This document shows, one piece after another, positions 1 through 64,000 of a DNA stretch of 64,000 bases. The position numbers were made by a program, and so were the translations under genes. Below the pieces are notes generated by a model. It did not search any database, had not been told where the DNA came from, and saw nothing but the letters and a program-made list of their open reading frames with translations. Every line of letters starts with the position of its first letter. Position 1 is the first letter of the stretch. Origin of the DNA: Thalassovita aquimarina (GTDB lineage: Bacteria > Pseudomonadota > Alphaproteobacteria > Rhodobacterales > Rhodobacteraceae); contig NZ_JADMKU010000003.1 of NCBI RefSeq assembly GCF_018219815.1, positions 1-64,000 on the forward strand, in the 5' to 3' direction.

Positions 1-212
1 CTCGTTCGTTTCATTGTCCGTCCTCATGTTGGGGCGGACTCTAGTTCCAAATGGTGGAAAAATCCCGTGGCAGGTCAATTACAGCGCATCAATCACAGCG
101 CGGATGAAGATCGACTCTTAGGTAGCGATCTCATGCAGCAGGCCGCGATGGCCGCGCCGGACAGGATCGCCGCGATACGACAGGCGTTTTTTTATCCTGC
201 GTGCCGACCGGA
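1..212. other. Left-edge intergenic region with a possible truncated gene start
   Basis: No complete gene is visible here. On the minus strand an ATG at 14-12 is preceded by GAGGA about six bases upstream, so a gene may begin there and run off the left edge. Only four or five codons are in the window, so nothing can be said about its product. The remainder, 28-212, is downstream sequence of the dehydrogenase that ends at 213. I see no convincing terminator in it, only a weak CAGGAT/ATCCTG inverted pair with a long loop. Confidence 0.3.
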
Positions 213-1046
213 TCACGAGTCGAGCCATTCCTTGAACGATGCGCCGTAGTCGGGATGCCAGCGCGACAGGGGCGGGCGGTTTTCGGTGATGTCGCCTGCC
301 GCCCATGCGATCCGCTTTTCGTCGGTGGCGCGGTCGACGTCGTTATCGGGGCACAAGATATAGAAATCGTCGCGGCCGAGGGATTCGAGCAGGAAATCAA
401 CCACCTGCTGCGGCGTCCAGGCGTCCGCAGGCTTTTCCGTCCGGCCGCACGCGGTCAGCGGGGTGAAGACGAAACCGGGGATGAACAGCCGCGCCTCGAC
501 CTTGCAGCCCTCGGTGTTGCGCAGCTCGTGCTGCAATGCCTCGGTGAAGGTTTTCACGCCGGTTTTCGACACGTTATAGGCCGGATCGCCCGGTGGCGTG
601 GTGATGCCCTGCTTGGACCCTGTATTGACGATCAACCCCGGCCGTCCCGAAGCAATCATGCCCGGCGCGAATATCTGCGAGCCGCGGATGATGCCCCACA
701 TGTTCACGTCGATGATGCGCTGCCAGTTCTGTTCGGCATCGAAGATCGAGCTTCCGGGCTGCATCCCGGCATTGTTCATCAGCACGCTGACCGGTCCCAG
801 TTCCCCCGTGACCCGTTTTTCAAGCGCGCGCAGCTGGTCGGGATCGGCGACGTCGGTAGGTACCGCCAGCACCTCGATCCCCGCATCGCGCAATTCGGTC
901 GCGGCCTGATCCAGCTTTTCCCCGGCCAGGTCGGCGATGCAGACGCGCATCCCCTGCCCGCCAAGGCGCCGCGCCGCTTCCAGCCCGATGCCCGAGGCGC
1001 CACCGGTGACGACCGCCACGTTGCCGTTTTGAATTGCCTGATGCAT
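213..1046 (-). CDS. Short-chain dehydrogenase/reductase (SDR)
   Basis: This 277-residue protein is a classical SDR, an NAD(P)-dependent oxidoreductase acting on an alcohol or carbonyl substrate in the cytoplasm. The cofactor motif TGGASGIG lies at about residues 14-21, NNAG at 91-94, and the catalytic Ser144, Tyr157 and Lys161 (YNVSK) are all present. The start at 1046 is supported by AGGAGAAG a few bases upstream. It is the last gene of a minus-strand series behind bhcB, bhcC and bhcD, 109 bases after bhcD, so it is probably co-transcribed with them. The substrate is not predictable; the position suggests a hydroxy or keto acid linked to the glyoxylate/hydroxyaspartate module, but that is inference from context. 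Confidence 0.85.
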   Translation of the reverse strand: MHQAIQNGNVAVVTGGASGIGLEAARRLGGQGMRVCIADLAGEKLDQAATELRDAGIEVLAVPTDVADPDQLRALEKRVTGELGPVSVLMNNAGMQPGSSIFDAEQNWQRIIDVNMWGIIRGSQIFAPGMIASGRPGLIVNTGSKQGITTPPGDPAYNVSKTGVKTFTEALQHELRNTEGCKVEARLFIPGFVFTPLTACGRTEKPADAWTPQQVVDFLLESLGRDDFYILCPDNDVDRATDEKRIAWAAGDITENRPPLSRWHPDYGASFKEWLDS

Positions 1047-1155
1047 CTTACTTCTCCTCTGTTTCCTGCCGATCTGGCTTGCGAAGGAGGCAGCCTCTTC
1101 ACACTCGCGTCCGAATGGTCAACGCGCGCAATGCAAGGGACCGGCCCGCCTTCCC

Positions 1156-2121
1156 TCAGAAGTCTACTTCGATCGCGATGCCCTTTTCGACGGCCAAGTC
1201 GACGACTGCCGCCGCAACGGCGAGATCCTGAAGACCGACACCGGTTCCGTCGAACAGCGTGATCTGATCGTCCGAGATGCGGCCCGGATTGGTGCCGTTG
1301 ATCACCGCACCGATCTGGGCGATGTCCGTTTCCACGATCAGGCCCTGGGCCACGGCATGTTGAGCCTCTCCGATGCTGATCGACTGGGCCACCTCGTCGG
1401 TGAACACATCCGCCTTGACCAGAAGCTGCGGGTCGACCTCCTGCTTGCCCTTGGTGTCGGTGCCCATGCAGGCGATGTGGGTGCCGGGGCTGACCTGATC
1501 CGCGCCCAAGATCGCGTCGAAGGAGGAGGTGATCGAAATGATCACGTCCGCCTCCACCATTCCGTCGAGTTCGACCACCTCGAACGGGACCCCGGCCTCG
1601 TCCGCGACCTCCTGCAGATTGGGAAGCATTTCCGGGTGCAGGTTCCAGCCGATGACCTTTTCGAAATCACGCTGCTCCAGCGCCGCGCGGAGCTGGAATT
1701 TTGCCTGGTGGCCGGCACCGATCATGCCGATGACCTTGGCGTCTTCGCGGGCCAGATGCTTGATCGACACCGAAGAGGCCGCGGCGGTGCGCAGGGCGGT
1801 CAGCAGGTTGCCACCCACCATCGCGCTCGCCTTGCCGGTGTCGGGGTCGAACAGGAAGACGGTCGACTGGTGGTTGATCAGCCCGCGCTTTTCCAGGTTG
1901 TTCGGCCAGTAACCCCCGGCCTTGAGGCCCAGCGTCAGGCCGGCGCGGTCGAAACCGCCCTTGAAGCCGTAAAGCGCATCCTCGTGCCCGATCGCCTCGC
2001 GCACGACGGGGAAGTTGTAGGCATCACCGGACGCCATGGCGGCAAAGACCTTCTCGACGGCATCGAAGGCCGCTTCGCGGGTCATCAGGTCGGCAATTTC
2101 GCGTTCGGGTACGATCAGCAT
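1156..2121 (-). CDS. bhcD: Iminosuccinate reductase BhcD (ornithine cyclodeaminase/mu-crystallin family)
   Basis: BhcD reduces iminosuccinate to L-aspartate with NADH, the last step of the beta-hydroxyaspartate cycle that assimilates glycolate and glyoxylate. The 321-residue protein belongs to the ornithine cyclodeaminase/mu-crystallin family and has the nucleotide-binding stretch MIGAGHQAKFQLRA near residues 135-150. Long blocks (GLKAGGYWPNNLEK, ALRTAAASSVSIK, GTDTKGKQE) match the Paracoccus denitrificans protein as I remember it. The start at 2121 has GGGAGAAAG just upstream. It follows bhcC with a 112-base gap and precedes the SDR gene. The gene order bhcB-bhcC-bhcD is the same as in Paracoccus. 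Alone it might be called an ornithine cyclodeaminase, but the neighbours make BhcD much more likely. Confidence 0.9.
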   Translation of the reverse strand: MLIVPEREIADLMTREAAFDAVEKVFAAMASGDAYNFPVVREAIGHEDALYGFKGGFDRAGLTLGLKAGGYWPNNLEKRGLINHQSTVFLFDPDTGKASAMVGGNLLTALRTAAASSVSIKHLAREDAKVIGMIGAGHQAKFQLRAALEQRDFEKVIGWNLHPEMLPNLQEVADEAGVPFEVVELDGMVEADVIISITSSFDAILGADQVSPGTHIACMGTDTKGKQEVDPQLLVKADVFTDEVAQSISIGEAQHAVAQGLIVETDIAQIGAVINGTNPGRISDDQITLFDGTGVGLQDLAVAAAVVDLAVEKGIAIEVDF

Positions 2122-2233
2122 GTCTTTCTCCCATTAGAATTCCTGCGCCCGTGTGCCTCTACCGGAGAGCAAGCCTGCACGCGGGCCATCTGGCGTCTTT
2201 TGAACCAGCCCTCCAAGTCTCGGTACCGCCGGC

Positions 2234-3397
2234 TCAGTAGGCGCGCCCTCGGGCCGACACGGGCCAGACGCATTCCACCTTGCCGTCCCGCACGCCGACA
2301 TACCAATCATGCACGTTGGCGGTCGGGTCGCAGTGGCCGGGAACCAGCTTGAGCTTGTCGTTGATCTTCAAGGCTCCGTTCGGATCCGTGACGACGCCAT
2401 GCTCGTCGGAGCACTTGATGTATTCCACGTCGTCGCGGCCATAGACGACCGGCAATCCGCTATCGACCGATTGGGCCTTGAGGCCGGCATCGACGATGGC
2501 CTTGTCCGCCTTAACGTGGCTCATCACCTGGGTCAGAATGAAAAAGGCGTTTTCCCATTCGCACTGATCGATACGGTTGCCATCCTTGTCGAGGATGCGG
2601 CCGTAATCGGCATCCATGAAGGCGTAGGACCCGCACTGAAGCTCGTTGTAGACGCCGGAATTGCTTTCAAAATAGTAGCTGCCGGTGCCGCCGCCTGAAA
2701 CCAGTTCCGGGTCCAGCCCCTCGGCCTTCAGGCCCTCGACCGCTTCCTTCACCTGCGCGATGGCGACATCCAGCTTTTCCTTGCGGTCCTCGTAGCTGTC
2801 GAGGTGCTGCATCGCGCCCTGGTAGGCCTGAATGCCGGTGAATTTCAGGTTGTCGGCGGCATCGACGGCCTTGGCGATCTTCACCACATCTTCGGTCGTC
2901 GTCACGCCGCAGCGGCCCGCGCCGCAGTCGATTTCGACGAAACACTCGATCTGCGTGCCGTGTTTCTCAGCCGCCGCCGACAGCTCGGCCACGTTGTCGA
3001 TATCGTCGATACAGACGATGATGCGCGCGCCGAGCTTGGGAAGCCGCGCCAGCCGGTCGATCTTCAGCGGGTCGCGGACCTGGTTCGAGACCAGCACATC
3101 CTTGATGCCGCCGCGGGCAAAGACTTCCGCCTCGGACACTTTCTGGCAGCAGACGCCCACCGCCCCGCCAAGACGTTCCTGCAGTTTCGCGACGTCGACC
3201 GATTTGTGCATCTTGCCGTGCACGCGGTGGCGCATACCGTGGGCCTTGGCATAGTCGCCCATTTTCTTGATGTTCCGCTCCAGCGCATCGAGGTCCAGCA
3301 CCAGGCAGGGTGTCTGGATGTCAGCCTCGTCCATACCCGGCAGCGCAGGAACGTCGAAACCCACTTCCAGATCTTTAAATTTGTCCTGTGCGCTCAT
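2234..3397 (-). CDS. bhcC: Beta-hydroxyaspartate aldolase BhcC (D-threonine aldolase-like, PLP)
   Basis: BhcC joins glycine and glyoxylate to beta-hydroxyaspartate, the first carbon-carbon bond-forming step of the beta-hydroxyaspartate cycle. The 387-residue protein is a fold-type III PLP enzyme: the PLP lysine is expected at Lys62 in HGKMHK. The C-terminal domain carries GHCDP with His355 and Asp357, the His-x-Asp metal pair known from D-threonine aldolases. Blocks such as FVEIDCGAGRCGV, GIQAYQGAMQH and SGGGTGSYYFES match the Paracoccus enzyme as I recall it. The start at 3397 is preferred over the in-frame ATG at 3424 because AAGGGGGG sits seven bases upstream of 3397. It begins 14 bases after the end of bhcB. 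Confidence 0.92.
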   Translation of the reverse strand: MSAQDKFKDLEVGFDVPALPGMDEADIQTPCLVLDLDALERNIKKMGDYAKAHGMRHRVHGKMHKSVDVAKLQERLGGAVGVCCQKVSEAEVFARGGIKDVLVSNQVRDPLKIDRLARLPKLGARIIVCIDDIDNVAELSAAAEKHGTQIECFVEIDCGAGRCGVTTTEDVVKIAKAVDAADNLKFTGIQAYQGAMQHLDSYEDRKEKLDVAIAQVKEAVEGLKAEGLDPELVSGGGTGSYYFESNSGVYNELQCGSYAFMDADYGRILDKDGNRIDQCEWENAFFILTQVMSHVKADKAIVDAGLKAQSVDSGLPVVYGRDDVEYIKCSDEHGVVTDPNGALKINDKLKLVPGHCDPTANVHDWYVGVRDGKVECVWPVSARGRAY

Positions 3398-3411
3398 GAG
3401 CCAACCCCCCT

Positions 3412-4362
3412 TCACGTGAGCCATGGCAGTTTGTCGAGATCGACATTTCCGCCGGTGATAACGAGACCGACGCGCTTACCCGCAAACCGGTCCTTGTTTT
3501 TCAAAACGGTCGCCAGCGGCACGGCGCTGGATGGTTCCATGACGACACGCAGGTATTTCCAAGTGATCTTCATCGCGTCGACGATATCCTGTTCCGAGGC
3601 CGTCAGAATGTCGGTGACGTGGTTCGACACGAAGTGCCACGTCAGGTCCTTGAGCGGCACCTTCAGCCCATCGGCGACGGTTTCCGGCGCGTCGTCGGCT
3701 ATGATGTGCCCGGCCTTGAAGCTGCGAAAGGCGTCATCTGCCTGTTCGGGTTCGGCCGCGATGATCCGGGTTTCGGGCGCAAGCGTCGAAAGCGTGAGGC
3801 AGGTGCCGGACACCATGCCGCCACCGCCGATGGGCGCCACGACCATGTCGAGGCCATCGGTCTGTTCGATCATCTCTTTTGCGCAGGTCCCCTGACCGGC
3901 GATCACGCGCGGGTCATTGTAGGGGTGGACGAACTCGCTGCCCGTTTCGGCCTGCACCTTCGCGAAGGTTTCTTCGCGAGAAGACGTGGACGGTTCGCAT
4001 TCAGTGATCGTGCCACCGTAACGGCGCACGGCATCTTTCTTGGCTTTCGGAGCAGTACGCGGCATGACCACGTTGCAGGGAATACCTCTGCGACCGGCAG
4101 CGTAACTGAGACAAAGCGCGTGGTTGCCAGAGGAATGGGTCGCCACACCTTTCCTGGCCTGCTCTTCATTGAGACCGAAGACCGCGTTCGATGCGCCGCG
4201 CACCTTGAAAGCGCCGGGTTCTTGCAGGCTCTCGCATTTGAAGTACAATTCTGCCCCCGCCAATTCGCTCAGGTAATCCGATCGCAGGATTGGTGTACGG
4301 CGGATATGCGGTTTTATGCGCTCATGCGCAGCAAGCATGTCATCGTAGGTGGGTATATCCAT
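3412..4362 (-). CDS. bhcB: Beta-hydroxyaspartate dehydratase BhcB (threonine dehydratase-like, PLP)
   Basis: BhcB dehydrates beta-hydroxyaspartate to iminosuccinate, which BhcD then reduces to aspartate. The 316-residue protein is a fold-type II PLP enzyme of the serine/threonine dehydratase family. The PLP lysine is Lys53 in EPGAFKVRGA, the substrate loop is SSGNHA near residues 77-82, and the phosphate-binding loop is IGGGGM. The start at 4362 (MDIPTYDDM) is preferred to the ATG at 4476 because the extra 38 residues have no family counterpart and GAGGGG lies upstream of 4362. It is the first gene of the bhcB-bhcC-bhcD-SDR series. The usual partner bhcA, the aspartate-glyoxylate aminotransferase, is not found here; the upstream gene is an ABC-transporter ATPase instead. 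Confidence 0.9.
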   Translation of the reverse strand: MDIPTYDDMLAAHERIKPHIRRTPILRSDYLSELAGAELYFKCESLQEPGAFKVRGASNAVFGLNEEQARKGVATHSSGNHALCLSYAAGRRGIPCNVVMPRTAPKAKKDAVRRYGGTITECEPSTSSREETFAKVQAETGSEFVHPYNDPRVIAGQGTCAKEMIEQTDGLDMVVAPIGGGGMVSGTCLTLSTLAPETRIIAAEPEQADDAFRSFKAGHIIADDAPETVADGLKVPLKDLTWHFVSNHVTDILTASEQDIVDAMKITWKYLRVVMEPSSAVPLATVLKNKDRFAGKRVGLVITGGNVDLDKLPWLT

Positions 4363-4391
4363 GAGAGTGCCCCTCATCAGACCGCGTTTTC

Positions 4392-4411
4392 CCGTTCCCT
4401 TACGAGAACGG
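4392..4411. promoter_or_regulatory. Palindromic operator candidate upstream of bhcB
   Basis: CCGTTC at 4392-4397 and GAACGG at 4406-4411 form an inverted repeat, and inner positions are also partly symmetrical. It lies 30 bases upstream of the chosen bhcB start, in the 140-base gap between the ABC ATPase gene and bhcB. In Paracoccus the bhc genes are controlled by the IclR-type regulator BhcR, and IclR proteins bind palindromes of this size. That this is a BhcR site is inference; no bhcR gene is in the window. Confidence 0.4.
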
Positions 4412-4502
4412 AGCGGCAAGTTTCCTGCGTCATGGTGACACCGAAGCCGAGTTGGGTTTCGCGTTTCCCCGGGCAACTGTCTTTTTCATCTTTCCAAGCC
4501 TT

Positions 4503-5573
4503 TCAGATCCTGTTGCCGCTATCGGGATCGAACAGGTGCACCTTGTTCAAATCCCAACCCAACTCGATCTTTTCGCCGGGACGGAACGGATGGCGTTCGC
4601 TGAACACCGCACAAACACGCTCTCCGGCCAAATCCGCCAATACCTCGATATTCGCACCGGTCGGCTCCACCACATCAACCGTGGCGGCGGCGCCCTCGCC
4701 CCCGTCGGCCAAGTGCATGTGCTCAGGCCGCACGCCCAGAACCACCTGCTTTTCGTTCCAAGCCGAGGACACGACCGGAGCCGGAAGCGCGGTGCCATTC
4801 GCACAGATCACCTGCGCGGTATCGCCGTCACGAAGGTAGCGGCCCTCGATGAAATTCATCGACGGAGATCCCAGAAAGCCCGCAACAAACAGATTTGCAG
4901 GGCTGTCGTACAGCTCCAGCGGTGCACCCACCTGCTCCACACGGCCGGCATTCATGACCACGATGCGATCGGCCATGGTCATGGCCTCGATCTGATCATG
5001 GGTAACGTAAACCGACGTGGTCTTGAGCCGCTGGTGCAGGGCTTTGATCTCGGTCCGCATGACAACGCGCAGCTTGGCGTCGAGGTTCGAAAGCGGCTCG
5101 TCGAACAGGAATACCTGCGCGTCGCGCACCAGCGCCCTGCCCATCGCCACCCGCTGCCTCTGGCCGCCCGAGAGCTGCGCCGGAGAACGGTCCAGATAGG
5201 AGGTCAGATTCAGGATATCAGCGGCATCCTTCACCTTGGCCTCGATCTCGGCTTTCGGGCGCTTACGCAACTTCAGGCTAAAGCCCATGTTGTCAAAAAT
5301 CGACATATGCGGGTAGAGCGCATAGTTCTGGAACACCATCGCGATATCCCGGTCGCGCGGCGGCACGTCGTTTACCACCTTGTCGCCGATCACGATCTCG
5401 CCGCCCGAGATCGTCTCGAGACCCGCGATCATCCGCAGCAGCGTGGACTTGCCACAGCCCGACGGCCCGACGAGAACGACGAATTCGTGATCTTGGACGT
5501 CTATATCGACACCGTGAATTACCTTCATTGCGCCGAAGGATTTTTCGACATTCCGGATGGTGACAGAGGCCAT
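4503..5573 (-). CDS. ABC transporter ATP-binding protein, UgpC/MalK type
   Basis: This 356-residue protein is the ATPase subunit of a carbohydrate-type (CUT1) importer. Walker A is GPSGCGKST at residues 36-44, the signature LSGGQ at 134-138, Walker B VFLFDEP at 154-160, and the switch histidine is His192. The C-terminal third is the OB-fold regulatory domain of the MalK/UgpC family (GVRPEHMHL and so on). The start at 5573 has AGGAAGAAG upstream. It is the last gene of the importer operon; the permease genes precede it and the bhc genes follow after 140 bases. The family moves sugars, glycerol phosphates, polyols or similar solutes; the substrate here is not known. Confidence 0.93.
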   Translation of the reverse strand: MASVTIRNVEKSFGAMKVIHGVDIDVQDHEFVVLVGPSGCGKSTLLRMIAGLETISGGEIVIGDKVVNDVPPRDRDIAMVFQNYALYPHMSIFDNMGFSLKLRKRPKAEIEAKVKDAADILNLTSYLDRSPAQLSGGQRQRVAMGRALVRDAQVFLFDEPLSNLDAKLRVVMRTEIKALHQRLKTTSVYVTHDQIEAMTMADRIVVMNAGRVEQVGAPLELYDSPANLFVAGFLGSPSMNFIEGRYLRDGDTAQVICANGTALPAPVVSSAWNEKQVVLGVRPEHMHLADGGEGAAATVDVVEPTGANIEVLADLAGERVCAVFSERHPFRPGEKIELGWDLNKVHLFDPDSGNRI

Positions 5574-5603
5574 TGTCTTCTTCCTGTATTGTTACGTCCG
5601 GGG

Positions 5604-6434
5604 TTATTTCACGGCGCCCAGCGCCATGCCGCGGATGAGGTATTTCTGAAGCCATGAGAACACGATCGCCACCGGTACCGTGGCCAGTACCGTGCCCGCC
5701 ATGACGTGGTGCCATTCCACTTGGAAACGCCCGGCAACCTGCGAATAGATCTGCACCGGCAAAGTGAAATCGTCGGACGATCGGATCATGGTCAGCGCCA
5801 GCACGAATTCGTTCCAGCCATTGATAAAGCTGAAGATCCCGGTGACGGCCATCGCCGGCACCGCCAGTGGCAGGAAGATGCGTGTCAGGCTGGTGAAATG
5901 GCTGGCGCCGTCGATCCAGGCGGCTTCTTCCAGATCGCGCGGGATGGTGCTGAAATAACTTTGCAGCATCCAGATCGTGAAAGCCATGTTGAACGCGGCA
6001 TAGGTCAGCACCAGCGAGTTGAGGTTGTTGACCATGCCAAGGGCCACCATCAGACGGAACAGCCCCAGTACCAGCACGATAGGCGACATCATCTGCGTCA
6101 TCAGCAGGAAGGTGCGATAGGCCCCTTTGCCGCGAAAACGGTAACGCGACAGGGCATAGGCCGCCGGGATACTGAGCGCCAGCGCCAGCGCCGTCGACAG
6201 TACGCTGACATAGAGGCTGTTGAACAACGCCTCGCCGAAGTTGGTCTTGACCCACATCTCGGCGAAATTACCCCATCGGAATTCACTGAAGCCCCAGCGC
6301 GGAGGAAAGACGAACAATTCGTCCCGCGGGCGTACGGCGGTAACGAACATCACCGCGAAAGGGAACAGGATCACCACCATCAGCGGAGACAGGATGGCCC
6401 AGTAGATCAGCGACTTTTTTAGCTTGCTCGACAT
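5604..6434 (-). CDS. Carbohydrate-type ABC transporter permease (MalG-like)
   Basis: This 276-residue inner-membrane protein is the second permease of the CUT1 importer. It has about six membrane segments and the EAA loop EEAAWIDGASHFTSLTRIFL that docks on the ATPase. The start at 6434 is chosen rather than 6470: it lies one base after the stop of the upstream permease and has GGAAGGACG in front of it, so the two are translationally coupled. Like other MalG-type subunits it ends in a short basic C-terminus. It sits between the first permease and the ATPase gene. Confidence 0.92.
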   Translation of the reverse strand: MSSKLKKSLIYWAILSPLMVVILFPFAVMFVTAVRPRDELFVFPPRWGFSEFRWGNFAEMWVKTNFGEALFNSLYVSVLSTALALALSIPAAYALSRYRFRGKGAYRTFLLMTQMMSPIVLVLGLFRLMVALGMVNNLNSLVLTYAAFNMAFTIWMLQSYFSTIPRDLEEAAWIDGASHFTSLTRIFLPLAVPAMAVTGIFSFINGWNEFVLALTMIRSSDDFTLPVQIYSQVAGRFQVEWHHVMAGTVLATVPVAIVFSWLQKYLIRGMALGAVK

Positions 6435-6435
6435 C

Positions 6436-7332
6436 TTATTCGTCCTTCCCCGCATCGCTGTCATTTTCACCCCGCATCACCAGCGCGACATAGATGATGG
6501 TGAAGATCAGGAGCACACCGAACATGATCAGCGAAATCGCAGAAGCCTTGCCGAGTTGCCCGAAACGGAAAGCCAGCTTGTAGAGATAGGTGACCAGGAT
6601 ATCGGTACCATTCGCCGGACCGCCCTCTGTCATCACCCAGATGATCGGCAACGAATTGAAGACGTAGATCACGTTCAGCACGATGGCGATGTTGATGAAG
6701 GGTTTCATCATCGGCAACGTGATGTGGCGGAACTGATCCCAGCGGGTCGCGCCATCGACCATCGACGCCTCGTAGGAATCCTGTGGCAGCGACGACAGCC
6801 CACCTAGGAAAATCGTCGTAGTGAACGGGATCGACACCAGGATACCGACCATTATCTCGACGGTGAAGGCAAGCTGCGCCTCGGCAAGCCATTCGATCGG
6901 TTCGGCCAGGACACCCATATCCATCAGCGTGGCGTTCAACAGCCCAGCTCGCCCGTTCAGCGCCCACCGCCAGACCACCGCGGTCATGGTCAGCGAAATC
7001 GCCCAGGGCAGCATGATGATCACCCGCGCGACGCCGCGACCATAGAAATCGTCATTCAGGATAATCGCAATCGGTAACGAGATGATCAGAGTTCCGCCGA
7101 CCACAGTGACCGTCCAGATCGCCGTCCGATACAGCGACTCCCAGAACAACGGGTCCGCAAATACTTCGGCGAAGTTATCGAACCCGGTGAAACCGCGCAG
7201 TTGCCCGAAGCGGCTGACTTCCTGCAGCGAGGTGTTGGCCAGGTCCAGCACCGGATAGCCGATGATGAAAAGCGCCAGCAACAGGCCGGGAAAGATCATC
7301 GCAAGTGGCTTGAAGCCGTTGAGGGATTTCAT
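6436..7332 (-). CDS. Carbohydrate-type ABC transporter permease (MalF-like)
   Basis: This 298-residue inner-membrane protein is the first permease of the importer. It has about six hydrophobic segments and the EAA-type cytoplasmic loop [20 protein letters not shown]. It follows the binding-protein gene across an 85-base gap that contains a terminator-like hairpin, and it is directly coupled to the next permease. The acidic, hydrophilic C-terminus is unremarkable. Together with the binding protein and ATPase it makes a complete CUT1 importer with two different permeases. Confidence 0.92.
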
Positions 7333-7373
7333 TCAGTCACCCGAAAAAGTCGATGCCGGCACAGGCCAGCGGG

Positions 7374-7403
7374 AAAAAAGCAGGGGCGGCACAAGGCCGC
7401 CCC
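7374..7403 (-). terminator. Internal terminator between binding-protein and permease genes
   Basis: GGGGCGGC at 7383-7390 pairs with GCCGCCCC at 7396-7403. Read on the minus strand the hairpin is followed by TGC and six T (A-tract at 7374-7379), so it has the form of an intrinsic terminator. It lies between the binding-protein gene (ends 7418) and the first permease (starts 7332). Such partial terminators commonly keep binding protein in excess over membrane subunits. Confidence 0.7.
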
Positions 7404-7417
7404 CAACAGGTAGAGGT

Positions 7418-8644
7418 TTACTTGCCACGGATCTTGTTGATCTCGGACGCAGCGGCAGTCAGAGCCTCTTCCGGGGTTTGCTGCCCCAGATAGACACGCT
7501 GCATCGCGCGTGTGGTCACGTCGGCGATTTCTTCCCAGTTGGCGATCGTCGGCGCGAACTTTGCGTAGGGCAGACCAGCGGCGAAACCGGCGATGTCCTT
7601 GTCAGTCTTGTAGTAGTCCTCGGCAGCAACGTTCTTGGTCACCGGCAGGAAGCCCTCGCCGTGGTCGAACTTGGTGCGCCATTCGTCCTTGTAAGCGAAC
7701 TCGATGAACTTCCATGCCTCTTCCTTGGCGTCGGAATCTGCGAACACCATCAGCGTGTCGGTCACACCATAGGTCGCCTTGGCCGCCTTTTCCGGGAACG
7801 GCATGACCTTGTAGTTCAGGTCGGGCGCCTCTTCCTGGATCTGCGGGATAAGCATCGGGAAGGTGAAGACCATGCCAACCTTGCCCTGCTTGAACATGTT
7901 GAAGAGGTCTTCGCGGCTGTAGTTAGTCGGCGACGGCTGTGTCAGGCCCTCATCCAGCATTTTCTTGTAGAGCGTCGCTGCTTCGATCGCCTCAGGAGAG
8001 GCCAAGCCCGACGTGCCATCTTCGTTCAAAATGTTGCCGCCATGGGTCCACAGAGAGTAGTAGAAATAGGCGTCGGTTTCGATTTCTTTACCCTGCAGGC
8101 CAAAGCCATAGCTGTCGGGCAGAGCCGAGATCTTTTTCGCGGCATCATAGAGCTCGTCCCAAGTTTCCGGCGGCTTGGCTCCGGCCTTTTCGAACAGATC
8201 CATATTGACCAACATTGCGCGGGCCGAGGCGGCAACCGGCAAACCCATGATCTTACCGTCGATCACCGAGGGCGCCATGAAAGTGTCGATGAAGGTGCTC
8301 TTGAACTCGGGCGTCAGATAGTCATCTACCGGTTCGGCGATACCCTGCTCGGCAAAATCCAGCAGCCAGCGCGTACCGATGATCGAGATGTCAGGCGCGG
8401 CGCCGCCGGCGATATCGGTGGTCAGGCGTTGCAGCAGCGTGTCCCACGGCACCACCTCGATGTTGATGTCGATGCCCGGGTTTTCTTTTTCGAAGGCGGT
8501 AGCCACCTCTTCGAAAAAGGGGCCGGTCTTGGAACTATACTCGGCCACGGTGAAATCCACGGTGGTCTCGGCGAAGGCAGTGCCAGCCATGACGCCGAGC
8601 GTCAGAGCCGAAGCGGCCAGGGTTGTCCTCTTTACGGGTATCAT
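7418..8644 (-). CDS. Extracellular solute-binding protein of carbohydrate-type ABC transporter
   Basis: This 408-residue periplasmic protein is the substrate receptor of the CUT1 importer (family 1, MalE/UgpB-like). A signal peptide of about 25 residues ends at GTAFAE. The mature part has typical features such as PDISIIGTRWLLDFAEQG and a late YGVTDTLMVFADSD segment. The start at 8644 (MIPVKRTT) is preferred over 8683 because GAGGAGAT stands just upstream and the signal peptide then begins correctly. It is the first gene of the operon. A pair of LysR-type boxes (8750-8785) lies about 106 bases upstream. Ligand unknown. Confidence 0.92.
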   Translation of the reverse strand: MIPVKRTTLAASALTLGVMAGTAFAETTVDFTVAEYSSKTGPFFEEVATAFEKENPGIDINIEVVPWDTLLQRLTTDIAGGAAPDISIIGTRWLLDFAEQGIAEPVDDYLTPEFKSTFIDTFMAPSVIDGKIMGLPVAASARAMLVNMDLFEKAGAKPPETWDELYDAAKKISALPDSYGFGLQGKEIETDAYFYYSLWTHGGNILNEDGTSGLASPEAIEAATLYKKMLDEGLTQPSPTNYSREDLFNMFKQGKVGMVFTFPMLIPQIQEEAPDLNYKVMPFPEKAAKATYGVTDTLMVFADSDAKEEAWKFIEFAYKDEWRTKFDHGEGFLPVTKNVAAEDYYKTDKDIAGFAAGLPYAKFAPTIANWEEIADVTTRAMQRVYLGQQTPEEALTAAASEINKIRGK

Positions 8645-8749
8645 CAGGGTATCTCCTCTATCGAACTTTTTTACCGACGCCACCGCTCGGGCGGCGGTGC
8701 TGAAACGGTTTGACAGGGAAAGTCTGCGGCGAATCTTACGTTCTGGAAA

Positions 8750-8785
8750 ATAGAATTATTGCATGATCGTATGTGGATCGGGCAT
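8750..8785. promoter_or_regulatory. Tandem AT-N11-AT boxes upstream of the ABC transporter operon
   Basis: On the plus strand ATAGAATTATTGCAT (8750-8764) is followed six bases later by ATGTGGATCGGGCAT (8771-8785). Both have the AT-N11-AT form and their starts are 21 bases apart, the same arrangement as in front of the other operons of this island. The operon is on the minus strand; the resemblance to the other sites is best in the plus orientation, so the pair is inverted relative to the gene. I infer a LysR-type binding site. Confidence 0.6.
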
Positions 8786-8812
8786 CGTGAAGATTTGCGA
8801 TCTAACCACGAT

Positions 8813-8841
8813 GGGCCCGGCCACGCAAGGGCGGCCGGGCC
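8813..8841 (-). terminator. GC-rich hairpin after the epimerase gene
   Basis: GGCCCGGCC near 8814-8822 pairs with GGCCGGGCC at 8833-8841, a nine-base-pair stem 27 bases past the epimerase stop at 8869. On the minus strand no clear T-run follows, so termination may be weak. It separates the epimerase gene from the promoter region of the ABC operon. Confidence 0.5.
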
Positions 8842-8868
8842 TTTAAAAACAAGGGTCAGGCGGGCGGT

Positions 8869-9744
8869 TTAGCGCGCGCGCCAGGAAAATTCCGGTTCGT
8901 AGCCCAGCACGCGGCGGGCCTTTTCGATCGACAGAAGCGTTTGGTGCGGCTCCAATTCGCCATTGACGGGAACGTCAGGGTAAACTTCAGCCATCAGTTC
9001 TGCGCTGGTCTTCTCCATCACGGTATCAGCATTCGCGATGATGAAGTTGTCAGCCCCCACGAAATCGACATGCAAGGCCTTGCGCACGGCTTGGGCGCAG
9101 TCGCGCGCGTCGATATAGCCCCAAAGGTTCCACTGGCGGAAATTCAGATCGTCCTGGAAAGTGGGGAAGCGATCATAATCGCCAGGTTCCATCACGTTGG
9201 ACAGGCGCAAGCCGATGAAGGTGGTGTCGGGATTCCAGCGCTGCATCTGGCGGGCCATTTCCTCACCCAGGTCCTTGGACAGCGAATAGGCGCTTTCAGG
9301 CCGCATCGGGTGATCCTCGTCCACAGGCGCGTAGGCAGGCGGATTTTCAGGGCTAAACGGCAGCCCCAGCGTAGTCTCGCTCGAGGCCCAGAGGATTCGC
9401 TTGACGCCGACGCGCAGGGCGGCGTCGAACACGTTGTAGGTGCTGACCATGTTATTACGGAAGGTCACATCTTCGGGCAGCAGGTCGGGCGCGGGGATGG
9501 CGGCAAAATGCACGACCGCGTCGGGAGTGCTGAATTCGCGGAACGGGTGGTCTTTGCCGCCGGTCCACTGCAGCGCGTCCATCACCTGCCCACGGTCATT
9601 CAGGTCGACCTTGTAGAACGGGCATACCGGATCCGACGACGGCTGAATGTCGATGTTGAGAACCTTGTAACCCTGCTCGACCAGGTGCCGGCACACGGCA
9701 CGGCCGGCTTTCCCGCTCCCGCCGGTAACAACGATGTTCTTCAT
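8869..9744 (-). CDS. NAD-dependent epimerase/dehydratase family protein
   Basis: This 291-residue protein is an extended short-chain dehydrogenase of the nucleotide-sugar epimerase and uronate dehydrogenase group. The NAD-binding motif TGGSGKAG is at residues 7-14, and the catalytic set is Ser121/Ser122, Tyr153 and Lys157 in YSLSK. The size fits an uronate or aldose dehydrogenase or an epimerase. The start at 9744 has AGGAGACTAAC upstream. It is transcribed alone toward the ABC operon and divergently from the 381-residue unknown protein; paired LysR-type boxes lie in the divergent gap. The substrate is inferred to be a sugar or sugar acid brought in by the neighbouring importer. Confidence 0.85.
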   Translation of the reverse strand: MKNIVVTGGSGKAGRAVCRHLVEQGYKVLNIDIQPSSDPVCPFYKVDLNDRGQVMDALQWTGGKDHPFREFSTPDAVVHFAAIPAPDLLPEDVTFRNNMVSTYNVFDAALRVGVKRILWASSETTLGLPFSPENPPAYAPVDEDHPMRPESAYSLSKDLGEEMARQMQRWNPDTTFIGLRLSNVMEPGDYDRFPTFQDDLNFRQWNLWGYIDARDCAQAVRKALHVDFVGADNFIIANADTVMEKTSAELMAEVYPDVPVNGELEPHQTLLSIEKARRVLGYEPEFSWRAR

Positions 9745-9836
9745 GTTAGTCTCCTGTTATTCGCGGACGCCATTTTCGATTTCCGCATGAGCGGCGGCGC
9801 ACAAGTTTGTATCAGATTATGCCTTTCGGGGCCCGA

Positions 9837-9879
9837 ATGCCGAATGCCGATTCTGAAACACACGATGTTTTCTCGGCAT
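9837..9879. promoter_or_regulatory. AT-N11-AT boxes in the divergent epimerase/unknown-protein promoter
   Basis: Read toward the epimerase (minus strand), ATGCCGAGAAAACAT (9879-9865) is followed six bases on by TTTCAGAATCGGCAT (9858-9844), with one changed end base. A third, overlapping box ATCGGCATTCGGCAT occupies 9851-9837. The first two have the 21-base period shared with the other operons. The inner edges are 100 bases from the epimerase start and 68 bases from the divergent gene start, so one site could serve both. Confidence 0.6.
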
Positions 9880-9946
9880 TGGCCGGGCGGCACGGCTTCC
9901 CCTACCCTGCCAGTAACGACAGCCAGCCCGGATCGAAAGCGCCGCG

Positions 9947-11092
9947 ATGACACGGCATAGCATGTATCTTTACCCTTGGGACCTACGCGATGAAGGCGCC
10001 CAGATCGTGGCCGATCGCCTACGGGCGGCGGGAATCGACAGCATTACACTGGCCACAAGCTATCACTCGGGTAAATTCCTCCGGCCACACTCGCCCAAGG
10101 GCAAGGTCTATTTCCCAGAGGCTGGCACAGTCTATTTCCCCCCCAACGCGGCGCGCTATGGCCGCCTTGCATCGCAGCGCGCGCAGTTGGCCGAAAGTTA
10201 CGATGCGCTGCACGAACTGGCCTGTCATGCCCCCGACCTGAAAGTGACCGCCTGGACGGTTGGGCTGCACAATTCGCGCTTAGGTAAGGCGAACCCGGAA
10301 TTGACCGCGCAGACCGTTTACGGCGACCCGCTGATCAATTCGCTATGCCCGGCGCAGCCTGAAGTTCAACATTACCTCATCGCGCTCTGCGCAGATACGG
10401 CAGCGCAAGAGGGAGTGCGGGAAATCGCGCTCGAAACCCCCGGCTGGCAGGCCTTCCGACACGGCCATCACCACGAATTCGAACTGATCGAACTACACAA
10501 TGCGGTGCAGACCATGCTCGGCACCTGTTTTTGCCCGGCCTGCCGCAAGGGCGTCGGCGAACACGGGCTGGACATGGGGCGGCTGGCCCAAGACACCGTT
10601 ACGCAACTCGACCGTTTCTTCGCCACCGGGGCGGTTCCCGGTACCGACCCGGCGACCGATCCCGACTGGCAGGCGCTGCACGAATGGCGCGCCGGAGTCG
10701 TGGCCGATCTGGTGGCCGAAATCCGCGCCACCCTGCCAAACGCCGTGAAACTGGCGGTGATCCCCACCACTCAGACCCCCAACAGCCTGTGCTGGATCGA
10801 AGGCAGTGACCTTTCCCGTCTCGCCGCTGCAGCTGACCGGCTGGAACTGCCCGCCTACCAATGCGGTGTGGAAGCTATCGAAAATGACGCCGCCGAAGCG
10901 CGCAATGCTGCTGGCGCAGAGGCCGATCTCGGCTTCATCCTGCGCCCAACCTTCCCCCACTTGACCGACGCGGCAGACGTCGCGCGGGCCGTTCAGGCCC
11001 TGCGCAGGCTCAACCCCGCGTCGGTCTCTTTTTACAACTACGGCCATTTCCGCCTGCAGTCTCTGGACTGGATCGCGGCTGCCCTGGCCTGA
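9947..11092 (+). CDS. Conserved-looking protein of unknown function, possibly a TIM-barrel hydrolase
   Basis: I do not recognise this 381-residue soluble protein. It has no signal peptide or membrane segment. It starts with MYLYPWDLRDEGAQIVADRLRAAGIDSITLA, a beta-strand/helix pattern typical of TIM barrels, and near residue 190 has CFCPACRKG, a C-x-C-x2-C cluster that could bind metal. Similar cysteine patterns occur in some putative glycoside hydrolases, but that is a loose resemblance. The segment ALETPGWQAF.HGHHHEFEL is rich in histidine and acid residues and may be an active site. It is the first gene of a three-gene unit with an SDR (17 bases on) and a PLP enzyme. The ATG at 9947 has a poor ribosome site; the ATG at 9962 is possible. 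Confidence 0.8.
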   Translation: MTRHSMYLYPWDLRDEGAQIVADRLRAAGIDSITLATSYHSGKFLRPHSPKGKVYFPEAGTVYFPPNAARYGRLASQRAQLAESYDALHELACHAPDLKVTAWTVGLHNSRLGKANPELTAQTVYGDPLINSLCPAQPEVQHYLIALCADTAAQEGVREIALETPGWQAFRHGHHHEFELIELHNAVQTMLGTCFCPACRKGVGEHGLDMGRLAQDTVTQLDRFFATGAVPGTDPATDPDWQALHEWRAGVVADLVAEIRATLPNAVKLAVIPTTQTPNSLCWIEGSDLSRLAAAADRLELPAYQCGVEAIENDAAEARNAAGAEADLGFILRPTFPHLTDAADVARAVQALRRLNPASVSFYNYGHFRLQSLDWIAAALA

Positions 11093-11109
11093 GGACGAAA
11101 GGAGCCCCA

Positions 11110-11907
11110 ATGCCCGACCACTCTAACACCGTGGCGCTTGTCACCGGCGCCGGGCACGGCATCGGCCGAGCCATTGCGATGCGCCTGGCACAGGAGGGCG
11201 CCACCGTCTGCGTGCTGGATATCAACGGCGAACAGGCCGAGGACACCGCCCGCCTGCTGCGCGAGGCCGGGCACAAGGCGGCGTGCAAAACCGCGGACAT
11301 CACCGATTTCGGCGCCGTTGAACGCGCCGTGGCCGAAACCGAGGCCGAACTGGGGCCGATCGGCCTGTTGGTGAACAACGCGGGTTTCACCGATGCCGGC
11401 GATCTGGACGGGATCGCGCTGACCGACTGGCACCGCGAAGTCGACGTGAACCTCAACGGCCCCTACCACTGCCTGCGCGCCATCCTGCCCGGGATGAAGG
11501 CCCGCGGCGGCGGGGTGGTGGTGAACATCTCGTCGGTGAACGGCGTGCGTTTCTTCGGCAATCCCGCCTACAGCGCGGCAAAGGCCGGGGTGATCAACCT
11601 CACCCAGTCGGTCGCGTCGGAATACGGCAAGCATGGCATCCGCTGCAATGCGGTGCTGCCCGGTTCGGTGCGGACCGAAAACGCATCCTGGGAAATCCGC
11701 ATCAAGAAGGACCCCGACGTTTTCAACAAGCTGGCGCGCTGGTACCCGATGGGTCGCGTGGCCGAACCCGAAGACGTGGCCAAGGCCGTGTCGTTCCTGG
11801 CCTCCGATGATGCCAAGTATATCACCGGCGCCGCACTGCCCGTCGATGGCGGCCTGCTGGCCGGTATGAATGTCATGATCGAAGAATTCATCCTGGAGTC
11901 GCAATAA
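11110..11907 (+). CDS. Short-chain dehydrogenase/reductase (SDR)
   Basis: This 265-residue classical SDR has the cofactor motif TGAGHGIG at residues 12-19, VNNAG at 88-92, and the catalytic Ser141/Ser142, Tyr154 and Lys158 (YSAAK). The C-terminal DGGLLAGM stretch is usual for the family. An AAAGGAG site stands in front of the start at 11110, 17 bases after the preceding gene, so the two are surely one operon. It probably oxidises a secondary alcohol of the imported compound, but the sequence alone does not name the substrate. Confidence 0.9.
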   Translation: MPDHSNTVALVTGAGHGIGRAIAMRLAQEGATVCVLDINGEQAEDTARLLREAGHKAACKTADITDFGAVERAVAETEAELGPIGLLVNNAGFTDAGDLDGIALTDWHREVDVNLNGPYHCLRAILPGMKARGGGVVVNISSVNGVRFFGNPAYSAAKAGVINLTQSVASEYGKHGIRCNAVLPGSVRTENASWEIRIKKDPDVFNKLARWYPMGRVAEPEDVAKAVSFLASDDAKYITGAALPVDGGLLAGMNVMIEEFILESQ

Positions 11908-12026
11908 GATCTCCGCACTGTTTCAGGCCGCGCCCGGCTGTGGGGCACAGCCGTTTCAACCCCGTCTCGGCGCCGCGCGGAACGCGCCCCACGGCGGCGA
12001 ATACAACACCTGTAAGGGCTACCATA

Positions 12027-13178
12027 ATGACCCCGAAAACACTCTACGACCTGCCCACCCCGAGCCTCGTTCTCGATCGTGCGAAACTGGCGCGCAACCT
12101 GCGCCGCATGGCCGATGCCTGCGCCCGCAACGGTGTCGCCCTGCGCCCGCATCTGAAAACCGCCAAGTCGATCGACGTGGCACGCATGGTTTTGAATGAC
12201 GAAACGCAGGGCATTGCCGTTTCAACCCTGTGCGAGGCCGAATATTTCGCCAGCCATGGCATCCGTGACATCCAGTATGCCGTCTGTATCACCCCCGACA
12301 AGCTGGAACGCGTGGCCGCCATCCAGGCTGGTGGCGCCAAGGTGGCGCTGATTACCGATAACGCGGGGGTCGCCCGCGCCATCGCGGACGCGAACGGGCG
12401 GATCGACACCACCTTCTATGTCCAGATCGAAATCGACTGCGGCGAAAACCGCACCGGGGTCCTGCCCGACTCTGACCAGGTGACGGAAATCGCCCGCATC
12501 CTGGATGCCGCGCCGAATGTGGATTTCGACGGGGTGATGACCCATGCGGGCCATTCCTATGGCTGCCGGTCGCTGGAAGAGATCGAAGCGCTGGCCGAGA
12601 CCGAGCGCCTCGCCGCCGTCACCGCGGCCGAAGCGGTGCGCGCGGCCGGGATCGACTGCCGCACCGTCAGCATCGGGTCCACCCCCACCGCGCTGCATGC
12701 CCGCCACCTTGATGGCGTCACCGAGGCGCGCGCCGGAGTTTACATGTTCGGCGACGTGTTCCAGGCGCAGATCCTGTCCTGCACGCTCGACGATCTGGCG
12801 ATATCGGTGCTGACCGACGTGTCCAGCCACCGCCCGGACCTCAACCACCTGACGGTGGACGCAGGCGCGCTGGCCCTGTCCAAGGACCGCAGCACCGAAA
12901 ACGTGTCCAACGACGTTGGCTTCGGCCTGGTGGGCGATATCGCGGGCAAGATCGTCGCGCCGCAGTTGATCGTCACGCGGGTCTATCAGGAACACGGCCT
13001 CGTGCCGATGTGCGAAGGCCAGCGGCTGGAGGATTATCCCATCGGCCGCCGCCTGCGGATCTATCCCAACCATGTCTGCATGACGGTGGCGATGTATGAC
13101 CGCTATTACGTCGTGGACAGCGACGAAGGCAACGGCACCGACATCGTTGCCGTCTGGTCGCGCGTGAACGGCTGGTAA
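12027..13178 (+). CDS. D-threonine aldolase / D-serine dehydratase-like PLP enzyme
   Basis: This 383-residue protein is a fold-type III PLP enzyme of the D-threonine aldolase/DSD1 family. The PLP lysine is expected at Lys43 or Lys44 in RPHLKTAKS. The C-terminal metal motif is NHVC with His349 and Cys351, the His-x-Cys pair known from eukaryotic D-serine dehydratases, rather than the His-x-Asp of BhcC. The start at 12027 (MTPKTLYDLPTPSL) is chosen because the family begins there; the in-frame ATG at 11940 would add 29 unlikely residues. It is the last gene of the unit and is followed by a strong terminator. It may cleave or dehydrate a D-3-hydroxy-amino acid; aldolase versus dehydratase cannot be settled here. 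Confidence 0.87.
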   Translation: MTPKTLYDLPTPSLVLDRAKLARNLRRMADACARNGVALRPHLKTAKSIDVARMVLNDETQGIAVSTLCEAEYFASHGIRDIQYAVCITPDKLERVAAIQAGGAKVALITDNAGVARAIADANGRIDTTFYVQIEIDCGENRTGVLPDSDQVTEIARILDAAPNVDFDGVMTHAGHSYGCRSLEEIEALAETERLAAVTAAEAVRAAGIDCRTVSIGSTPTALHARHLDGVTEARAGVYMFGDVFQAQILSCTLDDLAISVLTDVSSHRPDLNHLTVDAGALALSKDRSTENVSNDVGFGLVGDIAGKIVAPQLIVTRVYQEHGLVPMCEGQRLEDYPIGRRLRIYPNHVCMTVAMYDRYYVVDSDEGNGTDIVAVWSRVNGW

Positions 13179-13204
13179 GCGATCCACACCCGCTGAAACC
13201 GAAA

Positions 13205-13235
13205 CGCCCGGCCGTCTGGCCGGGCGTTTTCTTTT
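13205..13235 (+). terminator. Intrinsic terminator
   Basis: CGCCCGGCC (13205-13213), loop GTCT, GGCCGGGCG (13218-13226), followed by TTTTCTTTT. It ends the plus-strand three-gene unit 26 bases after its last stop and faces the convergent TRAP operon, which ends at 13257. Confidence 0.9.
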
Positions 13236-13256
13236 CCGGGACCTCCCGGGGCCTGC

Positions 13257-14528
13257 TCAGCGCAGCAGCGCCGGCAGGGTCGAGGTCAGTTCCGGGATCA
13301 GCACCAGCAGCACCACGACCCCCAGTTCCACCAGCAGGAAGGGCAACACCGCGCGGAAGATCGGCATCACCGGGCTGTCGGCGATGCGGCAGGCGACGAA
13401 CAGGCACACCCCCACGGGCGGCGTGATCAACCCCAGCGTCAGCGTCAGGATCACCACCATGCCCAGCTGCATGGGGTCGATCCCCATCGAGGCCGTCACC
13501 GGCATCAGCATGGGCACGATCAGCACGATCGCGGCGCCCGGCTCCAGGAACGTACCGACCAGCAGCAGCACCGCCGCCAGTGCCATCAGGAACAGGGTCG
13601 GGTTTCCCGCGAACTGCGCTGCAAAGGACTGCACCATCATGCCGATCCCGCCGATGGTCAGCACGTAAGACACCACCGTCGCCGCAGCGATGATCAGGTA
13701 AATGGTCGCGGTGATACGCGCCGCGCGCTTCAGCGACTCCCACAGGCTGGGCCAGTCCATCGTGCGGAAGACCAGCCAGGACACAGCCAGCGCATAGAGA
13801 ACGGCCACGCCCCCAGCCTCGGTCGCGGTGAACACGCCCATGAGCGTCCCGCCCACGATCAGCGCCGGCAGCCCCATCACCAGCAGGCCGTCGCGGATCA
13901 TCACCATGATCTCGTGCCGCTCCACCCGGTGCTGCGACCGCGGCAGCCGGTCGCCGCGCGCCTGCAGGAAAATCACCAGCCACATCGCGCCTGCCAGCAT
14001 CAGCCCCGGCACGATGCCCGCCACGAAGAGGTCGATCACCGACAGCCGCGTCACCGCGGCATAGATGATCATGATGACCGAAGGCGGGATGATCGGGCCG
14101 ATGATCGACGACGCGATGGTGACCGCAGCGGCGTAATTCTTGTCATAGCCCTCTTTCGGCATGCCCTTGATAAAGACCTGCCCAAGCGCCGCCGTGTCGG
14201 CCACCGCCGCGCCCGAGATGCCGGCGAACAGCACCGAGGACGACACATTGGCATAGGCCGTGCCGCCCGGCACCCCGCGGGTGATCAGGCCGGCCAGACG
14301 GATCAGCCGCTCGGTAATGCCGCCGCGGTTCATGATCTCGCCCGCGAGGATGTAAAAAGGAGCCGCCAGCAGCACGAAATTGTCCATGCCGGTAAACAGA
14401 CGCGTGGGCACCGTGATCAGGTCCAGGTCCAGCGCATACAGACCCACTGCCCCGGCGATGCCCAGGGCAAAGACGATGGGCACCCCGATCGCCAGCGTCA
14501 CCACGAATGCAATGGCCATCGCGATCAT
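13257..14528 (-). CDS. dctM: TRAP transporter large permease (DctM)
   Basis: This 423-residue polytopic protein is the large membrane subunit of a tripartite ATP-independent periplasmic transporter, which uses the sodium gradient to import organic acids and related solutes. It has about twelve hydrophobic segments and DctM family blocks such as IPPSVIMIIYA, GTFLEPGAAIVLIVP and LGLITPPVGVCLF. The start at 14528 overlaps the stop of the small permease as ATGA, which signals coupling. A longer in-frame reading into the dctQ region exists but runs antisense to family expectations. Gene order on the minus strand is dctP, dctQ, dctM. Confidence 0.95.
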   Translation of the reverse strand: MIAMAIAFVVTLAIGVPIVFALGIAGAVGLYALDLDLITVPTRLFTGMDNFVLLAAPFYILAGEIMNRGGITERLIRLAGLITRGVPGGTAYANVSSSVLFAGISGAAVADTAALGQVFIKGMPKEGYDKNYAAAVTIASSIIGPIIPPSVIMIIYAAVTRLSVIDLFVAGIVPGLMLAGAMWLVIFLQARGDRLPRSQHRVERHEIMVMIRDGLLVMGLPALIVGGTLMGVFTATEAGGVAVLYALAVSWLVFRTMDWPSLWESLKRAARITATIYLIIAAATVVSYVLTIGGIGMMVQSFAAQFAGNPTLFLMALAAVLLLVGTFLEPGAAIVLIVPMLMPVTASMGIDPMQLGMVVILTLTLGLITPPVGVCLFVACRIADSPVMPIFRAVLPFLLVELGVVVLLVLIPELTSTLPALLR

Positions 14529-15031
14529 GGCGCGCCCTCCCCGTCTTCCAGCTGTGCCAGCGCCTCGGCGGGCAGCAGCATCATGCAAAGCGTGTTGATC
14601 AGGACCAGCACCGCGCCGACCGGGATCGCCATATAGGGAATGGTCATCGGGATACGCACCGCAGGGGAAACCTGCCGCATGTTGTCGATCGCGGCCGGGA
14701 AACCCTTCACGATCAGCAGCACGCAGAAACCTGCCACGCACAGATGCACCAGCTGCCCCACCAACCGGCGCAGCCGTTCCGAACGGACGCTGTCGAACAG
14801 GCTGACCTCCATATGCTCGCGTCGCAAAAGCGCGGGCGCGGCGGCCAGCATCACCATCCAGGTGGTGGTGTAGCGCATGGTTTCTTCCGACCACGAGATC
14901 GGGTCGACCAGAACATAACGGAAAAACACCTGCGCCAGGTTCATCGCGATCACCGCGATCAGCAGGATCGCAGCCACCGTTTCCGTCCCCCTGGCGAGGA
15001 TCAGCGCCCATCTTAATAGCGTGCCCTGCAC
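14525..15031 (-). CDS. dctQ: TRAP transporter small permease (DctQ)
   Basis: This 168-residue protein with four membrane segments is the small subunit of the TRAP transporter. The family hallmark WSEETMRYTTTWMVMLAAA is present. I chose a GTG start at 15031 because TAGGAGG stands seven bases in front of it; an ATG at 15112 would add a glycine- and proline-rich tail not seen in DctQ proteins. It overlaps dctM by four bases. A ten-base-pair hairpin lies in the 104-base gap to dctP. Confidence 0.92.
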   Translation of the reverse strand: MQGTLLRWALILARGTETVAAILLIAVIAMNLAQVFFRYVLVDPISWSEETMRYTTTWMVMLAAAPALLRREHMEVSLFDSVRSERLRRLVGQLVHLCVAGFCVLLIVKGFPAAIDNMRQVSPAVRIPMTIPYMAIPVGAVLVLINTLCMMLLPAEALAQLEDGEGAP

Positions 15032-15085
15032 GTTCCTGCCTCCTACCCTATTGCCGCCCCCCGGCCCTGCGGCCGGAAGGCGAAC

Positions 15086-15110
15086 GGGAAGCGCCATGCA
15101 GGCGCTTCCC
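15086..15110 (-). promoter_or_regulatory. Perfect hairpin between dctP and dctQ
   Basis: GGGAAGCGCC (15086-15095), loop ATGCA, GGCGCTTCCC (15101-15110) form a perfect ten-base-pair stem between dctP and dctQ. On the minus strand no T-run follows, so it is more likely an RNA-stabilising or attenuating element than a full terminator. Such hairpins are common between binding-protein and permease genes. Confidence 0.65.
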
Positions 15111-15135
15111 ATCCCTAGCTATGCCTGTTCAGGTC

Positions 15136-16167
15136 TTATTTGCCATACAGCGTCGGTTCGTAGGAAGCTGCCGTCTCCAGCAGATCCGCCACCAGCTCGG
15201 CACCGACCTGCTCGCGCAGGTATTCCAGCACCGGCTCCTGCGAAACTTCGGCAAAGGCGGCCTTCTCTGCCATCGAGGTCATGTGGATTTCGACGCCCTT
15301 TTCCTTGATCAGGTCGATGTATTTCTTGGCACCAGCCAACTTCTGAGTGTTCTCGATGCGCGAGGCCAGCAGCGCCGCCTCCATCACGATCGCCTTCTGA
15401 TCGTCGGTCAGCTTGTCGAAAAACTTGTCCGAGATGATGTAGGCGTGGACACCCAGGATATGCTCGTCGGTGGACATGTATTTTTGCACGTCCATCAGGT
15501 TGTAGTCATAGTTCACCTGGGCGGGGTTTTCCTGACCGTCGATCACCCCCTGCTTGGCGGCCATGATAATCTCGGAACCCGGCATCGGGGTTGCGGCGGC
15601 GCCGAAGGATTCGACGAAGCGCATGAAGACCGGGCTTTCCATGACGCGCATCTTGAGGCCCTTGAGGTCCTCGGGGCTGCGGATCGGGCGCACGTTGTTG
15701 GTGAAGTCGCGGAAGCCGTTTTCACCCCAGGCCATCACGCGGATGCCGGTCTCGGTGCGCATGTCCTCGGCCAGGTTGGCGAAGAACGGGCTGTCGAACA
15801 CTTTCCAGGCATGGGCCGACGACTTGAACAGGTAAGGGATCGAGAGCACCTGGATGTCGTTGTAGAACCCGGCCAGCGCACCGGTGTCCACCAGGCAGAC
15901 CTCGACCGTGCCCTGCTGCACCTGCTCGGCGCAGGCGCGTTCCGCGCCCAGTTGGGCACTGGGGAACAGCTGGACGGTGATTTCGCCCTCGGTCTTGTAT
16001 TCAACATGGTTCTTGAACGCCACCAACGCGTTCCATTCCGGGTTGTCACCTTGCGGCGCATTCATCCCGAACTTGATGGTTTCGGCCATTGCCGGCGCCG
16101 CGGCAAACAGAGCGGCAGTCGCGGCGGCAGCGATGAATTTGGCGAGTGGTTTCTTGGTCTTTTTCAT
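15136..16167 (-). CDS. dctP: TRAP transporter solute-binding protein (DctP)
   Basis: This 343-residue periplasmic protein is the receptor of the TRAP system. A signal peptide of 28 residues ends AAAPAMAE. The conserved motif region GLKMRVMESPVFMRFVESFGAAATPMPGSE contains the arginine that usually binds a substrate carboxylate (Arg in KMRVM), and GVIDGQENP follows. This suggests an organic acid ligand. The start at 16167 has AGGGAGACT upstream. It is the first gene of the TRAP operon and is preceded by paired LysR-type boxes at 16243-16278. Confidence 0.94.
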   Translation of the reverse strand: MKKTKKPLAKFIAAAATAALFAAAPAMAETIKFGMNAPQGDNPEWNALVAFKNHVEYKTEGEITVQLFPSAQLGAERACAEQVQQGTVEVCLVDTGALAGFYNDIQVLSIPYLFKSSAHAWKVFDSPFFANLAEDMRTETGIRVMAWGENGFRDFTNNVRPIRSPEDLKGLKMRVMESPVFMRFVESFGAAATPMPGSEIIMAAKQGVIDGQENPAQVNYDYNLMDVQKYMSTDEHILGVHAYIISDKFFDKLTDDQKAIVMEAALLASRIENTQKLAGAKKYIDLIKEKGVEIHMTSMAEKAAFAEVSQEPVLEYLREQVGAELVADLLETAASYEPTLYGK

Positions 16168-16242
16168 TCTAAGTAGTCTCCCTGTTGGGTGCGGAGAATT
16201 AGTCGCAAGCCAAAGACTACGAGCGCTCCTTGATCAAACGAA

Positions 16243-16278
16243 ATGCCAAGTCCGGATGGAGCTATGCCGCAATGGTAT
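16243..16278. promoter_or_regulatory. Tandem AT-N11-AT boxes upstream of the TRAP operon
   Basis: On the plus strand ATGCCAAGTCCGGAT (16243-16257) is followed six bases later by ATGCCGCAATGGTAT (16264-16278). Read toward dctP these are ATACCATTGCGGCAT and then ATCCGGACTTGGCAT, and the second closely matches the proximal boxes of other operons here. The inner edge is 76 bases from the dctP start. The arrangement is the T-N11-A form recognised by LysR-type regulators. Confidence 0.68.
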
Positions 16279-16297
16279 GACCGCGAACGGCAGATGC

Positions 16298-16337
16298 AAA
16301 AAGACCGTCCACCGGAGCAGGGGCCGGGGACGGTCTT
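16298..16337 (-). terminator. Intrinsic terminator of the M81 peptidase gene
   Basis: AAGACCGTCC (16301-16310) pairs with GGACGGTCTT (16328-16337). On the minus strand the stem runs into a short T-run and then GCATC. It lies 26 bases past the stop of the M81 gene at 16363 and separates it from the TRAP promoter region. Confidence 0.75.
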
Positions 16338-16362
16338 GAAAGTCGGGTCAGAAGCGTCGAAG

Positions 16363-17892
16363 TCAGGCCGGGATCACCCAATCCACCTCCTGATCCACCG
16401 GGAATACCGGACGCGGCAAATTCTTGAAATCGAACCGCGAAAGTATCGGAGAGGTCAGGCCGGGCGCATCCACTTCGATGACTTGGTCATGGTCGAAGAA
16501 CTCGTTGAACCCGGCGCGGAAATGACCCCGCGATTTCACCACCACGGCGCGTGCCTTTCCAATATCGAGCCCCATCATCTCGAGGAACATCGGATCCGCG
16601 CACTGTGTGCGGATCGAGATCACCACGACCTGGATGCCCCCCAGATCAAGCAGCACGCTACGCCCGAGGTTCATCCGCCGCCCGGCATAGAAACCGCGCC
16701 GCCCGACGCAATCGCCGTCGCGCACGCGCAGCACCTTGGCCTCAACCTCGAAGCGGCGCGAGAACTGATCGGGTTCAACCCGATTGAACACTGCGGTGAA
16801 GCTGGCTCCCTCACCCAGATCGGTGGCCTCATCGGCCAGCGCCGGGTCGTTGATCACGCCCGCGATCACGCCGGTCGCGCCGGCCTTGTGCAGGGCCTCG
16901 ATGATCCACATCGTGTTGCCATTGCCGCCGCCGCCGGGATTATCGGCGACGTCTGCCAGAATGACCGGTTTCAGGCTCGGATCACGGCCGACCTCAAGAA
17001 CGCGTTCGACGGCTTCGTCCAGCGGTGTCAGGATCGGGGTGTAGCGTTCATGATCGGACCAGGCGCGCTCGGCGATCTGGCGGGCGACACGTTCGGCTGC
17101 GCCGTTGGCCCACCGTGCGGTCACGATGATAGCCAGCCCATTCTTGGGCGTGTCGCTATAGGCAAAGCCGCCCAGAATCGAAACGTTCAGGATGTCCTCG
17201 TCGATCAGGGTCTGGCCGTAATTGATCAGGTCGGCATAAGGGCCGCTTTCGGTCAGCAGGGTCACGGTGGGAGGCGTGACCGGCAGGCGCAGGAAGGACA
17301 CGTCGGGAATGATACCGCCGAACAGCTCCAGCAGCGCACTTGCAGCTTCCTTGCCGCGGGACAGCATGTCGACATGGGGATTGGTCCGATAGGCCACGAT
17401 CACGTCGGCACAATCGACCATGCGCTGCGAAACGTTGCCGTGCAGGTCCAGCGTAACAACGATCGGCACGTCGGGGCCAACGATGTCTCGCACCATTGCA
17501 AATATCTCGCCGTCGGGATCATTGTTCTCGGTGGTGATCATCGCACCGTGGTTGGAGATATAGACAGCGTCCAGCGGCATCGCCGCCTCAAGCCTTTTCT
17601 TCATCTCATTGAGGCTCAGCTCAAAGAACTTGTGGTCCAGCGGGCCGCCAGCCTCCACTAGTCCGACGAGAATCGGCACCGGCGTCCAGTCTATCCGACT
17701 GTCCATCTCCTTACAGAAGCCTCGCAGTTCGGTAGGGAGCATCGGATCGGAACTGGCGAGGTCGGTCAGAATCTCATCACCGGCCAGGTAGACCCGGTTG
17801 ACATAGTCCTCTTCGGTGGTAACCGGCGCGAAGCTGTTGCTTTCCAGCATCAGGCCAAGGAGGGCAACCCTACACGGCTGTTGTTCGGACAT
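16363..17892 (-). CDS. M81 family metallopeptidase, MlrC-like
   Basis: This 509-residue protein belongs to peptidase family M81, named after MlrC, which cleaves linearised microcystin and tetrapeptide products. The zinc ligands are present as Asp149 and His151 in LDLHGN and His173 in YRTNPHVD; their spacing (2 and 22) equals that of the MlrC triad as I recall it. The DNPGGGGNGNT loop is also typical. There is no signal peptide, so it acts in the cytoplasm. It is transcribed alone, with a terminator behind it and a candidate LysR box pair in front (17952-17987). Many Rhodobacteraceae carry such genes next to peptide transporters, and a dipeptide-type importer is encoded 6 kb away. The real substrate is unknown. 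Confidence 0.9.
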   Translation of the reverse strand: MSEQQPCRVALLGLMLESNSFAPVTTEEDYVNRVYLAGDEILTDLASSDPMLPTELRGFCKEMDSRIDWTPVPILVGLVEAGGPLDHKFFELSLNEMKKRLEAAMPLDAVYISNHGAMITTENNDPDGEIFAMVRDIVGPDVPIVVTLDLHGNVSQRMVDCADVIVAYRTNPHVDMLSRGKEAASALLELFGGIIPDVSFLRLPVTPPTVTLLTESGPYADLINYGQTLIDEDILNVSILGGFAYSDTPKNGLAIIVTARWANGAAERVARQIAERAWSDHERYTPILTPLDEAVERVLEVGRDPSLKPVILADVADNPGGGGNGNTMWIIEALHKAGATGVIAGVINDPALADEATDLGEGASFTAVFNRVEPDQFSRRFEVEAKVLRVRDGDCVGRRGFYAGRRMNLGRSVLLDLGGIQVVVISIRTQCADPMFLEMMGLDIGKARAVVVKSRGHFRAGFNEFFDHDQVIEVDAPGLTSPILSRFDFKNLPRPVFPVDQEVDWVIPA

Positions 17893-17951
17893 ATAATCGG
17901 ACCTCGCATTGTTGATGCCCCGAACTTAGCGGCCTTGTCCGGAGGCGGCCA

Positions 17952-17987
17952 ATGCAAGCTCCGTCTATGCCGATGCCGATCCTGCAT
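17952..17987. promoter_or_regulatory. Candidate tandem box upstream of the M81 gene, within the LysR 3' end
   Basis: Read on the minus strand, ATGCAGGATCGGCAT (17987-17973) is followed six bases on by AGACGGAGCTTGCAT (17966-17952). The spacing is the same 21 bases as at the other sites, but one of the eight fixed end bases differs (AG instead of AT). The inner edge is 60 bases from the M81 start. Most of the site overlaps the last codons of the LysR gene, so coincidence with coding sequence is possible. Confidence 0.4.
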
Positions 17988-18879
17988 CGACCATCCGCTG
18001 CCAGAATTCCTCTGCGGCGCGGGGCAACGGCTCAAGGCTGCGGAACAGTCGGATTTCGGACGGGATGATGTAGGTTTCGGGCCCGGCGAGAACCAGCGCC
18101 CCAGTTTCCAGTTCGGGCAGAATCTCGCTTTCCGGCAACCAGGCGACGCCCCGCCCCTGCACTGCCATCGATTTCAGAACCCCCGCCATGTGCGAATCGA
18201 ACACCCGTTGCAGCACCGGCGCCTGATCGTGGTGCTTGAGAAGGAAATCCACCGCCTGTCCGCTGGCGGCCGACCCGACATAGGCCAGGTAATCCACCGG
18301 CCGGTCCTTACTCCCCGGCAGGGCGTGGATCGGTTCGCCATCCTCATTCGGGGCCGAAACCGGCAGCAGCCGGTCCACGCCCACGGCGACCGATGAAAAC
18401 CGATCCTCGGGCAATTGCATTTCCACGGAACTGTGGGTCGGGCTGAGCATGAAATGACATTCACCGCGCATCAGCGCCTGCACGCAGGTCCCGATCTTGT
18501 TCGACTCCAGCCGGGTTCTCAGAATACCGGTGTCGCGTTCGATCCGGCGAATCCAACTGGGAAAGAAGACCAGCGACAGGCTGTGCGTCGCGGAAAAGGA
18601 AATCGTGCTTTCGGTATTTTCGCCGATCTGCCGGATTTCTTCGCGGCTCTGCAACAGGCGGCGCAACACTTCCTCGGCCACGGGGCGGAACCGCTGGCCC
18701 GCCGCCGTAAGCTCGATCGGGTGCTGGCTGCGGTCGAAAAGGGTGGCCCCGATCCATTCCTCCAGCGCCTTGATCCGACGACTGAAAGCCGGCTGAGTGG
18801 TTGCCCTCTCATCCGCCGAACGCGAAAAATTGCGCGTGTCCACGAGCGAGAGGAAGTCCAAAAGCCACTTAATTTCCAT
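17965..18879 (-). CDS. LysR-type transcriptional regulator, probable controller of the island
   Basis: This 304-residue protein is a LysR-type regulator: an N-terminal winged helix-turn-helix (residues 3-62, with MEIKWLLDFLSLVDTRNFSR and QPAFSRRIKALEEWIG) followed by a substrate-binding domain that senses a small effector. The start at 18879 has GGGAGGATATT in front; a longer in-frame reading up to 19098 would place the promoter boxes inside the gene and lacks family support. It is divergent from the aldehyde dehydrogenase gene, the usual layout for a LysR gene and its target. The paired AT-N11-AT boxes at 18970-19005 lie in the gap. Similar pairs precede most operons in this island, so I infer it is their common regulator. 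Confidence 0.9.
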   Translation of the reverse strand: MEIKWLLDFLSLVDTRNFSRSADERATTQPAFSRRIKALEEWIGATLFDRSQHPIELTAAGQRFRPVAEEVLRRLLQSREEIRQIGENTESTISFSATHSLSLVFFPSWIRRIERDTGILRTRLESNKIGTCVQALMRGECHFMLSPTHSSVEMQLPEDRFSSVAVGVDRLLPVSAPNEDGEPIHALPGSKDRPVDYLAYVGSAASGQAVDFLLKHHDQAPVLQRVFDSHMAGVLKSMAVQGRGVAWLPESEILPELETGALVLAGPETYIIPSEIRLFRSLEPLPRAAEEFWQRMVDAGSASA

Positions 18880-18969
18880 AATATCCTCCCGGCCGTGCAA
18901 TGCCCCCAAGGCTGACCCAAGGTCAAGCGTAACAGAACGGCGCGCGGCATGAAAAGGGCTCTTGGCCGC

Positions 18970-19005
18970 ATGCAAGTTTGGCATGGCAGCATCCGATTTC
19001 AGCAT
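18970..19005. promoter_or_regulatory. Tandem AT-N11-AT boxes between LysR and aldehyde dehydrogenase genes
   Basis: ATGCAAGTTTGGCAT (18970-18984) is followed six bases on by ATCCGATTTCAGCAT (18991-19005). Both are AT-N11-AT boxes 21 bases apart. The inner edge is 86 bases from the aldehyde dehydrogenase start at 19091 and the outer edge 91 bases from the LysR start at 18879. This is the classical position for a LysR regulator that controls itself and its divergent neighbour. Confidence 0.72.
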
Positions 19006-19090
19006 TCGCCATAGCTCCCGGCCTCGGTGATTATCCCCTGCATTGAAAGCAAACGTCCGCAGGCCCCGCCTGCCCCCGTGGGAGAGCGCC

Positions 19091-20536
19091 ATGATCACTG
19101 AAATTCGCCCTTACTGGAAAAACTACATCGGCGGAAAATGGGTGGACGGCAGCGAAGGTGGCCGTCTCGCCGTCTCGAATCCGGCGACAGGCCAGCCGAT
19201 ATGCGAAGTCGCACGCGGAACCGCCCGCGACATCGACACTGCCGTCGCCGCGGCGCGTGCCTGTTTCAATTCGCGTGTTCTGCTGGACATGCCGCCGCAC
19301 GAACGCGGCGCGCTGATGTTCCGCATCGCCGACGAACTGGACAAGGCCGCCGACGAAATCGCTGCGGTGGAGTGTTACGACAACGGCAAGACACTGGCCA
19401 ACGGCCGGGACGAGATCCCCCTGACCCAACGCTACCTGCGCTACTACGGCGGCATGGCCGACAAGCTGGAGGGGCGCCAGATTCCGCTGGGCGCAGGGCT
19501 GCTGGATTACACCATCCACGCACCGTATGGCGTTTCGGCCCAAATCGTGCCCTGGAACGGGCCGCTGCCGGTCGGCGCGCGCTCGATCGCCTGCGCGCTT
19601 GTCACCGGCAACACCGTGGTCCTGAAATCGCCGGAGGATTCACCACTCAGCTTGTTCCTGTTTGCCGAGGCCTGCGAACGCGCAGGCGTGCCCGAGGGTG
19701 CGGTCAACATCGTTTGCGGACTGGGGGCCGAAGCGGGCACCGCGCTGGCGGCGCATGACGATATCGATCATATCGTTTTCACCGGCTCGGTCGAGACCGG
19801 CAAGAGCGTGCTGCGCGCAGCGGCCGAACGGGTGATCCCCTGCGTGATGGAGCTGGGCGGCAAGTCGGGCGGCATCGTCTTTCCCGATGCCGATCTCGGC
19901 CAGGTCGCAGCCAGCGCCGCAGCGGGAATCTTCAAGCATGCGGGCCAGATCTGTTCGGCCGGGTCGCGGCTGATCGTGCATCGTTCGGTCTATGACGAGG
20001 TGGTCTCTCGCCTGGTCGCCAAGGCCGAGGCGCTCAGCGTCGGCCCCGGCATCGACGACTGCGATCTGGGCCCGCTGATCTCGGCCCGGCAGCTTGACCG
20101 GGTCGAGGCGCTGTGCCGCGCGGGCGTGTCGGAAGGCGCGATGCTGGCCACCGGCGGCACCCGCGTTGCGGGGCTGGACGGGTACTTCATGGCGCCCACC
20201 GTTTTCACCGATGTCCGCCCCGACATGCGCATCGCGCAGGAGGAATTCTTTGGTCCCGTGGTCGTCGTCATCCCGTTCGACACCACGGAAGAGGCCATCG
20301 CCATCGCCAACGGTACCGATTACGGGCTGGCTGCGGGGCTTTACACCCGCGACCTGACGCTGGCCCATACGGTCGCCGACCGGTTGGTCGCGGGTCAGGT
20401 CTACGTCAACCAATGGTGGGCCGGCGGGGTGGAAACGCCCTTTGGCGGCATGAAGCGGTCGGGCTATGGTCGCGAAAAGGGACAAGAGGCGCTGCTGGGC
20501 TACGTCCAGACCAAGAATGTCGGCATCAAACTGTGA
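19091..20536 (+). CDS. Aldehyde dehydrogenase family protein
   Basis: This 481-residue NAD(P)-dependent aldehyde dehydrogenase oxidises an aldehyde to the acid in the cytoplasm. The catalytic Cys288 is in GQICSAGS, the general base Glu254 in MELGGKSG, and Asn156 in PWN. Length is normal for the family. The start at 19091 (MITEIRPYWKNYIGG) has GGGAGAG upstream; the in-frame ATG at 19043 adds an unlikely leader. It overlaps the following GMC oxidoreductase as GTGA, so the pair would form an alcohol-to-aldehyde-to-acid module. Divergent from the LysR gene with a shared box pair. Confidence 0.93.
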   Translation: MITEIRPYWKNYIGGKWVDGSEGGRLAVSNPATGQPICEVARGTARDIDTAVAAARACFNSRVLLDMPPHERGALMFRIADELDKAADEIAAVECYDNGKTLANGRDEIPLTQRYLRYYGGMADKLEGRQIPLGAGLLDYTIHAPYGVSAQIVPWNGPLPVGARSIACALVTGNTVVLKSPEDSPLSLFLFAEACERAGVPEGAVNIVCGLGAEAGTALAAHDDIDHIVFTGSVETGKSVLRAAAERVIPCVMELGGKSGGIVFPDADLGQVAASAAAGIFKHAGQICSAGSRLIVHRSVYDEVVSRLVAKAEALSVGPGIDDCDLGPLISARQLDRVEALCRAGVSEGAMLATGGTRVAGLDGYFMAPTVFTDVRPDMRIAQEEFFGPVVVVIPFDTTEEAIAIANGTDYGLAAGLYTRDLTLAHTVADRLVAGQVYVNQWWAGGVETPFGGMKRSGYGREKGQEALLGYVQTKNVGIKL

Positions 20537-22164
20537 CCACGGATGACAGTTTCGACTTTGTCGTGATCGGCGCGGGCAGCGCGGGTTCGGTCGTGGCCGG
20601 GCGGCTGTCCGAGACGAACAACGGCACCGTCTGCGTGCTGGAGGCCGGTGGCCATGACCGCCACCTCGCAATCCACGTCCCGGCCGCAGTGGTCTATGCG
20701 CTCGGCAATCCCAAGCTCGACTGGATGTTCCGCACCGCACCCTCTGAGGGCACCGCCGGACGGTCGATCCTGCAAAGCCGGGGCAAGGTTCTGGGCGGCA
20801 CCGGGGCGATCAACGGCCATGTCTACACCCGTGGCGACGCGTCCGATTTCGACGGCTGGGCGGCACAGGGCAATCCCGGCTGGGGCTATGCCGAGGTACT
20901 GCCCTATTTCAAACGTTGCGAACGCCGGGTCGGCCCCGGCGACGATACCTACCGTGGCCGCTCGGGCCCCTTCACCGTCACCGATATCGACGCGCCCGAG
21001 CCGCTGTGCGAGGCCTTCATGGAGGCCGCCGGAACGCTCGGCATCCCGCGCAACCCCGATTACAACGGCGCCACGCAAGACGGCATCGCCTATGTCCAGC
21101 GCTCGATCCATCGCGGGCGGCGGGTCAGCCCGGCGCGGGCCTACCTGTTTCCGGCGATACGGCGGGGCAACACCGAGGTCCGCACCGACGCGCATGTTCA
21201 GCGTCTGGTCATGGAAGGCCGCCGCGTCGTCGGCGTCGCCTATCGGAAGGGCGGGCAGGATCACATCGTGCGCGCCCGACGAGAGGTCATCCTGTCGGCT
21301 GGCGCCGTGGGCTCACCCCATATCTTGCAACTCTCCGGTATCGGAAACCCGGAACGCCTGCGTGCCGCAGGCCTGACCCCGCTTCACGCCCTGCCCGGCG
21401 TCGGCGACAACCTGCAAGATCATTACGCCGCGCGCATGGTGCTGCGCATCCGCGGGGCGAAGACGATCAACGAGCGCGTGCGCAGCTTGCCACTGCTGGT
21501 GGAACTGGCGCGTTACGCCCTGTTTCGCAAGGGCGCCTTGGCGCTGACCCCCACCCTGCTCTACTGCTTCGGCAAATCCGACCCGGCGCTGCCGCGCGGC
21601 GATATCCAAGTTTCCTTCACCCCCGCCAGCTATCCGGGCGGGGTGTGGTCCGGTCTGGACCGCTTCCCCGGCGCGACGATGGCCTGCTGGCAGCAGCGCC
21701 CACTCAGCAGAGGGCATGTGCGCGCCCTGTCGCCCGACCCGATGCAGGCGCCCGAGATCCAGCCGAATTATCTGGCCGAGGAAACCGACCGGCGCGCCAT
21801 CGTGGCTGCCATGCGGCTGGCGCGCAAGATCGCGGGAGCCGCGCCTTTCGCGCAGTATGTCGAGGCCGAAAGCTGGCCCGGCCCCACCGCCGCCAGTGAT
21901 GCCGCATTGCTGGAACATGCCCGGAAAAACGGCAACACGACCTATCACCTGATGGGCACCTGCCGGATGGGTCCGGCCGAGGACCCGCGCAACGTGGTGA
22001 ACCATGAATTACGCGTGCATGGGATCGCCGGGCTGCGCGTGGCCGACACCTCGATCATCCCCGACATGCCCGCCGCCAACACCAATGCCTCAGCTCTAAT
22101 GATCGGCGAACGCGCGGCCGATTTCGCCCTCGGTCGATCGGCGCTGCCACCCATCGATCTCTGA
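20533..22164 (+). CDS. GMC family FAD-dependent oxidoreductase (choline dehydrogenase-like)
   Basis: This 543-residue flavoprotein belongs to the glucose-methanol-choline family and oxidises an alcohol to an aldehyde or ketone. The FAD-binding GAGSAGSV is at residues 13-20 and the second signature is SAGAVGSPHILQLSGIG. The catalytic pair is His472 in TYHLMGTCRMG and Asn516 in ANTNASALMIGE, 44 residues apart as in choline oxidase. The start is a GTG at 20533 that overlaps the aldehyde dehydrogenase stop. No secretion signal is visible. With its neighbour it makes a two-step oxidation of a primary alcohol; the natural substrate is not known. Confidence 0.93.
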   Translation: MTTDDSFDFVVIGAGSAGSVVAGRLSETNNGTVCVLEAGGHDRHLAIHVPAAVVYALGNPKLDWMFRTAPSEGTAGRSILQSRGKVLGGTGAINGHVYTRGDASDFDGWAAQGNPGWGYAEVLPYFKRCERRVGPGDDTYRGRSGPFTVTDIDAPEPLCEAFMEAAGTLGIPRNPDYNGATQDGIAYVQRSIHRGRRVSPARAYLFPAIRRGNTEVRTDAHVQRLVMEGRRVVGVAYRKGGQDHIVRARREVILSAGAVGSPHILQLSGIGNPERLRAAGLTPLHALPGVGDNLQDHYAARMVLRIRGAKTINERVRSLPLLVELARYALFRKGALALTPTLLYCFGKSDPALPRGDIQVSFTPASYPGGVWSGLDRFPGATMACWQQRPLSRGHVRALSPDPMQAPEIQPNYLAEETDRRAIVAAMRLARKIAGAAPFAQYVEAESWPGPTAASDAALLEHARKNGNTTYHLMGTCRMGPAEDPRNVVNHELRVHGIAGLRVADTSIIPDMPAANTNASALMIGERAADFALGRSALPPIDL

Positions 22165-22270
22165 GCCCCACTAGAACCCATGCGTTTTCCAAAGCGGCCC
22201 ATCGGCCCTGCCCGTTGGTGCAGGTCGTTCTTCAGCGGTGTCGCCGGGCGGACTTTCCCCACGCATGCCC

Positions 22271-22306
22271 ATGCAAACTTTGCATCAGCCAATCCGAAAT
22301 CGGCAT
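22271..22306. promoter_or_regulatory. Tandem AT-N11-AT boxes upstream of the SDR-dipeptide transporter operon
   Basis: ATGCAAACTTTGCAT (22271-22285), a near-perfect palindrome, is followed six bases on by ATCCGAAATCGGCAT (22292-22306). The two boxes are 21 bases apart, and base for base this pair is the closest match to the pair between the LysR and aldehyde dehydrogenase genes. The inner edge is 110 bases from the SDR start at 22416. The 251-base gap around it holds no gene. Confidence 0.72.
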
Positions 22307-22415
22307 TTCGTGAGGTAAAAACCATCGCCTACGCTACTGGGAAACAGACAAAAAATGGCGTGCCGCGATCCTTCTTGTCCGGCGTGACTACTAGTCCAAC
22401 ACAACGGGGGCTTCA

Positions 22416-23198
22416 ATGGGTTTTCCCGATTTTTTCCGTCTCGACGGGAAAAAATTATTCATAACCGGCGGCAGCCGGGGATTGGGGCGCGAAATGGCGC
22501 TGGCCATCGCCTCGGCCGGAGCCGACGTGGCACTTGCCGCGCGCCCCTCCGACAGTCTGCAACAGACGGCCGAGGATATTCGCGCGCTCGGCCGCTCGGC
22601 CTGGACCATCGAGGCCGACATCGGCGATCCAACCGCATGCGAGGCCGCCTGCACCAAAGCGCTTGCCGAAATCGGCCCATTCGACATTCTGATCAACAAT
22701 GTCGGCGGTCGTCGCGTGAACATACCCACCGAAGAAATGCCGCTGGAGCAGTGGCATGAGTTGATGGACCTGAACCTGACCGCCACTTTCCTGTGCTGTA
22801 AGGCGATCGGCGGCGCGATGATCAAACGCGGCAGCGGCGGGCGGATTATCAATATTGCCTCGATCAACGCCCTGGTCGCAGGGCGCGGCATTGCAGGCCG
22901 GCATTACGAGACCGCCAAGGCGGGCGTGCTGCAACTAACCCGCAGCCTAGCCGTGGATTGGGCGCCGCATGGCATCACCGTCAACGCGATCTGCCCCGGT
23001 ATCTTCCTGACTGAGCCCAACAAAATCTGGTCGCAGAAACACCCTGAGGTCATTGAGGGCATCCTCGACAACATCCCGCAGGGTCGCTTAGGCGATCCCG
23101 AGGATATCGGCCCGCTTGCCGTCTACCTGGCCAGCGACAGCGCAAATTACATGACCGGCGCCTCACTAGTCATCGATGGCGGCTACACCTGCTGGTGA
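22416..23198 (+). CDS. Short-chain dehydrogenase/reductase (SDR)
   Basis: This 260-residue SDR has the motif TGGSRGLG at residues 17-24, INNVGG at 93-98 and catalytic Ser149, Tyr164 and Lys168 (YETAK). It resembles gluconate 5-dehydrogenases in general form, but the substrate is not fixed by sequence. A purine-rich GGGGG site precedes the start. It leads a six-gene unit with the dipeptide-type ABC transporter, 76 bases before the binding-protein gene, so the oxidised compound may be what that transporter brings in. Confidence 0.88.
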   Translation: MGFPDFFRLDGKKLFITGGSRGLGREMALAIASAGADVALAARPSDSLQQTAEDIRALGRSAWTIEADIGDPTACEAACTKALAEIGPFDILINNVGGRRVNIPTEEMPLEQWHELMDLNLTATFLCCKAIGGAMIKRGSGGRIINIASINALVAGRGIAGRHYETAKAGVLQLTRSLAVDWAPHGITVNAICPGIFLTEPNKIWSQKHPEVIEGILDNIPQGRLGDPEDIGPLAVYLASDSANYMTGASLVIDGGYTCW

Positions 23199-23274
23199 CA
23201 AGCAGGGCCCCGCCTCTCCCGAGGCATCAAGAACGAGCAGCATCCTCCACCTCAATCCGGAAAGGCAGTCTACC

Positions 23275-24822
23275 ATGCGAAACTCACTAAGAAACCTGCT
23301 GAGCGGCGCGGCCCTCGCGCTGCTGGCAGGTTTGGCCCCGATCACCGGCGCCAGCGCCGAGACCCTGCGCTACGCCACCATCGGCGAGCCGCCCAGTCTC
23401 GACGTGCACATGGGCACAGCGACCATCGCCGCGACCATCGGCCAGCATATGTTCGAAACGCTCTACGCCTTCGATTCCACTTATGAGCCGCAACCGCTTC
23501 TGGCCAGCGGTGAGATGCTGGCGGATGACGGCCGCACCATCGTGATGACACTGCGCCAGGGCGTGAAATTCCACAACGGCAAGGAATTGACCGCCGAGGA
23601 TGTTGTCGCCTCACTGCAACGCTGGGGCGAATATGGCGCGCGCGGCAAGCTGCTGATGGCAAATGCCACATCTGTGGAGGCCACCGGCCCCTACGAGGTC
23701 ACCCTGAAACTGTCCGAACCGAACGGCGCGTGGAAATCCATGCTGGCCTTCCCGAACGGCGGCCCGGTGATCTACCCGTCCGAGATCGTGACCGCCGCCG
23801 GCGGTGACCCGATCAAGCCCGAGAACTATGTCGGCACCGGCCCGTTCATGTTCAAGGAATGGCGCGGCAACCGCCATGTCGAGCTGGTGAAATTCGACGA
23901 CTATGTAGGAGTGGACGCCCCCGCCGACGGCTATGCCGGCGCCCGAACGGCCGAGGTCGATGCGATCCGCTTTATCCCCGTCCCTGACGTTGGCACCCGC
24001 GTCAGCGGCGTACAGGCAGGCGACTACGACTATGCCGAGTTCATCTCGGGCGACCTCTATGGCGTGCTCAAGGATGATGCCTCGGTCAAGATCCACCTCA
24101 GCGGCGCACCGATCTTCGGCCTGATGTTCATGAACTCCAAGGAAGGCCCGCTGGCCGACAACTTCGAACTGCGCCGCGCCATCCATACCGCGCTTAACAA
24201 GGAAGAGGCGCTACGCGTCTCGGTCGGCGAAGAGGCGCTGTGGAAGGCCAATGGCTCGTTCTACCCCGAAGGCAATATCTGGTACACCGAAGCAGGGACC
24301 GAGGCCTACTCGGTCGGCGATCCGGAAAAGGCCAAGGCGATGGCCGAGGCCGCCGGCTATGACGGCACGCCGATCAAGTTACTGGTGTCGACCAACTACA
24401 AGACCCATTACGACCAAGCGACTGTGTTCACCCGTCAACTGGCCGATGCGGGCATCAACGTTCAGATGGTAGTGGTCGACTGGGCCACGCTGCTGAAAAA
24501 GCGCGCCCAGCCCGATCAGTGGGACATGTTCGTGACCCATCATGGCAACATCCCCGACCCGATCCTACTGACCGCGCTGAACGACAGCTACCCCGGCTGG
24601 TGGGTGACCCCCGAAAAGGCGGCGCTGAAGGCTAAGTTCACCGGCACCTCGGATCTGGATGTCCGCCGCGAGGCCTGGTCGGAGCTTCAAGCGCTGATGT
24701 ATGAGCAGGTCCCCACCATCAAGGTCGGCGACGTATATTCGTACAACATCGCTTCTCCGTCTCTGAAGGGTTTGGGCGCGACCACACTGATCTGGCCGCA
24801 TTTCTGGGGCATCTCCAAGTGA
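23275..24822 (+). CDS. ABC transporter substrate-binding protein, dipeptide/oligopeptide family 5
   Basis: This 515-residue periplasmic binding protein belongs to family 5 (DppA/OppA/GsiB). A signal peptide of about 28 residues ends TGASAE. The mature part has usual landmarks: GEPPSLDVHMGTATIAATIGQHMFETLYAFD, QGVKFHNGKELTAEDVVASLQRW and PYVGTGPFMFKEW-like segments. The start at 23275 is chosen for the signal peptide; upstream in-frame codons overlap the SDR. Members bind peptides, opines, glutathione, nickel complexes or sugar derivatives, so the ligand is open. It is followed 25 bases later by the permease genes. Confidence 0.92.
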   Translation: MRNSLRNLLSGAALALLAGLAPITGASAETLRYATIGEPPSLDVHMGTATIAATIGQHMFETLYAFDSTYEPQPLLASGEMLADDGRTIVMTLRQGVKFHNGKELTAEDVVASLQRWGEYGARGKLLMANATSVEATGPYEVTLKLSEPNGAWKSMLAFPNGGPVIYPSEIVTAAGGDPIKPENYVGTGPFMFKEWRGNRHVELVKFDDYVGVDAPADGYAGARTAEVDAIRFIPVPDVGTRVSGVQAGDYDYAEFISGDLYGVLKDDASVKIHLSGAPIFGLMFMNSKEGPLADNFELRRAIHTALNKEEALRVSVGEEALWKANGSFYPEGNIWYTEAGTEAYSVGDPEKAKAMAEAAGYDGTPIKLLVSTNYKTHYDQATVFTRQLADAGINVQMVVVDWATLLKKRAQPDQWDMFVTHHGNIPDPILLTALNDSYPGWWVTPEKAALKAKFTGTSDLDVRREAWSELQALMYEQVPTIKVGDVYSYNIASPSLKGLGATTLIWPHFWGISK

Positions 24823-24847
24823 TCTCTAACGAAAGGACCAAGCTGTA

Positions 24848-25795
24848 ATGCTTGCTTATGTCCTGAAGAGGACCGGCGCGGCCATCGCCACTTTGGTGGC
24901 CGCGTCGATTGTCATCTTCATTTTTATCCATCTTATTCCGGGCGACCCGATCTACGTCATGCTCGGGGACGAAGCCACGCCCGAACAGGTCGAAGCGCTA
25001 CGCATTCGCATGGGTTTCGACCAACCTCTCTACGTTCAGTATTTCTACTGGGCCGGCAACGTGCTGCGGGGCGACCTCGGCACCTCGATCTTCTTTCAGG
25101 AACCGGTGACGCTGATCATCCGAGACGGCGCCGAGACCAGCCTGCTTCTGGCCTGCGTCACCATGGTCTGGATCGTGGCCCTGGGCGTGCCGGTGGGCGT
25201 GCTGGCGGCGATCCGCCAGGGAACCTGGGTCGATCAGGGGCTCTCGGGCATCGCCATGCTGCTGGCCTCGATCCCGACATTCTGGGTGGGCCTCTACCTG
25301 ATCCTGATCTTCGCCGCCAATCTCGGCTGGCTGCCCAGCTCCGGCTACCCCTCGATCTTTGAGGATGGTGAACTGTCGAACCTGCGCTACCTGCTGCTGC
25401 CCAGCCTGACGCTCGCCGCGCCCAACGCGGCGCTGATCCTGCGGCTGACGCGGGCCAGCATGCTCGACGTCGCGAAAGAGGATTACGTGCGCACCGCGCG
25501 TTCCAAGGGAATTCGCCCCTACCGCGTCGTCCTCCGTCACATCCTGCGCAATGCGCTCTTGGCGGTGGTGTCGGCCTTCGGCTTCACATTCGCCGCGCTG
25601 ATCTCCGAGGCCGTTGTCACCGAAACCGTCTTCGCCCTGCCCGGTATCGGCCGGATGGTGGTGCAGTCGATCCTGCGCCGCGACTATCCGGTGATCCAGG
25701 GCGTCATCCTCGTCATCGTCTGCCTCTACCTTGTGATCAACCTACTGGTGGACATCTCCTATCGTTTCCTCGACCCCAGGGTGGACCTCGAATGA
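24848..25795 (+). CDS. Dipeptide-type ABC transporter permease (DppB-like)
   Basis: This 315-residue inner-membrane protein is the first permease. It has the DppB N-terminal feature VIFIFIHLIPGDPI and the EAA loop YVRTARSKGIRPYRVVLRH. About six membrane segments are present. It overlaps the second permease gene by four bases (ATGA), showing translational coupling. It works with the three neighbouring gene products as one importer. Confidence 0.95.
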   Translation: MLAYVLKRTGAAIATLVAASIVIFIFIHLIPGDPIYVMLGDEATPEQVEALRIRMGFDQPLYVQYFYWAGNVLRGDLGTSIFFQEPVTLIIRDGAETSLLLACVTMVWIVALGVPVGVLAAIRQGTWVDQGLSGIAMLLASIPTFWVGLYLILIFAANLGWLPSSGYPSIFEDGELSNLRYLLLPSLTLAAPNAALILRLTRASMLDVAKEDYVRTARSKGIRPYRVVLRHILRNALLAVVSAFGFTFAALISEAVVTETVFALPGIGRMVVQSILRRDYPVIQGVILVIVCLYLVINLLVDISYRFLDPRVDLE

Positions 25796-26655
25796 CTACG
25801 AAACTCCGTTCATTCCTGTCGGTCTTTACCGCGCGCCCGATCGCGCTGCTGGGGCTGGTCTACCTCGTGACGATCCTCGTCTTCGCTCTAGGGGCCAATC
25901 TGATCGCCCCCTACGCGCCCGAAGATATCGAGCCGGTCAATCGCCTGAGCCCACCGAGCTGGGGCCACTGGTTCGGCACCGACCATTTCGGCCGCGACAC
26001 GTTCAGCCGGGTTCTACATGGCTCGCGCCTAGCACTGCTGATCGGAGTGGGCGTGGTCAGCTTTGCGCTAGCGACTGGCGTGCCGATCGGCATCATCTCG
26101 GCTCTCTTCCCTCGCATAGGCCGCGTGCTGATGCGGATGGTCGACGTGATGATGGCCTTCCCTTCGCTGCTGCTGGCGCTGGGTCTGATCGTGATCCTCG
26201 GCCAAAGCGTGGCAAACGCCATCCTCGCCATCGGGGTGATCTACCTGACCACCACGGCGCGGATCACCTATGGCGTCACCTTGCGCCTGCGAGAAGAGAC
26301 TTACGTCGAGGCCGCCCGCTCGATGGGCGCCAGCACCTTATGGATGATCCGCAGGCATATCCTGCCAAACATGATCTCGCCGCTGCTCGTACAGGCAAGC
26401 TTCGTTTTCGCTTTCGCTCAGCTCGGCGCGGCCTCGCTGGATTTCCTTGGTCTCGGCGCCCCGCCCGAGATTCCCAGTTGGGGCAACATGCTGGCAGAAT
26501 CCCGCATCTACATTACCCGTGCGCCGTGGCTGCTGTTCTATCCCGGTCTCATGATCGTGCTGACCGCGTTCTCGCTGAACTTAGTGGGCGACGTGCTGCG
26601 CGACCAGTTGGACCCGCGGTTCCGCGAGATGCTCGGCAACAAACAGAGGAGATAA
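25792..26655 (+). CDS. Dipeptide-type ABC transporter permease (DppC-like)
   Basis: This 287-residue inner-membrane protein is the second permease. The DppC landmark HWFGTDHFGRDTFSRVLHGSR is near residues 60-80, and the EAA loop is YVEAARSMGASTLWMIRRHI. It has about six membrane segments. It is coupled to DppB at its start and is followed four bases later by the first ATPase gene. Confidence 0.95.
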   Translation: MTTKLRSFLSVFTARPIALLGLVYLVTILVFALGANLIAPYAPEDIEPVNRLSPPSWGHWFGTDHFGRDTFSRVLHGSRLALLIGVGVVSFALATGVPIGIISALFPRIGRVLMRMVDVMMAFPSLLLALGLIVILGQSVANAILAIGVIYLTTTARITYGVTLRLREETYVEAARSMGASTLWMIRRHILPNMISPLLVQASFVFAFAQLGAASLDFLGLGAPPEIPSWGNMLAESRIYITRAPWLLFYPGLMIVLTAFSLNLVGDVLRDQLDPRFREMLGNKQRR

Positions 26656-26658
26656 TCC

Positions 26659-27630
26659 GTGCTTACGGTCAAAAACCTGGTGGTGGCCGCCGGCCACCCC
26701 TCGACTAAGCTGGACATTGTCTCGGACGTGTCTTTCGAAATCAATCGCGGCGAAGTTCTGGGATTGGTGGGCGAATCCGGCAGCGGCAAGAGCATCACCT
26801 CGCTCGCGGTGATGGGATTGCTGCCGCATCCGCAGCTATGGGTACGCTCAGGAGCAATCGAGCTCGACGGTGCCGACATCACCGAGGAACCACCGCATCT
26901 GCGCGTCGAGCGCGGTCATGGCGGCGTCTCGATGATCTTCCAGGAGCCGATGACCTCACTCAACCCTGTGCTGCGCATCGGCGAGCAAATCGAAGAGGCC
27001 GTGCGCGTGCATGACGGCTCCACTGGTGAGATCGCCCGCAAACGCGCCCGCGAACTGCTGGAGATGGTGCGCATTCCCGACGCGCAACTGCAGCTCAATG
27101 CCTACCCACACGAATTGTCAGGCGGTATGCGCCAGCGGGTGATGATCGCGATTGCACTGGCCTGCCGTCCACAAATCCTGATCGCGGACGAACCGACCAC
27201 CGCTCTCGATGTGACCGTGCAGATGCAGGTGCTCAGCTTGATCCGCGAGCTTTGCGACGCCTTCGACATGGGCGTGCTGTTTATCACCCATGACCTCGGC
27301 GTCGTGTCGGAACTCGCCGACCGGGTGACGGTGATGTATGGCGGAAGAATCGCTGAAACCGGCCCTGTGGGCGAACTGTTCCACAATCCTTTGCACCCCT
27401 ACACGGGCGGATTGATGGGTTGCGTACCCGATCCCGCCGCTGGACATCGCCGGTTCCGGACCATCCCCGGGCAGGCCCCGAAGCCGGGAGAGGTTCCACA
27501 GGGCTGCAAATTCGCCCCTCGTTGTGACCATGCGCAGCCCGTCTGCCGCGCGGGCGCCGTACCGGCTGTCGCCGCGGGAGCGAACCACGCCGCCCATTGC
27601 CATTTCCCGCTGTCCCAGGAGGCGTTATGA
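26659..27630 (+). CDS. Dipeptide-type ABC transporter ATP-binding protein (DppD-like)
   Basis: This 323-residue protein is one of two ATPases of the importer. Walker A is GESGSGKS at residues 38-45, the signature is LSGGMRQRV and Walker B is ILIADEPTT. The C-terminal oligopeptide-transporter domain has the cysteine cluster [16 protein letters not shown]. It starts at a GTG (26659) with AGAGGAGAT in front. It overlaps the next ATPase gene. Confidence 0.95.
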
Positions 27631-28592
27631 CCAAGCATGAAACCATCCTAGAGCTGCACAACTTGCGCAAAACCTTCACTGCCCGTCGCGCCGGTAAGAG
27701 TTACGAGATCAAGGCGGTCAATGACGTCTCGTTCGATGTGCGCCGGGGCGAAGTGCTGGGTATCGTCGGCGAGACCGGTTGTGGCAAAACCACGATCGGG
27801 CGCACCATCATCCGGCTGACCGGTGCCGATAGCGGCGAAGCGTTGCTCAACGGGTCCGACATCTTCACCGAGAATCGCCGCCGGATGCGAGATATGCGGC
27901 TCAAGGTAAGAATGGTGTTCCAGGACCCCTACGCCTCGCTCAACCCGCGTCGCTCCATCGGCGACTCTGTGGCCGAGACCGGCGATATCCACGGCGTCTT
28001 CAAAAATCGTCAGGAACGCGCCGATCTGGTGGCGCAAACCCTAACCCAGGTCGGGCTCAACCCGTCCTTCGCGGAACGCTTCCCGCACCAACTGAGCGGC
28101 GGCCAGCGCCAGCGCGTGGGCATTGCCCGTGCCCTGCTACCCACACCCGAGCTGATCATCGCGGACGAACCCGTTTCAGCGCTGGACGTGTCGGTGCAGG
28201 CGCAGGTGCTGAACCTTCTAACTGACCTGAAGGAGGAGATGGGCCTGACCATGCTGTTCATCTCCCACGACCTCGGTGTGGTCGCGCAGATCAGCGACCG
28301 GGTGGCGGTAATGTATATGGGAAACCTGGTGGAGATGGCCGATGGTGACGGCCTGTTCGCAGATCCGCGCCACCCCTACACCCAGCTCCTGATCGCTTCG
28401 GTCCCGCGGCTCGACGCAACCAAGCGCATATCTGGCGGCATCGAAAAGGGGGAGCCGCCTAGCCGGTTCACGCAGCTTCAGGGCTGTCCCTTCCACGATC
28501 GCTGCCCCATTGCAACCGATCTGTGCCGGGTCGAACGACCGCTACTGCGTGAACTCGAAGGTGGCCGCAAGGTGGCCTGCCACAACGCCTGA
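27627..28592 (+). CDS. Dipeptide-type ABC transporter ATP-binding protein (DppF-like)
   Basis: This 321-residue protein is the second ATPase. Walker A is GETGCGKT at residues 48-55, the signature LSGGQRQRV, Walker B LIIADEPVS, and the C-terminal cysteine cluster GCPFHDRCPIATDLC. The start at 27627 overlaps the DppD stop as ATGA and has CCAGGAGG upstream; the in-frame codon at 27597 is less likely. It completes the five-subunit importer. Confidence 0.95.
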   Translation: MTKHETILELHNLRKTFTARRAGKSYEIKAVNDVSFDVRRGEVLGIVGETGCGKTTIGRTIIRLTGADSGEALLNGSDIFTENRRRMRDMRLKVRMVFQDPYASLNPRRSIGDSVAETGDIHGVFKNRQERADLVAQTLTQVGLNPSFAERFPHQLSGGQRQRVGIARALLPTPELIIADEPVSALDVSVQAQVLNLLTDLKEEMGLTMLFISHDLGVVAQISDRVAVMYMGNLVEMADGDGLFADPRHPYTQLLIASVPRLDATKRISGGIEKGEPPSRFTQLQGCPFHDRCPIATDLCRVERPLLRELEGGRKVACHNA

Positions 28593-28602
28593 AACGGAAA
28601 GC

Positions 28603-28620
28603 CCCGGCCGGTGGGCCGGG
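28603..28620. terminator. Hairpin between convergent genes
   Basis: CCCGGCC (28603-28609) pairs with GGCCGGG (28614-28620) in the 55-base gap between the convergent dppF and amidohydrolase genes. No long T-run follows on either strand, although the minus strand reads GGCTTTCC after the stem. It may act as a weak bidirectional terminator. Confidence 0.45.
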
Positions 28621-28647
28621 ACCGTCGCGACGCTTCTCAGCGCAAGA

Positions 28648-29793
28648 TCACTTTTCCGGGGCGTCCTGCCACCACTGGCCACCGATGACAATACCACGGT
28701 GTTCTAGGTAGCTATCGGCGGTGATGGTCTCGCCCACCGCATCGGTATGGGTGATGCTGCCGCTGGTCTCGGTCAGGATCGTGGCGTCACCTGCTGCGCC
28801 AACCTTCAACGTACCGATATCGTCTCGCCGAAGCGCGCGCGCGGGGTTCTGCGTCGTCGCCGCGATCACCTCGGTCAGGCTCATCCCAAGTGCCATGAAT
28901 TTCGACATCACCGCCAGTACGTCATAGGCCGGCCCGTCGACGCAGATCACGTGCACGTCGCTGCTAAGTACGTCGGGCCTGATCCCCTCGGCAAGCATTG
29001 CCCGCCCCGAGCGGAAGCCGAAGCCGCCATACCCGTGACCAATGTCGAATATGATGCCACGCTCGCGCGCCTCAAGGATCTCCTGCCGGATCGAACAATC
29101 GCCATGGATCGGCGCGTTCGGGAACGGCCGGAAGCAATGAGTTAGAATATCGCCGGGGCGCAGGATGCCTAGCACCTCCTCGCGGGTTGGCGGCGGATTG
29201 TCGATATGCGCCATCACCGGCAAGCCCAGTTCGTCAGCAACTTCGATTGCCAACGCCAGCGGCGCCAGCCCTGAATTGCCCCCGGCCTTGGCCCCTACGC
29301 GGGCCTTCATGCCTACGATGATATCCTGGTTCTCGCGAGCCACGCGCAGGCATTCGCGTGCGTCGAGCAGCCGCAGGTCTTCGCATTCGCCGACCATCAC
29401 AGTCTTAGAAAAAGCGAAAATCCCGGGGAAGGAGATGTTCATGTAGGCAAGGATGCGCGGGTCTGCGAGCTCGATCACGTGCTTGCGGAAGCCCGCCAGA
29501 TTACCAGCACCCGCGCTACCAGCATCAACGAAGGTTGTGGTGCCGCTGCGCCGAGCGATCGTCTCCGCATCCACCCCCAGCGAGGTACCTCCCCAATAGA
29601 CATGGGTGTGAAGGTCGATCAGGCCGGGGCTGACAATCTTGCCCGCCACATCACGCACCTCGCGGGCCTGCGACGGATCGATCCCGGCCTCGACCCCAGC
29701 CACCCTGCCATCGGCAAAGGCCACATCGAACTCGCCATCCATATTTTGCGACGGATCGATCACCCGGCCGCCCTTTAGGAGAAGGTCAAACAT
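28648..29793 (-). CDS. Metal-dependent amidohydrolase/deacetylase
   Basis: This 381-residue protein is an amidohydrolase-superfamily enzyme of the dihydroorotase/D-aminoacylase-like branch, close in style to the Atu3266/EF_0837 group of deacetylases. Metal ligands are His62 and His64 (DLHTH), the likely carboxylated Lys163 (GMKARVG), His196 (AHIDNPP), His219 (THCF) and Asp279 (SSDVH). These make a binuclear metal site for hydrolysis of an amide, cyclic amide or ester. It has no signal peptide. It ends convergent with the dipeptide-type importer and its own promoter carries the paired LysR-type boxes. Its job may be to deacylate or open the ring of an imported compound. Confidence 0.88.
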   Translation of the reverse strand: MFDLLLKGGRVIDPSQNMDGEFDVAFADGRVAGVEAGIDPSQAREVRDVAGKIVSPGLIDLHTHVYWGGTSLGVDAETIARRSGTTTFVDAGSAGAGNLAGFRKHVIELADPRILAYMNISFPGIFAFSKTVMVGECEDLRLLDARECLRVARENQDIIVGMKARVGAKAGGNSGLAPLALAIEVADELGLPVMAHIDNPPPTREEVLGILRPGDILTHCFRPFPNAPIHGDCSIRQEILEARERGIIFDIGHGYGGFGFRSGRAMLAEGIRPDVLSSDVHVICVDGPAYDVLAVMSKFMALGMSLTEVIAATTQNPARALRRDDIGTLKVGAAGDATILTETSGSITHTDAVGETITADSYLEHRGIVIGGQWWQDAPEK

Positions 29794-29913
29794 TTCGGTT
29801 CATCCTGTTGTTTTGGGGCCTGCCCGCATTTCCGGTTGGACTCCTGTATACCAAAGCCGCCCTAAGGGCGGAGCTCTTGTGTTCAGCGAAAACCATTCAC
29901 TGCGAAACTGCCA

Positions 29914-29949
29914 ATGCCGTATGCGGATTGATCAATGACAATTTCTCAT
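29914..29949. promoter_or_regulatory. Tandem AT-N11-AT boxes upstream of the amidohydrolase gene
   Basis: Plus strand ATGCCGTATGCGGAT (29914-29928) and, six bases on, ATGACAATTTCTCAT (29935-29949). Read toward the gene these are ATGAGAAATTGTCAT and then ATCCGCATACGGCAT, in the same order and 21-base period as at the other operons. The inner edge is 121 bases from the amidohydrolase start at 29793. Confidence 0.68.
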
Positions 29950-29969
29950 AACTCCGTCAGCCTACATTC

Positions 29970-30120
29970 TTAGTGACAATACTCGCCCAGAATCTTCTGG
30001 AGGATAGGCTCATACGAGCGATCGCAATCGTAGAGCTCCGATTTACCAAGACCTTGCATCTCACCACGCGCATAGACAGCAACCGTCCTATAGCCGCTTT
30101 GGTGCCGTTGCTACCTCACA
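29970..30120 (-). other. Non-coding gap with a possible gene remnant
   Basis: Apart from the box pair, the 29794-30120 stretch holds no clear gene. On the minus strand an open segment from 30110 to the TAA at 29972-29970 reads as protein-like sequence ending KILGEYCH, with an internal ATG at 30059 that would give only 29 residues. An in-frame TAG at 30113-30111 cuts it off upstream. It may be the 3' end of a decayed gene, or chance. The base composition is more AT-rich than the neighbouring operons. Confidence 0.2.
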
Positions 30121-30501
30121 TCACCGACGACGCGCCCACCGCTTGCGCTGGGCTTCAGCTATCCGTTCGCGGCCCTCGAGGGTCTTCGGCCCAGTAGATG
30201 CCCCACCTTGGAACCGGCAACGACGCTTGCCAGCTTCCACCGGCAGCTTGCAACTCGAACCCTTGCGGTTCTTCGCGCCACATCGCGGGCGGTTTGCGAC
30301 TGGCAACGGATTCCCTGTTTCGTCGAGCCCCAAGGCGCGAAGATTCTCACAACCGCCAGACTGGCAGCCAAGGCAGATTCCGGCGTGCTTGCGCCCGGTA
30401 ACATCCTCAATCGGACAGCTCCGAAAATCTGCGTCTGCATTGCGGCAGAGCTCTTCCAGGAGCGCCTCGCTCTGCTCACCTTGCTTTCGCGATTTGCTCA
30501 C
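30121..30501 (-). CDS. HGGxSTG domain-type small protein
   Basis: This 126-residue basic protein ends with GKRRCRFQGGASTGPKTLEGR and a basic tail, the pattern named HGGxSTG after its conserved residues (here QGGASTGPKT). A cysteine-rich segment precedes it (ICLGCQSGGCENL and RCGAKNRKGSSCKL), suggesting a small zinc-binding fold. Such proteins are found on phages, plasmids and genomic islands; their function is unknown to me. I chose the GTG at 30501, which has GGAG eight bases upstream, over the ATG at 30525. The location beside an insertion element and a gene remnant fits a mobile origin. Confidence 0.6.
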   Translation of the reverse strand: MSKSRKQGEQSEALLEELCRNADADFRSCPIEDVTGRKHAGICLGCQSGGCENLRALGLDETGNPLPVANRPRCGAKNRKGSSCKLPVEAGKRRCRFQGGASTGPKTLEGRERIAEAQRKRWARRR

Positions 30502-30695
30502 CTTTTTTTCTCCAAATCTTATCATTTTTCATCGGCCTACTAAGACCCCATGGGCTTTCAGGTACCCCCCTGCGAGAATCTCGTACTAGGCTGGCCGTTT
30601 TGCCCCGCCGGCTTGTTCATCGAATGTGAAGGGATTTTTCTGGTCGCCAGCCGTTTCTGAGAGAGCGCGGGCCATGCCGTTTTCCGTATAGCTAG

Positions 30696-31533
30696 GCTCT
30701 GGACCCATTAATCGGCTTGTGGACCGCTTGGTTGCGTGATTCACGTGCCGTAAAATGGTGGCATCATGAGCAATCTTTTCTAGCTGACCGACGAGCAGAT
30801 GGCGTGGCTTAGGCCCTATTTTCCGAAAAGCCATGGCAAGCCGCGTGTCGATGACCGGCGCGAGCTGAGTGGCATTATCTTTATCAATCGCAATGGCTTG
30901 CGCTGGTGCGATGCACCGATGGAATATGGCCCAGCGAAGACGCTCTACAATCGCTGTAAGCGCTGGAGCGAGATGGGCGTGTTCGCCCGGATCTTCGAGG
31001 GGCTGGCCTCCGAGGCGGCAAACCAGAAGACCATCATGATCGACGCGACCTATCTCAAAGCCCACCGCACAGCCTCCAGCCTGCGGGGTAAAAAGGGGGG
31101 GCGTGGGCGGCTGATCGGGCGGACCAAGGGCGGCATGAACACCAAACTGCATGCCGTTACCGACACCAACGGCCGTCCATTGCGGTTCTTCATGACCGCC
31201 GGCCAGGTCAGCGATTACACCGGCGCAGCGGCGCTGCTGGGCGGCTTGCCGAAGGCCGAGTGGCTGCTGGGAGATCGTGGCTATGACGCGGACTGGTTCC
31301 GCGACGCCCTTGAAGACAAAGGGATAAAGCCCTGCATCCCGGGCCGCAAAGCGCGCAAGACGCCCGTCAAATATGACAAGCGCCGCTACAATCGCCGCAA
31401 TCGTATCGAGATCATGTTCGGCAGGCTGAAGGACTGGCGCCGTGTCGCGACGCGCTATGACAGATACCCGGAGGTCTTCCTCTCGGCCGTCGCTCTCGCC
31501 GCAACCGTCATGTTCTGGTTATGAGCCCAGAGC
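30696..31533 (+). mobile_element. IS5-family insertion sequence flanked by CTAG
   Basis: The 838-bp element has imperfect terminal inverted repeats: GCTCTGGACCCAT (30696-30708) against GCTCTGGGCTCAT read inward from 31533, 11 of 13 matching. Both sides are flanked by CTAG (30692-30695 and 31534-31537), consistent with a four-base target duplication, as known for IS5-type elements. The single transposase frame fills most of it. I could not reconstruct an interrupted gene across the two flanks. Confidence 0.85.
30766..31524 (+). pseudogene. IS5-family transposase with an amber stop at codon 6
   Basis: The frame starts at ATG 30766 and reads MSNLF, then TAG at 30781-30783, then LTDEQMAWLRPYFPKSHGKP. 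Related IS5-family transposases as I recall them have tryptophan at this codon (TGG), so a single G-to-A change explains the stop. After it the frame is open to 31524, with the DDE-domain landmarks MIDATYLKAH, LLGDRGYDADWFRDAL and RIEIMFGRLKDWRRVATRYDR intact. Re-initiation at ATG 30799 would give a 241-residue product missing 11 residues, so activity is not excluded. A frame on the opposite strand is a shadow. Confidence 0.85.
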
Positions 31534-31537
31534 CTAG

Positions 31538-31960
31538 GAAAATTGGCCAACCGCGTACGGGCTGACATTTTCCGGGACGACTAGATATCGGTTTTCAAAG
31601 CCTCTCCTGGGCACCAAAACTTCTCGAAATCGTTATTGCTGCGGATTGGGCGATTTTCAGCCCTCTGAAGCGCGGGTGTCGGGGCAGATTGCTCCGGCCT
31701 TTTCGCCGCGCATCCACCCGACGATTCTGCCCTGCGCCTCGATCGTTTGCGAAACCTTACCGGTTTTAACCTACTGCGCTCAAAGGCATCGACACCGCCC
31801 TGGATTCAGCCCCGGTTGGACTTGCCCCGCTTTGGCGAACAGCCTTTCACGCAGGTCCCGGACCTTTCGCCCGACGGCATCACACCTCGATCTACACGCC
31901 TGGTTGGATCAGTGACCGGAATCCGCTACATGCATTACACCGGCCAAGCAGGAGTAACTG
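31538..31960. other. Intergenic region without a recognisable gene
   Basis: These 423 bases between the IS element and the XRE regulator contain only short overlapping frames in two phases (for instance 31646-31915 and 31747-31971) with no family features and no good ribosome sites. The region may be decayed coding sequence left next to the IS. The last 40 bases should hold the promoter of the XRE gene; no operator is obvious. Confidence 0.5.
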
Positions 31961-32548
31961 ATGGCGAATGACACCGAGAACCTGTCACCGATCCGCGATC
32001 TGGGGGCCCGGTTGCGGGCCGAGAGGCAAAAACAGGGCCTGACGCTGAAAGACGTATCCGAATTGGCGGGATGTTCGTTGTCGATGCTATCCAAGATCGA
32101 AAACGATCAGGCGTCGCCTTCACTGAAGACCCTGCATCAGATCACCAGCGCGCTGAACACCTCGATCGTCAGACTGTTTTCAGAAGACGGCGGCGATGGG
32201 GTCAGCCTGTATCGCAGCGGCCAGCGCCCTTCGGTCATGGTGCGGCGGCGCAGCGATCAGCCTGCGATTTTCATCGAACGGCTGTCGCCGACATATCCGG
32301 ATACCCGGCTGGATGCGAATATCCACACGCTGGAACCCGGCGCCGAAAGCGGCGGCGATATCCGCCACGAAGGCGAAGAAATCGGCTATGTTCTGGAAGG
32401 CGCGGCCGAGCTTTGCGTGAACGGCGAAATCATTCCCCTGACCGAGGGGGATTCTTTCTATTTTTCGTCCGAACTCCCGCACAGTTACCGCAATACCCAT
32501 GAAGGGACGACGCGAATCCTGTGGGTGAACACCCCGCCGACATTCTGA
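31961..32548 (+). CDS. XRE-family regulator with C-terminal cupin domain
   Basis: This 195-residue protein has an N-terminal helix-turn-helix of the XRE type (about residues 14-68, LGARLRAERQKQGLTLKDVSELAGCSLSMLSKIENDQASPSL) and a C-terminal cupin-2 domain (about 110-190, with LEPGAESGGDIRHEGEEIGYVLEGAAEL and ELPHSYRN). This PuuR-like family senses small molecules, often linked to polyamine or amino acid metabolism. The start at 31961 has GCAGGAGTAACT in front. It is alone, convergent with the Tad locus, with a terminator behind it. Its target is not evident. Confidence 0.9.
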   Translation: MANDTENLSPIRDLGARLRAERQKQGLTLKDVSELAGCSLSMLSKIENDQASPSLKTLHQITSALNTSIVRLFSEDGGDGVSLYRSGQRPSVMVRRRSDQPAIFIERLSPTYPDTRLDANIHTLEPGAESGGDIRHEGEEIGYVLEGAAELCVNGEIIPLTEGDSFYFSSELPHSYRNTHEGTTRILWVNTPPTF

Positions 32549-32608
32549 TCCGAACCGCCCCGATACCGTGAAGACACCACGCGCCACGTGCGCCTGCTGA
32601 AACACAGC

Positions 32609-32626
32609 AACCGCGCCCGCGGTTTT
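32609..32626 (+). terminator. Terminator between XRE and tadG
   Basis: AACCGC (32609-32614), loop GCCC, GCGGTT (32619-32624), then TTTCT. It lies 61 bases past the XRE gene stop and directly beside the tadG stop at 32627, so it may serve both convergent genes. Confidence 0.6.
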
Positions 32627-34294
32627 CTATCGTACCAGGACAGCCTCTTCACGCATGACACCTTCGAGGCTGCCATTCCCGCCCCAGCCGGTGATGTCGA
32701 TGATTTCCACGTCGATCGTCGAATCGATCGACCCGTTCTGCTTCATCGGACGGGCAAGGAAAATGCTGGCATAGCTGTTGACGTTGTAGGTATTCACGCC
32801 GCCGCCTTCGGCGGCCCCTTCGCCACAGTCGATAATCGCTGCATAGGTGATCCTGCGGTCGATGTTATTGACCGGATCCGAGGCAACCGGCGCCATTTCG
32901 GACGCAGTCGACCCCGCCATACATTGGGCCCGGCCCAATTCCCCGGCTTGAGAAGGCAGATCGATCAGCATGCCAGTGGTGCTTCTCGGATCGCTGCCCG
33001 CAGCCTGTTCGTAAAGATAGGTGTCATAGCGGGACGGCCCCGGCACGCCCTGGCTTCCGGCGGGCAATGTCGGGAAGGCGCTCGGGATGCTGGCCATGAC
33101 CGACGCAACCTCGGTCGCGGACAGTTCACCGCCATTGGTGTCGAGATAGATTTCCTCGAGATAACGTTGCAGCCCCCAATCGCCGCTGCCGATAAACGCC
33201 CCCGGCACACCTTCGTTCGGCGCCGCCATGGTGGAATTGTCTTCGAAACTGTAAACGCCATCGTCGACGCCATTCAAACCGGTCGGTGGGTTGAAATGAT
33301 CATCGCCTTCGGTGATATCGCAGTAGTCGTAAGTGCCGCTACCGCCGTTCAAGTCGGGCGCATAGCCCTTGCGCACATTCATGGCCGGCGGCATCGGGAA
33401 ACCGTTGGGGGAACTGGGGTTATAGTGGCCATACGGCCCCTCATAGATGTCGAAGCGCGCGTTGATCCCCTGGCGAATTGATGTCGCCGCGCCGGGTTTG
33501 GTGGTCACCGTATCCGCGTCATAGCAGGTCCTGCTGTCCCCCCCTGCAAAGATATCGCGAATCGCGTCGGCGCTGGACGATCCGTTCACCTGCAGGAAAC
33601 CGAAGTTGCCCGGTGCGGCGGTCTGATTGCCCGCCGGATGCAGCTTGAGCAGCCGGCCATGCAGATCGCCGCGCCTGAAGTTTTCCTGCAACTGATCGCC
33701 GACATAGGTGCCGCTCGAATCATATTCGAACGGATTGCAGATATAGAGCGGCGGGATACGGCAGATGGACGCGATATAGGTCGCAACCGCCGTCGCCCCG
33801 ATCGGGACCGAAAGCTGCGTCGGGTTGAGCATGTCCACGAAGAAGACCGTATCGAGGTTGCGCGACTGCGCCTGGACATAGACGTATTCCGCCTCGGACC
33901 CAGCGGTGGTCGCGTGACCGGATATCCAGGCCGCGTCGATCGGCGTGGTATCGTTTTCCGGGATGTCATCCAGGAAAACGACCGAGAATGCGTTCCCGGC
34001 AGCATTCTCGTAGGTCAGCCCGATATGAACGTCGCTGCCCGAATGCGCCAGCATGCTGACCGAATTGGTGACCTGCGCCATCGCGTTCTGGGCCCGCGTG
34101 ATCGCGTCGGACCCGCCATCCAGTTCCCGCGCCCCGGCCAGGGCCACGGAATCGGCGGCAGCCTGCAGATCCGCCTGGGCGTTGTTGCCCCGGCCGATAT
34201 CGATCAGCAGCAATCCGAACACCAGGAATACCGGCAAGACCAAGAGAGAAAGGATAAGAACGAAACCGTCTTCGGCCGCGTGAAAGCATTTCAT
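32627..34294 (-). CDS. tadG: TadG-like pilus assembly protein
   Basis: This 555-residue protein has an N-terminal hydrophobic segment (residues 10-32) preceded by DG and followed by RGNNAQADLQAAADSVALAGARELDGG, the hallmark of TadG-type pseudopilin-like proteins. The large remainder is periplasmic. TadG is part of the Tad secretion machine that builds Flp pili. The start at 34294 (MKCFHAAEDGF) has GGAGGTT upstream; the ATG at 34324 is less likely. It is the last gene of the minus-strand Tad locus, 110 bases after tadV. Confidence 0.85.
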   Translation of the reverse strand: MKCFHAAEDGFVLILSLLVLPVFLVFGLLLIDIGRGNNAQADLQAAADSVALAGARELDGGSDAITRAQNAMAQVTNSVSMLAHSGSDVHIGLTYENAAGNAFSVVFLDDIPENDTTPIDAAWISGHATTAGSEAEYVYVQAQSRNLDTVFFVDMLNPTQLSVPIGATAVATYIASICRIPPLYICNPFEYDSSGTYVGDQLQENFRRGDLHGRLLKLHPAGNQTAAPGNFGFLQVNGSSSADAIRDIFAGGDSRTCYDADTVTTKPGAATSIRQGINARFDIYEGPYGHYNPSSPNGFPMPPAMNVRKGYAPDLNGGSGTYDYCDITEGDDHFNPPTGLNGVDDGVYSFEDNSTMAAPNEGVPGAFIGSGDWGLQRYLEEIYLDTNGGELSATEVASVMASIPSAFPTLPAGSQGVPGPSRYDTYLYEQAAGSDPRSTTGMLIDLPSQAGELGRAQCMAGSTASEMAPVASDPVNNIDRRITYAAIIDCGEGAAEGGGVNTYNVNSYASIFLARPMKQNGSIDSTIDVEIIDITGWGGNGSLEGVMREEAVLVR

Positions 34295-34404
34295 AGGAAC
34301 CTCCATCCGCCGTTCGGCAAGCATGAGCGGTTCAAGACTGCGGTCGCGTCAGGGCGCACTGCAAATCTTCAACGCTGGAATTGTCGCACCGACGCCTTTT
34401 TTTT

Positions 34405-34893
34405 TCAAGCAATCATGAAGATATTCAAAATCAGAACGGGCACCGAAGCGATGGCGAGAAGCACGCCATAGGGCACTTTGCCGGTTTCTTTCATCCCCGC
34501 CATCCAGCCGCCGATGCCCCGTTCGGCCCCCATGACGCGGGAAAGAACGATCCCCAGATACAGAAGGACCGACATCACCATCAGCAGCATCGCGAAGGGC
34601 ATCAGCCCGTCAAATCCCAGATGCATGCCCAGCGGCAACATCAGTTTCGCGTCACCGCCACCGAGCGCCCGCAACATCCACATGATGAAGCCAACCATGA
34701 AAAGCAGTGCCCCGGCGAACAGATCGCCCTGCAAGTGCTGAAATCCCAGCACCCCTTCCACCGGCAGATAAAGCACCAGCAGCGCCAGAACGACGGTATT
34801 GCGTATCTTGAAATGCCGGGCATCATGCCAAGCGACCCAAATCATCAGCAAAACAACCGCGATTTGGGCGATAATGGAAATGAGGCCCGCCAC
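34405..34893 (-). CDS. tadV: Prepilin peptidase TadV/CpaA
   Basis: This 162-residue membrane protein is the aspartic prepilin peptidase that trims the Flp prepilin and TadE/TadF pseudopilins. The two catalytic aspartates are Asp24 (AWHDARHFKIRN) and Asp81 (GGGDAKL). About five membrane segments are present; the N-terminal methylase domain of larger enzymes is absent, as normal for TadV. It begins five bases after tadD ends. Its placement near the end of the locus rather than beside flp differs from the Aggregatibacter order. Confidence 0.93.
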   Translation of the reverse strand: MAGLISIIAQIAVVLLMIWVAWHDARHFKIRNTVVLALLVLYLPVEGVLGFQHLQGDLFAGALLFMVGFIMWMLRALGGGDAKLMLPLGMHLGFDGLMPFAMLLMVMSVLLYLGIVLSRVMGAERGIGGWMAGMKETGKVPYGVLLAIASVPVLILNIFMIA

Positions 34894-34898
34894 CGGGG

Positions 34899-35420
34899 TC
34901 AGATACCCCCGAGATCCTTACGCGCGCGCCGGGGGAAATTGATAGAATTGCGCAGCATTTCAAGGTTGTTAGCCGTCACCGGATTCGACGGGTCCTTTTC
35001 ATAGGCCAGCAGGAAATATTTCCGCGCCACTTTCAGGTCGCCCCGCAGCAGCATCGAATAGCCATAGTTGTTCAGGAACTCGATCCGGTTGCCGATCACC
35101 GGCTGCATCTTGCGATAGGCATAATCCGCCTTGTCGAACCGGCGCAGCATGTCGGCGCTGGCAGCGAAACCAAGCCAGGCCTGCGGATCGTCGGGCACGA
35201 CATCCAGCGCCTTTTTGAACATGGTGTAGGATTTGCCGTAATTGCCTTCGCGGAACTGCACCTTGGCTGACACGATTAGTTCATCGTCAGGATAGAAACT
35301 GACGTTCGAAGTGTCCTTATTGGAGCCCGGCGATTCCGAGAAAGTCGAGAATTCGCCGAAGCCAACATTTTCGCAGCCCACAAGGGCGAACGCAAATGCA
35401 AGAATGATCAGTCGCTTCAT
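34899..35420 (-). CDS. tadD: TadD-like tetratricopeptide lipoprotein
   Basis: This 173-residue protein has a lipoprotein signal with lipobox LVGC near residue 16 and two or three TPR-like helices (for instance FREGNYGKSYTMFKKALDVVPDDPQAWLGFAASADMLRR split over residues 55-95). TadD is a periplasmic or outer-membrane-anchored assembly factor of the Tad machine. I prefer the ATG at 35420 (MKRLIILAF) to that at 35429 because the signal peptide then begins normally; the upstream GAGG fits either. A 182-base gap separates it from the preceding membrane protein. Confidence 0.88.
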   Translation of the reverse strand: MKRLIILAFAFALVGCENVGFGEFSTFSESPGSNKDTSNVSFYPDDELIVSAKVQFREGNYGKSYTMFKKALDVVPDDPQAWLGFAASADMLRRFDKADYAYRKMQPVIGNRIEFLNNYGYSMLLRGDLKVARKYFLLAYEKDPSNPVTANNLEMLRNSINFPRRARKDLGGI

Positions 35421-35602
35421 AACCACCATGCCTCGAATATATACCGCGTCGTCGGTGTCACGATTTCTTCATCTAAGTCTATCGCAGCCTACTACAGGAT
35501 CGGTCAATTATTTAGCGTTACTATGCCTTTGGGGGGCTTTCGCGGACGCAAGAGTTGTAACTTTCACACACAACACCCCGATTCACGCCCCCGCTGGACC
35601 GG

Positions 35603-37579
35603 TCATGACCGGAAATCTGCACATTCGTAGACATGGAAGAGAGTCGTTTCCGCTTCGATTGACGGCTTCTTGAAGACGTCACGCGTTTTGACCGGCGCGT
35701 AGGCCGGGACCGGAAGCTCCACCGTGCCGGCAAATCCTCCGGGCAGCCCCGAGCGGAGAATCAGCAGATCGAGGTCGGGAAGCGCATCGCAGGCGGCTTG
35801 CAGTTGAGAGGTTTCCACCGGACCACGCTGCCCCGGATCCTGCTTCTGCGGGCAGGTCGATTCCCTATCTTCCGAGAAATCGTCGGTGTTCAGCCCCCGC
35901 AGTCCGGCCGCCCGCCTTTCGAATTCGAAAGCCTGCGCCCTGAAGAACGCCACACCTCCCATCTGACGGCAGCTGTAATAACTCGGCAGCTGGTATTGGA
36001 ACCAAAGTAGGGCAAGATTGCCCTCCCAATAGACAGTTCGGCCGCGAAGGTGTTCGACGAAATCGGTTTCCGGCGGCGCGGGCGTTTCGGCGAATTTCTG
36101 ATGCCGCGTGCGGTCATCGATCGTGACCAGGGCAACCGCCAGGCACACGCCCCCGACAAGCAGTCCGCGCCCGGGTGATCGGGTGGGGCTGGTCAGAAAC
36201 AGCTGCCAGACGACGACGGCGACAAGACCGGCACGCAGAATGAATTTCACCTGTGCCTCGGGGTCCCAGCTCATCACCGGCACCCCGGCCAGAAAGGGCA
36301 AGGTGATCAGGACGGCCAGAACACCCATCAGGTCAGTCAACACACGCACCCCAATTCCGGGCCGGTCGCCATTCCGGCCACGCTCGACCCCATAAGCGAT
36401 GAGCGACGCCAGAGACAGGATCGCGGATCCCACCGTCACATTACCGGTGAACCGTTCCGCCACGCAGTAACAAATCGCAATGGCAAACAGCGCACGGGTC
36501 CGCGCAAAACCGGGGACCAGCCCCATGACCGCCTGCAGCGCAAAAAGGTTCCCGAACAGTTGCAGGATAAGCAAGGCGCGCCAGAACTGCATCGCGCTCA
36601 GGAACTTGTTCTGCATCACGTAGACGGCGAAAACCGATAAAAGCAGCAAAGCGAGAGGGATACCAACCGCCGGCAAAGCAATGCGGGCGAACCGGTCGTT
36701 CCGCCGGGTCGACACGATTATCAAGGAAACGAGCGGCAGCATTATCCCCGAGAACAGATTGAGCCAGCTCCACTCGAGGACAAAGATCATCGAAGCGCGT
36801 TCGCGCAGCAGATTGAACCATGAGGGATCGTATTTATCGACGATCCAAACGAACGGCTCCACCCCGAACCCGGCCATCGTGGCAACCGCAATCGCCCCGA
36901 ACGACCCGACCAAAAGGAATTTGCGCCAGTCGTTCAACGCCAGCCAAAAACAGAACGCCATGAAATAGGCGCCGGTGATCGGGTGCGTCATGGCTGCCAA
37001 GACCGCCAGGAGTCCGGCCTGCATCATGCGGCGGTACACAACCGCGGCGATCGCAGCCATTCCAAAGCTTTCGGCAAACAGGCGGGGCGTGACGAAGCCT
37101 TCCCCGTAGCTCAGCACCAGGTTTCCGTAATACCCATTCAGCAAGATGGCGGCGGCAGCGGCGGCAAAACCCATGTATGTTTTGCCGAATATTGCACGGA
37201 TCAACGCGATCAGCCCGCAGAGCCACGCCAACAGTCCGGCAACCCAGAACAGCGCATGTGCCTTTGCCAGCCCGATCAGCCCGATCACGGGGGCATAGAT
37301 TCGGGTGAACGGTGAAAAGCTGTCCTGATTGCCGAAGCGGAAAAACAGGTCCTCGCCCAACAACCTGCCATCGATCCTGTGCAATCCCTGCACCGCGTAA
37401 AGCATCGCGTCGTTCACGATTCCCACATACGGGCGCGTCACCAGCAGCAGAACGAAAAGCAGGACAATCCCCGCGATCCCTTCCCTGCTTAAGACAAGAA
37501 CCTCGGCGCTCAACCGGTCCCAGATGGCCCTGACGGTTTCACGCTGCGCCGTAGGTTCCTGCGCTTCACGTGCCGTCAT
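35603..37579 (-). CDS. Polytopic membrane protein of unknown function in the Tad locus
   Basis: I do not recognise this 658-residue protein by name. It has roughly ten to twelve hydrophobic segments across residues 35-480 and a soluble C-terminal part of about 170 residues. The layout (many membrane spans, early acidic loop VNDAMLYAVQGLHRIDGRLLGEDLFFRFGNQDSFSPF, C-terminal periplasmic domain) resembles GT-C membrane glycosyltransferases, but I see no definitive motif. It lies between the AAA ATPase and tadD on the same strand. It and the protein at 39354-41144 may be distant functional relatives. A role in modifying pilin or surface glycan is inference only. Confidence 0.8.
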   Translation of the reverse strand: MTAREAQEPTAQRETVRAIWDRLSAEVLVLSREGIAGIVLLFVLLLVTRPYVGIVNDAMLYAVQGLHRIDGRLLGEDLFFRFGNQDSFSPFTRIYAPVIGLIGLAKAHALFWVAGLLAWLCGLIALIRAIFGKTYMGFAAAAAAILLNGYYGNLVLSYGEGFVTPRLFAESFGMAAIAAVVYRRMMQAGLLAVLAAMTHPITGAYFMAFCFWLALNDWRKFLLVGSFGAIAVATMAGFGVEPFVWIVDKYDPSWFNLLRERASMIFVLEWSWLNLFSGIMLPLVSLIIVSTRRNDRFARIALPAVGIPLALLLLSVFAVYVMQNKFLSAMQFWRALLILQLFGNLFALQAVMGLVPGFARTRALFAIAICYCVAERFTGNVTVGSAILSLASLIAYGVERGRNGDRPGIGVRVLTDLMGVLAVLITLPFLAGVPVMSWDPEAQVKFILRAGLVAVVVWQLFLTSPTRSPGRGLLVGGVCLAVALVTIDDRTRHQKFAETPAPPETDFVEHLRGRTVYWEGNLALLWFQYQLPSYYSCRQMGGVAFFRAQAFEFERRAAGLRGLNTDDFSEDRESTCPQKQDPGQRGPVETSQLQAACDALPDLDLLILRSGLPGGFAGTVELPVPAYAPVKTRDVFKKPSIEAETTLFHVYECADFRS

Positions 37580-37667
37580 GATGCTCTTTTCCAGTCCTCA
37601 CCGTGCAAAACCTTCAAACCGAAATTCGGCAACAGACAGATGTCTTTGCGAGCGAAGCCCCCGGTCC

Positions 37668-39152
37668 TCAATGCTGTTTCTTGCTGGCCGCGACGTTGCG
37701 CCAGGCGAGTTCCAGCAGTTCGTCGCTCAGTTCCGGCGTCCGGTCGAGATACCGGCAAGCGGCAAGGATGTGACTGACAAGGAATCCGGGATGAGCGCCG
37801 GATGTAACGTAATTTTCCTTTACGTATTTTCGTTCGAAGAACCCGTCCATTACATCGGATTTCCATTCCAGCCCGGCATTTTTGCAGACGTCGCGGAAAA
37901 TCTGCAGGTAATCTTCGCGGGTGGGCGAGGGAACGTGGATCTTGAAATAGATCCGGCGCAACGACGCTTCGTCGCCAAGATCCTCTGGAAAGAAGTTGGA
38001 CGAGAACACGACAAGCTGATCGAAGGGCACCATGAATTTCTTGCCGGTGTGCAGCGACAGGAAATCGTAGCCCTTTTCCAGCGGCACGATCCAGCGGTTG
38101 AGATAGGCCTGCGGCCGTTCCAACTGACGGCCGAAATCATCCAGCACGAAAATGCCGCCCAGCGCCTTGAGATGCATCGGCGCCTCGTAATACCGGGCGG
38201 TGTGTTCGAATTCCAGATCCAGCATCGGCAGCGTCAGTTCCCCACCCGCGATCACCACGGGCCGGTGGCAGGCCACCCAACGCGGATCGATCGGGTCCGC
38301 GTCTTCGGGCATGTCGGCCAGCTGGTGCAGGGTTTCGTCGTAGAAGCGGATCAACTGGTTGCCGACCAGGATCGCGTAGGGGAAGCTGACGATATCGACA
38401 AAGGATGTGCCGATCGCTTCGGCCAGAGACGTCTTGCCGTTGCCCGGTTCCCCGTACATCAGCATCGACCGGCCCGAATTCACCGCCGGGCCCAGCTGCG
38501 CCTTCAGGATGTCGGGGATCACAAGGTGCGAAAACGCTTTGTCGAGTTCGGCGCGATGGACCTTTTCATGATCGATGGATTGCTTGCGAACCTGCTCTTC
38601 GAACATCTTCAGCGTGACCGGGGCGGGGCCGACATATTGCGATACCGCCATCGCATCCATCGCCCATTTCTTACCGCGGTCGGTCAGCGAATAGCGGATG
38701 TCCGACTTGATGTCCTGCGTTTCAAGCCCCTGTGCCTCGACCAGCAACAGGTGGGACATTTCCTTGATGATCTGGCGGCAGATCACCTTGGGAATCTTGA
38801 TCACAGCCGAAATTTCGGCCGGCGTCATGGTGCCGCCCTGCTGCAGGACCTTGCTGACCAGGCCGATCAGGAAAGTGTCGCTGAGACCGGTTTCCTCCAT
38901 CGTTCTCGGCGGTGGCGGGGCGGCGAAGTAATGTTCCTTGTGGTGGAATGGCTTTGGGTCGGTCGCCGGTTCCGGCGGGTCTTGCTGCACCTCTGCCATC
39001 GGTTCGGCTTCTTCGGGCTGTGGTTCAGGGGCATCCGGTTCCTCGACCATATCCGGCTGCGGCGGCGGAGAGGCCGTTTCTGGCGTCGCCGGGGCATCTT
39101 GGGCTTCGGTGGGTTTCTGGCTCTTGTCCTGTCCGAAAATTTTCAAGATCAC
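37668..39152 (-). CDS. AAA ATPase with N-terminal proline-rich and winged-helix-like region
   Basis: This 494-residue protein has a proline/glutamate-rich N-terminus (residues 15-80), a probable winged-helix segment (about 88-170) and a C-terminal AAA-type ATPase. Walker A is GEPGNGKT at residues 234-241 and the Walker B region is IFVLDDFGRQ near 334-343; the sensor SSNFFPEDL follows. There is no membrane segment. It sits between two polytopic membrane proteins in the Tad locus. Its role is unknown; it could be a chaperone-like ATPase or regulator for the pilus or its glycan genes. Confidence 0.85.
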   Translation of the reverse strand: MILKIFGQDKSQKPTEAQDAPATPETASPPPQPDMVEEPDAPEPQPEEAEPMAEVQQDPPEPATDPKPFHHKEHYFAAPPPPRTMEETGLSDTFLIGLVSKVLQQGGTMTPAEISAVIKIPKVICRQIIKEMSHLLLVEAQGLETQDIKSDIRYSLTDRGKKWAMDAMAVSQYVGPAPVTLKMFEEQVRKQSIDHEKVHRAELDKAFSHLVIPDILKAQLGPAVNSGRSMLMYGEPGNGKTSLAEAIGTSFVDIVSFPYAILVGNQLIRFYDETLHQLADMPEDADPIDPRWVACHRPVVIAGGELTLPMLDLEFEHTARYYEAPMHLKALGGIFVLDDFGRQLERPQAYLNRWIVPLEKGYDFLSLHTGKKFMVPFDQLVVFSSNFFPEDLGDEASLRRIYFKIHVPSPTREDYLQIFRDVCKNAGLEWKSDVMDGFFERKYVKENYVTSGAHPGFLVSHILAACRYLDRTPELSDELLELAWRNVAASKKQH

Positions 39153-39353
39153 GTCGATGGCATCCTTTTTTGGTCAATATTCTTTTTACTGTCGCAGGCG
39201 CCTCGAACGGGCCCGAAGACTTGGAAATCAGAACGGATGCAACGTTCTGGAATCAGCCTAACCGATTAGCCCGACCCGGGGTAGTTTTTCCTTTCGACAC
39301 AGATGGCCGTGGCCGGACCGATCCCGCGGGCCATCCGCAGTCCCATAACGCAG

Positions 39354-41144
39354 CTAGTTTTCCTTCCGTTTGAACACTGTCAGATCCCCGGCCTCCATGA
39401 TCCTTTCAAGCCCGTCCGGCCTTTCCCCCCGGGCCAGCATCGATCCGATGCTATCCGCGCTGGCATAAGTCATTCCCGCGCAAACCATCACATAATCGGC
39501 ACCGGTTTCATCCATCTTCGCGGCCAACCCGGCCTCATCCCCGTAAAACGCCAACGTCCCGTTCACATAGGCTTCGGGTCGGCGATGATAGGGCAGCGCG
39601 AAAACCGAATGATGGGTGTAGAGCAGCAGTTTCGTGCCGAAATCCAGCGGCGCCAGGATGCCCGAGGGCGGCAATCCGTTGAGCCGGGCGATTTCGCTCG
39701 GATCGGTGCAGCTTCGTTTGACCGGTGCAACCCCGGCGCGCCCGCCGTCACCCCGCGCGCCGCCACGGGCAAAGGTTTCAAACCCCGCCCACACCGGGAT
39801 CGACGGAAACAGCACCAGCACGAAAACAGCTGTCGCACTCAACGGCCTGCCCCACCGGACCCCTTTCCAGTCGGCCGCAAGCATCCACACCATCACGATG
39901 CCAAATCCCATCGGAAGCGCCGGATGCCCCCAAAGGATCGTCCTGATCTGGTAAAACATCCCGGCAACAGCGAGCAGAACAAAGGCGAGAAGGGTCAGGG
40001 CAAGACGGCGCCGGTTGGCCCCGGATAGAAGATAAAGGATCAGCGCGCCCGCCAGCACGAGATAGGGAAGCACCGCCTGTATCGCCGTGGGCGGGGACAG
40101 AACGAACATCCTGCTGAGCGACAACGATTCACTGATGCCGGCCCGGATCGTTTCGGCCACCTCGGGCGGCAGGGTCGAAAACGATCCTTCGCGACAAGGT
40201 GCAAGACCGGGCCAGAGCACCGCGAACATCGCCGCCCCCAGCACCGCGACCAGACCGAAGCGCATGGTGCGGGACCGGACCCTGTGGCGCAGCCTTGCTA
40301 ACAGCAGCGCAAATCCCGCCGCCAATGTCGTCAGGGCCAGAGTGATCGGGGAAAGCTGATCGCAGCGCGCTACGGTCCAGTCCTGCGGCGCGGTCTGCAG
40401 AACAAAGAACAGTGGCGCGAACAGGCCCAGGGCAAAGCCATAGCCGCCCAATTTTTCGACGGAACCGGGCCTGTCGAAAACGTAAGCCAGGCTCAGAACG
40501 ACACCCAGAAGCGCAAAGAACACGATCGTTTCCAGCCCCACCGCCAACGAAAACGCGCTGATCAGACCCGCTGCCATCCCGCGACGGACAGGATTGCCCG
40601 ACCGCAGGATCAAAGCCAGCGCCGCCGTCATGCAAACGATCTGCAGATTGTGGTGATCCACCCGGCCCAGTGCGAAGAACGTGCTGGCAACCGACGGCGT
40701 GGCAGCCGCCGCCATCACCGAGAAACTCGCCTGGGCATAGCCGATGGCCGAAACCATCGTGCGCCCGATGATCGACAGGTAAAGCACGAACAGGGCAACG
40801 GGCCAGATCGCCGCGGTGATCTGCAGCGCCGTCATCTGATCGGTGAACCGGGAAAACAACACCGTCAGCGCCGCCAACGGCAAATCCACCAGCCGCGACC
40901 AATGCATCGGCAACCCGTCCGGCGGCAAGGCACGGTACTGAACCATGTCGGACCACCCCTGCCCGGCCAACAGGTCGCGCACCATGACCAGACGCATTTC
41001 GTCGTCGATATCGGGCAGGCGGAAAGCGCTTAAATATTCCGGCGCGACCTTCAACTGGATCAAGGCGTAGAACAGCAGCGCCCCGGAAAATGCCAAACGA
41101 TAGCTGCCCGGTGTATCGAAAAGCTTTCTTCGCTCGGAGGTCAT
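39354..41144 (-). CDS. GT-C-like polytopic membrane protein (possible glycosyl/oligosaccharyltransferase)
   Basis: This 596-residue membrane protein has about eleven hydrophobic segments and a soluble C-terminal domain of about 130 residues. The first extracytoplasmic loop has PDIDDEMRLVMVRDLLAGQGWSD with an acidic DDE pair, and a later loop has GRVDHHNLQI; the combination of an acidic first loop and a DHH motif recalls STT3/AglB-type oligosaccharyltransferases. That is resemblance, not proof. It lies 22 bases downstream of tadC, so it is probably expressed with the pilus genes. A plausible job is glycosylation of Flp pilin or a surface polymer. Confidence 0.72.
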   Translation of the reverse strand: MTSERRKLFDTPGSYRLAFSGALLFYALIQLKVAPEYLSAFRLPDIDDEMRLVMVRDLLAGQGWSDMVQYRALPPDGLPMHWSRLVDLPLAALTVLFSRFTDQMTALQITAAIWPVALFVLYLSIIGRTMVSAIGYAQASFSVMAAAATPSVASTFFALGRVDHHNLQIVCMTAALALILRSGNPVRRGMAAGLISAFSLAVGLETIVFFALLGVVLSLAYVFDRPGSVEKLGGYGFALGLFAPLFFVLQTAPQDWTVARCDQLSPITLALTTLAAGFALLLARLRHRVRSRTMRFGLVAVLGAAMFAVLWPGLAPCREGSFSTLPPEVAETIRAGISESLSLSRMFVLSPPTAIQAVLPYLVLAGALILYLLSGANRRRLALTLLAFVLLAVAGMFYQIRTILWGHPALPMGFGIVMVWMLAADWKGVRWGRPLSATAVFVLVLFPSIPVWAGFETFARGGARGDGGRAGVAPVKRSCTDPSEIARLNGLPPSGILAPLDFGTKLLLYTHHSVFALPYHRRPEAYVNGTLAFYGDEAGLAAKMDETGADYVMVCAGMTYASADSIGSMLARGERPDGLERIMEAGDLTVFKRKEN

Positions 41145-41166
41145 CGAACGCCTCGTGCCAGGACTA

Positions 41167-42084
41167 TCAGCCGGGTGCCATCTGTTGCAGCAGGCTGACC
41201 AGCGAAATCATGATCGGGACCAGCACGATGATCAGGCTGACGGGGAACATGAAAAAAGCCATCGGAAACAACATCCGGACCGGCAAGGTGTTGGCTTTTT
41301 CCTCGGCCTGGATGATCCGCATCTGACGCATTTCGTTGGCAAAGGTGCGCAGCGTTTTCGCCACGCTCGACCCCAGTTCCTCGGACTGGCGGAACAGAAC
41401 GGCGAGGTTGCGCGCCTCTTCGACGGCGATCCGTTCCGACAGGTTGTAAAGCGCCTCGTGCATCGGACGGCCGGCGCGGATTTCAAGGTTTACGATCGAC
41501 AACTGCATCCCGAAATCCGGCACCGTGTTGAGGAATTCGCGCGTCACCCGGTCAAACGCCGCATCAATGCTGAGCCCGGAATCCACGCAGACAAGAAGCA
41601 GGTCCAGCAAATCGGGGAAAATCTTGCGATATTCCCGCAAGCGCTTGTCGCCCATTTTCTCCAGAACAAAGGAACAGGCGATGAAAGTAATCCCTGCCAG
41701 GCACAGCGACAGGACCAGTATCAGGTTCCCGCTGAGCGACGGGACCAGCCGGGGCAGGCCCGTCTGCACCACCGCGAACACCGTCGCTACAGATGTGAAC
41801 CGGATCAGGTTGAACCGCAGCAGCGCCGATTTGTCGTAAAATCCCGCCCGAACAAGCCGCATCCGGACACTGTTCGGACCTTCGTTGGCGACCACGTCCA
41901 GATAATAGCGCAGCTTTTCATTTCCGGTGGCAAGAAGCTCGTTGTTTTTATCCGCGCCTTCACGCCTTTTGGTGCCCTCGATATTGCGCTGCACGTCCCG
42001 GCGCTGGACAAGTGCCGAAATGGTGCTGAAAGCGGCCAGCAGCACGGCGGTGAAAACCGCAAGAAGAATGAGATTCTCATTCAC
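41167..42084 (-). CDS. tadC: Tad inner-membrane platform protein TadC
   Basis: This 305-residue protein belongs to the type II secretion F family. It has membrane segments at about residues 5-27, 95-140 and 270-298 and the soluble helical core with FPDLLDLLLVCVDSGLSIDAAFDRV and EELGSSVAKTLRTFANEMR. With TadB it forms the inner-membrane platform for the TadA ATPase. It follows tadB by 30 bases. Confidence 0.95.
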   Translation of the reverse strand: MNENLILLAVFTAVLLAAFSTISALVQRRDVQRNIEGTKRREGADKNNELLATGNEKLRYYLDVVANEGPNSVRMRLVRAGFYDKSALLRFNLIRFTSVATVFAVVQTGLPRLVPSLSGNLILVLSLCLAGITFIACSFVLEKMGDKRLREYRKIFPDLLDLLLVCVDSGLSIDAAFDRVTREFLNTVPDFGMQLSIVNLEIRAGRPMHEALYNLSERIAVEEARNLAVLFRQSEELGSSVAKTLRTFANEMRQMRIIQAEEKANTLPVRMLFPMAFFMFPVSLIIVLVPIMISLVSLLQQMAPG

Positions 42085-42114
42085 TTTTCTGTCTCCCTCT
42101 CCCTGCTTGCAGGG

Positions 42115-43077
42115 TCAGAAATCAAAGTTCACCAGCCGGCGCACGATGAAAAATCCGAAAATCATGAAAATGATACAAATCGAGAAAACCATGGTCCCGT
42201 AGCCGCTTTCCCAAAGCGGATCGAAATAGGTCGGCACCATCGACCGGATCATTGCGAACAGGCCGAACGGGAACAGCATCATGAACCAGGCCGTGAAGCG
42301 CCCTTCTGCCGAAATTGCGCGAATCTTGGCGCGTAGCATCAGGCGGTCGCGCAGCATCTGCGCGAGGTTTTCCAGAATCTCGGACAGGTTGCCGCCGGTG
42401 CCGCGCTGCACGCTCACCGTCACCGCCAGCAAGTTCAGTTCGGGCGATCCGACGCGGACGATCATGTTCAACATCGCGTCTTCGAGTTCCGACCCGAAGG
42501 TGATCTGATCCGCCAGGATGCCGAACTCGGACCCGATCGGATCGGGCATTTCCCGCGCCACAAGCCCGATCGCAGCGGTCAGCGGGTGCCCGGCGCTCAG
42601 GCTGCGCACGATGATATCGAGCGCGGGCGCCAGTTGCGCGGTGAATTTTCTGATCCGGCGGGCGCGCGCGACATAGACCACGACGAACGCAACCAGAAGC
42701 GTCAGCAAGACACCTATTGCAATCTTGGCGAACAGGCTGTTGGTGAGGAAAATATCGGTCAGTGCGAAGCCGATTAAGAACAATACAACGGCATAGATGA
42801 TGCGGCGCGACACGCTGGTTTCCAGCCCCGACTGGGCGTAGAAATTCCACAGCATCGTGGCAAGGTCTTGCCGGCTGCCGTCGCCGCGCACGCCGCGGCG
42901 CATCAGCAGTTGCGAATAGGCGACATCGCCGCCCACCTTGAGTTTCAGTGCTTCCAGCCGGTTCTGCACGTCCTTCGCTTCCCGGCGCGACGTGAGTATG
43001 GCCTGAAACGCCGCTTCGACCAGAAGCAACGCAGAAGCGAAGACGAGACCATAGATAACGATCAGGGAATTCAGCAT
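42115..43077 (-). CDS. tadB: Tad inner-membrane platform protein TadB
   Basis: This 320-residue type II secretion F family protein has the core ALDIIVRSLSAGHPLTAAIGLVAREMPDPIGSEF and VQRGTGGNLSEILENLAQMLRDRLMLRAKIRAISAEGRFTAW split around residue 215, typical of TadB. It spans the inner membrane about four times. It starts four bases after the tadA stop, so the three genes tadA, tadB, tadC are one translational block. Confidence 0.95.
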   Translation of the reverse strand: MLNSLIVIYGLVFASALLLVEAAFQAILTSRREAKDVQNRLEALKLKVGGDVAYSQLLMRRGVRGDGSRQDLATMLWNFYAQSGLETSVSRRIIYAVVLFLIGFALTDIFLTNSLFAKIAIGVLLTLLVAFVVVYVARARRIRKFTAQLAPALDIIVRSLSAGHPLTAAIGLVAREMPDPIGSEFGILADQITFGSELEDAMLNMIVRVGSPELNLLAVTVSVQRGTGGNLSEILENLAQMLRDRLMLRAKIRAISAEGRFTAWFMMLFPFGLFAMIRSMVPTYFDPLWESGYGTMVFSICIIFMIFGFFIVRRLVNFDF

Positions 43078-43080
43078 GCG

Positions 43081-44484
<1,404 letters not shown>

Positions 44485-44506
44485 GATAGCCTCTCTGCCA
44501 CTTTAT

Positions 44507-45070
44507 TCAGTGCACGATAACTTTGGTCCCCACTGGAACTTTTTGAAATAGATCAAGGACATCCGTATTTGTCAGACGAAAACAGCCGGATGTTTCATAG
44601 CCGCCGACCGTATCCGCGCTATTGGTGCCGTGGATTCGGTACAGCGTGTCGCGTCCGTTGGCGTAAAGATAAATCGCCCTCGCGCCCAAGGGATTGTAAG
44701 GCCCCGGCGGGACATAGTCGGGCAGTGACGGATCGCGCTGCCGCATCGCCGAAGGCGGCCGCCAGCCGGGCCACTTTTTCTTGGAACCGACATAGGTCGT
44801 GCCGGTCCAGGTAAAGCCATCACGACCGACAGAGATCCGGAATTTTTCGGCCTTGCCGCCGGGCAACACGCGATGCAGCGTCCGGTCATGGTTGGAAATA
44901 ATGATCGTCCCGGGCTTTTCCGTGCTGGGATAATCGACGATCTGCAGCGTCTTTTCGCCATGATCGCGGGGCACTTTCATCAATTCTGCCCTGACCCCGG
45001 CCCCCGGTATCAGGATCAGCGCGGCCCCCAATGCGAAATGCCGCCGGGAAAATGTCACCCGGCGCGTCAC
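44507..45070 (-). CDS. L,D-transpeptidase (YkuD domain) inside the Tad locus
   Basis: This 187-residue exported enzyme has a YkuD catalytic domain, with His147 in RIHGTN and Cys163 in SGCFRLTN. Such enzymes cross-link peptidoglycan (3-3 bonds) or attach proteins to it in the periplasm. The N-terminus TFSRRHFALGAALILIPG has a twin-arginine pattern (Arg9-Arg10), so it may use the Tat route. I chose the GTG at 45070, which overlaps the tadZ stop as GTGA and has GAGGAG eight bases upstream; the ATG at 45283 would lie deep in tadZ. Its coupling to tadZ and its place before tadA suggest a wall-remodelling role for the pilus machine. Confidence 0.88.
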   Translation of the reverse strand: MTRRVTFSRRHFALGAALILIPGAGVRAELMKVPRDHGEKTLQIVDYPSTEKPGTIIISNHDRTLHRVLPGGKAEKFRISVGRDGFTWTGTTYVGSKKKWPGWRPPSAMRQRDPSLPDYVPPGPYNPLGARAIYLYANGRDTLYRIHGTNSADTVGGYETSGCFRLTNTDVLDLFQKVPVGTKVIVH

Positions 45071-46239
45071 CTCACCGGCTCCTCGAGTTCGATATGCTTC
45101 ATGTAATTTTGCAGGGCACGCAGGTATTTCGAATGCGCGCTGATATCGCTCGGCGGCACGCCGCGATCGATGCTTTCCCCGATCAGGTTGCCGGCCTGCG
45201 GTACGTAGTGCAATGGCGTGTCGCCAAACAGTTCTTTCAAGCGCCGGGTGCCGATACGCTGCCCGAACATCCGCGATTCCCACTTGTTGAACACCACCTG
45301 TACCGGGAAATCGTCACCGCGCAGCCGCTTGATCCGTTCGACCAGTTCGAGCGTGTGCTTGATCGCGGGCAGGTTCAGCTCGGTCACAAGCGTCAGGGTA
45401 TTCACCGCCGCCAGCACGTCGTCTTTCCACTCGGTTTCGTAATAGGGGATGTCCAGAAACACCTGCTCGTGCTCGGCGCTGACCGCATCCAGCATCCGCA
45501 GGACCAGTTCATAACCGTTCAGGTCGGTGTTCAGTTCGGGCCGTTTGAATGAATACAGGTAGAAACCGTGTTCATGCTGCTGCCGGATCACGCGGATGAA
45601 TTCCCCATCCACCCGGCGCGGTGTCGCCACCACATTGGCCAGGTTGAAATTGCTGACCATGTTCACCACGAACCCGCAATTTCCGGTCGAGAAGTCCAGA
45701 TCGAACAGCGCGACCGTTCCCTTCTTGCTGAACAGTTTGGTTGCGGCCAGGTCCGCCATCGAAACCGCCATCGTGGTCGCCCCCGCGCCGCCCACCGTGG
45801 ACACCACCGCATGGACCCGGTTGTCATGGGTTTTGCGGGCCCGGACGCCCTTGAAGATGCTGTCCATCAATTCGTCGCCGCCGACCGGAGAGGGCAGCCA
45901 GTCCAGCACGTTGAACTTGAACAGAATCCGCGTTTCCTGCGGCGACAGCGGCGGTGTCGTGACGATCAGCGGCATTTCGGGCGCGAGGCCCCTGATCTTG
46001 TTCAGGAAATCCACGTTCTCACCATTCATACCGCTCAGGTTCGCGATGGTAACGTCCGCGTTGGACAGATGGGTTTCCAAGTTCAGATCGGCTTCGTCGA
46101 TGGCCGAAAAAAGGATTCGCCGGTTGGCTTCGAGCAGACCTTCCAGTTCGGTCGAAACCGCGCCCGGCCCATTCACAAGATTAAGCTGGATATTGGGCTG
46201 CTTGGACATGGACAGGCTTTCGTCAGCACGCAAATTCAT
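45067..46239 (-). CDS. tadZ: TadZ/CpaE pilus localisation protein
   Basis: This 390-residue protein has an N-terminal receiver-like domain (about residues 18-130) and a C-terminal ParA/MinD-type ATPase domain. The deviant Walker A position reads VGGAGATT (residues 149-156), without the usual lysine. FDLDFSTGN marks the Walker A-prime region. TadZ places the pilus machine at the cell pole. The start at 46239 overlaps the tadE stop (ATGA) and has GGGGAG seven bases upstream. It overlaps the transpeptidase gene at its end. Confidence 0.92.
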   Translation of the reverse strand: MNLRADESLSMSKQPNIQLNLVNGPGAVSTELEGLLEANRRILFSAIDEADLNLETHLSNADVTIANLSGMNGENVDFLNKIRGLAPEMPLIVTTPPLSPQETRILFKFNVLDWLPSPVGGDELMDSIFKGVRARKTHDNRVHAVVSTVGGAGATTMAVSMADLAATKLFSKKGTVALFDLDFSTGNCGFVVNMVSNFNLANVVATPRRVDGEFIRVIRQQHEHGFYLYSFKRPELNTDLNGYELVLRMLDAVSAEHEQVFLDIPYYETEWKDDVLAAVNTLTLVTELNLPAIKHTLELVERIKRLRGDDFPVQVVFNKWESRMFGQRIGTRRLKELFGDTPLHYVPQAGNLIGESIDRGVPPSDISAHSKYLRALQNYMKHIELEEPVR

Positions 46240-46889
46240 GGGCACACTCCCCGGCAACTGGACAAATCTTCGCTGGTCATCGCGACCGGCTGAGTGGGGA
46301 TCGAAAACGCCCCAAAACTGGAAGATGGTGAAAAGTACCTTACCAGATCATCCAGAATGAACATGTCGAAGGTCAGGTTTCGCACCTCGACACGAACGGT
46401 AACGACAGGCCCCCTGGGACGTCCGACATAACCAAGCCCCGAACGCGTGTAGCTGATCCTGAGATTGCCGCTGTCGGTAATGAATGGCGCGACATCGCAC
46501 ACACCGACAAGATCTGTCAGGCTGCCGGTGGCACCGCACACGCCGTCACCCCCATCGTAGATCCGCGCCAGCGCGGCGGCATCGCACGGTGCGGCGCCGG
46601 CGCCGCAAACCACTGTCACGGGCGTCGTCGGGACAGGATCGCCATCCGCTTCCGTCGGATAATCCGCCGTCAATGCGGACATGTCAGCCACTGCCGGGGT
46701 CGATACGATGGCCAGACGTGCGGCGATCTGCATCGCCTTCGCGGTCTGGCTGAACTGGTACATCATACCGCCGACTTCGATCATTCCCGCGATCACCATC
46801 ACGACCAAGGGAATGCTCAACAGCGCCTCGATCATCGTGACGCCCGATTCCTGAGCCAGGAACCGCCGTAAGGGACCGCGCTTTACCAT
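46236..46889 (-). CDS. tadE: TadE-like minor pseudopilin
   Basis: This 217-residue protein has a short basic leader, FLAQESGVTMIEALLSIPLVVMVIAGMIEVGGMMYQ, in which the glycine and following hydrophobic stretch with Glu at +5 form the prepilin peptidase site. The rest is periplasmic with several cysteines. TadE and TadF are minor pilins or assembly factors. The start at 46889 has GAGGTTC upstream and overlaps the preceding gene by seven bases. Confidence 0.88.
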   Translation of the reverse strand: MVKRGPLRRFLAQESGVTMIEALLSIPLVVMVIAGMIEVGGMMYQFSQTAKAMQIAARLAIVSTPAVADMSALTADYPTEADGDPVPTTPVTVVCGAGAAPCDAAALARIYDGGDGVCGATGSLTDLVGVCDVAPFITDSGNLRISYTRSGLGYVGRPRGPVVTVRVEVRNLTFDMFILDDLVRYFSPSSSFGAFSIPTQPVAMTSEDLSSCRGVCP

Positions 46890-47347
46890 CCGATGAACCT
46901 CATCTGATATGAGTATTCGATGGTGGGGGCCGTCCCCAGCACAAAGCCCATGACCGGCGAACCCCGATATACCGTCCGCCCGGTCACGGTGACCACATCG
47001 TTCGGTCCGGGCGGTGACGGCGGCGTGGCAGGAGTGATGGTCAGTTCGGACGCGTCGTTCCAACCGACGACACGTTCGTAACTGCCGACCGTCGGCTGGC
47101 CGTAGAAAGCGATATTGCGCGCAATGGTCTGCGAACAGGTGACACCGTTGAGCGAATTCGCGCAGCGCGACCAATATCGCGCTGCGTCGCGTACCCCCGC
47201 CTGCAACTGCATACGCTGCCACAGCATGTTGCCGAATTCCAGCAACCCGAAGGACAGGATGATAAGCACGGGGACGACAATGAGGGTCTCAACAAGGATG
47301 GTCCCCTGTTGATCCTCACAGACGCCGGTATTGCCGTGCTCAGACAT
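46883..47347 (-). CDS. TadE/TadF-like minor pseudopilin
   Basis: This 154-residue protein has the same design as its neighbour: a leader ending DQQG, then TILVETLIVVPVLIILSFGLLEFGNML, a TadE-type hydrophobic segment with Glu at position +5. The mature periplasmic part has a cysteine pair. The start at 47347 (MSEHGNTG) is chosen because the in-frame ATG at 47401 adds an unrelated hydrophobic leader, but its ribosome site is weak. It is probably TadE or TadF; the two are hard to separate by sequence. Confidence 0.85.
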   Translation of the reverse strand: MSEHGNTGVCEDQQGTILVETLIVVPVLIILSFGLLEFGNMLWQRMQLQAGVRDAARYWSRCANSLNGVTCSQTIARNIAFYGQPTVGSYERVVGWNDASELTITPATPPSPPGPNDVVTVTGRTVYRGSPVMGFVLGTAPTIEYSYQMRFIGW

Positions 47348-47445
47348 AGCGAGACCGATCTCGTTCAAGAACAAATGCACAAATGCAGGAACGGTGGGCA
47401 CTCATTCGCACCATCGTCCGGTTGTTCGATCAACGGCACCGGTGT

Positions 47446-47652
47446 TCAGCCACCATAGCCGACCGTGGTTTTGTAAGCAGCAGGCGGCCAGGGTTGTATT
47501 TCCTGGATCGCCGTGTTCGCCATGGAAGCGTTGCCCACACGTGCCGTGACCGTATCGCGGTTGCTCAGGTAGTCCGCGCAGCCCGACAGGACCAGGGTCG
47601 AAACCCCAAAAAGCGCGGCGATACCCAGCTTACTTTTTCTTGATGACAGCAT
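47446..47652 (-). CDS. Small lipoprotein in the rcpB/CpaD position
   Basis: This 68-residue protein has a lipoprotein signal with lipobox LSGC near residue 25, leaving only about 43 mature residues. The start at 47652 has GGAG eight bases upstream and overlaps the secretin gene by 23 bases, so it is coupled to it. In other Tad loci the gene after the secretin encodes the longer CpaD/RcpB lipoprotein. This may be a reduced version or an unrelated pilotin-like lipoprotein; I cannot tell. Confidence 0.75.
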   Translation of the reverse strand: MLSSRKSKLGIAALFGVSTLVLSGCADYLSNRDTVTARVGNASMANTAIQEIQPWPPAAYKTTVGYGG

Positions 47653-49066
47653 CTTCAAACTCCAGATCAATCATGTGGCCGTAAGGGCCGGCGACTCCGT
47701 GGCCGTCGCGGAACCGGCGCAGCAGGTCGCGGTTCACTTCCAGCATCCCCAGGAGGAAGAGTTCGACATCATTCGAAGAGCGCGCATCATCCAGCGGCGA
47801 GGCCAGCGGCTTGTTCGGGCCGGAGGGCTGCACCAGACGCGGCGTCACCAGGATCACCAGATCGGTTTCCCGCTTCTGGAATCCGCGCGAGCTGAACAGA
47901 GCACCGAGAATCGGAACCTGCCCCAGCCACGGCACCTGGTCGGTGGTGCGCGCGTTGTTGGCCTGCAGCAGCCCGGCGATCGCAAAGCTTTGCCCGTTGC
48001 GCAGCGAAACGGTGGTTTCGGCCTTGCGCGAAATGAAGGCCGGCTGGCCATTCACCGATACGGACGGGTCGATATCGCTGACCTCGGGGCTGATGCGCAG
48101 GCTGATCAGTTCGCCATCCAGAACCTGCGGCAGGAAATTCAGGCGCACACCGTATTCGCGGTAGTCGGTGCCCGAAATCGCGGTTCCGTTTTCGTTGATC
48201 GTTGCTTCGGGAATCGGCACTTCGCCACCGACGACGAAATTCGCCTCGATCCCGCTGGTCGTGACCAGTTTCGGATTGGCAAGGCGACGGGCAAGGCCCT
48301 TGGATTCTAGTGCGTTGATGACCACGTCGATCTGCACCCCGGACACTTCCAGCAATTCGCCCACGACCGACCCGAACGGGGTCGCGGTGGTCGCCGAGAA
48401 CTGCGCGCCATTGGTGTTGAAAACCTGTTCGCCGTTGCTGGTCCGGGTCCCGGTCAGGTCGACACCCAGGTTCCGGCCCGAATTCCGCTCGACCTCGAGG
48501 ATGCGAACATCGAGCTCGACCTGCTGGGCACTTTTAACCTGCATCGCGTTGATCACCGGATCGCTGGAAAACTGCGAGGCAATGTCCATCACGCGGCGTT
48601 CATCCACGTTATCCTTGACCTTGCCCGAAATGCGGATGCGATTGTTGACGTTCAGCACATCAACCTGCGCACTTGGCACCGCGCGGGCAATCGCGCGCTC
48701 CAATTCCGTGAAATCGGTGCGAACAAGGACCGAAACGACCTCCAGCAGCTTTTTATCGCTGTCATAGAGCGTCACGTTGGTCAGGCCGTTTTGCCGGGCC
48801 TGAATGTAGAGAGAACTGTCGGTCAGCGGGAAAGCATCGATGATACCGGTGTCCCCGATCAGGATGTCCGCATAAGGTTTGTTGGTCCGCACCGTCAGCG
48901 TCGTGCTTGGTGCGATTTCGATCTTCGACACGACCCCGTCGTCGATCATGATGTCGCGCGTCTGCGCCGACGCCGGCACCGCCAGCGCCACGGCAATCAG
49001 AGACAGCAGTCCCAAAACCGCGAATCCGCCCGATGCCTTCATTTTGTGGATGAATTTATTCATCAT
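47630..49066 (-). CDS. rcpA: Tad outer-membrane secretin RcpA/CpaC
   Basis: This 478-residue protein is the outer-membrane pore for the Flp pilus. A signal peptide ends near AVPASAQT. An N-terminal pilus-associated and BON-like part is followed by the secretin domain with QVELDVRILEVERNSGRNLG and VPWLGQVPILGALFSSR and the C-terminal ETDLVILVTPRLV strand. I chose the start at 49066 (MMNKFIHK), which has GGCAGGTAGAA in front, over 49102. It lies 66 bases after cpaB. Confidence 0.95.
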   Translation of the reverse strand: MMNKFIHKMKASGGFAVLGLLSLIAVALAVPASAQTRDIMIDDGVVSKIEIAPSTTLTVRTNKPYADILIGDTGIIDAFPLTDSSLYIQARQNGLTNVTLYDSDKKLLEVVSVLVRTDFTELERAIARAVPSAQVDVLNVNNRIRISGKVKDNVDERRVMDIASQFSSDPVINAMQVKSAQQVELDVRILEVERNSGRNLGVDLTGTRTSNGEQVFNTNGAQFSATTATPFGSVVGELLEVSGVQIDVVINALESKGLARRLANPKLVTTSGIEANFVVGGEVPIPEATINENGTAISGTDYREYGVRLNFLPQVLDGELISLRISPEVSDIDPSVSVNGQPAFISRKAETTVSLRNGQSFAIAGLLQANNARTTDQVPWLGQVPILGALFSSRGFQKRETDLVILVTPRLVQPSGPNKPLASPLDDARSSNDVELFLLGMLEVNRDLLRRFRDGHGVAGPYGHMIDLEFEDAVIKKK

Positions 49067-49132
49067 TTCTACCTGCCCTCGAAAACTGCTCGTATTCAAC
49101 AATCACAGTCCCTCCCAACACTCGGCCAACGC

Positions 49133-50329
49133 TTATTGCTTCGCTTCGGCGCTGCCTTGGCTGAATTCGTCCGCCTCGGCTCGTCCCACCTTGTATTCGG
49201 CCCGATTTCCGTTCCGAATGACACCTATCGTGCTTTTCTTAGGCGGCGACACAACAACCGGCTTTTCAACAACGCGTTCAACCACGACTTCTTTCTCGAC
49301 TATAACAGGTTCCTGCGACTGAATCTTCTCTTCTACCCCCTCGAGGCGTACAGAAATTCCTTCAGATATGTTTTTTAGCAACGTTTCGAGCTCATCAAGG
49401 CGCTGTTGCGAAGCTTCGTCAACCGATTGCCCTACGGCAAGCCGTGCTTCCTCGGCCGCCTTATCCGCCTCTGCCTGCATCTTCAGCAGCTCTTCGCGGG
49501 CCAGGCTCGCCTCTTCCTTCGCCTTCTCGGCCTCTTCCCGTATTCTCTGCAGGTTTTCGCGGGCAAGTGCTTCGGATACATCGGCATCGCTGAGTTCGAC
49601 GAGCGTCATCCGGTCGGTCTGTTCCACATCGTTCGAGGCCACGTTGCGCAGCGCCAGGGACAGGGTGCCGACATTGGCGGCAAGCACCAGTTTCTGCGCC
49701 TCCTCGGTATTCACCTCGAAGGTCACCGTGCGCACGACGCTTGGCTGATCCTTGCGGTCGTCCGCGATCTGGTCGATCGCCAGCACCTTCACGCCTTGCA
49801 GCAGAACGTCGACAAAGGATTCACCCGCCTTGCCGCGGGTCAGCAAGATATCGACCCGGTCGCCCGGCAGAACGAAGCCGGCCACGCCAAGAACATCGTT
49901 CACCCTGATCGACACCGCCTTCATCCCCGGCGTCAGCGCCGTGGACAGCTTGGCCCTTTGACCGGGTATCGTCACCTTGTTTGACAGAATGGGTTCGCCG
50001 ACCGACATCGTCGTCAACGCGAAACGCGCGTTCTCCTCGCTGTCGTCGATGACGAGATCCCCCACGGTCGTAAAGGATCCCTGCGGCAAGACATCGCTTG
50101 CCCACTCGATTTCGCGCAACTTGTTCGGGATCAACCTTTCGCCAAAGCTGATCTGTTCCGCCGCGACGACGATCGTGTGCTTGGGTTTCCCGTCATCGTC
50201 CCGTGTGAATGCGGGGATCGAATCCGTGATCTGTTGTCTTTCCAACGCCAGCCAATTACGCGCGCCGACAACGGCAAGACCGGCTAGAATCAGCGCCAGA
50301 ACGAAGCTAATGACTATCGAAAGCCGCAT
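49133..50329 (-). CDS. rcpC: Flp pilus assembly protein RcpC/CpaB with C-terminal coiled coil
   Basis: This 398-residue protein has an N-terminal membrane anchor (residues 4-23), a SAF domain (about 51-120) and the RcpC/CpaB domain with GVAGFVLPGDRVDILLTR and LAANVGTLSLALR. Typical CpaB proteins end soon after this; here an extra stretch of about 160 residues follows, with a strongly charged alanine/glutamate coiled coil (about 248-340) and a repetitive VEKEVVVERVVEKPVVV segment. CpaB is thought to link the secretin with periplasmic wall components. It is the first gene of the main block after flp. Confidence 0.92.
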   Translation of the reverse strand: MRLSIVISFVLALILAGLAVVGARNWLALERQQITDSIPAFTRDDDGKPKHTIVVAAEQISFGERLIPNKLREIEWASDVLPQGSFTTVGDLVIDDSEENARFALTTMSVGEPILSNKVTIPGQRAKLSTALTPGMKAVSIRVNDVLGVAGFVLPGDRVDILLTRGKAGESFVDVLLQGVKVLAIDQIADDRKDQPSVVRTVTFEVNTEEAQKLVLAANVGTLSLALRNVASNDVEQTDRMTLVELSDADVSEALARENLQRIREEAEKAKEEASLAREELLKMQAEADKAAEEARLAVGQSVDEASQQRLDELETLLKNISEGISVRLEGVEEKIQSQEPVIVEKEVVVERVVEKPVVVSPPKKSTIGVIRNGNRAEYKVGRAEADEFSQGSAEAKQ

Positions 50330-50522
50330 ACGCTATCCCCACTCTCAATCCCCGGATTTCTGCCCTGCTCCGATTTGTGCACACCCGGGTTTGCGTGCAA
50401 CTTGGTTTCGAAGCCCGGTTCCAGCGGAACCTGTCCGAATTGTCTGACTTGACGCAATTCGATCCAACGCAACCCAGATCAATTCCAGCGCTTGAATTGA
50501 AAGCTCAGCTTGAAAAAGCGCA

Positions 50523-50544
50523 GCCCTGGCGATAACGCCAGGGC
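50523..50544 (-). terminator. Terminator behind flp
   Basis: GCCCTGGCG (50523-50531), loop ATAA, GCC-rich partner CGCCAGGGC (50536-50544) form a perfect nine-base-pair stem. On the minus strand the stem is followed by TGCGCTTTTTC. It lies 62 bases after the flp stop and before cpaB, and probably limits transcription from the strong flp promoter into the assembly genes. Confidence 0.8.
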
Positions 50545-50605
50545 CGCAATGGCTAGCCATGTGGCCCTGACCGAATCAAGGTAGCTTCCACGACCGGAGA
50601 GACCG

Positions 50606-50818
50606 TCAGGTCGCCGGGGTCGCGCCCAGAACGCTCTGAATCCAGCCACCCCAGGCCGTCCAAGCTGCCGACAGGTTCTGTCCGAAGATCAGAACAGCAC
50701 CGATAACACCGCCGATCAACAGGCCGAGAACAACCAGGTATTCGGTCAGCGCCAGCCCCTCTTCTTCATCTTGAAAACGACGGGCAAGGTCTGCGATGTA
50801 TTGCGTAACGAAATTCAT
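50606..50818 (-). CDS. flp: Flp family type IVb pilin
   Basis: This 70-residue prepilin has the leader ending DEEEG and the mature start LALTEYLVVLGLLIGGV. TadV would cleave after Gly21 to give a 49-residue pilin with Glu at +5 and Tyr at +6, the Flp signature. It is the major subunit of Tad adhesion pili. The start at 50818 has GGAG ten bases upstream; the ATG at 50833 is possible. It is first in the locus, with its own terminator behind and a long AT-rich region in front. Confidence 0.93.
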   Translation of the reverse strand: MNFVTQYIADLARRFQDEEEGLALTEYLVVLGLLIGGVIGAVLIFGQNLSAAWTAWGGWIQSVLGATPAT

Positions 50819-51480
50819 CCCATTCAACTCCATATATTCAAAGCGCTCGAAGCGCGTTTCTCTTCGCTCAACTCTCCGCGTGTATTTCACTGTACGCGTT
50901 TTCTTACGGATCAAGGCAGAAACTTCACCGACTTCATCCGGCTTACAAAGGTTAGACTGGCACTCGGAAAACAACGGAACATTGATTTAGATTAAGAAAA
51001 TGCCGACCCTCACACAAATTTCCTGGTAAGAGCGACGTCCAACCTATTGAAATAGTATCAAATTAAATATACCCGTCTGCAAAACATCTAAAAAACTGTT
51101 TGTTTCAACATCTAATGGTTGAAATTTTCGCCCTATGCTTGTTTTTCGCATGACGAATACAGCAAAATTGTGACTTTTTTGAAACATTTGTTGGGCGGCT
51201 TCGGGCGAACTTTGCAGCTGAAATTCAATTTATTATAGAGAAAAAACCCGATTTTCCACCGCCGCATGCCCGGAATAGATTCGTTTGCGAATCACATATT
51301 ACGCCCCGATTCAGGGCCACGGCAGATAAGGCAGACCGCCCCGCATGCCGGGTCAATTCCGGTATCCTTCGTCGGGTCCTGACTGAAAAAATCCGCTGCG
51401 CTCCATGACCAGTTGCCAATTATCCCCCGCCGGGAACCGGGACAGTACGGACCGTCGTTGCTCCATATCTCCGGTTGCGC
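50819..51480. promoter_or_regulatory. AT-rich upstream region of flp
   Basis: These 662 bases contain no gene I can support. The part 51000-51240 is far more AT-rich than the rest of the window and should hold the flp promoter and its regulatory sites, on the minus strand. One clear inverted repeat (51103-51124) is listed separately. The stretch 51240-51480 up to the deacylase stop looks like ordinary non-coding sequence. Confidence 0.5.
51103..51124. promoter_or_regulatory. Inverted repeat in the flp upstream region
   Basis: TTTCAAC (51103-51109) and GTTGAAA (51118-51124) form a perfect seven-base inverted repeat with an eight-base spacer, about 285 bases upstream of flp. It could be an operator for a dimeric regulator of pilus expression. 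No matching regulator is known from the window. Confidence 0.35.
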
Positions 51481-52641
51481 TTACCGGCATTGTCGGGCGC
51501 GAAGCCCTTCGAGGAAGGCCAGGCAGGCCTCGATCTGCGACGTCTCGATATATTCATCTGGAATATGCGCCTGATCGATGCTGCCCGGTCCGAACACCAC
51601 GCTGGGCAGGCCTTCGCGGTCGAAACATCCCGCATCGGTACCGAACGGCGCGGCGGTGAAGCTGTTTTCTCCGCTCAGCTGCCGCACCACGTCCAAGGCC
51701 GACGAATCCGGATCGAAGCGCAGCCCGGGATAGTTCGAAACCTCTTCGGTGACGATTGACGCCTGCGGGAACGCCGCCTGCATTTCCGTTTCCAGATCGG
51801 TCAGGAACGCCTCGATCCGCTGCATCGGCGCGATGCCGTCGTCGGGCGGGGTGACGCGCAATTCCCAGTCCAGCGTGCAATCCTCGGCGATGATGCTGCG
51901 CCCGGCGCCGCCGCCGATGGTGCCAACGTTGACCGTGTTAAAGGGGGGCTGAAACGGGCTGTCGGGCAGCGGCTTGGCCGCGAACTCCTGCCCCAGCCCT
52001 TCCAGGAAGGTGATGAAGCGGGCGGCGTAGTGGATGGCGCTGACACCGCGCCCGGGATCGGAGGAATGACCGGCGACACCGGTGAACCGGGTACAGCGTT
52101 CGAACCCGCCCTTGTGGCCCGCGATCACCTTCATTTCGGTCGGTTCGCCCACGATCACTGCCGCCGGTTTCATCCCCGTCGCCACGAAATGCCGCGCCAG
52201 CCCCGGCGCGCCGATGGAACCCGGTTCCTCGTCATAGGTGAAGGCAAGGTGAACGGGACGTTTCAGCGGCGCCGTGACCAGATCGGGCACGATGGCAAGG
52301 GCGCAGGCAAGGAACCCCTTCATATCGACCGCCCCGCGGCCATAGACGCGGCCCCCATCGCGCGTTAGCTCGAAGGCCGGCCTTGTCCAGGCCTGCCCGT
52401 CGACCGGCACCACGTCCATGTGCCCCGACAGGGCAACGCCGCCATCGATGGCCGGGCCGATGGTGGCCAGCAGGTTGGCCCGTTCTCCGCTGTCGTCATG
52501 GATCAGTTCGGCATAGACCCCATGATCCTTCAGGTAGTCATGGATGTAACCGGCAATGGTCAGGTTTGACTGCCCCGGCAGGCTGGGAAACCGCACCAGG
52601 TAATCGAGAAGCGCAAGGGCTGTGTTCAGGGTTGCGGCCAA
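51481..52641 (-). CDS. M20 family deacylase, acetylornithine deacetylase-like (ArgE)
   Basis: This 386-residue cytoplasmic zinc enzyme belongs to the ArgE/DapE/M20 family. Visible landmarks are SGHMDVVPVDG, YGRGAVDMKG, YDEEPGSIG and VGEPTEMK; the catalytic Asp and Glu and the metal ligands are all in place. It would release an amino acid from an N-acyl amino acid such as acetylornithine. It is the last gene of the minus-strand unit with the TRAP transporter, separated from dctM by about 110 bases containing a terminator-like hairpin. The pairing suggests catabolism of an imported N-acyl amino acid rather than arginine biosynthesis. Confidence 0.88.
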   Translation of the reverse strand: MAATLNTALALLDYLVRFPSLPGQSNLTIAGYIHDYLKDHGVYAELIHDDSGERANLLATIGPAIDGGVALSGHMDVVPVDGQAWTRPAFELTRDGGRVYGRGAVDMKGFLACALAIVPDLVTAPLKRPVHLAFTYDEEPGSIGAPGLARHFVATGMKPAAVIVGEPTEMKVIAGHKGGFERCTRFTGVAGHSSDPGRGVSAIHYAARFITFLEGLGQEFAAKPLPDSPFQPPFNTVNVGTIGGGAGRSIIAEDCTLDWELRVTPPDDGIAPMQRIEAFLTDLETEMQAAFPQASIVTEEVSNYPGLRFDPDSSALDVVRQLSGENSFTAAPFGTDAGCFDREGLPSVVFGPGSIDQAHIPDEYIETSQIEACLAFLEGLRARQCR

Positions 52642-52671
52642 TTTTATGCGTCCCGTATTGCAATAAAATCA

Positions 52672-52700
52672 AAACGGCCCGGCGATGAGCCGAGCCGTTT
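52672..52700 (-). terminator. Terminator-like hairpin behind the second TRAP operon
   Basis: AAACGGC (52672-52678) pairs with GCCGTTT (52694-52700) and inner bases also pair. On the minus strand it is followed by GATTTTATT. A smaller hairpin, TGACGGC (52715-52721) with GCCGTCA (52726-52732), stands just before it. They lie between dctM (ends 52751) and the deacylase gene (starts 52641), so the deacylase may be only partly co-transcribed. Confidence 0.6.
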
Positions 52701-52750
52701 CGGATTGAAATCCCTGACGGCACGCGCCGTCAAGCCGTCTTTTGCCGCCG

Positions 52751-54100
52751 TCAGCCGTAGAACAGGCGCACCAGCACCATGGTGATCGACGGGAAGGCCA
52801 CAAGGATCGCGATCCGGATGATGTCGGAGGCCACGAAGGGCAGCGCGCCGCGATAGGTCTGCCCGATGCCGACGCCCTTGGATATCGCGTTGATGACGAA
52901 AAGGTTCATCCCCACCGGCGGCGTGATCAGCCCGATTTCCGCCGACATCAGAACGAGGATGCCGAACCAGATACCGATTTCAGCCTGCGGAATGCCGAAA
53001 TCCAGCTGCGTCACGATCGGGATGAAGATCGGCACGGTCAGGAAAATCATCGCCAGCGAATCCATCACCGTCCCCAGGATCAGGTACAGCAGCAGCATGC
53101 CGATCAGGATCAGCCACGGGCTGACATCGGTTTCCAGGAAATAGGCCGCCAGCGTCTGCGGAAGCTGCGCCGAGGACAGGAACGAATTGAAAACGCCCGC
53201 AGCGAGGATGATGAAGAAGATCATCGCAGAGGTCTGGGCGGTGTTCAGCAGCGCCTGCTTGATCACGTCGATGCTCAGGCTGCGCTTGGACCATGCCACG
53301 ATCGCGGTGCCGGCGACGCCCACGGCCGCGGCGGCGGTGGGCGAAAACGCCCCGGTATAGATACCACCGATCACCAGCGCGAAGATCACCATCACCGGCC
53401 AGACCTGGAACAGCGCCTGGAACCGCGCGCGATAGGGCATCCGCGGCAGCGCGTTGCCCGATCCCGGCACCATCCTTGTGTAGATCGCCACCGTGACCAT
53501 GTAGCCCAGCATGGCAAGGATGCCGGGCACGAAGGCGGCGGTGAACAGCTTCTCGATATTTTCCTCGGCCAGGATCGCGTAGACGACCAGAACCACCGAG
53601 GGCGGGATCAGGATGCCGAGCGTGCCGCCGGCGGCCAGCGCGCCGGTGGACAGCGCGCCGCTATAGCCCGCGCGGTGCAGTTCCGGCAAAGCCACCCGGC
53701 CCATCGACGACGCGGTAGCCAGCGACGATCCGCAGACCGCGCCGAACCCGGCCGAGGCGCCGATCGCCGCCATGGCCAGCCCGCCGCGACGGTGCCCCAT
53801 CCAGGCCTCGGCGGCCTTGAACAGGGCGGCGGACATGCCGCCGCGGGTGGCGAATTCGCTCATCAGCAGGAACAGCGGGATGATCGACAGCGAATAGTTG
53901 GTCAGCGTGCCATAGGTGAAGGTCTTCAGCTGGCTGTCCATCATCCGCATGTTGCCGGCGACCAAGTAGGTGCCGACCAGACCGACGATGAACATCGCGG
54001 CGGCCAGCGGCACGCGCAGCGCGATCAGCAGCAGCAGGACCGGGAAGCCGAGCAGACCAAGTTGAAAATCAGTGAAAGTGGATGTCAGGAATTCGAACAT
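52751..54100 (-). CDS. dctM: TRAP transporter large permease (DctM)
   Basis: This 449-residue polytopic protein is the large permease of a second TRAP system. DctM blocks include GTLGILIPPSVVLVVYAIL, GTVMDSLAMIFLTVPIFIPI and GLITPPVGMNLFVINAI. About twelve membrane segments are present. It starts four bases after the small permease stop. It is of a different subfamily from the DctM at 13257-14528, judging by length and sequence. Confidence 0.95.
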   Translation of the reverse strand: MFEFLTSTFTDFQLGLLGFPVLLLLIALRVPLAAAMFIVGLVGTYLVAGNMRMMDSQLKTFTYGTLTNYSLSIIPLFLLMSEFATRGGMSAALFKAAEAWMGHRRGGLAMAAIGASAGFGAVCGSSLATASSMGRVALPELHRAGYSGALSTGALAAGGTLGILIPPSVVLVVYAILAEENIEKLFTAAFVPGILAMLGYMVTVAIYTRMVPGSGNALPRMPYRARFQALFQVWPVMVIFALVIGGIYTGAFSPTAAAAVGVAGTAIVAWSKRSLSIDVIKQALLNTAQTSAMIFFIILAAGVFNSFLSSAQLPQTLAAYFLETDVSPWLILIGMLLLYLILGTVMDSLAMIFLTVPIFIPIVTQLDFGIPQAEIGIWFGILVLMSAEIGLITPPVGMNLFVINAISKGVGIGQTYRGALPFVASDIIRIAILVAFPSITMVLVRLFYG

Positions 54101-54103
54101 GGA

Positions 54104-54739
54104 TCACTGCCCCGCCTGAGGGTTTTTGAACAGGTCGCGGGCGCTGCGCCAGACGCAGAAACAGGCGACGATGAAGAAGGCGGCGACGCAGATTTCGGCC
54201 ACGATATAGGTGGGCCAGAGCGGCAGGCCGAGAATCTGCGATTCCTGGCTGGTGCGGATGCGGTCGGCGGCCTGCGCGAAATCGCCCTGCAGCAATAGAT
54301 CGCCAAAGGGTTCCTTGGATCCGCGGGCCTTCTTGACGATCAGGAACCACTGCCGGGTCAGGATCAGATAGGCGATCGCCGCCAGCGCGATATCCGCGAC
54401 CAAGTTGAGAACCCGGTTCAGGTGCCGTCCGAAAACCGGTTCGAACAGATCGATCCTGATATGGCCGGACCGGATCATCACCCAGGGCAGCGCGGCGAAA
54501 AGCGCAAGCCCGACGCCATAGGTGACAAGCTCTTCCTCGCCAAGAATGGCATGCAGCCAGGGCAGGGCTTCGCCGACCGGGCCGGAACCGAACATGCCGT
54601 CCAGCAACCGCCGGACAAGTTTCAGAATGATGCTCAGGCAGGTGACGACGGTGGCAAAGACCAACCCCAGTCCCCCCAGCAGGGCCAGACCGGCCGCGAA
54701 GCGTGTTATCACCCGTTCGGTTCGTTCGAAGATTGTCAT
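54104..54739 (-). CDS. dctQ: TRAP transporter small permease (DctQ)
   Basis: This 211-residue membrane protein is the small permease. It is longer than most DctQ proteins (about 160-180), with an extra loop between the second and third membrane segments. It carries LGEEELVTYGVGLALFAALPWVMIRSGHIRIDLF in the DctQ core. The start at 54739 (MTIFERT) is preferred to 54790. It follows dctP by 69 bases. Confidence 0.9.
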   Translation of the reverse strand: MTIFERTERVITRFAAGLALLGGLGLVFATVVTCLSIILKLVRRLLDGMFGSGPVGEALPWLHAILGEEELVTYGVGLALFAALPWVMIRSGHIRIDLFEPVFGRHLNRVLNLVADIALAAIAYLILTRQWFLIVKKARGSKEPFGDLLLQGDFAQAADRIRTSQESQILGLPLWPTYIVAEICVAAFFIVACFCVWRSARDLFKNPQAGQ

Positions 54740-54808
54740 GAAGTCATCCAGCAGATAGGCGACCCGACCCGCGCAGGCGGGCCGGACCATCGTAGGGGTT
54801 CAGCGGAA

Positions 54809-55828
54809 TTACTGGTTTTCAGCAATCAGCGCCTTGGCTTGCTCGATGGCGGCCGCGCCGTCGAAGCCTTCCCCCTTGGCGCGTTCGATCCAGCGGTCAT
54901 AGACCGGCTTCGACGCTTCGATCCAGCGGGCAACTTCTGCCTCGTCAAGCTGGATGATGTTGTTGCCTTCCGCCTTGGAGCGGCCGAAAACGTCACCTTC
55001 GACCAGCGCGTTTGCCGCGAATTCCGACAGCGCCTTGCCGGTCTGTTCGTCAAGGATGGCGCGCAGATCATCGGGCAGGCCTTCGTAAACGTCCCAGTTC
55101 ATCGCCAGCACGAAGGTCGCGGTGTAAAGCGCGCGGTCACCGCTCATCTCGGTATGGTTCTTGACCAGTTCCTGCAACTTGATCGACGGGGCGACTTCCC
55201 ACGGGATCACCGCGCCGGAAATCACGCCCTTGGACAGGTTTTCCGGAATCTTCGGCAGCGGCATGCCCACCGGGGTCGCGCCCAGTTCACCAAGCAGATC
55301 GGTCACCAGGCGGGTCGGTCCGCGCAGTTCCTTGCCGGCCAGGTCTTCCAGCTTGTTGACCGGATCTTCGGTATGGACGACACCGGGGCCGTGAACCCAA
55401 CCGGCGAGGATCTTGGTTTCCTCGTATTCGCCATCCTGCAGATCGCTTTCGATCAGGTCGTAAAAGGCTTTCGAGGTCGCCACCGAATCCTGCATGATGA
55501 AGGGCAGTTCGAACACTTCGGTCTGGTTGAAACGGCCCGAGGTATACCCCGGCAGAGTCAGGGCGATGTCGACGGCACCGTCGACGGCCTGATCGTACAG
55601 GTCGCCCGGACGGCCACCCAGCGACATGCTGTCGAAGATTTCGATCTTGATGCGGCCATCGCTGGCCTTGGCAACGTTTTCAGCGAACGGCACCAGGAAT
55701 TTCGCGTGAAGCGGGGCTTTTTGGGACATGAAGTGATGAACGCTGAGAGTCACTTCCTGCGCCTGGGCAACGCTGGCAGCGCCGAGAACGGCAAGTGCCG
55801 CGAAGGATGTTTTCAGGAAACTTTTCAT
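54809..55828 (-). CDS. dctP: TRAP transporter solute-binding protein (DctP)
   Basis: This 339-residue periplasmic receptor has a 23-residue signal peptide ending SVAQAQ. The family region LAGKELRGPTRLVTDLLGELGATPVGMPLPKIPE includes the substrate-carboxylate arginine position. GGGAGGAACCC precedes the start at 55828. It leads the operon dctP-dctQ-dctM(-argE-like). None of the AT-N11-AT box pairs of region 1 is seen upstream, so it is under other control. Confidence 0.94.
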   Translation of the reverse strand: MKSFLKTSFAALAVLGAASVAQAQEVTLSVHHFMSQKAPLHAKFLVPFAENVAKASDGRIKIEIFDSMSLGGRPGDLYDQAVDGAVDIALTLPGYTSGRFNQTEVFELPFIMQDSVATSKAFYDLIESDLQDGEYEETKILAGWVHGPGVVHTEDPVNKLEDLAGKELRGPTRLVTDLLGELGATPVGMPLPKIPENLSKGVISGAVIPWEVAPSIKLQELVKNHTEMSGDRALYTATFVLAMNWDVYEGLPDDLRAILDEQTGKALSEFAANALVEGDVFGRSKAEGNNIIQLDEAEVARWIEASKPVYDRWIERAKGEGFDGAAAIEQAKALIAENQ

Positions 55829-56158
55829 GGGTTCCTCCCGATGATGAGAATCGGTTGGCTTCTATTTATCGGCAAGGAAGATGACCAATTTGAAACATGT
55901 CTGAACTATTTGTTTTGGCTATAGCTGCGTCATCTGGTCGTCACAGACGCCCTTGCCGCAACCTGTGGTGATGCGTTGCGGCGAGCAAGCAATCGGGCCA
56001 AGCACCCGCATTGGCTTCACATGGCCCAGCCTGCCACGGAATGCCCGACGGCATCCTTGCGGATCCTCATGAATTCCTCGAACGGTGCGCCCCGGCCGTT
56101 TCGCATCCTACGGGGTCGCCCCCGCCCACCTGCCGACCGATGGTCGCTTTCTACGACA
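55829..56158. other. Intergenic region between TRAP and monooxygenase genes
   Basis: These 330 bases upstream of dctP and downstream of the monooxygenase gene hold no supported gene. A long open frame on the plus strand that starts here is the antisense shadow of the monooxygenase. The first 80 bases are relatively AT-rich and should hold the dctP promoter. Confidence 0.5.
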
Positions 56159-58081
56159 TCAGCCGTTCCCGGCCGGCAGCATGACCCCATCGAAAAATTC
56201 GGACAGTTCCACGTAGCCATCCAGCGGAAGGACATGGGCGACATATTGGTCGGGACGCACCACGATCATGCAGCCCTGGTCGCGATCGATACCGCGCATG
56301 TCAAAGATGTCGCCCTGCCCCTTGTGATCGGTGCAGAAGACCTTTTCGTGGTCTTGCAGTCCGAGCTTGCCCTTCACGGGCTTCAGAAGCGACGGCATGT
56401 CCTCAGAGGCGAGGTTTTCGAAGGTCTGCTGAAACACCGCCCGCAGGTCGATCACCGCGTCGATATCTTCGCCTTCCCGGGTGCATCTCACCACCGGCGA
56501 ACTGGGATCGCTCTGCAGCCAGTCGGCCAGCTTGTGGATCGCCGATCCCGGGGACGAACTGTCGCCCTTGCCCGCGAAGGCATAGATCCGCCAGCGGCCA
56601 TCTGCGTCGGCGACATGACCCAACTGCATCTGCATTGCGTCCGCCACCCGCACCACCGGGGCCGAATGGAACCGGCGGCCGATTTCCTGCCCCCTGGCCA
56701 GTGCCTGATGGGTGGGCACGCCGATCAAGGCAGACGCTTCGTATTTCACGGCCAGACCGCCGGTGAATTCCAGGTTCTCGATGAACTGTTTCTGGAACCG
56801 CGGCATGCCCGACCCGTCGAGTTCGGATTCCCCCGGCGGTGCCGACATGATACGGGCCCATTCGTGATCGGTATCGACCAGCCGCTTGGCCTCGGCCCAG
56901 CGTTCGGCGGAATAGCTGCGCAACAGGCTTGCATCAGCCCGCCCCCGCAGCACATGCGCCAGCTTCCAGCCCAGGTTGAACGTGTCCTGCATCGACACGT
57001 TCATCCCCTGCCCCGCCTTCGGGCTGTGGGTGTGGCAGGCGTCGCCGGCGGTGAAGACGCGCGGATTGCGGTCCTCTCCCTCGGGCGCGTCGTCGAAGCG
57101 GTCGGTCATCCGGTGGCCGATTTCATAGATCGACCACCAGACCACTTCCTTCACGTCGATCGTGTAGGGCTTCATGATCCGGTTCGCCGCCTCGATCATG
57201 TGATCGGCGGTGAAGTTGCGGTTGCTCACGCGTTCGTCGGGGTTGAGCCTGTCGAGCTCTACATACATCCGGAACAGGTATCCGCCTTCACGCGGCAGGA
57301 TCAGGACGTTGCCCTCATGCGCCGAAGTGATCAGGCATTTCTGCCGCACGTCGGGGAAATCGGTGTTGGCCAGAATGTCCATCACGCCCCAGGCCTGATG
57401 CGCCGCGTCGCCATGCAACTCGCCGCCGATGGCCTTGCGTACATTCGACCGCGCCCCGTCGCAGCCCACCAAGTAGTTGGCCCGCACGGTCACGGTTTCC
57501 CCCGCATTCACGCCGGTGTTTTCCAGCGTCACGGTCACCGGGTAGTCGTCGGTCGTGGTGTCGACGCGCAGGTCCCGGACCGCCCAGCTGTAATCCGGTT
57601 CCAGCCGCGGCGGCGAGTTTTTCATCACGTCGAGGAACAGTTCATGCACCCGCGCCTGATTGATCAGCGTGTGTGGCATTTCCGAGGAATCGTCGGCCAC
57701 GTCCTGCACCCGGCCGATCCGCTTGATATGCGCGGGATTGTCCGGGTCGGGCGTCCAGAATGCGGTCTGGTTCACCCAGTAGCTTTCACGCTTGACGGTT
57801 TCGCCGAAGCCGAAGGCCTGGAACATCTCCATCGTGCGGGTGTTGACGCCGTCGGCCTGTCCCTTTTCGATCGGGCCCGGTTTAGGGTCGACGATCATGG
57901 TGTCGATTTCGGGGAATTGCGACAACTGCGCGGCAAGGCAAAGGCCCGCCGGGCCGCACCCGGCGATCAGCACGTCCACCTTTTCGGGCAGCGGGGCATG
58001 CGCGTCACGGTCGCGGCGGTTCGGCGCCGCGTTCTTGATGTCGGGATCACCGCCGCGAAAACCATCCACGTAAAATTGCAT
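56159..58081 (-). CDS. MobA-like 3-hydroxybenzoate 4-monooxygenase
   Basis: This 640-residue FAD monooxygenase most resembles, as I recall it, MobA of Comamonas, which hydroxylates 3-hydroxybenzoate to protocatechuate with NADPH and oxygen. The FAD motif is GCGPAG (residues 41-46), the DG motif GCDGARS (206-212), the GD motif GDACHTHSPKAGQGMN (346-361), and the C-terminal thioredoxin-like domain follows (about 440-640). Length agrees with MobA and its relative phenol 2-monooxygenase, and the regions QADGVNTRTME and SEMPHTLINQARVH match MobA closely. GGGAGGAAT precedes the start. No protocatechuate pathway genes are in the window. Phenol 2-monooxygenase is the main alternative. Confidence 0.85.
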   Translation of the reverse strand: MQFYVDGFRGGDPDIKNAAPNRRDRDAHAPLPEKVDVLIAGCGPAGLCLAAQLSQFPEIDTMIVDPKPGPIEKGQADGVNTRTMEMFQAFGFGETVKRESYWVNQTAFWTPDPDNPAHIKRIGRVQDVADDSSEMPHTLINQARVHELFLDVMKNSPPRLEPDYSWAVRDLRVDTTTDDYPVTVTLENTGVNAGETVTVRANYLVGCDGARSNVRKAIGGELHGDAAHQAWGVMDILANTDFPDVRQKCLITSAHEGNVLILPREGGYLFRMYVELDRLNPDERVSNRNFTADHMIEAANRIMKPYTIDVKEVVWWSIYEIGHRMTDRFDDAPEGEDRNPRVFTAGDACHTHSPKAGQGMNVSMQDTFNLGWKLAHVLRGRADASLLRSYSAERWAEAKRLVDTDHEWARIMSAPPGESELDGSGMPRFQKQFIENLEFTGGLAVKYEASALIGVPTHQALARGQEIGRRFHSAPVVRVADAMQMQLGHVADADGRWRIYAFAGKGDSSSPGSAIHKLADWLQSDPSSPVVRCTREGEDIDAVIDLRAVFQQTFENLASEDMPSLLKPVKGKLGLQDHEKVFCTDHKGQGDIFDMRGIDRDQGCMIVVRPDQYVAHVLPLDGYVELSEFFDGVMLPAGNG

Positions 58082-58394
58082 CGTAATTCCTCCCTGTCAC
58101 GCAGCCACAAGCATTGTTCAGATGCTGAATTGATACTTGCACTCATCACTTTTGGTCAAGATTTAATTAGTACACTATCTATAATAAGAAATAACATACT
58201 GTTTTCATGCCTCTTTCTCAGAGGGCAAGACAAACGAATACAGGGACAGGTGCGGCGCCGCGGGACGAACCGGGCGCCGACCAGGCAACGATGCATGTGC
58301 ACTTCACAGCTCAGGGCAGGCTTGTGCCCCGGTCACGTGCCATTGGCGGTGGCAGATCGGCCGTGCAAAATATCCTCGTGGACGAACGGCATCG
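58082..58394. promoter_or_regulatory. Upstream region of the monooxygenase gene
   Basis: No gene is supported in these 313 bases. The part 58130-58210 is unusually AT-rich for this window and directly upstream of the monooxygenase start, so it should contain its promoter. The regulator is probably encoded nearby (LysR at 59401) or elsewhere; no clear operator is seen. Confidence 0.45.
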
Positions 58395-58763
58395 CTAGCG
58401 AACCGTCCGAATTACCAGCCACGCAAAAACGAGCATATCGGCGAAAAGAACAATGGAACTGATCGCGGCAAGGGGTTCGGCCTGCGGTGTGCCCAGGTAG
58501 ATCAAGCCTATTCCGATGGCAATTGCGATCGATGCCGCCGCCCAGACCACTACTTGGAATCTTGCAAGACGGCTGCGATCCAGTTCCGTGTGAAACCGGT
58601 AGAACAGCCCCATGAGGAAAAGAGACACCCAGCCGAGCAGGTTCAGGTGCGCGTGGGCCGGCGCCGTGGCGTGATCGTGGCTGATCGCCATGGCGATCCC
58701 CCACCCCATCCCGGTAAGGGCAATCAGCGGAGCCAGCGTGAACGATATTCTGGATGCGGTCAT
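58395..58763 (-). CDS. Small four-helix membrane protein with histidine cluster
   Basis: This 122-residue protein has four predicted membrane helices. Between the first two it carries HDHATAPAHAHLNLLGWVSLFLMGLFYR; the HxHxNLLGW pattern is seen in small proteins related to heme-copper oxidase subunit I, but I would not assign a function. The start at 58763 has GGAGG eight bases upstream, better than the GTG at 58772. It begins 15 bases after the cupin gene ends and is likely co-transcribed with it. Confidence 0.75.
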   Translation of the reverse strand: MTASRISFTLAPLIALTGMGWGIAMAISHDHATAPAHAHLNLLGWVSLFLMGLFYRFHTELDRSRLARFQVVVWAAASIAIAIGIGLIYLGTPQAEPLAAISSIVLFADMLVFAWLVIRTVR

Positions 58764-58778
58764 CCTCTGCACCTCCGT

Positions 58779-59258
58779 TCAGACGGCCATGGCCAGCGGC
58801 GGACCGACGACCTCAATCGCGTTTGCACGGCAAGCCGCTTCGAGTTGCGCTCTTTGTTCAGGTGTCGGTTTCTCCTGACGGGGCGGCAGACCATCGTACT
58901 CTGCGGGTCGTCCGGCCGATCGGGCCATGGATTCGAATTCGCCCTCGGTGGTGACCGTCAGCATGCGCGCGCCGCCCGGGCTGGTCACCAGAAACGTATG
59001 CGCGATGCCCTTCGGTGCGACGAGAATGTCGCCGGGCCGGATCGTGACCATTTCGTCACCGACGAGGAATTCGATCTCTCCCTCGATCATGTAAAAGGTT
59101 TCATCCTCGTTGTGATGAATGTGGCGCGGCGGTGAAAACCCCTCGGGCAGCACCTGTTCCAACAGATAGACGCCGCCGGGAGGAGCGCCGTCCTGGCGGA
59201 AGCTGCGGAACAGCGCGCCGAGAATCCAGATGGCTTCGATTTCGCATGGCTTGGTCAT
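58779..59258 (-). CDS. Cupin domain protein
   Basis: This 159-residue protein is a single cupin barrel. The metal-binding motif 1 is HIHHNEDETFYMIEGEIEF (three His and a Glu) and motif 2 is PGDILVAPKGIAHTF. Such proteins include dioxygenases, isomerases and binding proteins; quercetinase-like cupins are similar. The start at 59258 has CAGGAGAAG in front; a frame extending to 59534 would run into the divergent LysR gene. It is divergent from the LysR gene and may be its target. Confidence 0.85.
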   Translation of the reverse strand: MTKPCEIEAIWILGALFRSFRQDGAPPGGVYLLEQVLPEGFSPPRHIHHNEDETFYMIEGEIEFLVGDEMVTIRPGDILVAPKGIAHTFLVTSPGGARMLTVTTEGEFESMARSAGRPAEYDGLPPRQEKPTPEQRAQLEAACRANAIEVVGPPLAMAV

Positions 59259-59400
59259 GATGTACTTCTCCTGTTGCGGCAGGCGCATATTCTGCGCCGC
59301 CGGGATCGTTTCATCCTGGTTTCGAAGGATCAGGGCTTGTTCTGCGCCCCGCATCCCATCCATACTTCTTCCTGTCTCACAGGCCGAATTCCGAATTTGT

Positions 59401-60375
59401 ATGGGGCCCATAACCGACGTGAATTTCGCGACTTTCGATCTCAACCTGCTTCGGGTCTTCGATGCTCTCATCCGGGAACGCAGCGTGACTCGCGCGGGTG
59501 AATTGATCGGACTGAGCCAGCCCGCGGTCAGCAATGCGTTGTCGCGGCTCCGCCATCATTTCGCCGATGAACTGTTCGTGCGACGCGGCAACGACATGGT
59601 GCCGACGCCGCGCGCGGAAGCCCTTGCGGTCAAGATTCAGAAGGCGCTTTCGGAAATCGAAAGCGCGGTGACCGATGAAAAGACCTTCCAGCCCGAAGAA
59701 TTGGAGCGCGTCTTCACCCTGAGCGGCGCTGACTTCTTCTCGGCCCTCGTGATGCCCCGGCTCCATTCGCGGGTCACCCGGATGGCGCCGCGCGTCACTC
59801 TTCGCATGATCGAAGGCGCAACGGGCGAGGTGGCAACGCTGCTGCGGGACAGCACGATCGACATGGCTCTCGAACGGGCCATGCCGATGCAGCAATCGGA
59901 CTGGGTATCAAGCGCGGCGCTGATGCAATCGCGCTTTCTGGTCGTCGCGGCGAAGGACCATCCCCGAATCCGCGAGGCCGGGATCGCCCCCGGTGATGCA
60001 TTGCCGCTCGATCTTTTCTGCGCACTGCCCCACGCCCTGCGTTCGGTCGATGGAAGCCTGGCGGGCATCGTCGACACGGCGTTGTCCAAGCTCGGGCGCA
60101 AGCGTCACGTTGCTCTGGCACTGCCGCATTTTCACGCGGTCGCCGTGGCCGCCTCGAAAAGCGAGCTGATCGCCACCCTGCCCGAGCAGACCGCCCAAGA
60201 CGCGGCTGGCATCTTGGGTCTTTCCGTCTATCGCCCGCCTGTCGAAGTGCCGCCACAAGAACTGCGGCTCTACTGGCATCGCAGGCACGACCGCTCAGCG
60301 GCTCACAGATGGCTTCGCGCGCAAATATTCGAAACAATCGAAAAGCTGCAGCCCGTCAAATCGCATGCGACCTGA
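59401..60375 (+). CDS. LysR-type transcriptional regulator
   Basis: This 324-residue LysR regulator has the helix-turn-helix at about residues 9-68 (FDLNLLRVFDALIRERSVTRAGELIG and QPAVSNALSRLRHHF) followed by the effector domain. Its style (NFATFDLNLLRVFDALI) is that of the NodD/PcpR-like group that often controls aromatic catabolism. The start at 59401 is chosen because it gives the canonical N-terminus. It is divergent from the cupin gene across 142 bases. Control of the cupin-membrane protein-monooxygenase set is inference. Confidence 0.9.
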   Translation: MGPITDVNFATFDLNLLRVFDALIRERSVTRAGELIGLSQPAVSNALSRLRHHFADELFVRRGNDMVPTPRAEALAVKIQKALSEIESAVTDEKTFQPEELERVFTLSGADFFSALVMPRLHSRVTRMAPRVTLRMIEGATGEVATLLRDSTIDMALERAMPMQQSDWVSSAALMQSRFLVVAAKDHPRIREAGIAPGDALPLDLFCALPHALRSVDGSLAGIVDTALSKLGRKRHVALALPHFHAVAVAASKSELIATLPEQTAQDAAGILGLSVYRPPVEVPPQELRLYWHRRHDRSAAHRWLRAQIFETIEKLQPVKSHAT

Positions 60376-60514
60376 CCGCGGCCCGGCATCGGCGCGATGC
60401 GAAAGGTCATAAGCGCCGCATCTGGATCAACGAATTGAAACAGCCCGCTTTGGGGCTGAAACCCGCCGTTGACCACCCCGGCACGGGCGGTCCGGCGGGT
60501 GTCGGATTTCCGCT

Positions 60515-61159
60515 TCAATCGTTATCCGTCAACCCGGCGCCGGCACCGGCAAGGCGCGACGCCTCGGTGGCGGGCGCGAAGGTGCGTTGGGCGAAGTCAC
60601 CCAGACGGCTCCAGGTATCGGCGTCCACATCGCGGTCGGCGGTGAAGGTCATGGCCGCCGGAATCGCCCGCGCGCGGCGGCAATACACGTGTTCGGCACT
60701 GCGCACGGTCAGCGCATCCCCCTCGGCGACGATGGCGCAACCGTCAGGCATCAGCGTCAGCGTGGCGCCCGTCCACCCGATTTCGATGGCCGCGCCCGTC
60801 TGACCAGCGACGCAGGCGGCGTAGGGTGCCAGCAGGAGCGGCAGCGAGGTGGCGGCAAGAGCGATCTCGCCACCCGCCGCCAGTTCCGAAGCGCGGTCGG
60901 CCAACGCAGCCCCGGCGATGAGCGGGCAAAGCCGGCCGGACGGAGCCTGCCAGGTGCCTTGATCCGATACCGGCGCGAGATCGGCATAGTCCCGGCCATC
61001 ATTGCGGGTCAGGACCTCGGCCAGCAACCGCGGCCCCGGCAGTCCGCGTTCGACCAGCCAGCGGGCGGCCTTGCCCGCTTCCTCGGCAATACCCCAGGGC
61101 AGGCCCGCGCCACGAGCCGCCCGTTTTCCGGTGACTTCGATCTCGTTCAACGAAAACAT
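60515..61159 (-). CDS. DUF3726-like protein of unknown function
   Basis: This 214-residue soluble protein looks like a DUF3726 family member: MFSLNEIEVTGKRAARGAGLPWGIAEEAGKAARWL at the start and LTRNDGRDYADL after it. I know no function for the family. There is no signal peptide or membrane segment. It begins three bases after the 565-residue protein stop, so the two are coupled and probably work together. With the BCCT transporter they form a three-gene unit. Confidence 0.75.
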   Translation of the reverse strand: MFSLNEIEVTGKRAARGAGLPWGIAEEAGKAARWLVERGLPGPRLLAEVLTRNDGRDYADLAPVSDQGTWQAPSGRLCPLIAGAALADRASELAAGGEIALAATSLPLLLAPYAACVAGQTGAAIEIGWTGATLTLMPDGCAIVAEGDALTVRSAEHVYCRRARAIPAAMTFTADRDVDADTWSRLGDFAQRTFAPATEASRLAGAGAGLTDND

Positions 61160-61162
61160 CGC

Positions 61163-62860
61163 TCAGACCTCGCTTTCATGGGGGTAGGACCAGTCGTCGG
61201 CATCGCAGGTGGCCAGTTCGTGCGGGAAGGGCGCGTCCTGGAACATCGTGATGCGCACCCACCGATCCGACCGCGGATCGAAATGGGTGGCGCCGAAAAA
61301 GGCCAGCTTGCAGCGCAGCAAGTCGATCGGCAGAAGCGCGGCCGAAATCGTGTTGTCGCGGATCTCGGCATAGGGGAAGCGCGCGGTGATCTGGGCCCGG
61401 CGGACAACGTGCCGGTGTTCTGGGTGGCGCAACAGAAAGGCCGCGACGGTGTTGCCGCCGGTCCAGGCCGTCAGATCGCCGAACATGCGGGCGGCATCAC
61501 GGCCCGGGGCCAGCGGCTGTTCGTAGGGTTCCACCGGTTCCTCGAAGCGTTCGCCGAGGCGAGGTTCGAGCTTTTCTTCCGAAGTGTACCAAACCCGCGC
61601 CCGGCTGTCGGACGACTGCCAGTCGATCTGGAGCGCCCAGCCATAGACATCTTCGACAATCTCGCGCAGGCGTTCGAGCGACATCGCGCCGTCAATGTGA
61701 AAGGCGCCGGCTTCGTCGGCACTCATCGCGGTGGCAAGGTCGTCGACCAGATCACCGTAGGGTTCCATCATCAGCGAAACCAACTGTTCCTGACCTTCGA
61801 CGGAAAGGGTTTCCTCGGCCCAGCGATAGAGCCGATCCCAGGGATCGAGGCCTTCAAGCGCGCCGGTGTCCACATGTTCCTCAAGACGCGCCAGATCGGC
61901 CCGAAGCCAGGACAGCTTCTCGATCTGGATCGGATGCTCCGATCGCCATTCGTCGGCATTGATCCGGGCACGGGCAAGCATCTGGCGGAATGATGCGGTC
62001 TCGTCGGCGCTGGCATGGGCCAGGCTGCGGACACGGGAAAGGGCCATTTCCCGCGCGGCGATCCAGTTGTTCAGCAGGACAGGGTGGTTGACGATGAACG
62101 GCGCCAGGCCAAGCCCGGTGGAGTTGCCGACACCAAAGCGGCGACGCAGGTCGGGATCGAGCGCCACGGCGGTATCGGGCGAGCGGGACCGGGCCATATG
62201 TTCAACCAGGTCGAGCGTATAGGCCCTGGTCAGGTAGACCGAAAGCATCTCGGCCATGAACGGGCCGGCGCATTCCGGGCGGCCCGCAATTGCCTCGCGG
62301 TCCGCTGCGCCCAGCTTGCCCGATCCATAGACGGCGGTGGTGCGCATCAGGTATCCGACGGCCTCGATCTGTTCGGGATCGGGCTGCTGGCCGGCGGCCA
62401 GCCGCGACACCACATGTTCAAACAGCCGGACCGAACGATTGGCCCGCGAAACAGAAACCTCGCTTTGGTTGACACGGCCCGCTTCCTGTTTCGGGACGTT
62501 CCGCGACAGACGTTCGATATCGTCTGCCGTAGGGACACCGTCGAACAGGGTGAAGGTGGAATCCCAGGCGTGGGCGATCACGCGATCCGAACGCTGGTCG
62601 GCCGGCAGGTCATGGGCGAAACAGACCAGCGAATAGGTGCGCTCCGGCCCCTTGGCGGAATAGACCGCGACGCCGACGCCTTTGTCGTCGATATCGAAGA
62701 CCGGGCGTTCGAAGCTCCAGTTCTCGGTCTTCATCCGGCGCATCAGGCTGCGCATGAAGGACAGGCGGCACTGGTGGGCCGATCCGAGACGGGCCAGGCG
62801 CATCACCACATCCGGTGACCGCAGCGGTACCTTGGGTGCGTCTTCGCGTTGGGCTTTCAT
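61163..62860 (-). CDS. Large protein of unknown function between BCCT transporter and DUF3726 genes
   Basis: I do not recognise this 565-residue soluble protein. It is rich in charged helices, with no membrane segment or signal peptide. Landmarks include TENWSFERPVFDIDDKGVGVAVYSAKGPERTYSLVCFAHDL, AWDSTFTLFDGVPT and NHPVLLNNWIAARE. The start at 62860 has GGGGAGGAAAGTC in front; the frame stays open further upstream but only as a shadow of the transporter gene. It follows the transporter by 62 bases and overlaps nothing. An enzyme acting on the transported compound is a reasonable guess, no more. Confidence 0.8.
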   Translation of the reverse strand: MKAQREDAPKVPLRSPDVVMRLARLGSAHQCRLSFMRSLMRRMKTENWSFERPVFDIDDKGVGVAVYSAKGPERTYSLVCFAHDLPADQRSDRVIAHAWDSTFTLFDGVPTADDIERLSRNVPKQEAGRVNQSEVSVSRANRSVRLFEHVVSRLAAGQQPDPEQIEAVGYLMRTTAVYGSGKLGAADREAIAGRPECAGPFMAEMLSVYLTRAYTLDLVEHMARSRSPDTAVALDPDLRRRFGVGNSTGLGLAPFIVNHPVLLNNWIAAREMALSRVRSLAHASADETASFRQMLARARINADEWRSEHPIQIEKLSWLRADLARLEEHVDTGALEGLDPWDRLYRWAEETLSVEGQEQLVSLMMEPYGDLVDDLATAMSADEAGAFHIDGAMSLERLREIVEDVYGWALQIDWQSSDSRARVWYTSEEKLEPRLGERFEEPVEPYEQPLAPGRDAARMFGDLTAWTGGNTVAAFLLRHPEHRHVVRRAQITARFPYAEIRDNTISAALLPIDLLRCKLAFFGATHFDPRSDRWVRITMFQDAPFPHELATCDADDWSYPHESEV

Positions 62861-62922
62861 GACTTTCCTCCCCGGTTTCGAGATCCGGGGCACGCAGGCA
62901 CGCGCCCCGGATGTGACGTTGA

Positions 62923-64000
62923 TCAGCCGCGTTGTTCCCGGCCTTTCAGCATGGTGATACGGGCGGCATCCCACAGTGACGGCAACAGGATCAGCGACAC
63001 CGGCACGGCGGTGACCACGATGAAGCTCTGCAGCTTGCCGACACCGCCCGAACCGACCGAAATCAGGATCAGCGCCATCAGACCCATCGCCACGCCCCAG
63101 AACACGCGCATCGCCGTCTTGGGATGCTCGTCCTGGCTCATCGTCACCGCGATAACATAGGTCATCGAATCGCCCGTGGTCGCCACGAAAATGGTGGTCA
63201 GGATCAGGAACAGCAGTGAGACGATGAATCCCATCGGCAGTTGCTGGGTGATCGCCAGCAGGGCGGCAGGCAGGTTGAAGCCTTCGAAGGCGGTCGAAAC
63301 CGAGCCGGGATTGGCCAGTTCGAAGGCGATGCCCGAACCACCGACGATGGTGAACCAGAAGTTGGTCACGATCGGCGCGACGATCGACAGCATGATGATG
63401 ATCGAACGGATCGAGCGGCCGCGCGAAACACGGGCGATGAACATCGCCATCAGCGGACCGTACCCCATGAACCAGCCCCAGAAGAACACGGTCCACCAGC
63501 CAAGCCAGCCCGGCGCGCCGAAAAGACCTGCATCGCCGCGATAAAGCGCCATATCGAAGAAGCTGCCGAGATAGGTGGCGAAACCGGCGAAGAAGCCCTT
63601 GAAGATGAAAAGCGTCGGCCCGGCGATCAGCATGAACAGCAGCAGCACTGCGGCAAGGACCACGTTGATCCGGCTGAGAATCTGGATGCCCTTGTTCACC
63701 CCGGTGATGGCCGAACCGGTGTAAAGAGCGACCAGGCCAGCGATTACCACGAGCTGGGTGCCAAATCCGTTCGGGATTCCGAACAGGGCGTTGAGGCCAT
63801 AGCTGACCTGCAGGCCGAGAAATCCGATCGGACCGACGGTGCCGGCAACCACGGCGATGATGGCCGACGCGTCGGCGATCAGGCCGATGGGGCCGTTGAT
63901 CGCCCTGTCACCGAAGACCGGGTATAGAAGCGTGCGCGGCGCCAGCGGCAGGCCCTTTTCGTAGTGGTAGTACATCAGCATCACGGTCGAAAGCGACCCG
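62923..64000 (-). CDS. BCCT family transporter, start beyond the window
   Basis: The visible 359 residues are the C-terminal two thirds or so of a betaine/carnitine/choline-type transporter, which imports quaternary ammonium or related zwitterions with sodium or protons. The signature is GWWTVFFWGWFMGYGPLMAMFIARVSRGRSIR. Where BetP has Trp-Trp-x-x-Trp in this helix, this protein reads Trp-Phe-Met-Gly-Tyr, so the aromatic box differs. Family features after it (FATTGDSMTYVIAVTMSQ) are intact. The open frame continues past 64000. The two downstream genes are unknown, so the substrate is open. Confidence 0.92.
   Translation of the reverse strand, partial: GSLSTVMLMYYHYEKGLPLAPRTLLYPVFGDRAINGPIGLIADASAIIAVVAGTVGPIGFLGLQVSYGLNALFGIPNGFGTQLVVIAGLVALYTGSAITGVNKGIQILSRINVVLAAVLLLFMLIAGPTLFIFKGFFAGFATYLGSFFDMALYRGDAGLFGAPGWLGWWTVFFWGWFMGYGPLMAMFIARVSRGRSIRSIIIMLSIVAPIVTNFWFTIVGGSGIAFELANPGSVSTAFEGFNLPAALLAITQQLPMGFIVSLLFLILTTIFVATTGDSMTYVIAVTMSQDEHPKTAMRVFWGVAMGLMALILISVGSGGVGKLQSFIVVTAVPVSLILLPSLWDAARITMLKGREQRG

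Follow-up and report, generated by a model that had tools for sequence, protein, structure and literature searches.

Several characterised regulators resemble the locus described here. At oxyR-oxyS, OxyR binds 15-bp inverted repeats of the form ATAG-n7-CTAT centred at -66 and -44, and MetR recognises the 15-bp ATGAAAATTTTTCAT (PMC5002191). BenM and CatM, which act at benA and catB, use T-N11-A within ATAC-N7-GTAT and occupy, as a tetramer, two sites upstream of the -35 (PMC6628147). In tetralin degradation, the single regulator ThnR serves several promoters, two of which are divergent, and each divergent promoter has a primary site of its own (PMC4834489). In Paracoccus denitrificans, the IclR-type regulator BhcR activates bhcABCD (PMC11323563).

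The window analysed here is a 64,000-nucleotide stretch of DNA that starts at a contig end. Its gene island and the adjoining genes are as follows:

213-1046, minus strand: SDR gene behind bhcD, with a 73% identical homologue near lysR in G415
1156-4362, minus strand: bhcB, bhcC and bhcD, behind the ABC operon
4503-8683, minus strand: sugar-type ABC importer operon (SBP_bac_1 protein, two permeases, UgpC-like ATPase)
8869-9744, minus strand: NAD-dependent epimerase/dehydratase family gene
9947-13178, plus strand: genes for a 381-aa protein of predicted glycoside-hydrolase-like barrel fold, an SDR and a D-serine-dehydratase/BhcC-like protein
13257-16167, minus strand: TRAP transporter (DctP, a 195-aa ORF assigned by position as the small subunit, DctM)
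16363-17892, minus strand: M81/MlrC-type hydrolase gene
17965-18879, minus strand: LysR-type regulator gene, 304 aa, HTH_1 and LysR_substrate domains
19091-22164, plus strand: aldehyde dehydrogenase and GMC oxidoreductase genes
22416-28592, plus strand: SDR and dipeptide-type ABC importer operon
28648-29793, minus strand: amidohydrolase/deacetylase-family gene

The LysR-type protein exceeds the cut-offs for both family domains (HTH_1, 63.1 bits against 26.6; LysR_substrate, 49.3 bits against 28). For the 381-aa protein, the predicted structure had a pLDDT of 38 from the single sequence and 75.5 from five orthologues, and Foldseek matched the model to PgaB, Cwp19 and GH42 (TMq 0.50-0.58, rmsd above 7); the model suggests no more than a glycoside-hydrolase-like barrel.

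One pair of boxes of the form AT-N11-AT / 6 bp / AT-N11-AT lies upstream of each named unit of the island, seven pairs altogether, in agreement with the first-pass annotation, which had reported pairs with a fixed six-base gap in front of these units. A pattern search found five exact pairs in the window (starts 8750, 16243, 18970, 22271 and 29914). The pair at 8750-8785, recorded earlier as a variant, is in fact exact, while the other two so described, at 9844-9879 and 17952-17987, do each carry one mismatch among the eight fixed A/T bases. The island LysR gene is also, as had been stated, divergent over one of the pairs, that at 18970 between lysR and the aldehyde dehydrogenase gene. The pairs and their -10-like matches are:

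8750-8785, minus strand: exact pair, sugar-type ABC operon; -10-like CAGACT at 8721-8726
9844-9879: pair with one mismatch between the epimerase (minus) and 381-aa (plus) genes; -10-like TACCCT at 9903-9908 (plus) and TAATCT at 9814-9819 (minus), a putative two-way promoter
16243-16278, minus strand: exact pair, TRAP transporter operon; -10-like TAGTCT at 16214-16219
17952-17987, minus strand: pair with one mismatch, M81 gene, its distal box overlapping the last codons of lysR; -10-like TAAGTT at 17923-17928
18970-19005: exact pair between lysR (minus) and the aldehyde dehydrogenase gene (plus); -10-like GATTAT at 19029-19034 facing the latter, and TAnnnT 38 bp off facing lysR
22271-22306, plus strand: exact pair, SDR-dppABCDF operon; -10-like TACGCT at 22330-22335
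29914-29949, minus strand: exact pair, amidohydrolase gene; weak -10-like TTCGCT at 29885-29890

The boxes have the palindromic T-N11-A form of LysR-type operators, and the outer two base pairs of both boxes are complementary in 91-100% of 47 sites. The two boxes are nearly equal in conservation (16.5 and 15.5 bits), and the six spacer columns hold 0.7 bits in total. Compared with the sites of BenM and CatM, the boxes here have AT..AT ends with GC inside, are about equally conserved, and would serve more units per regulator. OxyR differs in its ATAG-n7-CTAT repeats and its redox signal, whereas the boxes here are ATGC-N7-GCAT-like.

The distance from the boxes to the -10 is also fixed. A TAnnnT hexamer starts 23 bp (16 sites) or 24 bp (5 sites) after the promoter-side box among 33 promoter-facing sites, and any other offset from 0 to 49 occurs at most once in the same 33. 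The held-out genomes gave NAnnnT at 23 or 24 bp in 12 of 15 sites, versus two or fewer at other offsets. The aldehyde dehydrogenase and amidohydrolase genes have poor -10s, and in G415 the pair shows no -10-like match at 23 or 24 bp towards M81. The fixed 23-24 bp would place the box centres at about -64 and -43, which points to the textbook placement for a LysR-type activator, as judged from the position of the -10. These centres would provide a recognition site near -65 and a second site beside the -35, close to -66 and -44 in OxyR; the comparison covers two boxes, to which OxyR adds a third at -35. In position and in box type, the pairs match the characterised LysR-type sites of OxyR and MetR, which favours the LysR reading.

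At the epimerase pair (9844), TAnnnT is found at 23 or 24 bp in both directions in eight of eight genomes, which implies that a single site drives a divergent promoter on either side. Where ThnR has separate primary sites, one pair here appears to serve both promoters; the literature comparison on single-site two-way activation was non-exhaustive and included PMC4834489. In each of the five loci examined, the -10-like hexamer that faces lysR lies 35-45 bp from the pair, and lysR would therefore not be activated by the same arrangement. The gene is probably autorepressed or constitutive.

The number of exact pairs expected in the window was 0.45 (first-order Markov model, 20 simulations) versus five observed. 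A 400-kb sample of the same genome contained three, which gives a chance rate of about 7.5e-6 per position; the figure of 2.6e-6 offered in the first-pass annotation was about threefold too low, and its conclusion that the pairs are not accidental holds. A gap of 6 between exact boxes occurred in 5, 5 and 4 cases in window positions 4000-30100, L001 and L003, respectively, and other gaps from -14 to 40 at most twice in each, except for overlapping boxes (gap -2; 4, 3 and 4 cases). A weight matrix trained without the window, on 11 sites from relatives, scored the seven window sites at 37.9, 32.2, 31.4, 30.9, 26.3, 22.7 and 15.6. They were the top seven places in the window by the held-out matrix and by the held-out model; the next place by matrix, at 18949 (11.3), overlaps the 18970 pair, and the next unrelated one scored 7.6. 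Six sites exceed everything in the 400-kb control, where the best score was 15.6, and are therefore distinct by sequence alone. The M81 site, at 15.6, does not exceed the top control score and rests instead on its conservation (L001 10653, L002 3128, L004 1970).

Genome scans, in which up to 150 first-look candidates were scored per genome, found strong sites confined to the island, and not the scatter of unrelated pairs that the first-pass annotation had named as evidence against a regulon. In the 4.33-Mb genome of the organism, the three best places for a model blind to the window were island sites, although this model returned only three of the seven. A 36-bp model returned six, with 8750 missing, and a longer model, which includes the window's own sites, returned all seven at E ≤ 0.0062, with the best place elsewhere at 0.10. 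With 150 candidates scored, the rest of this genome yielded no additional regulon member at E < 0.10. An exact AT-N11-AT pair is not specific by itself (three in 400 kb), and such pairs were therefore not taken as regulon members; those at L005 9045, L050 2541, L051 4098, L057 7851 and G528 (local 1866) were treated as chance.

The first-pass annotation had proposed a search for the same pairs beside orthologous loci in relatives. The pairs recur at orthologous promoters in all seven other genomes found to carry a LysR orthologue (≥54% identity), not at every unit in every genome. Exact pairs occupy such promoters in L001-L004 and in further contigs of their genomes. G459, G528 and G415, which were held out of models R1 and R2, contain 12 exact pairs, 11 of them in front of orthologous units, and the best R2 match in each of these whole genomes is inside the island. 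The 8750 pair is orthologous in L001, L003, L057, L053, G459, G528 and G415. The lysR gene is divergent over a pair in seven of eight genomes. The exception is G415, in which lysR (54% identity) does not adjoin a pair and has an in-frame TAA at codon 218, and the pairs persist. The DNA-binding domains of the LysR orthologues are 75-98% identical, versus 44-83% for the effector domains. Two regulator genes from the window were searched for in the related islands, whose annotation is partial; the LysR gene was found and the HTH-cupin gene was not.

Confinement, conservation and fixed geometry support the original proposal of one LysR regulon tied together by paired boxes, and we regard it as very probable that the island LysR-type regulator has its operators in the seven pairs and activates the units together. 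A LysR tetramer would use the distal 15-bp box, centred near -64, as recognition site and the promoter-side box, centred near -43, as activation site, and would thereby be set against a weak -35 (TnGnC) with the -10 17 bp further on. Inducer-bound LysR would then recruit RNA polymerase. Seven pairs would direct eight transcription starts, those of ABC(-bhcBCD-SDR), epimerase, 381-aa gene-SDR-DSD, TRAP, M81, ALDH-GMC, SDR-dpp and amidohydrolase, with the epimerase/381-aa gene pair serving both directions.

It is improbable that another regulator, either an unlinked LysR paralogue or a protein of another family, reads the pairs and that the island LysR acts on its neighbour alone. A paralogue in the same genome, at C33:167783, has a DNA-binding domain 60% identical and could in principle bind, and the G415 pairs persist despite the internal stop in lysR, but neither an exact pair nor a high-scoring place lies in the 3.9 kb around this paralogue. 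In the 16 genomes that lack a close orthologue, the 36-bp model gave no full-length match at E < 1, whereas the 36-bp and R2 models gave strong island matches in genomes with the orthologue. Counting against the island LysR reading, three of these 16 genomes contain LysR homologues of 40-45% identity and yielded no full-length pair, and partial matches (E 0.0018-0.07) do occur in genomes without the orthologue, the strongest (G002) inside a reading frame and with no exact pair. The long model's one near-full-length match at E < 0.1 in genomes without a close orthologue (G009, 0.013) is an exact pair 13 bp before a distant LysR homologue (34% identity), found post hoc, with CAGCCT 23 bp after the box on the side away from the homologue; this favours recognition by LysR-type proteins, of which more than one may therefore read such boxes. 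The spacing and box form are nevertheless those of LysR-type sites.

Slightly less credible still is that the pairs are repressor operators and not activator sites. Some promoters are repressed by LysR-type regulators, which can also repress their own genes (PMC4834489), and the sign of regulation does not follow from conservation, but the boxes stop just before the inferred -35, short of the -10, and the combination of a weak -35 with a constant 17 bp to the -10 suits a promoter that depends on an activator. The idea that the pairs arose as chance A/T patterns, or are left over from DNA similarity between copied promoters, can be dismissed, for although just eight bases are fixed and orthologous promoters have common ancestry, the boxes and the -10 are common to different units with a nearly uninformative spacer, and the held-out matrix and the 400-kb control (three exact pairs versus five in 64 kb; six sites above it) rule out a chance origin.

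The genes behind the ABC operon belong to the BhcB, BhcC and BhcD families of P. denitrificans (585.5, 773.3 and 591.5 bits; cut-offs 550, 690 and 500), but in place of a BhcR-activated bhcABCD there is bhcBCD only, behind an operon that bears a pair. The 140-bp gap between the ABC operon and bhcB contains no terminator-like or promoter-like match, and co-transcription by read-through is likely. The best BhcA match in the genome scored 271.6 bits versus a cut-off of 650, and the best BhcR match (C33:197823; query, the IclR-type gene adjoining bhcA in G003) was 37% identical; with the window starting at a contig end, either gene may lie in an assembly gap. BhcA was over the cut-off in three of 12 genomes (G001, G003 and G195), and bhcABCD adjoins an IclR-type gene in these. 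That bhcBCD has long belonged to the island is not favoured, because the ABC operon is found without a close bhcB in L055 and L056 (best match after it 27%, in L055) and bhcABCD lies by an IclR-type gene elsewhere.

A bolder proposal, which we find slightly easier to doubt than to accept, is that the LysR switch is symmetric and fires two back-to-back promoters, each box being the recognition site in one direction and the activation site in the other, and that in this genome the regulon took over BhcB, BhcC and BhcD, the enzymes leading from glyoxylate to aspartate, from BhcR, so that a dedicated catabolic island is linked to the assimilation of hydroxyaspartate in the absence of BhcA.

Three features are additions to the first-pass annotation: the constant distance of 23-24 bp to the -10, the pair facing two promoters, and the bhcBCD genes that follow the ABC operon. 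Neither the regulon nor its gene set is named in the titles and abstract openings of the literature searched. It is well supported that the island places nutrient-breakdown genes under a new regulon, the type of control itself being well known. The regulon would be defined to the base, with eight promoters, one fixed geometry and natural variation, and would be well suited to studying how recognition and activation sites are read by a tetramer and whether one site can fire both ways. It would also unite uncharacterised genes of transport and catabolism in one probable pathway, with a probable rewiring that places beta-hydroxyaspartate-cycle genes under a new regulator.

A pattern search of the 64-kb window for two AT-N11-AT boxes separated by 6 bp (AT-N11-AT-N6-AT-N11-AT) returned five matches, at 8750, 16243, 18970, 22271 and 29914 (left coordinates), against 0.45 exact pairs per window expected by chance in 20 simulations with the same dinucleotide make-up. 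The sites at 9844 and 17952 each have one of the eight fixed bases broken. Among exact boxes in three island stretches, the 6-base gap occurred in 5, 5 and 4 cases and any other gap in at most 2 cases per stretch, except for a 2-base overlap with 4, 3 and 4 cases. The first-pass annotation had placed these pairs upstream of seven units, and each named unit is preceded by one. Genes were called by Pfam and NCBIfam scans, and the units are, from left to right:

Pair 8750, (-): SDR, bhcD, bhcC, bhcB (bhcBCD at 1156-4362; probable continuation of the ABC operon), UgpC-like ABC ATPase, two permeases, SBP_bac_1 binding protein
Pair 9844, (-): epimerase-family gene, right of the SBP_bac_1 gene
Pair 9844, (+): 381-aa gene, SDR and D-serine-dehydratase/BhcC-like gene, right of the epimerase gene
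Pair 16243, (-): TRAP genes, right of the D-serine-dehydratase/BhcC-like gene
Pair 17952, (-): M81, right of the TRAP genes
Divergent over pair 18970, (-): LysR (17965-18879), right of M81
Pair 18970, (+): aldehyde dehydrogenase and GMC oxidoreductase, right of LysR
Pair 22271, (+): SDR and dipeptide-type ABC importer, right of the GMC oxidoreductase gene
Pair 29914, (-): amidohydrolase, the rightmost unit

The predicted structure of the 381-aa protein, of moderate confidence, has a glycoside-hydrolase-like barrel. Taken together, the genes suggest that a sugar- or amino-acid-like compound is imported and oxidised. At 17965-17987 the distal box of the M81 promoter coincides with the last lysR codons, the M81 operator and the C-terminal tail of the LysR protein being encoded in shared bases. 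Further right, past the amidohydrolase unit (30799-32548), lie an IS4/5-type transposase gene and then an HTH-cupin regulator gene, which is PuuR-like with a score below the cut-off and had no homologue in the related islands searched.

LysR relatives were fetched by protein search (L001, 86% identity; L002, 80%; L003, 79%; L004, 68%; and the distant L005, 38%). The same pairs beside orthologous loci, a check that the annotation had proposed, were found as exact pairs at orthologous promoters of L001 (five), L002 (one), L003 (four) and L004 (one). The single exact pair in L005 was taken as chance, and none occurred at seven loci of host-genome LysR paralogues. A matrix was built from 11 of the relatives' sites, with none from the window, and its top seven places in the window were the seven sites. 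Six of them scored 22.7-37.9 and the M81 site 15.6, compared with a maximum of 15.6 in a control of 400 kb of host genome in 20 stretches, a non-random sample in that four were picked at weak matches of an 18-site-model scan.

A whole-genome scan had also been proposed. With an 11-site sequence-only model, the top three places in 4.33 Mb were island sites (E 0.0025, 0.028 and 0.028; best elsewhere 1.65), and the other four island sites were not returned, among the 150 of 2635 candidates scored. Unfiltered on the window, this model placed the seven sites at the head of the list, two as partial matches, with 8750 and 17969 at E 0.44 and 0.46 and the next place at 0.81. The 18-site model, which includes window sites, returned six of the seven in the host genome (best place elsewhere, E 0.81). 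A 47-site model of 72 bases per site, drawn from all eight orthologue genomes, returned all seven at E ≤ 0.0062 (best other place, 0.10), and it recovered the amidohydrolase promoter in the L001 genome (G195:C21), which is absent from its own sites.

LysR orthologues are rare. At E ≤ 1e-60 the search gave 4 of 195 relatives, one being the host genome and the remainder having 40-45% identity, and none of eight congeners; at E ≤ 1e-80, across the order, it gave 5 of 390 genomes, among them the host genome and one that contig number and place identify as that of L003. When the 18-site model was run on 21 genomes, full-length island matches were obtained in all five with a close orthologue, and the 16 without gave at best a partial match (E 0.0069, G005), with full-length matches only at E 3.3 and 4.2. 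Three further orthologue genomes, G459 (70% LysR identity), G528 (68%) and G415 (54%), were held out of site models R1 and R2. The top R2 match of each whole genome falls in the island (E 0.24, 0.014 and 0.30, respectively), and these genomes contain 12 exact pairs, 11 of them ahead of orthologous units. In G415 lysR has been relocated away from the dehydrogenase, which still has its pair. This lysR, the most distant orthologue (L090+L091, local 13277-14155), is interrupted in frame by a TAA at codon 218, from either recent loss or sequencing error, yet the pairs are retained. In summary, the pairs are real and well conserved, and the first-pass annotation read their essentials correctly.

Related islands (L003 15629-16597, L057 4696-5664, and also G459, G528 and G415) contain an ornithine-cyclodeaminase-type gene with 47-49% identity to the window BhcD, and the corresponding place in the window has no counterpart. 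This gene adjoins the D-serine-dehydratase-like gene; in G415 it lies between M81 and SDR.

Among genomes lacking the orthologue, the best 47-site-model match (G002, E 0.0018) was partial, within a reading frame and without an exact pair. A match in G009 (E 0.013, model positions 1-71) is an exact pair (L116 2857-2892). Its 11-site-matrix score, 21.6, exceeds those of all control places. The pair starts 13 bp ahead of a LysR-type gene sharing 34% identity with the island LysR, and on its other side a -10-like CAGCCT lies 23 bp past the box, ahead of a divergent open frame whose start appears to resemble pyridoxal-phosphate desulfhydrase/sulfo-lyase proteins. Perhaps this is a second, distant LysR-type protein with the same layout, a single case found after the fact. 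Weaker matches occurred in G006, G005, G013, G007 and G011 (E 0.02-0.07), and no place above 15.8 with the 11-site matrix was found at the loci of L005, L018-L021 (38-45% identity) or the host paralogue L007.

The spacing to a candidate -10 element is also fixed. TAnnnT starts 23 bp past the promoter-side box in 16 and 24 bp past it in 5 of 33 promoter-facing sites, and at each other offset between 0 and 49 in at most one; these counts are non-independent, orthologous promoters being kin, and the sites span nine different units. If C is permitted as the first base, the counts become 21 and 5, and at the same offset five aldehyde dehydrogenase sites have GAnnAT and two amidohydrolase sites TTCnnT. 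For the held-out genomes, with 15 promoter orientations, offset 23/24 held TAnnnT in 7, [TC]AnnnT in 10 and NAnnnT in 12, compared with at most 1, 1 and 2 at other offsets. In the lysR direction TAnnnT lies at 35 bp (L001), 38 bp (window, L002, L003) or 45 bp (L004). In the 47-site alignment the information content is 16.5 bits for the distal box, 15.5 for the promoter-side box and 0.7 for the gap. It also shows a T that hardly varies just past the second box, within TnGnC, which may be read as a weak -35; the -10 itself; and a mild enrichment of A twelve bases past the -10 start. If this A is +1, the box centres fall at -64 and -43; a start 36 nt past the promoter-side box gives leaders of 24 to 85 nt.

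There are strong grounds to infer that the pairs are bound by the island LysR, because the box form, the positions, the divergent regulator and the structural matches fit LysR-type activators. Solved LysR-type proteins match the regulator across almost its full length (5ydw, E 7.4e-39), and BenM, CatM and OxyR match its N-terminal part. PMC5002191 gives OxyR repeats centred at -66, -44 and -35 and the MetR box as the 15-mer ATGAAAATTTTTCAT. In contrast to the LysR-type layout in PMC4834489, where a site near -65 is joined by a downstream site of non-conserved sequence, the second box of the island is about as conserved as the first. PMC6628147 and PMC11602165 describe a similar layout.

At the epimerase pair (9844 and orthologues), TAnnnT lies at 23 or 24 in both directions in all eight genomes, and the 16 flanks hold only one further TAnnnT at offsets 0-49. 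Most simply, a single tetramer would activate both directions.

The window bhcB, bhcC and bhcD, downstream of the ABC genes, all exceed the NCBIfam cut-offs, bhcB as the sole copy to do so, and the 140-bp gap between the ABC genes and bhcB had no promoter-like or terminator-like match. BhcA exceeds its cut-off in two of seven congeners tested and in the L001 genome, in each case followed by bhcBCD and adjacent to an IclR-type gene. In the host assembly no BhcA passed the cut-off (best match, 271.6 of 650 bits) and no close bhcR homologue was found (best match to the bhcA-adjacent IclR-type protein, 37% identity); the window begins at a contig end, so the apparent absence is provisional. According to PMC11323563, BhcR activates the bhc cluster in Paracoccus denitrificans. 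The regulon has probably captured bhcBCD. BhcC-like aldolases 47-48% identical to the window BhcC lie under a pair in the L001 genome (L050:187) and, in G528, beside the amidohydrolase; this suggests, as a suggestion only, that glycine and glyoxylate, or a hydroxyaspartate-like compound, are the products of the pathway. The regulon is a new one of a known kind, made less ordinary by its two-way site and by the probable capture of bhcBCD.
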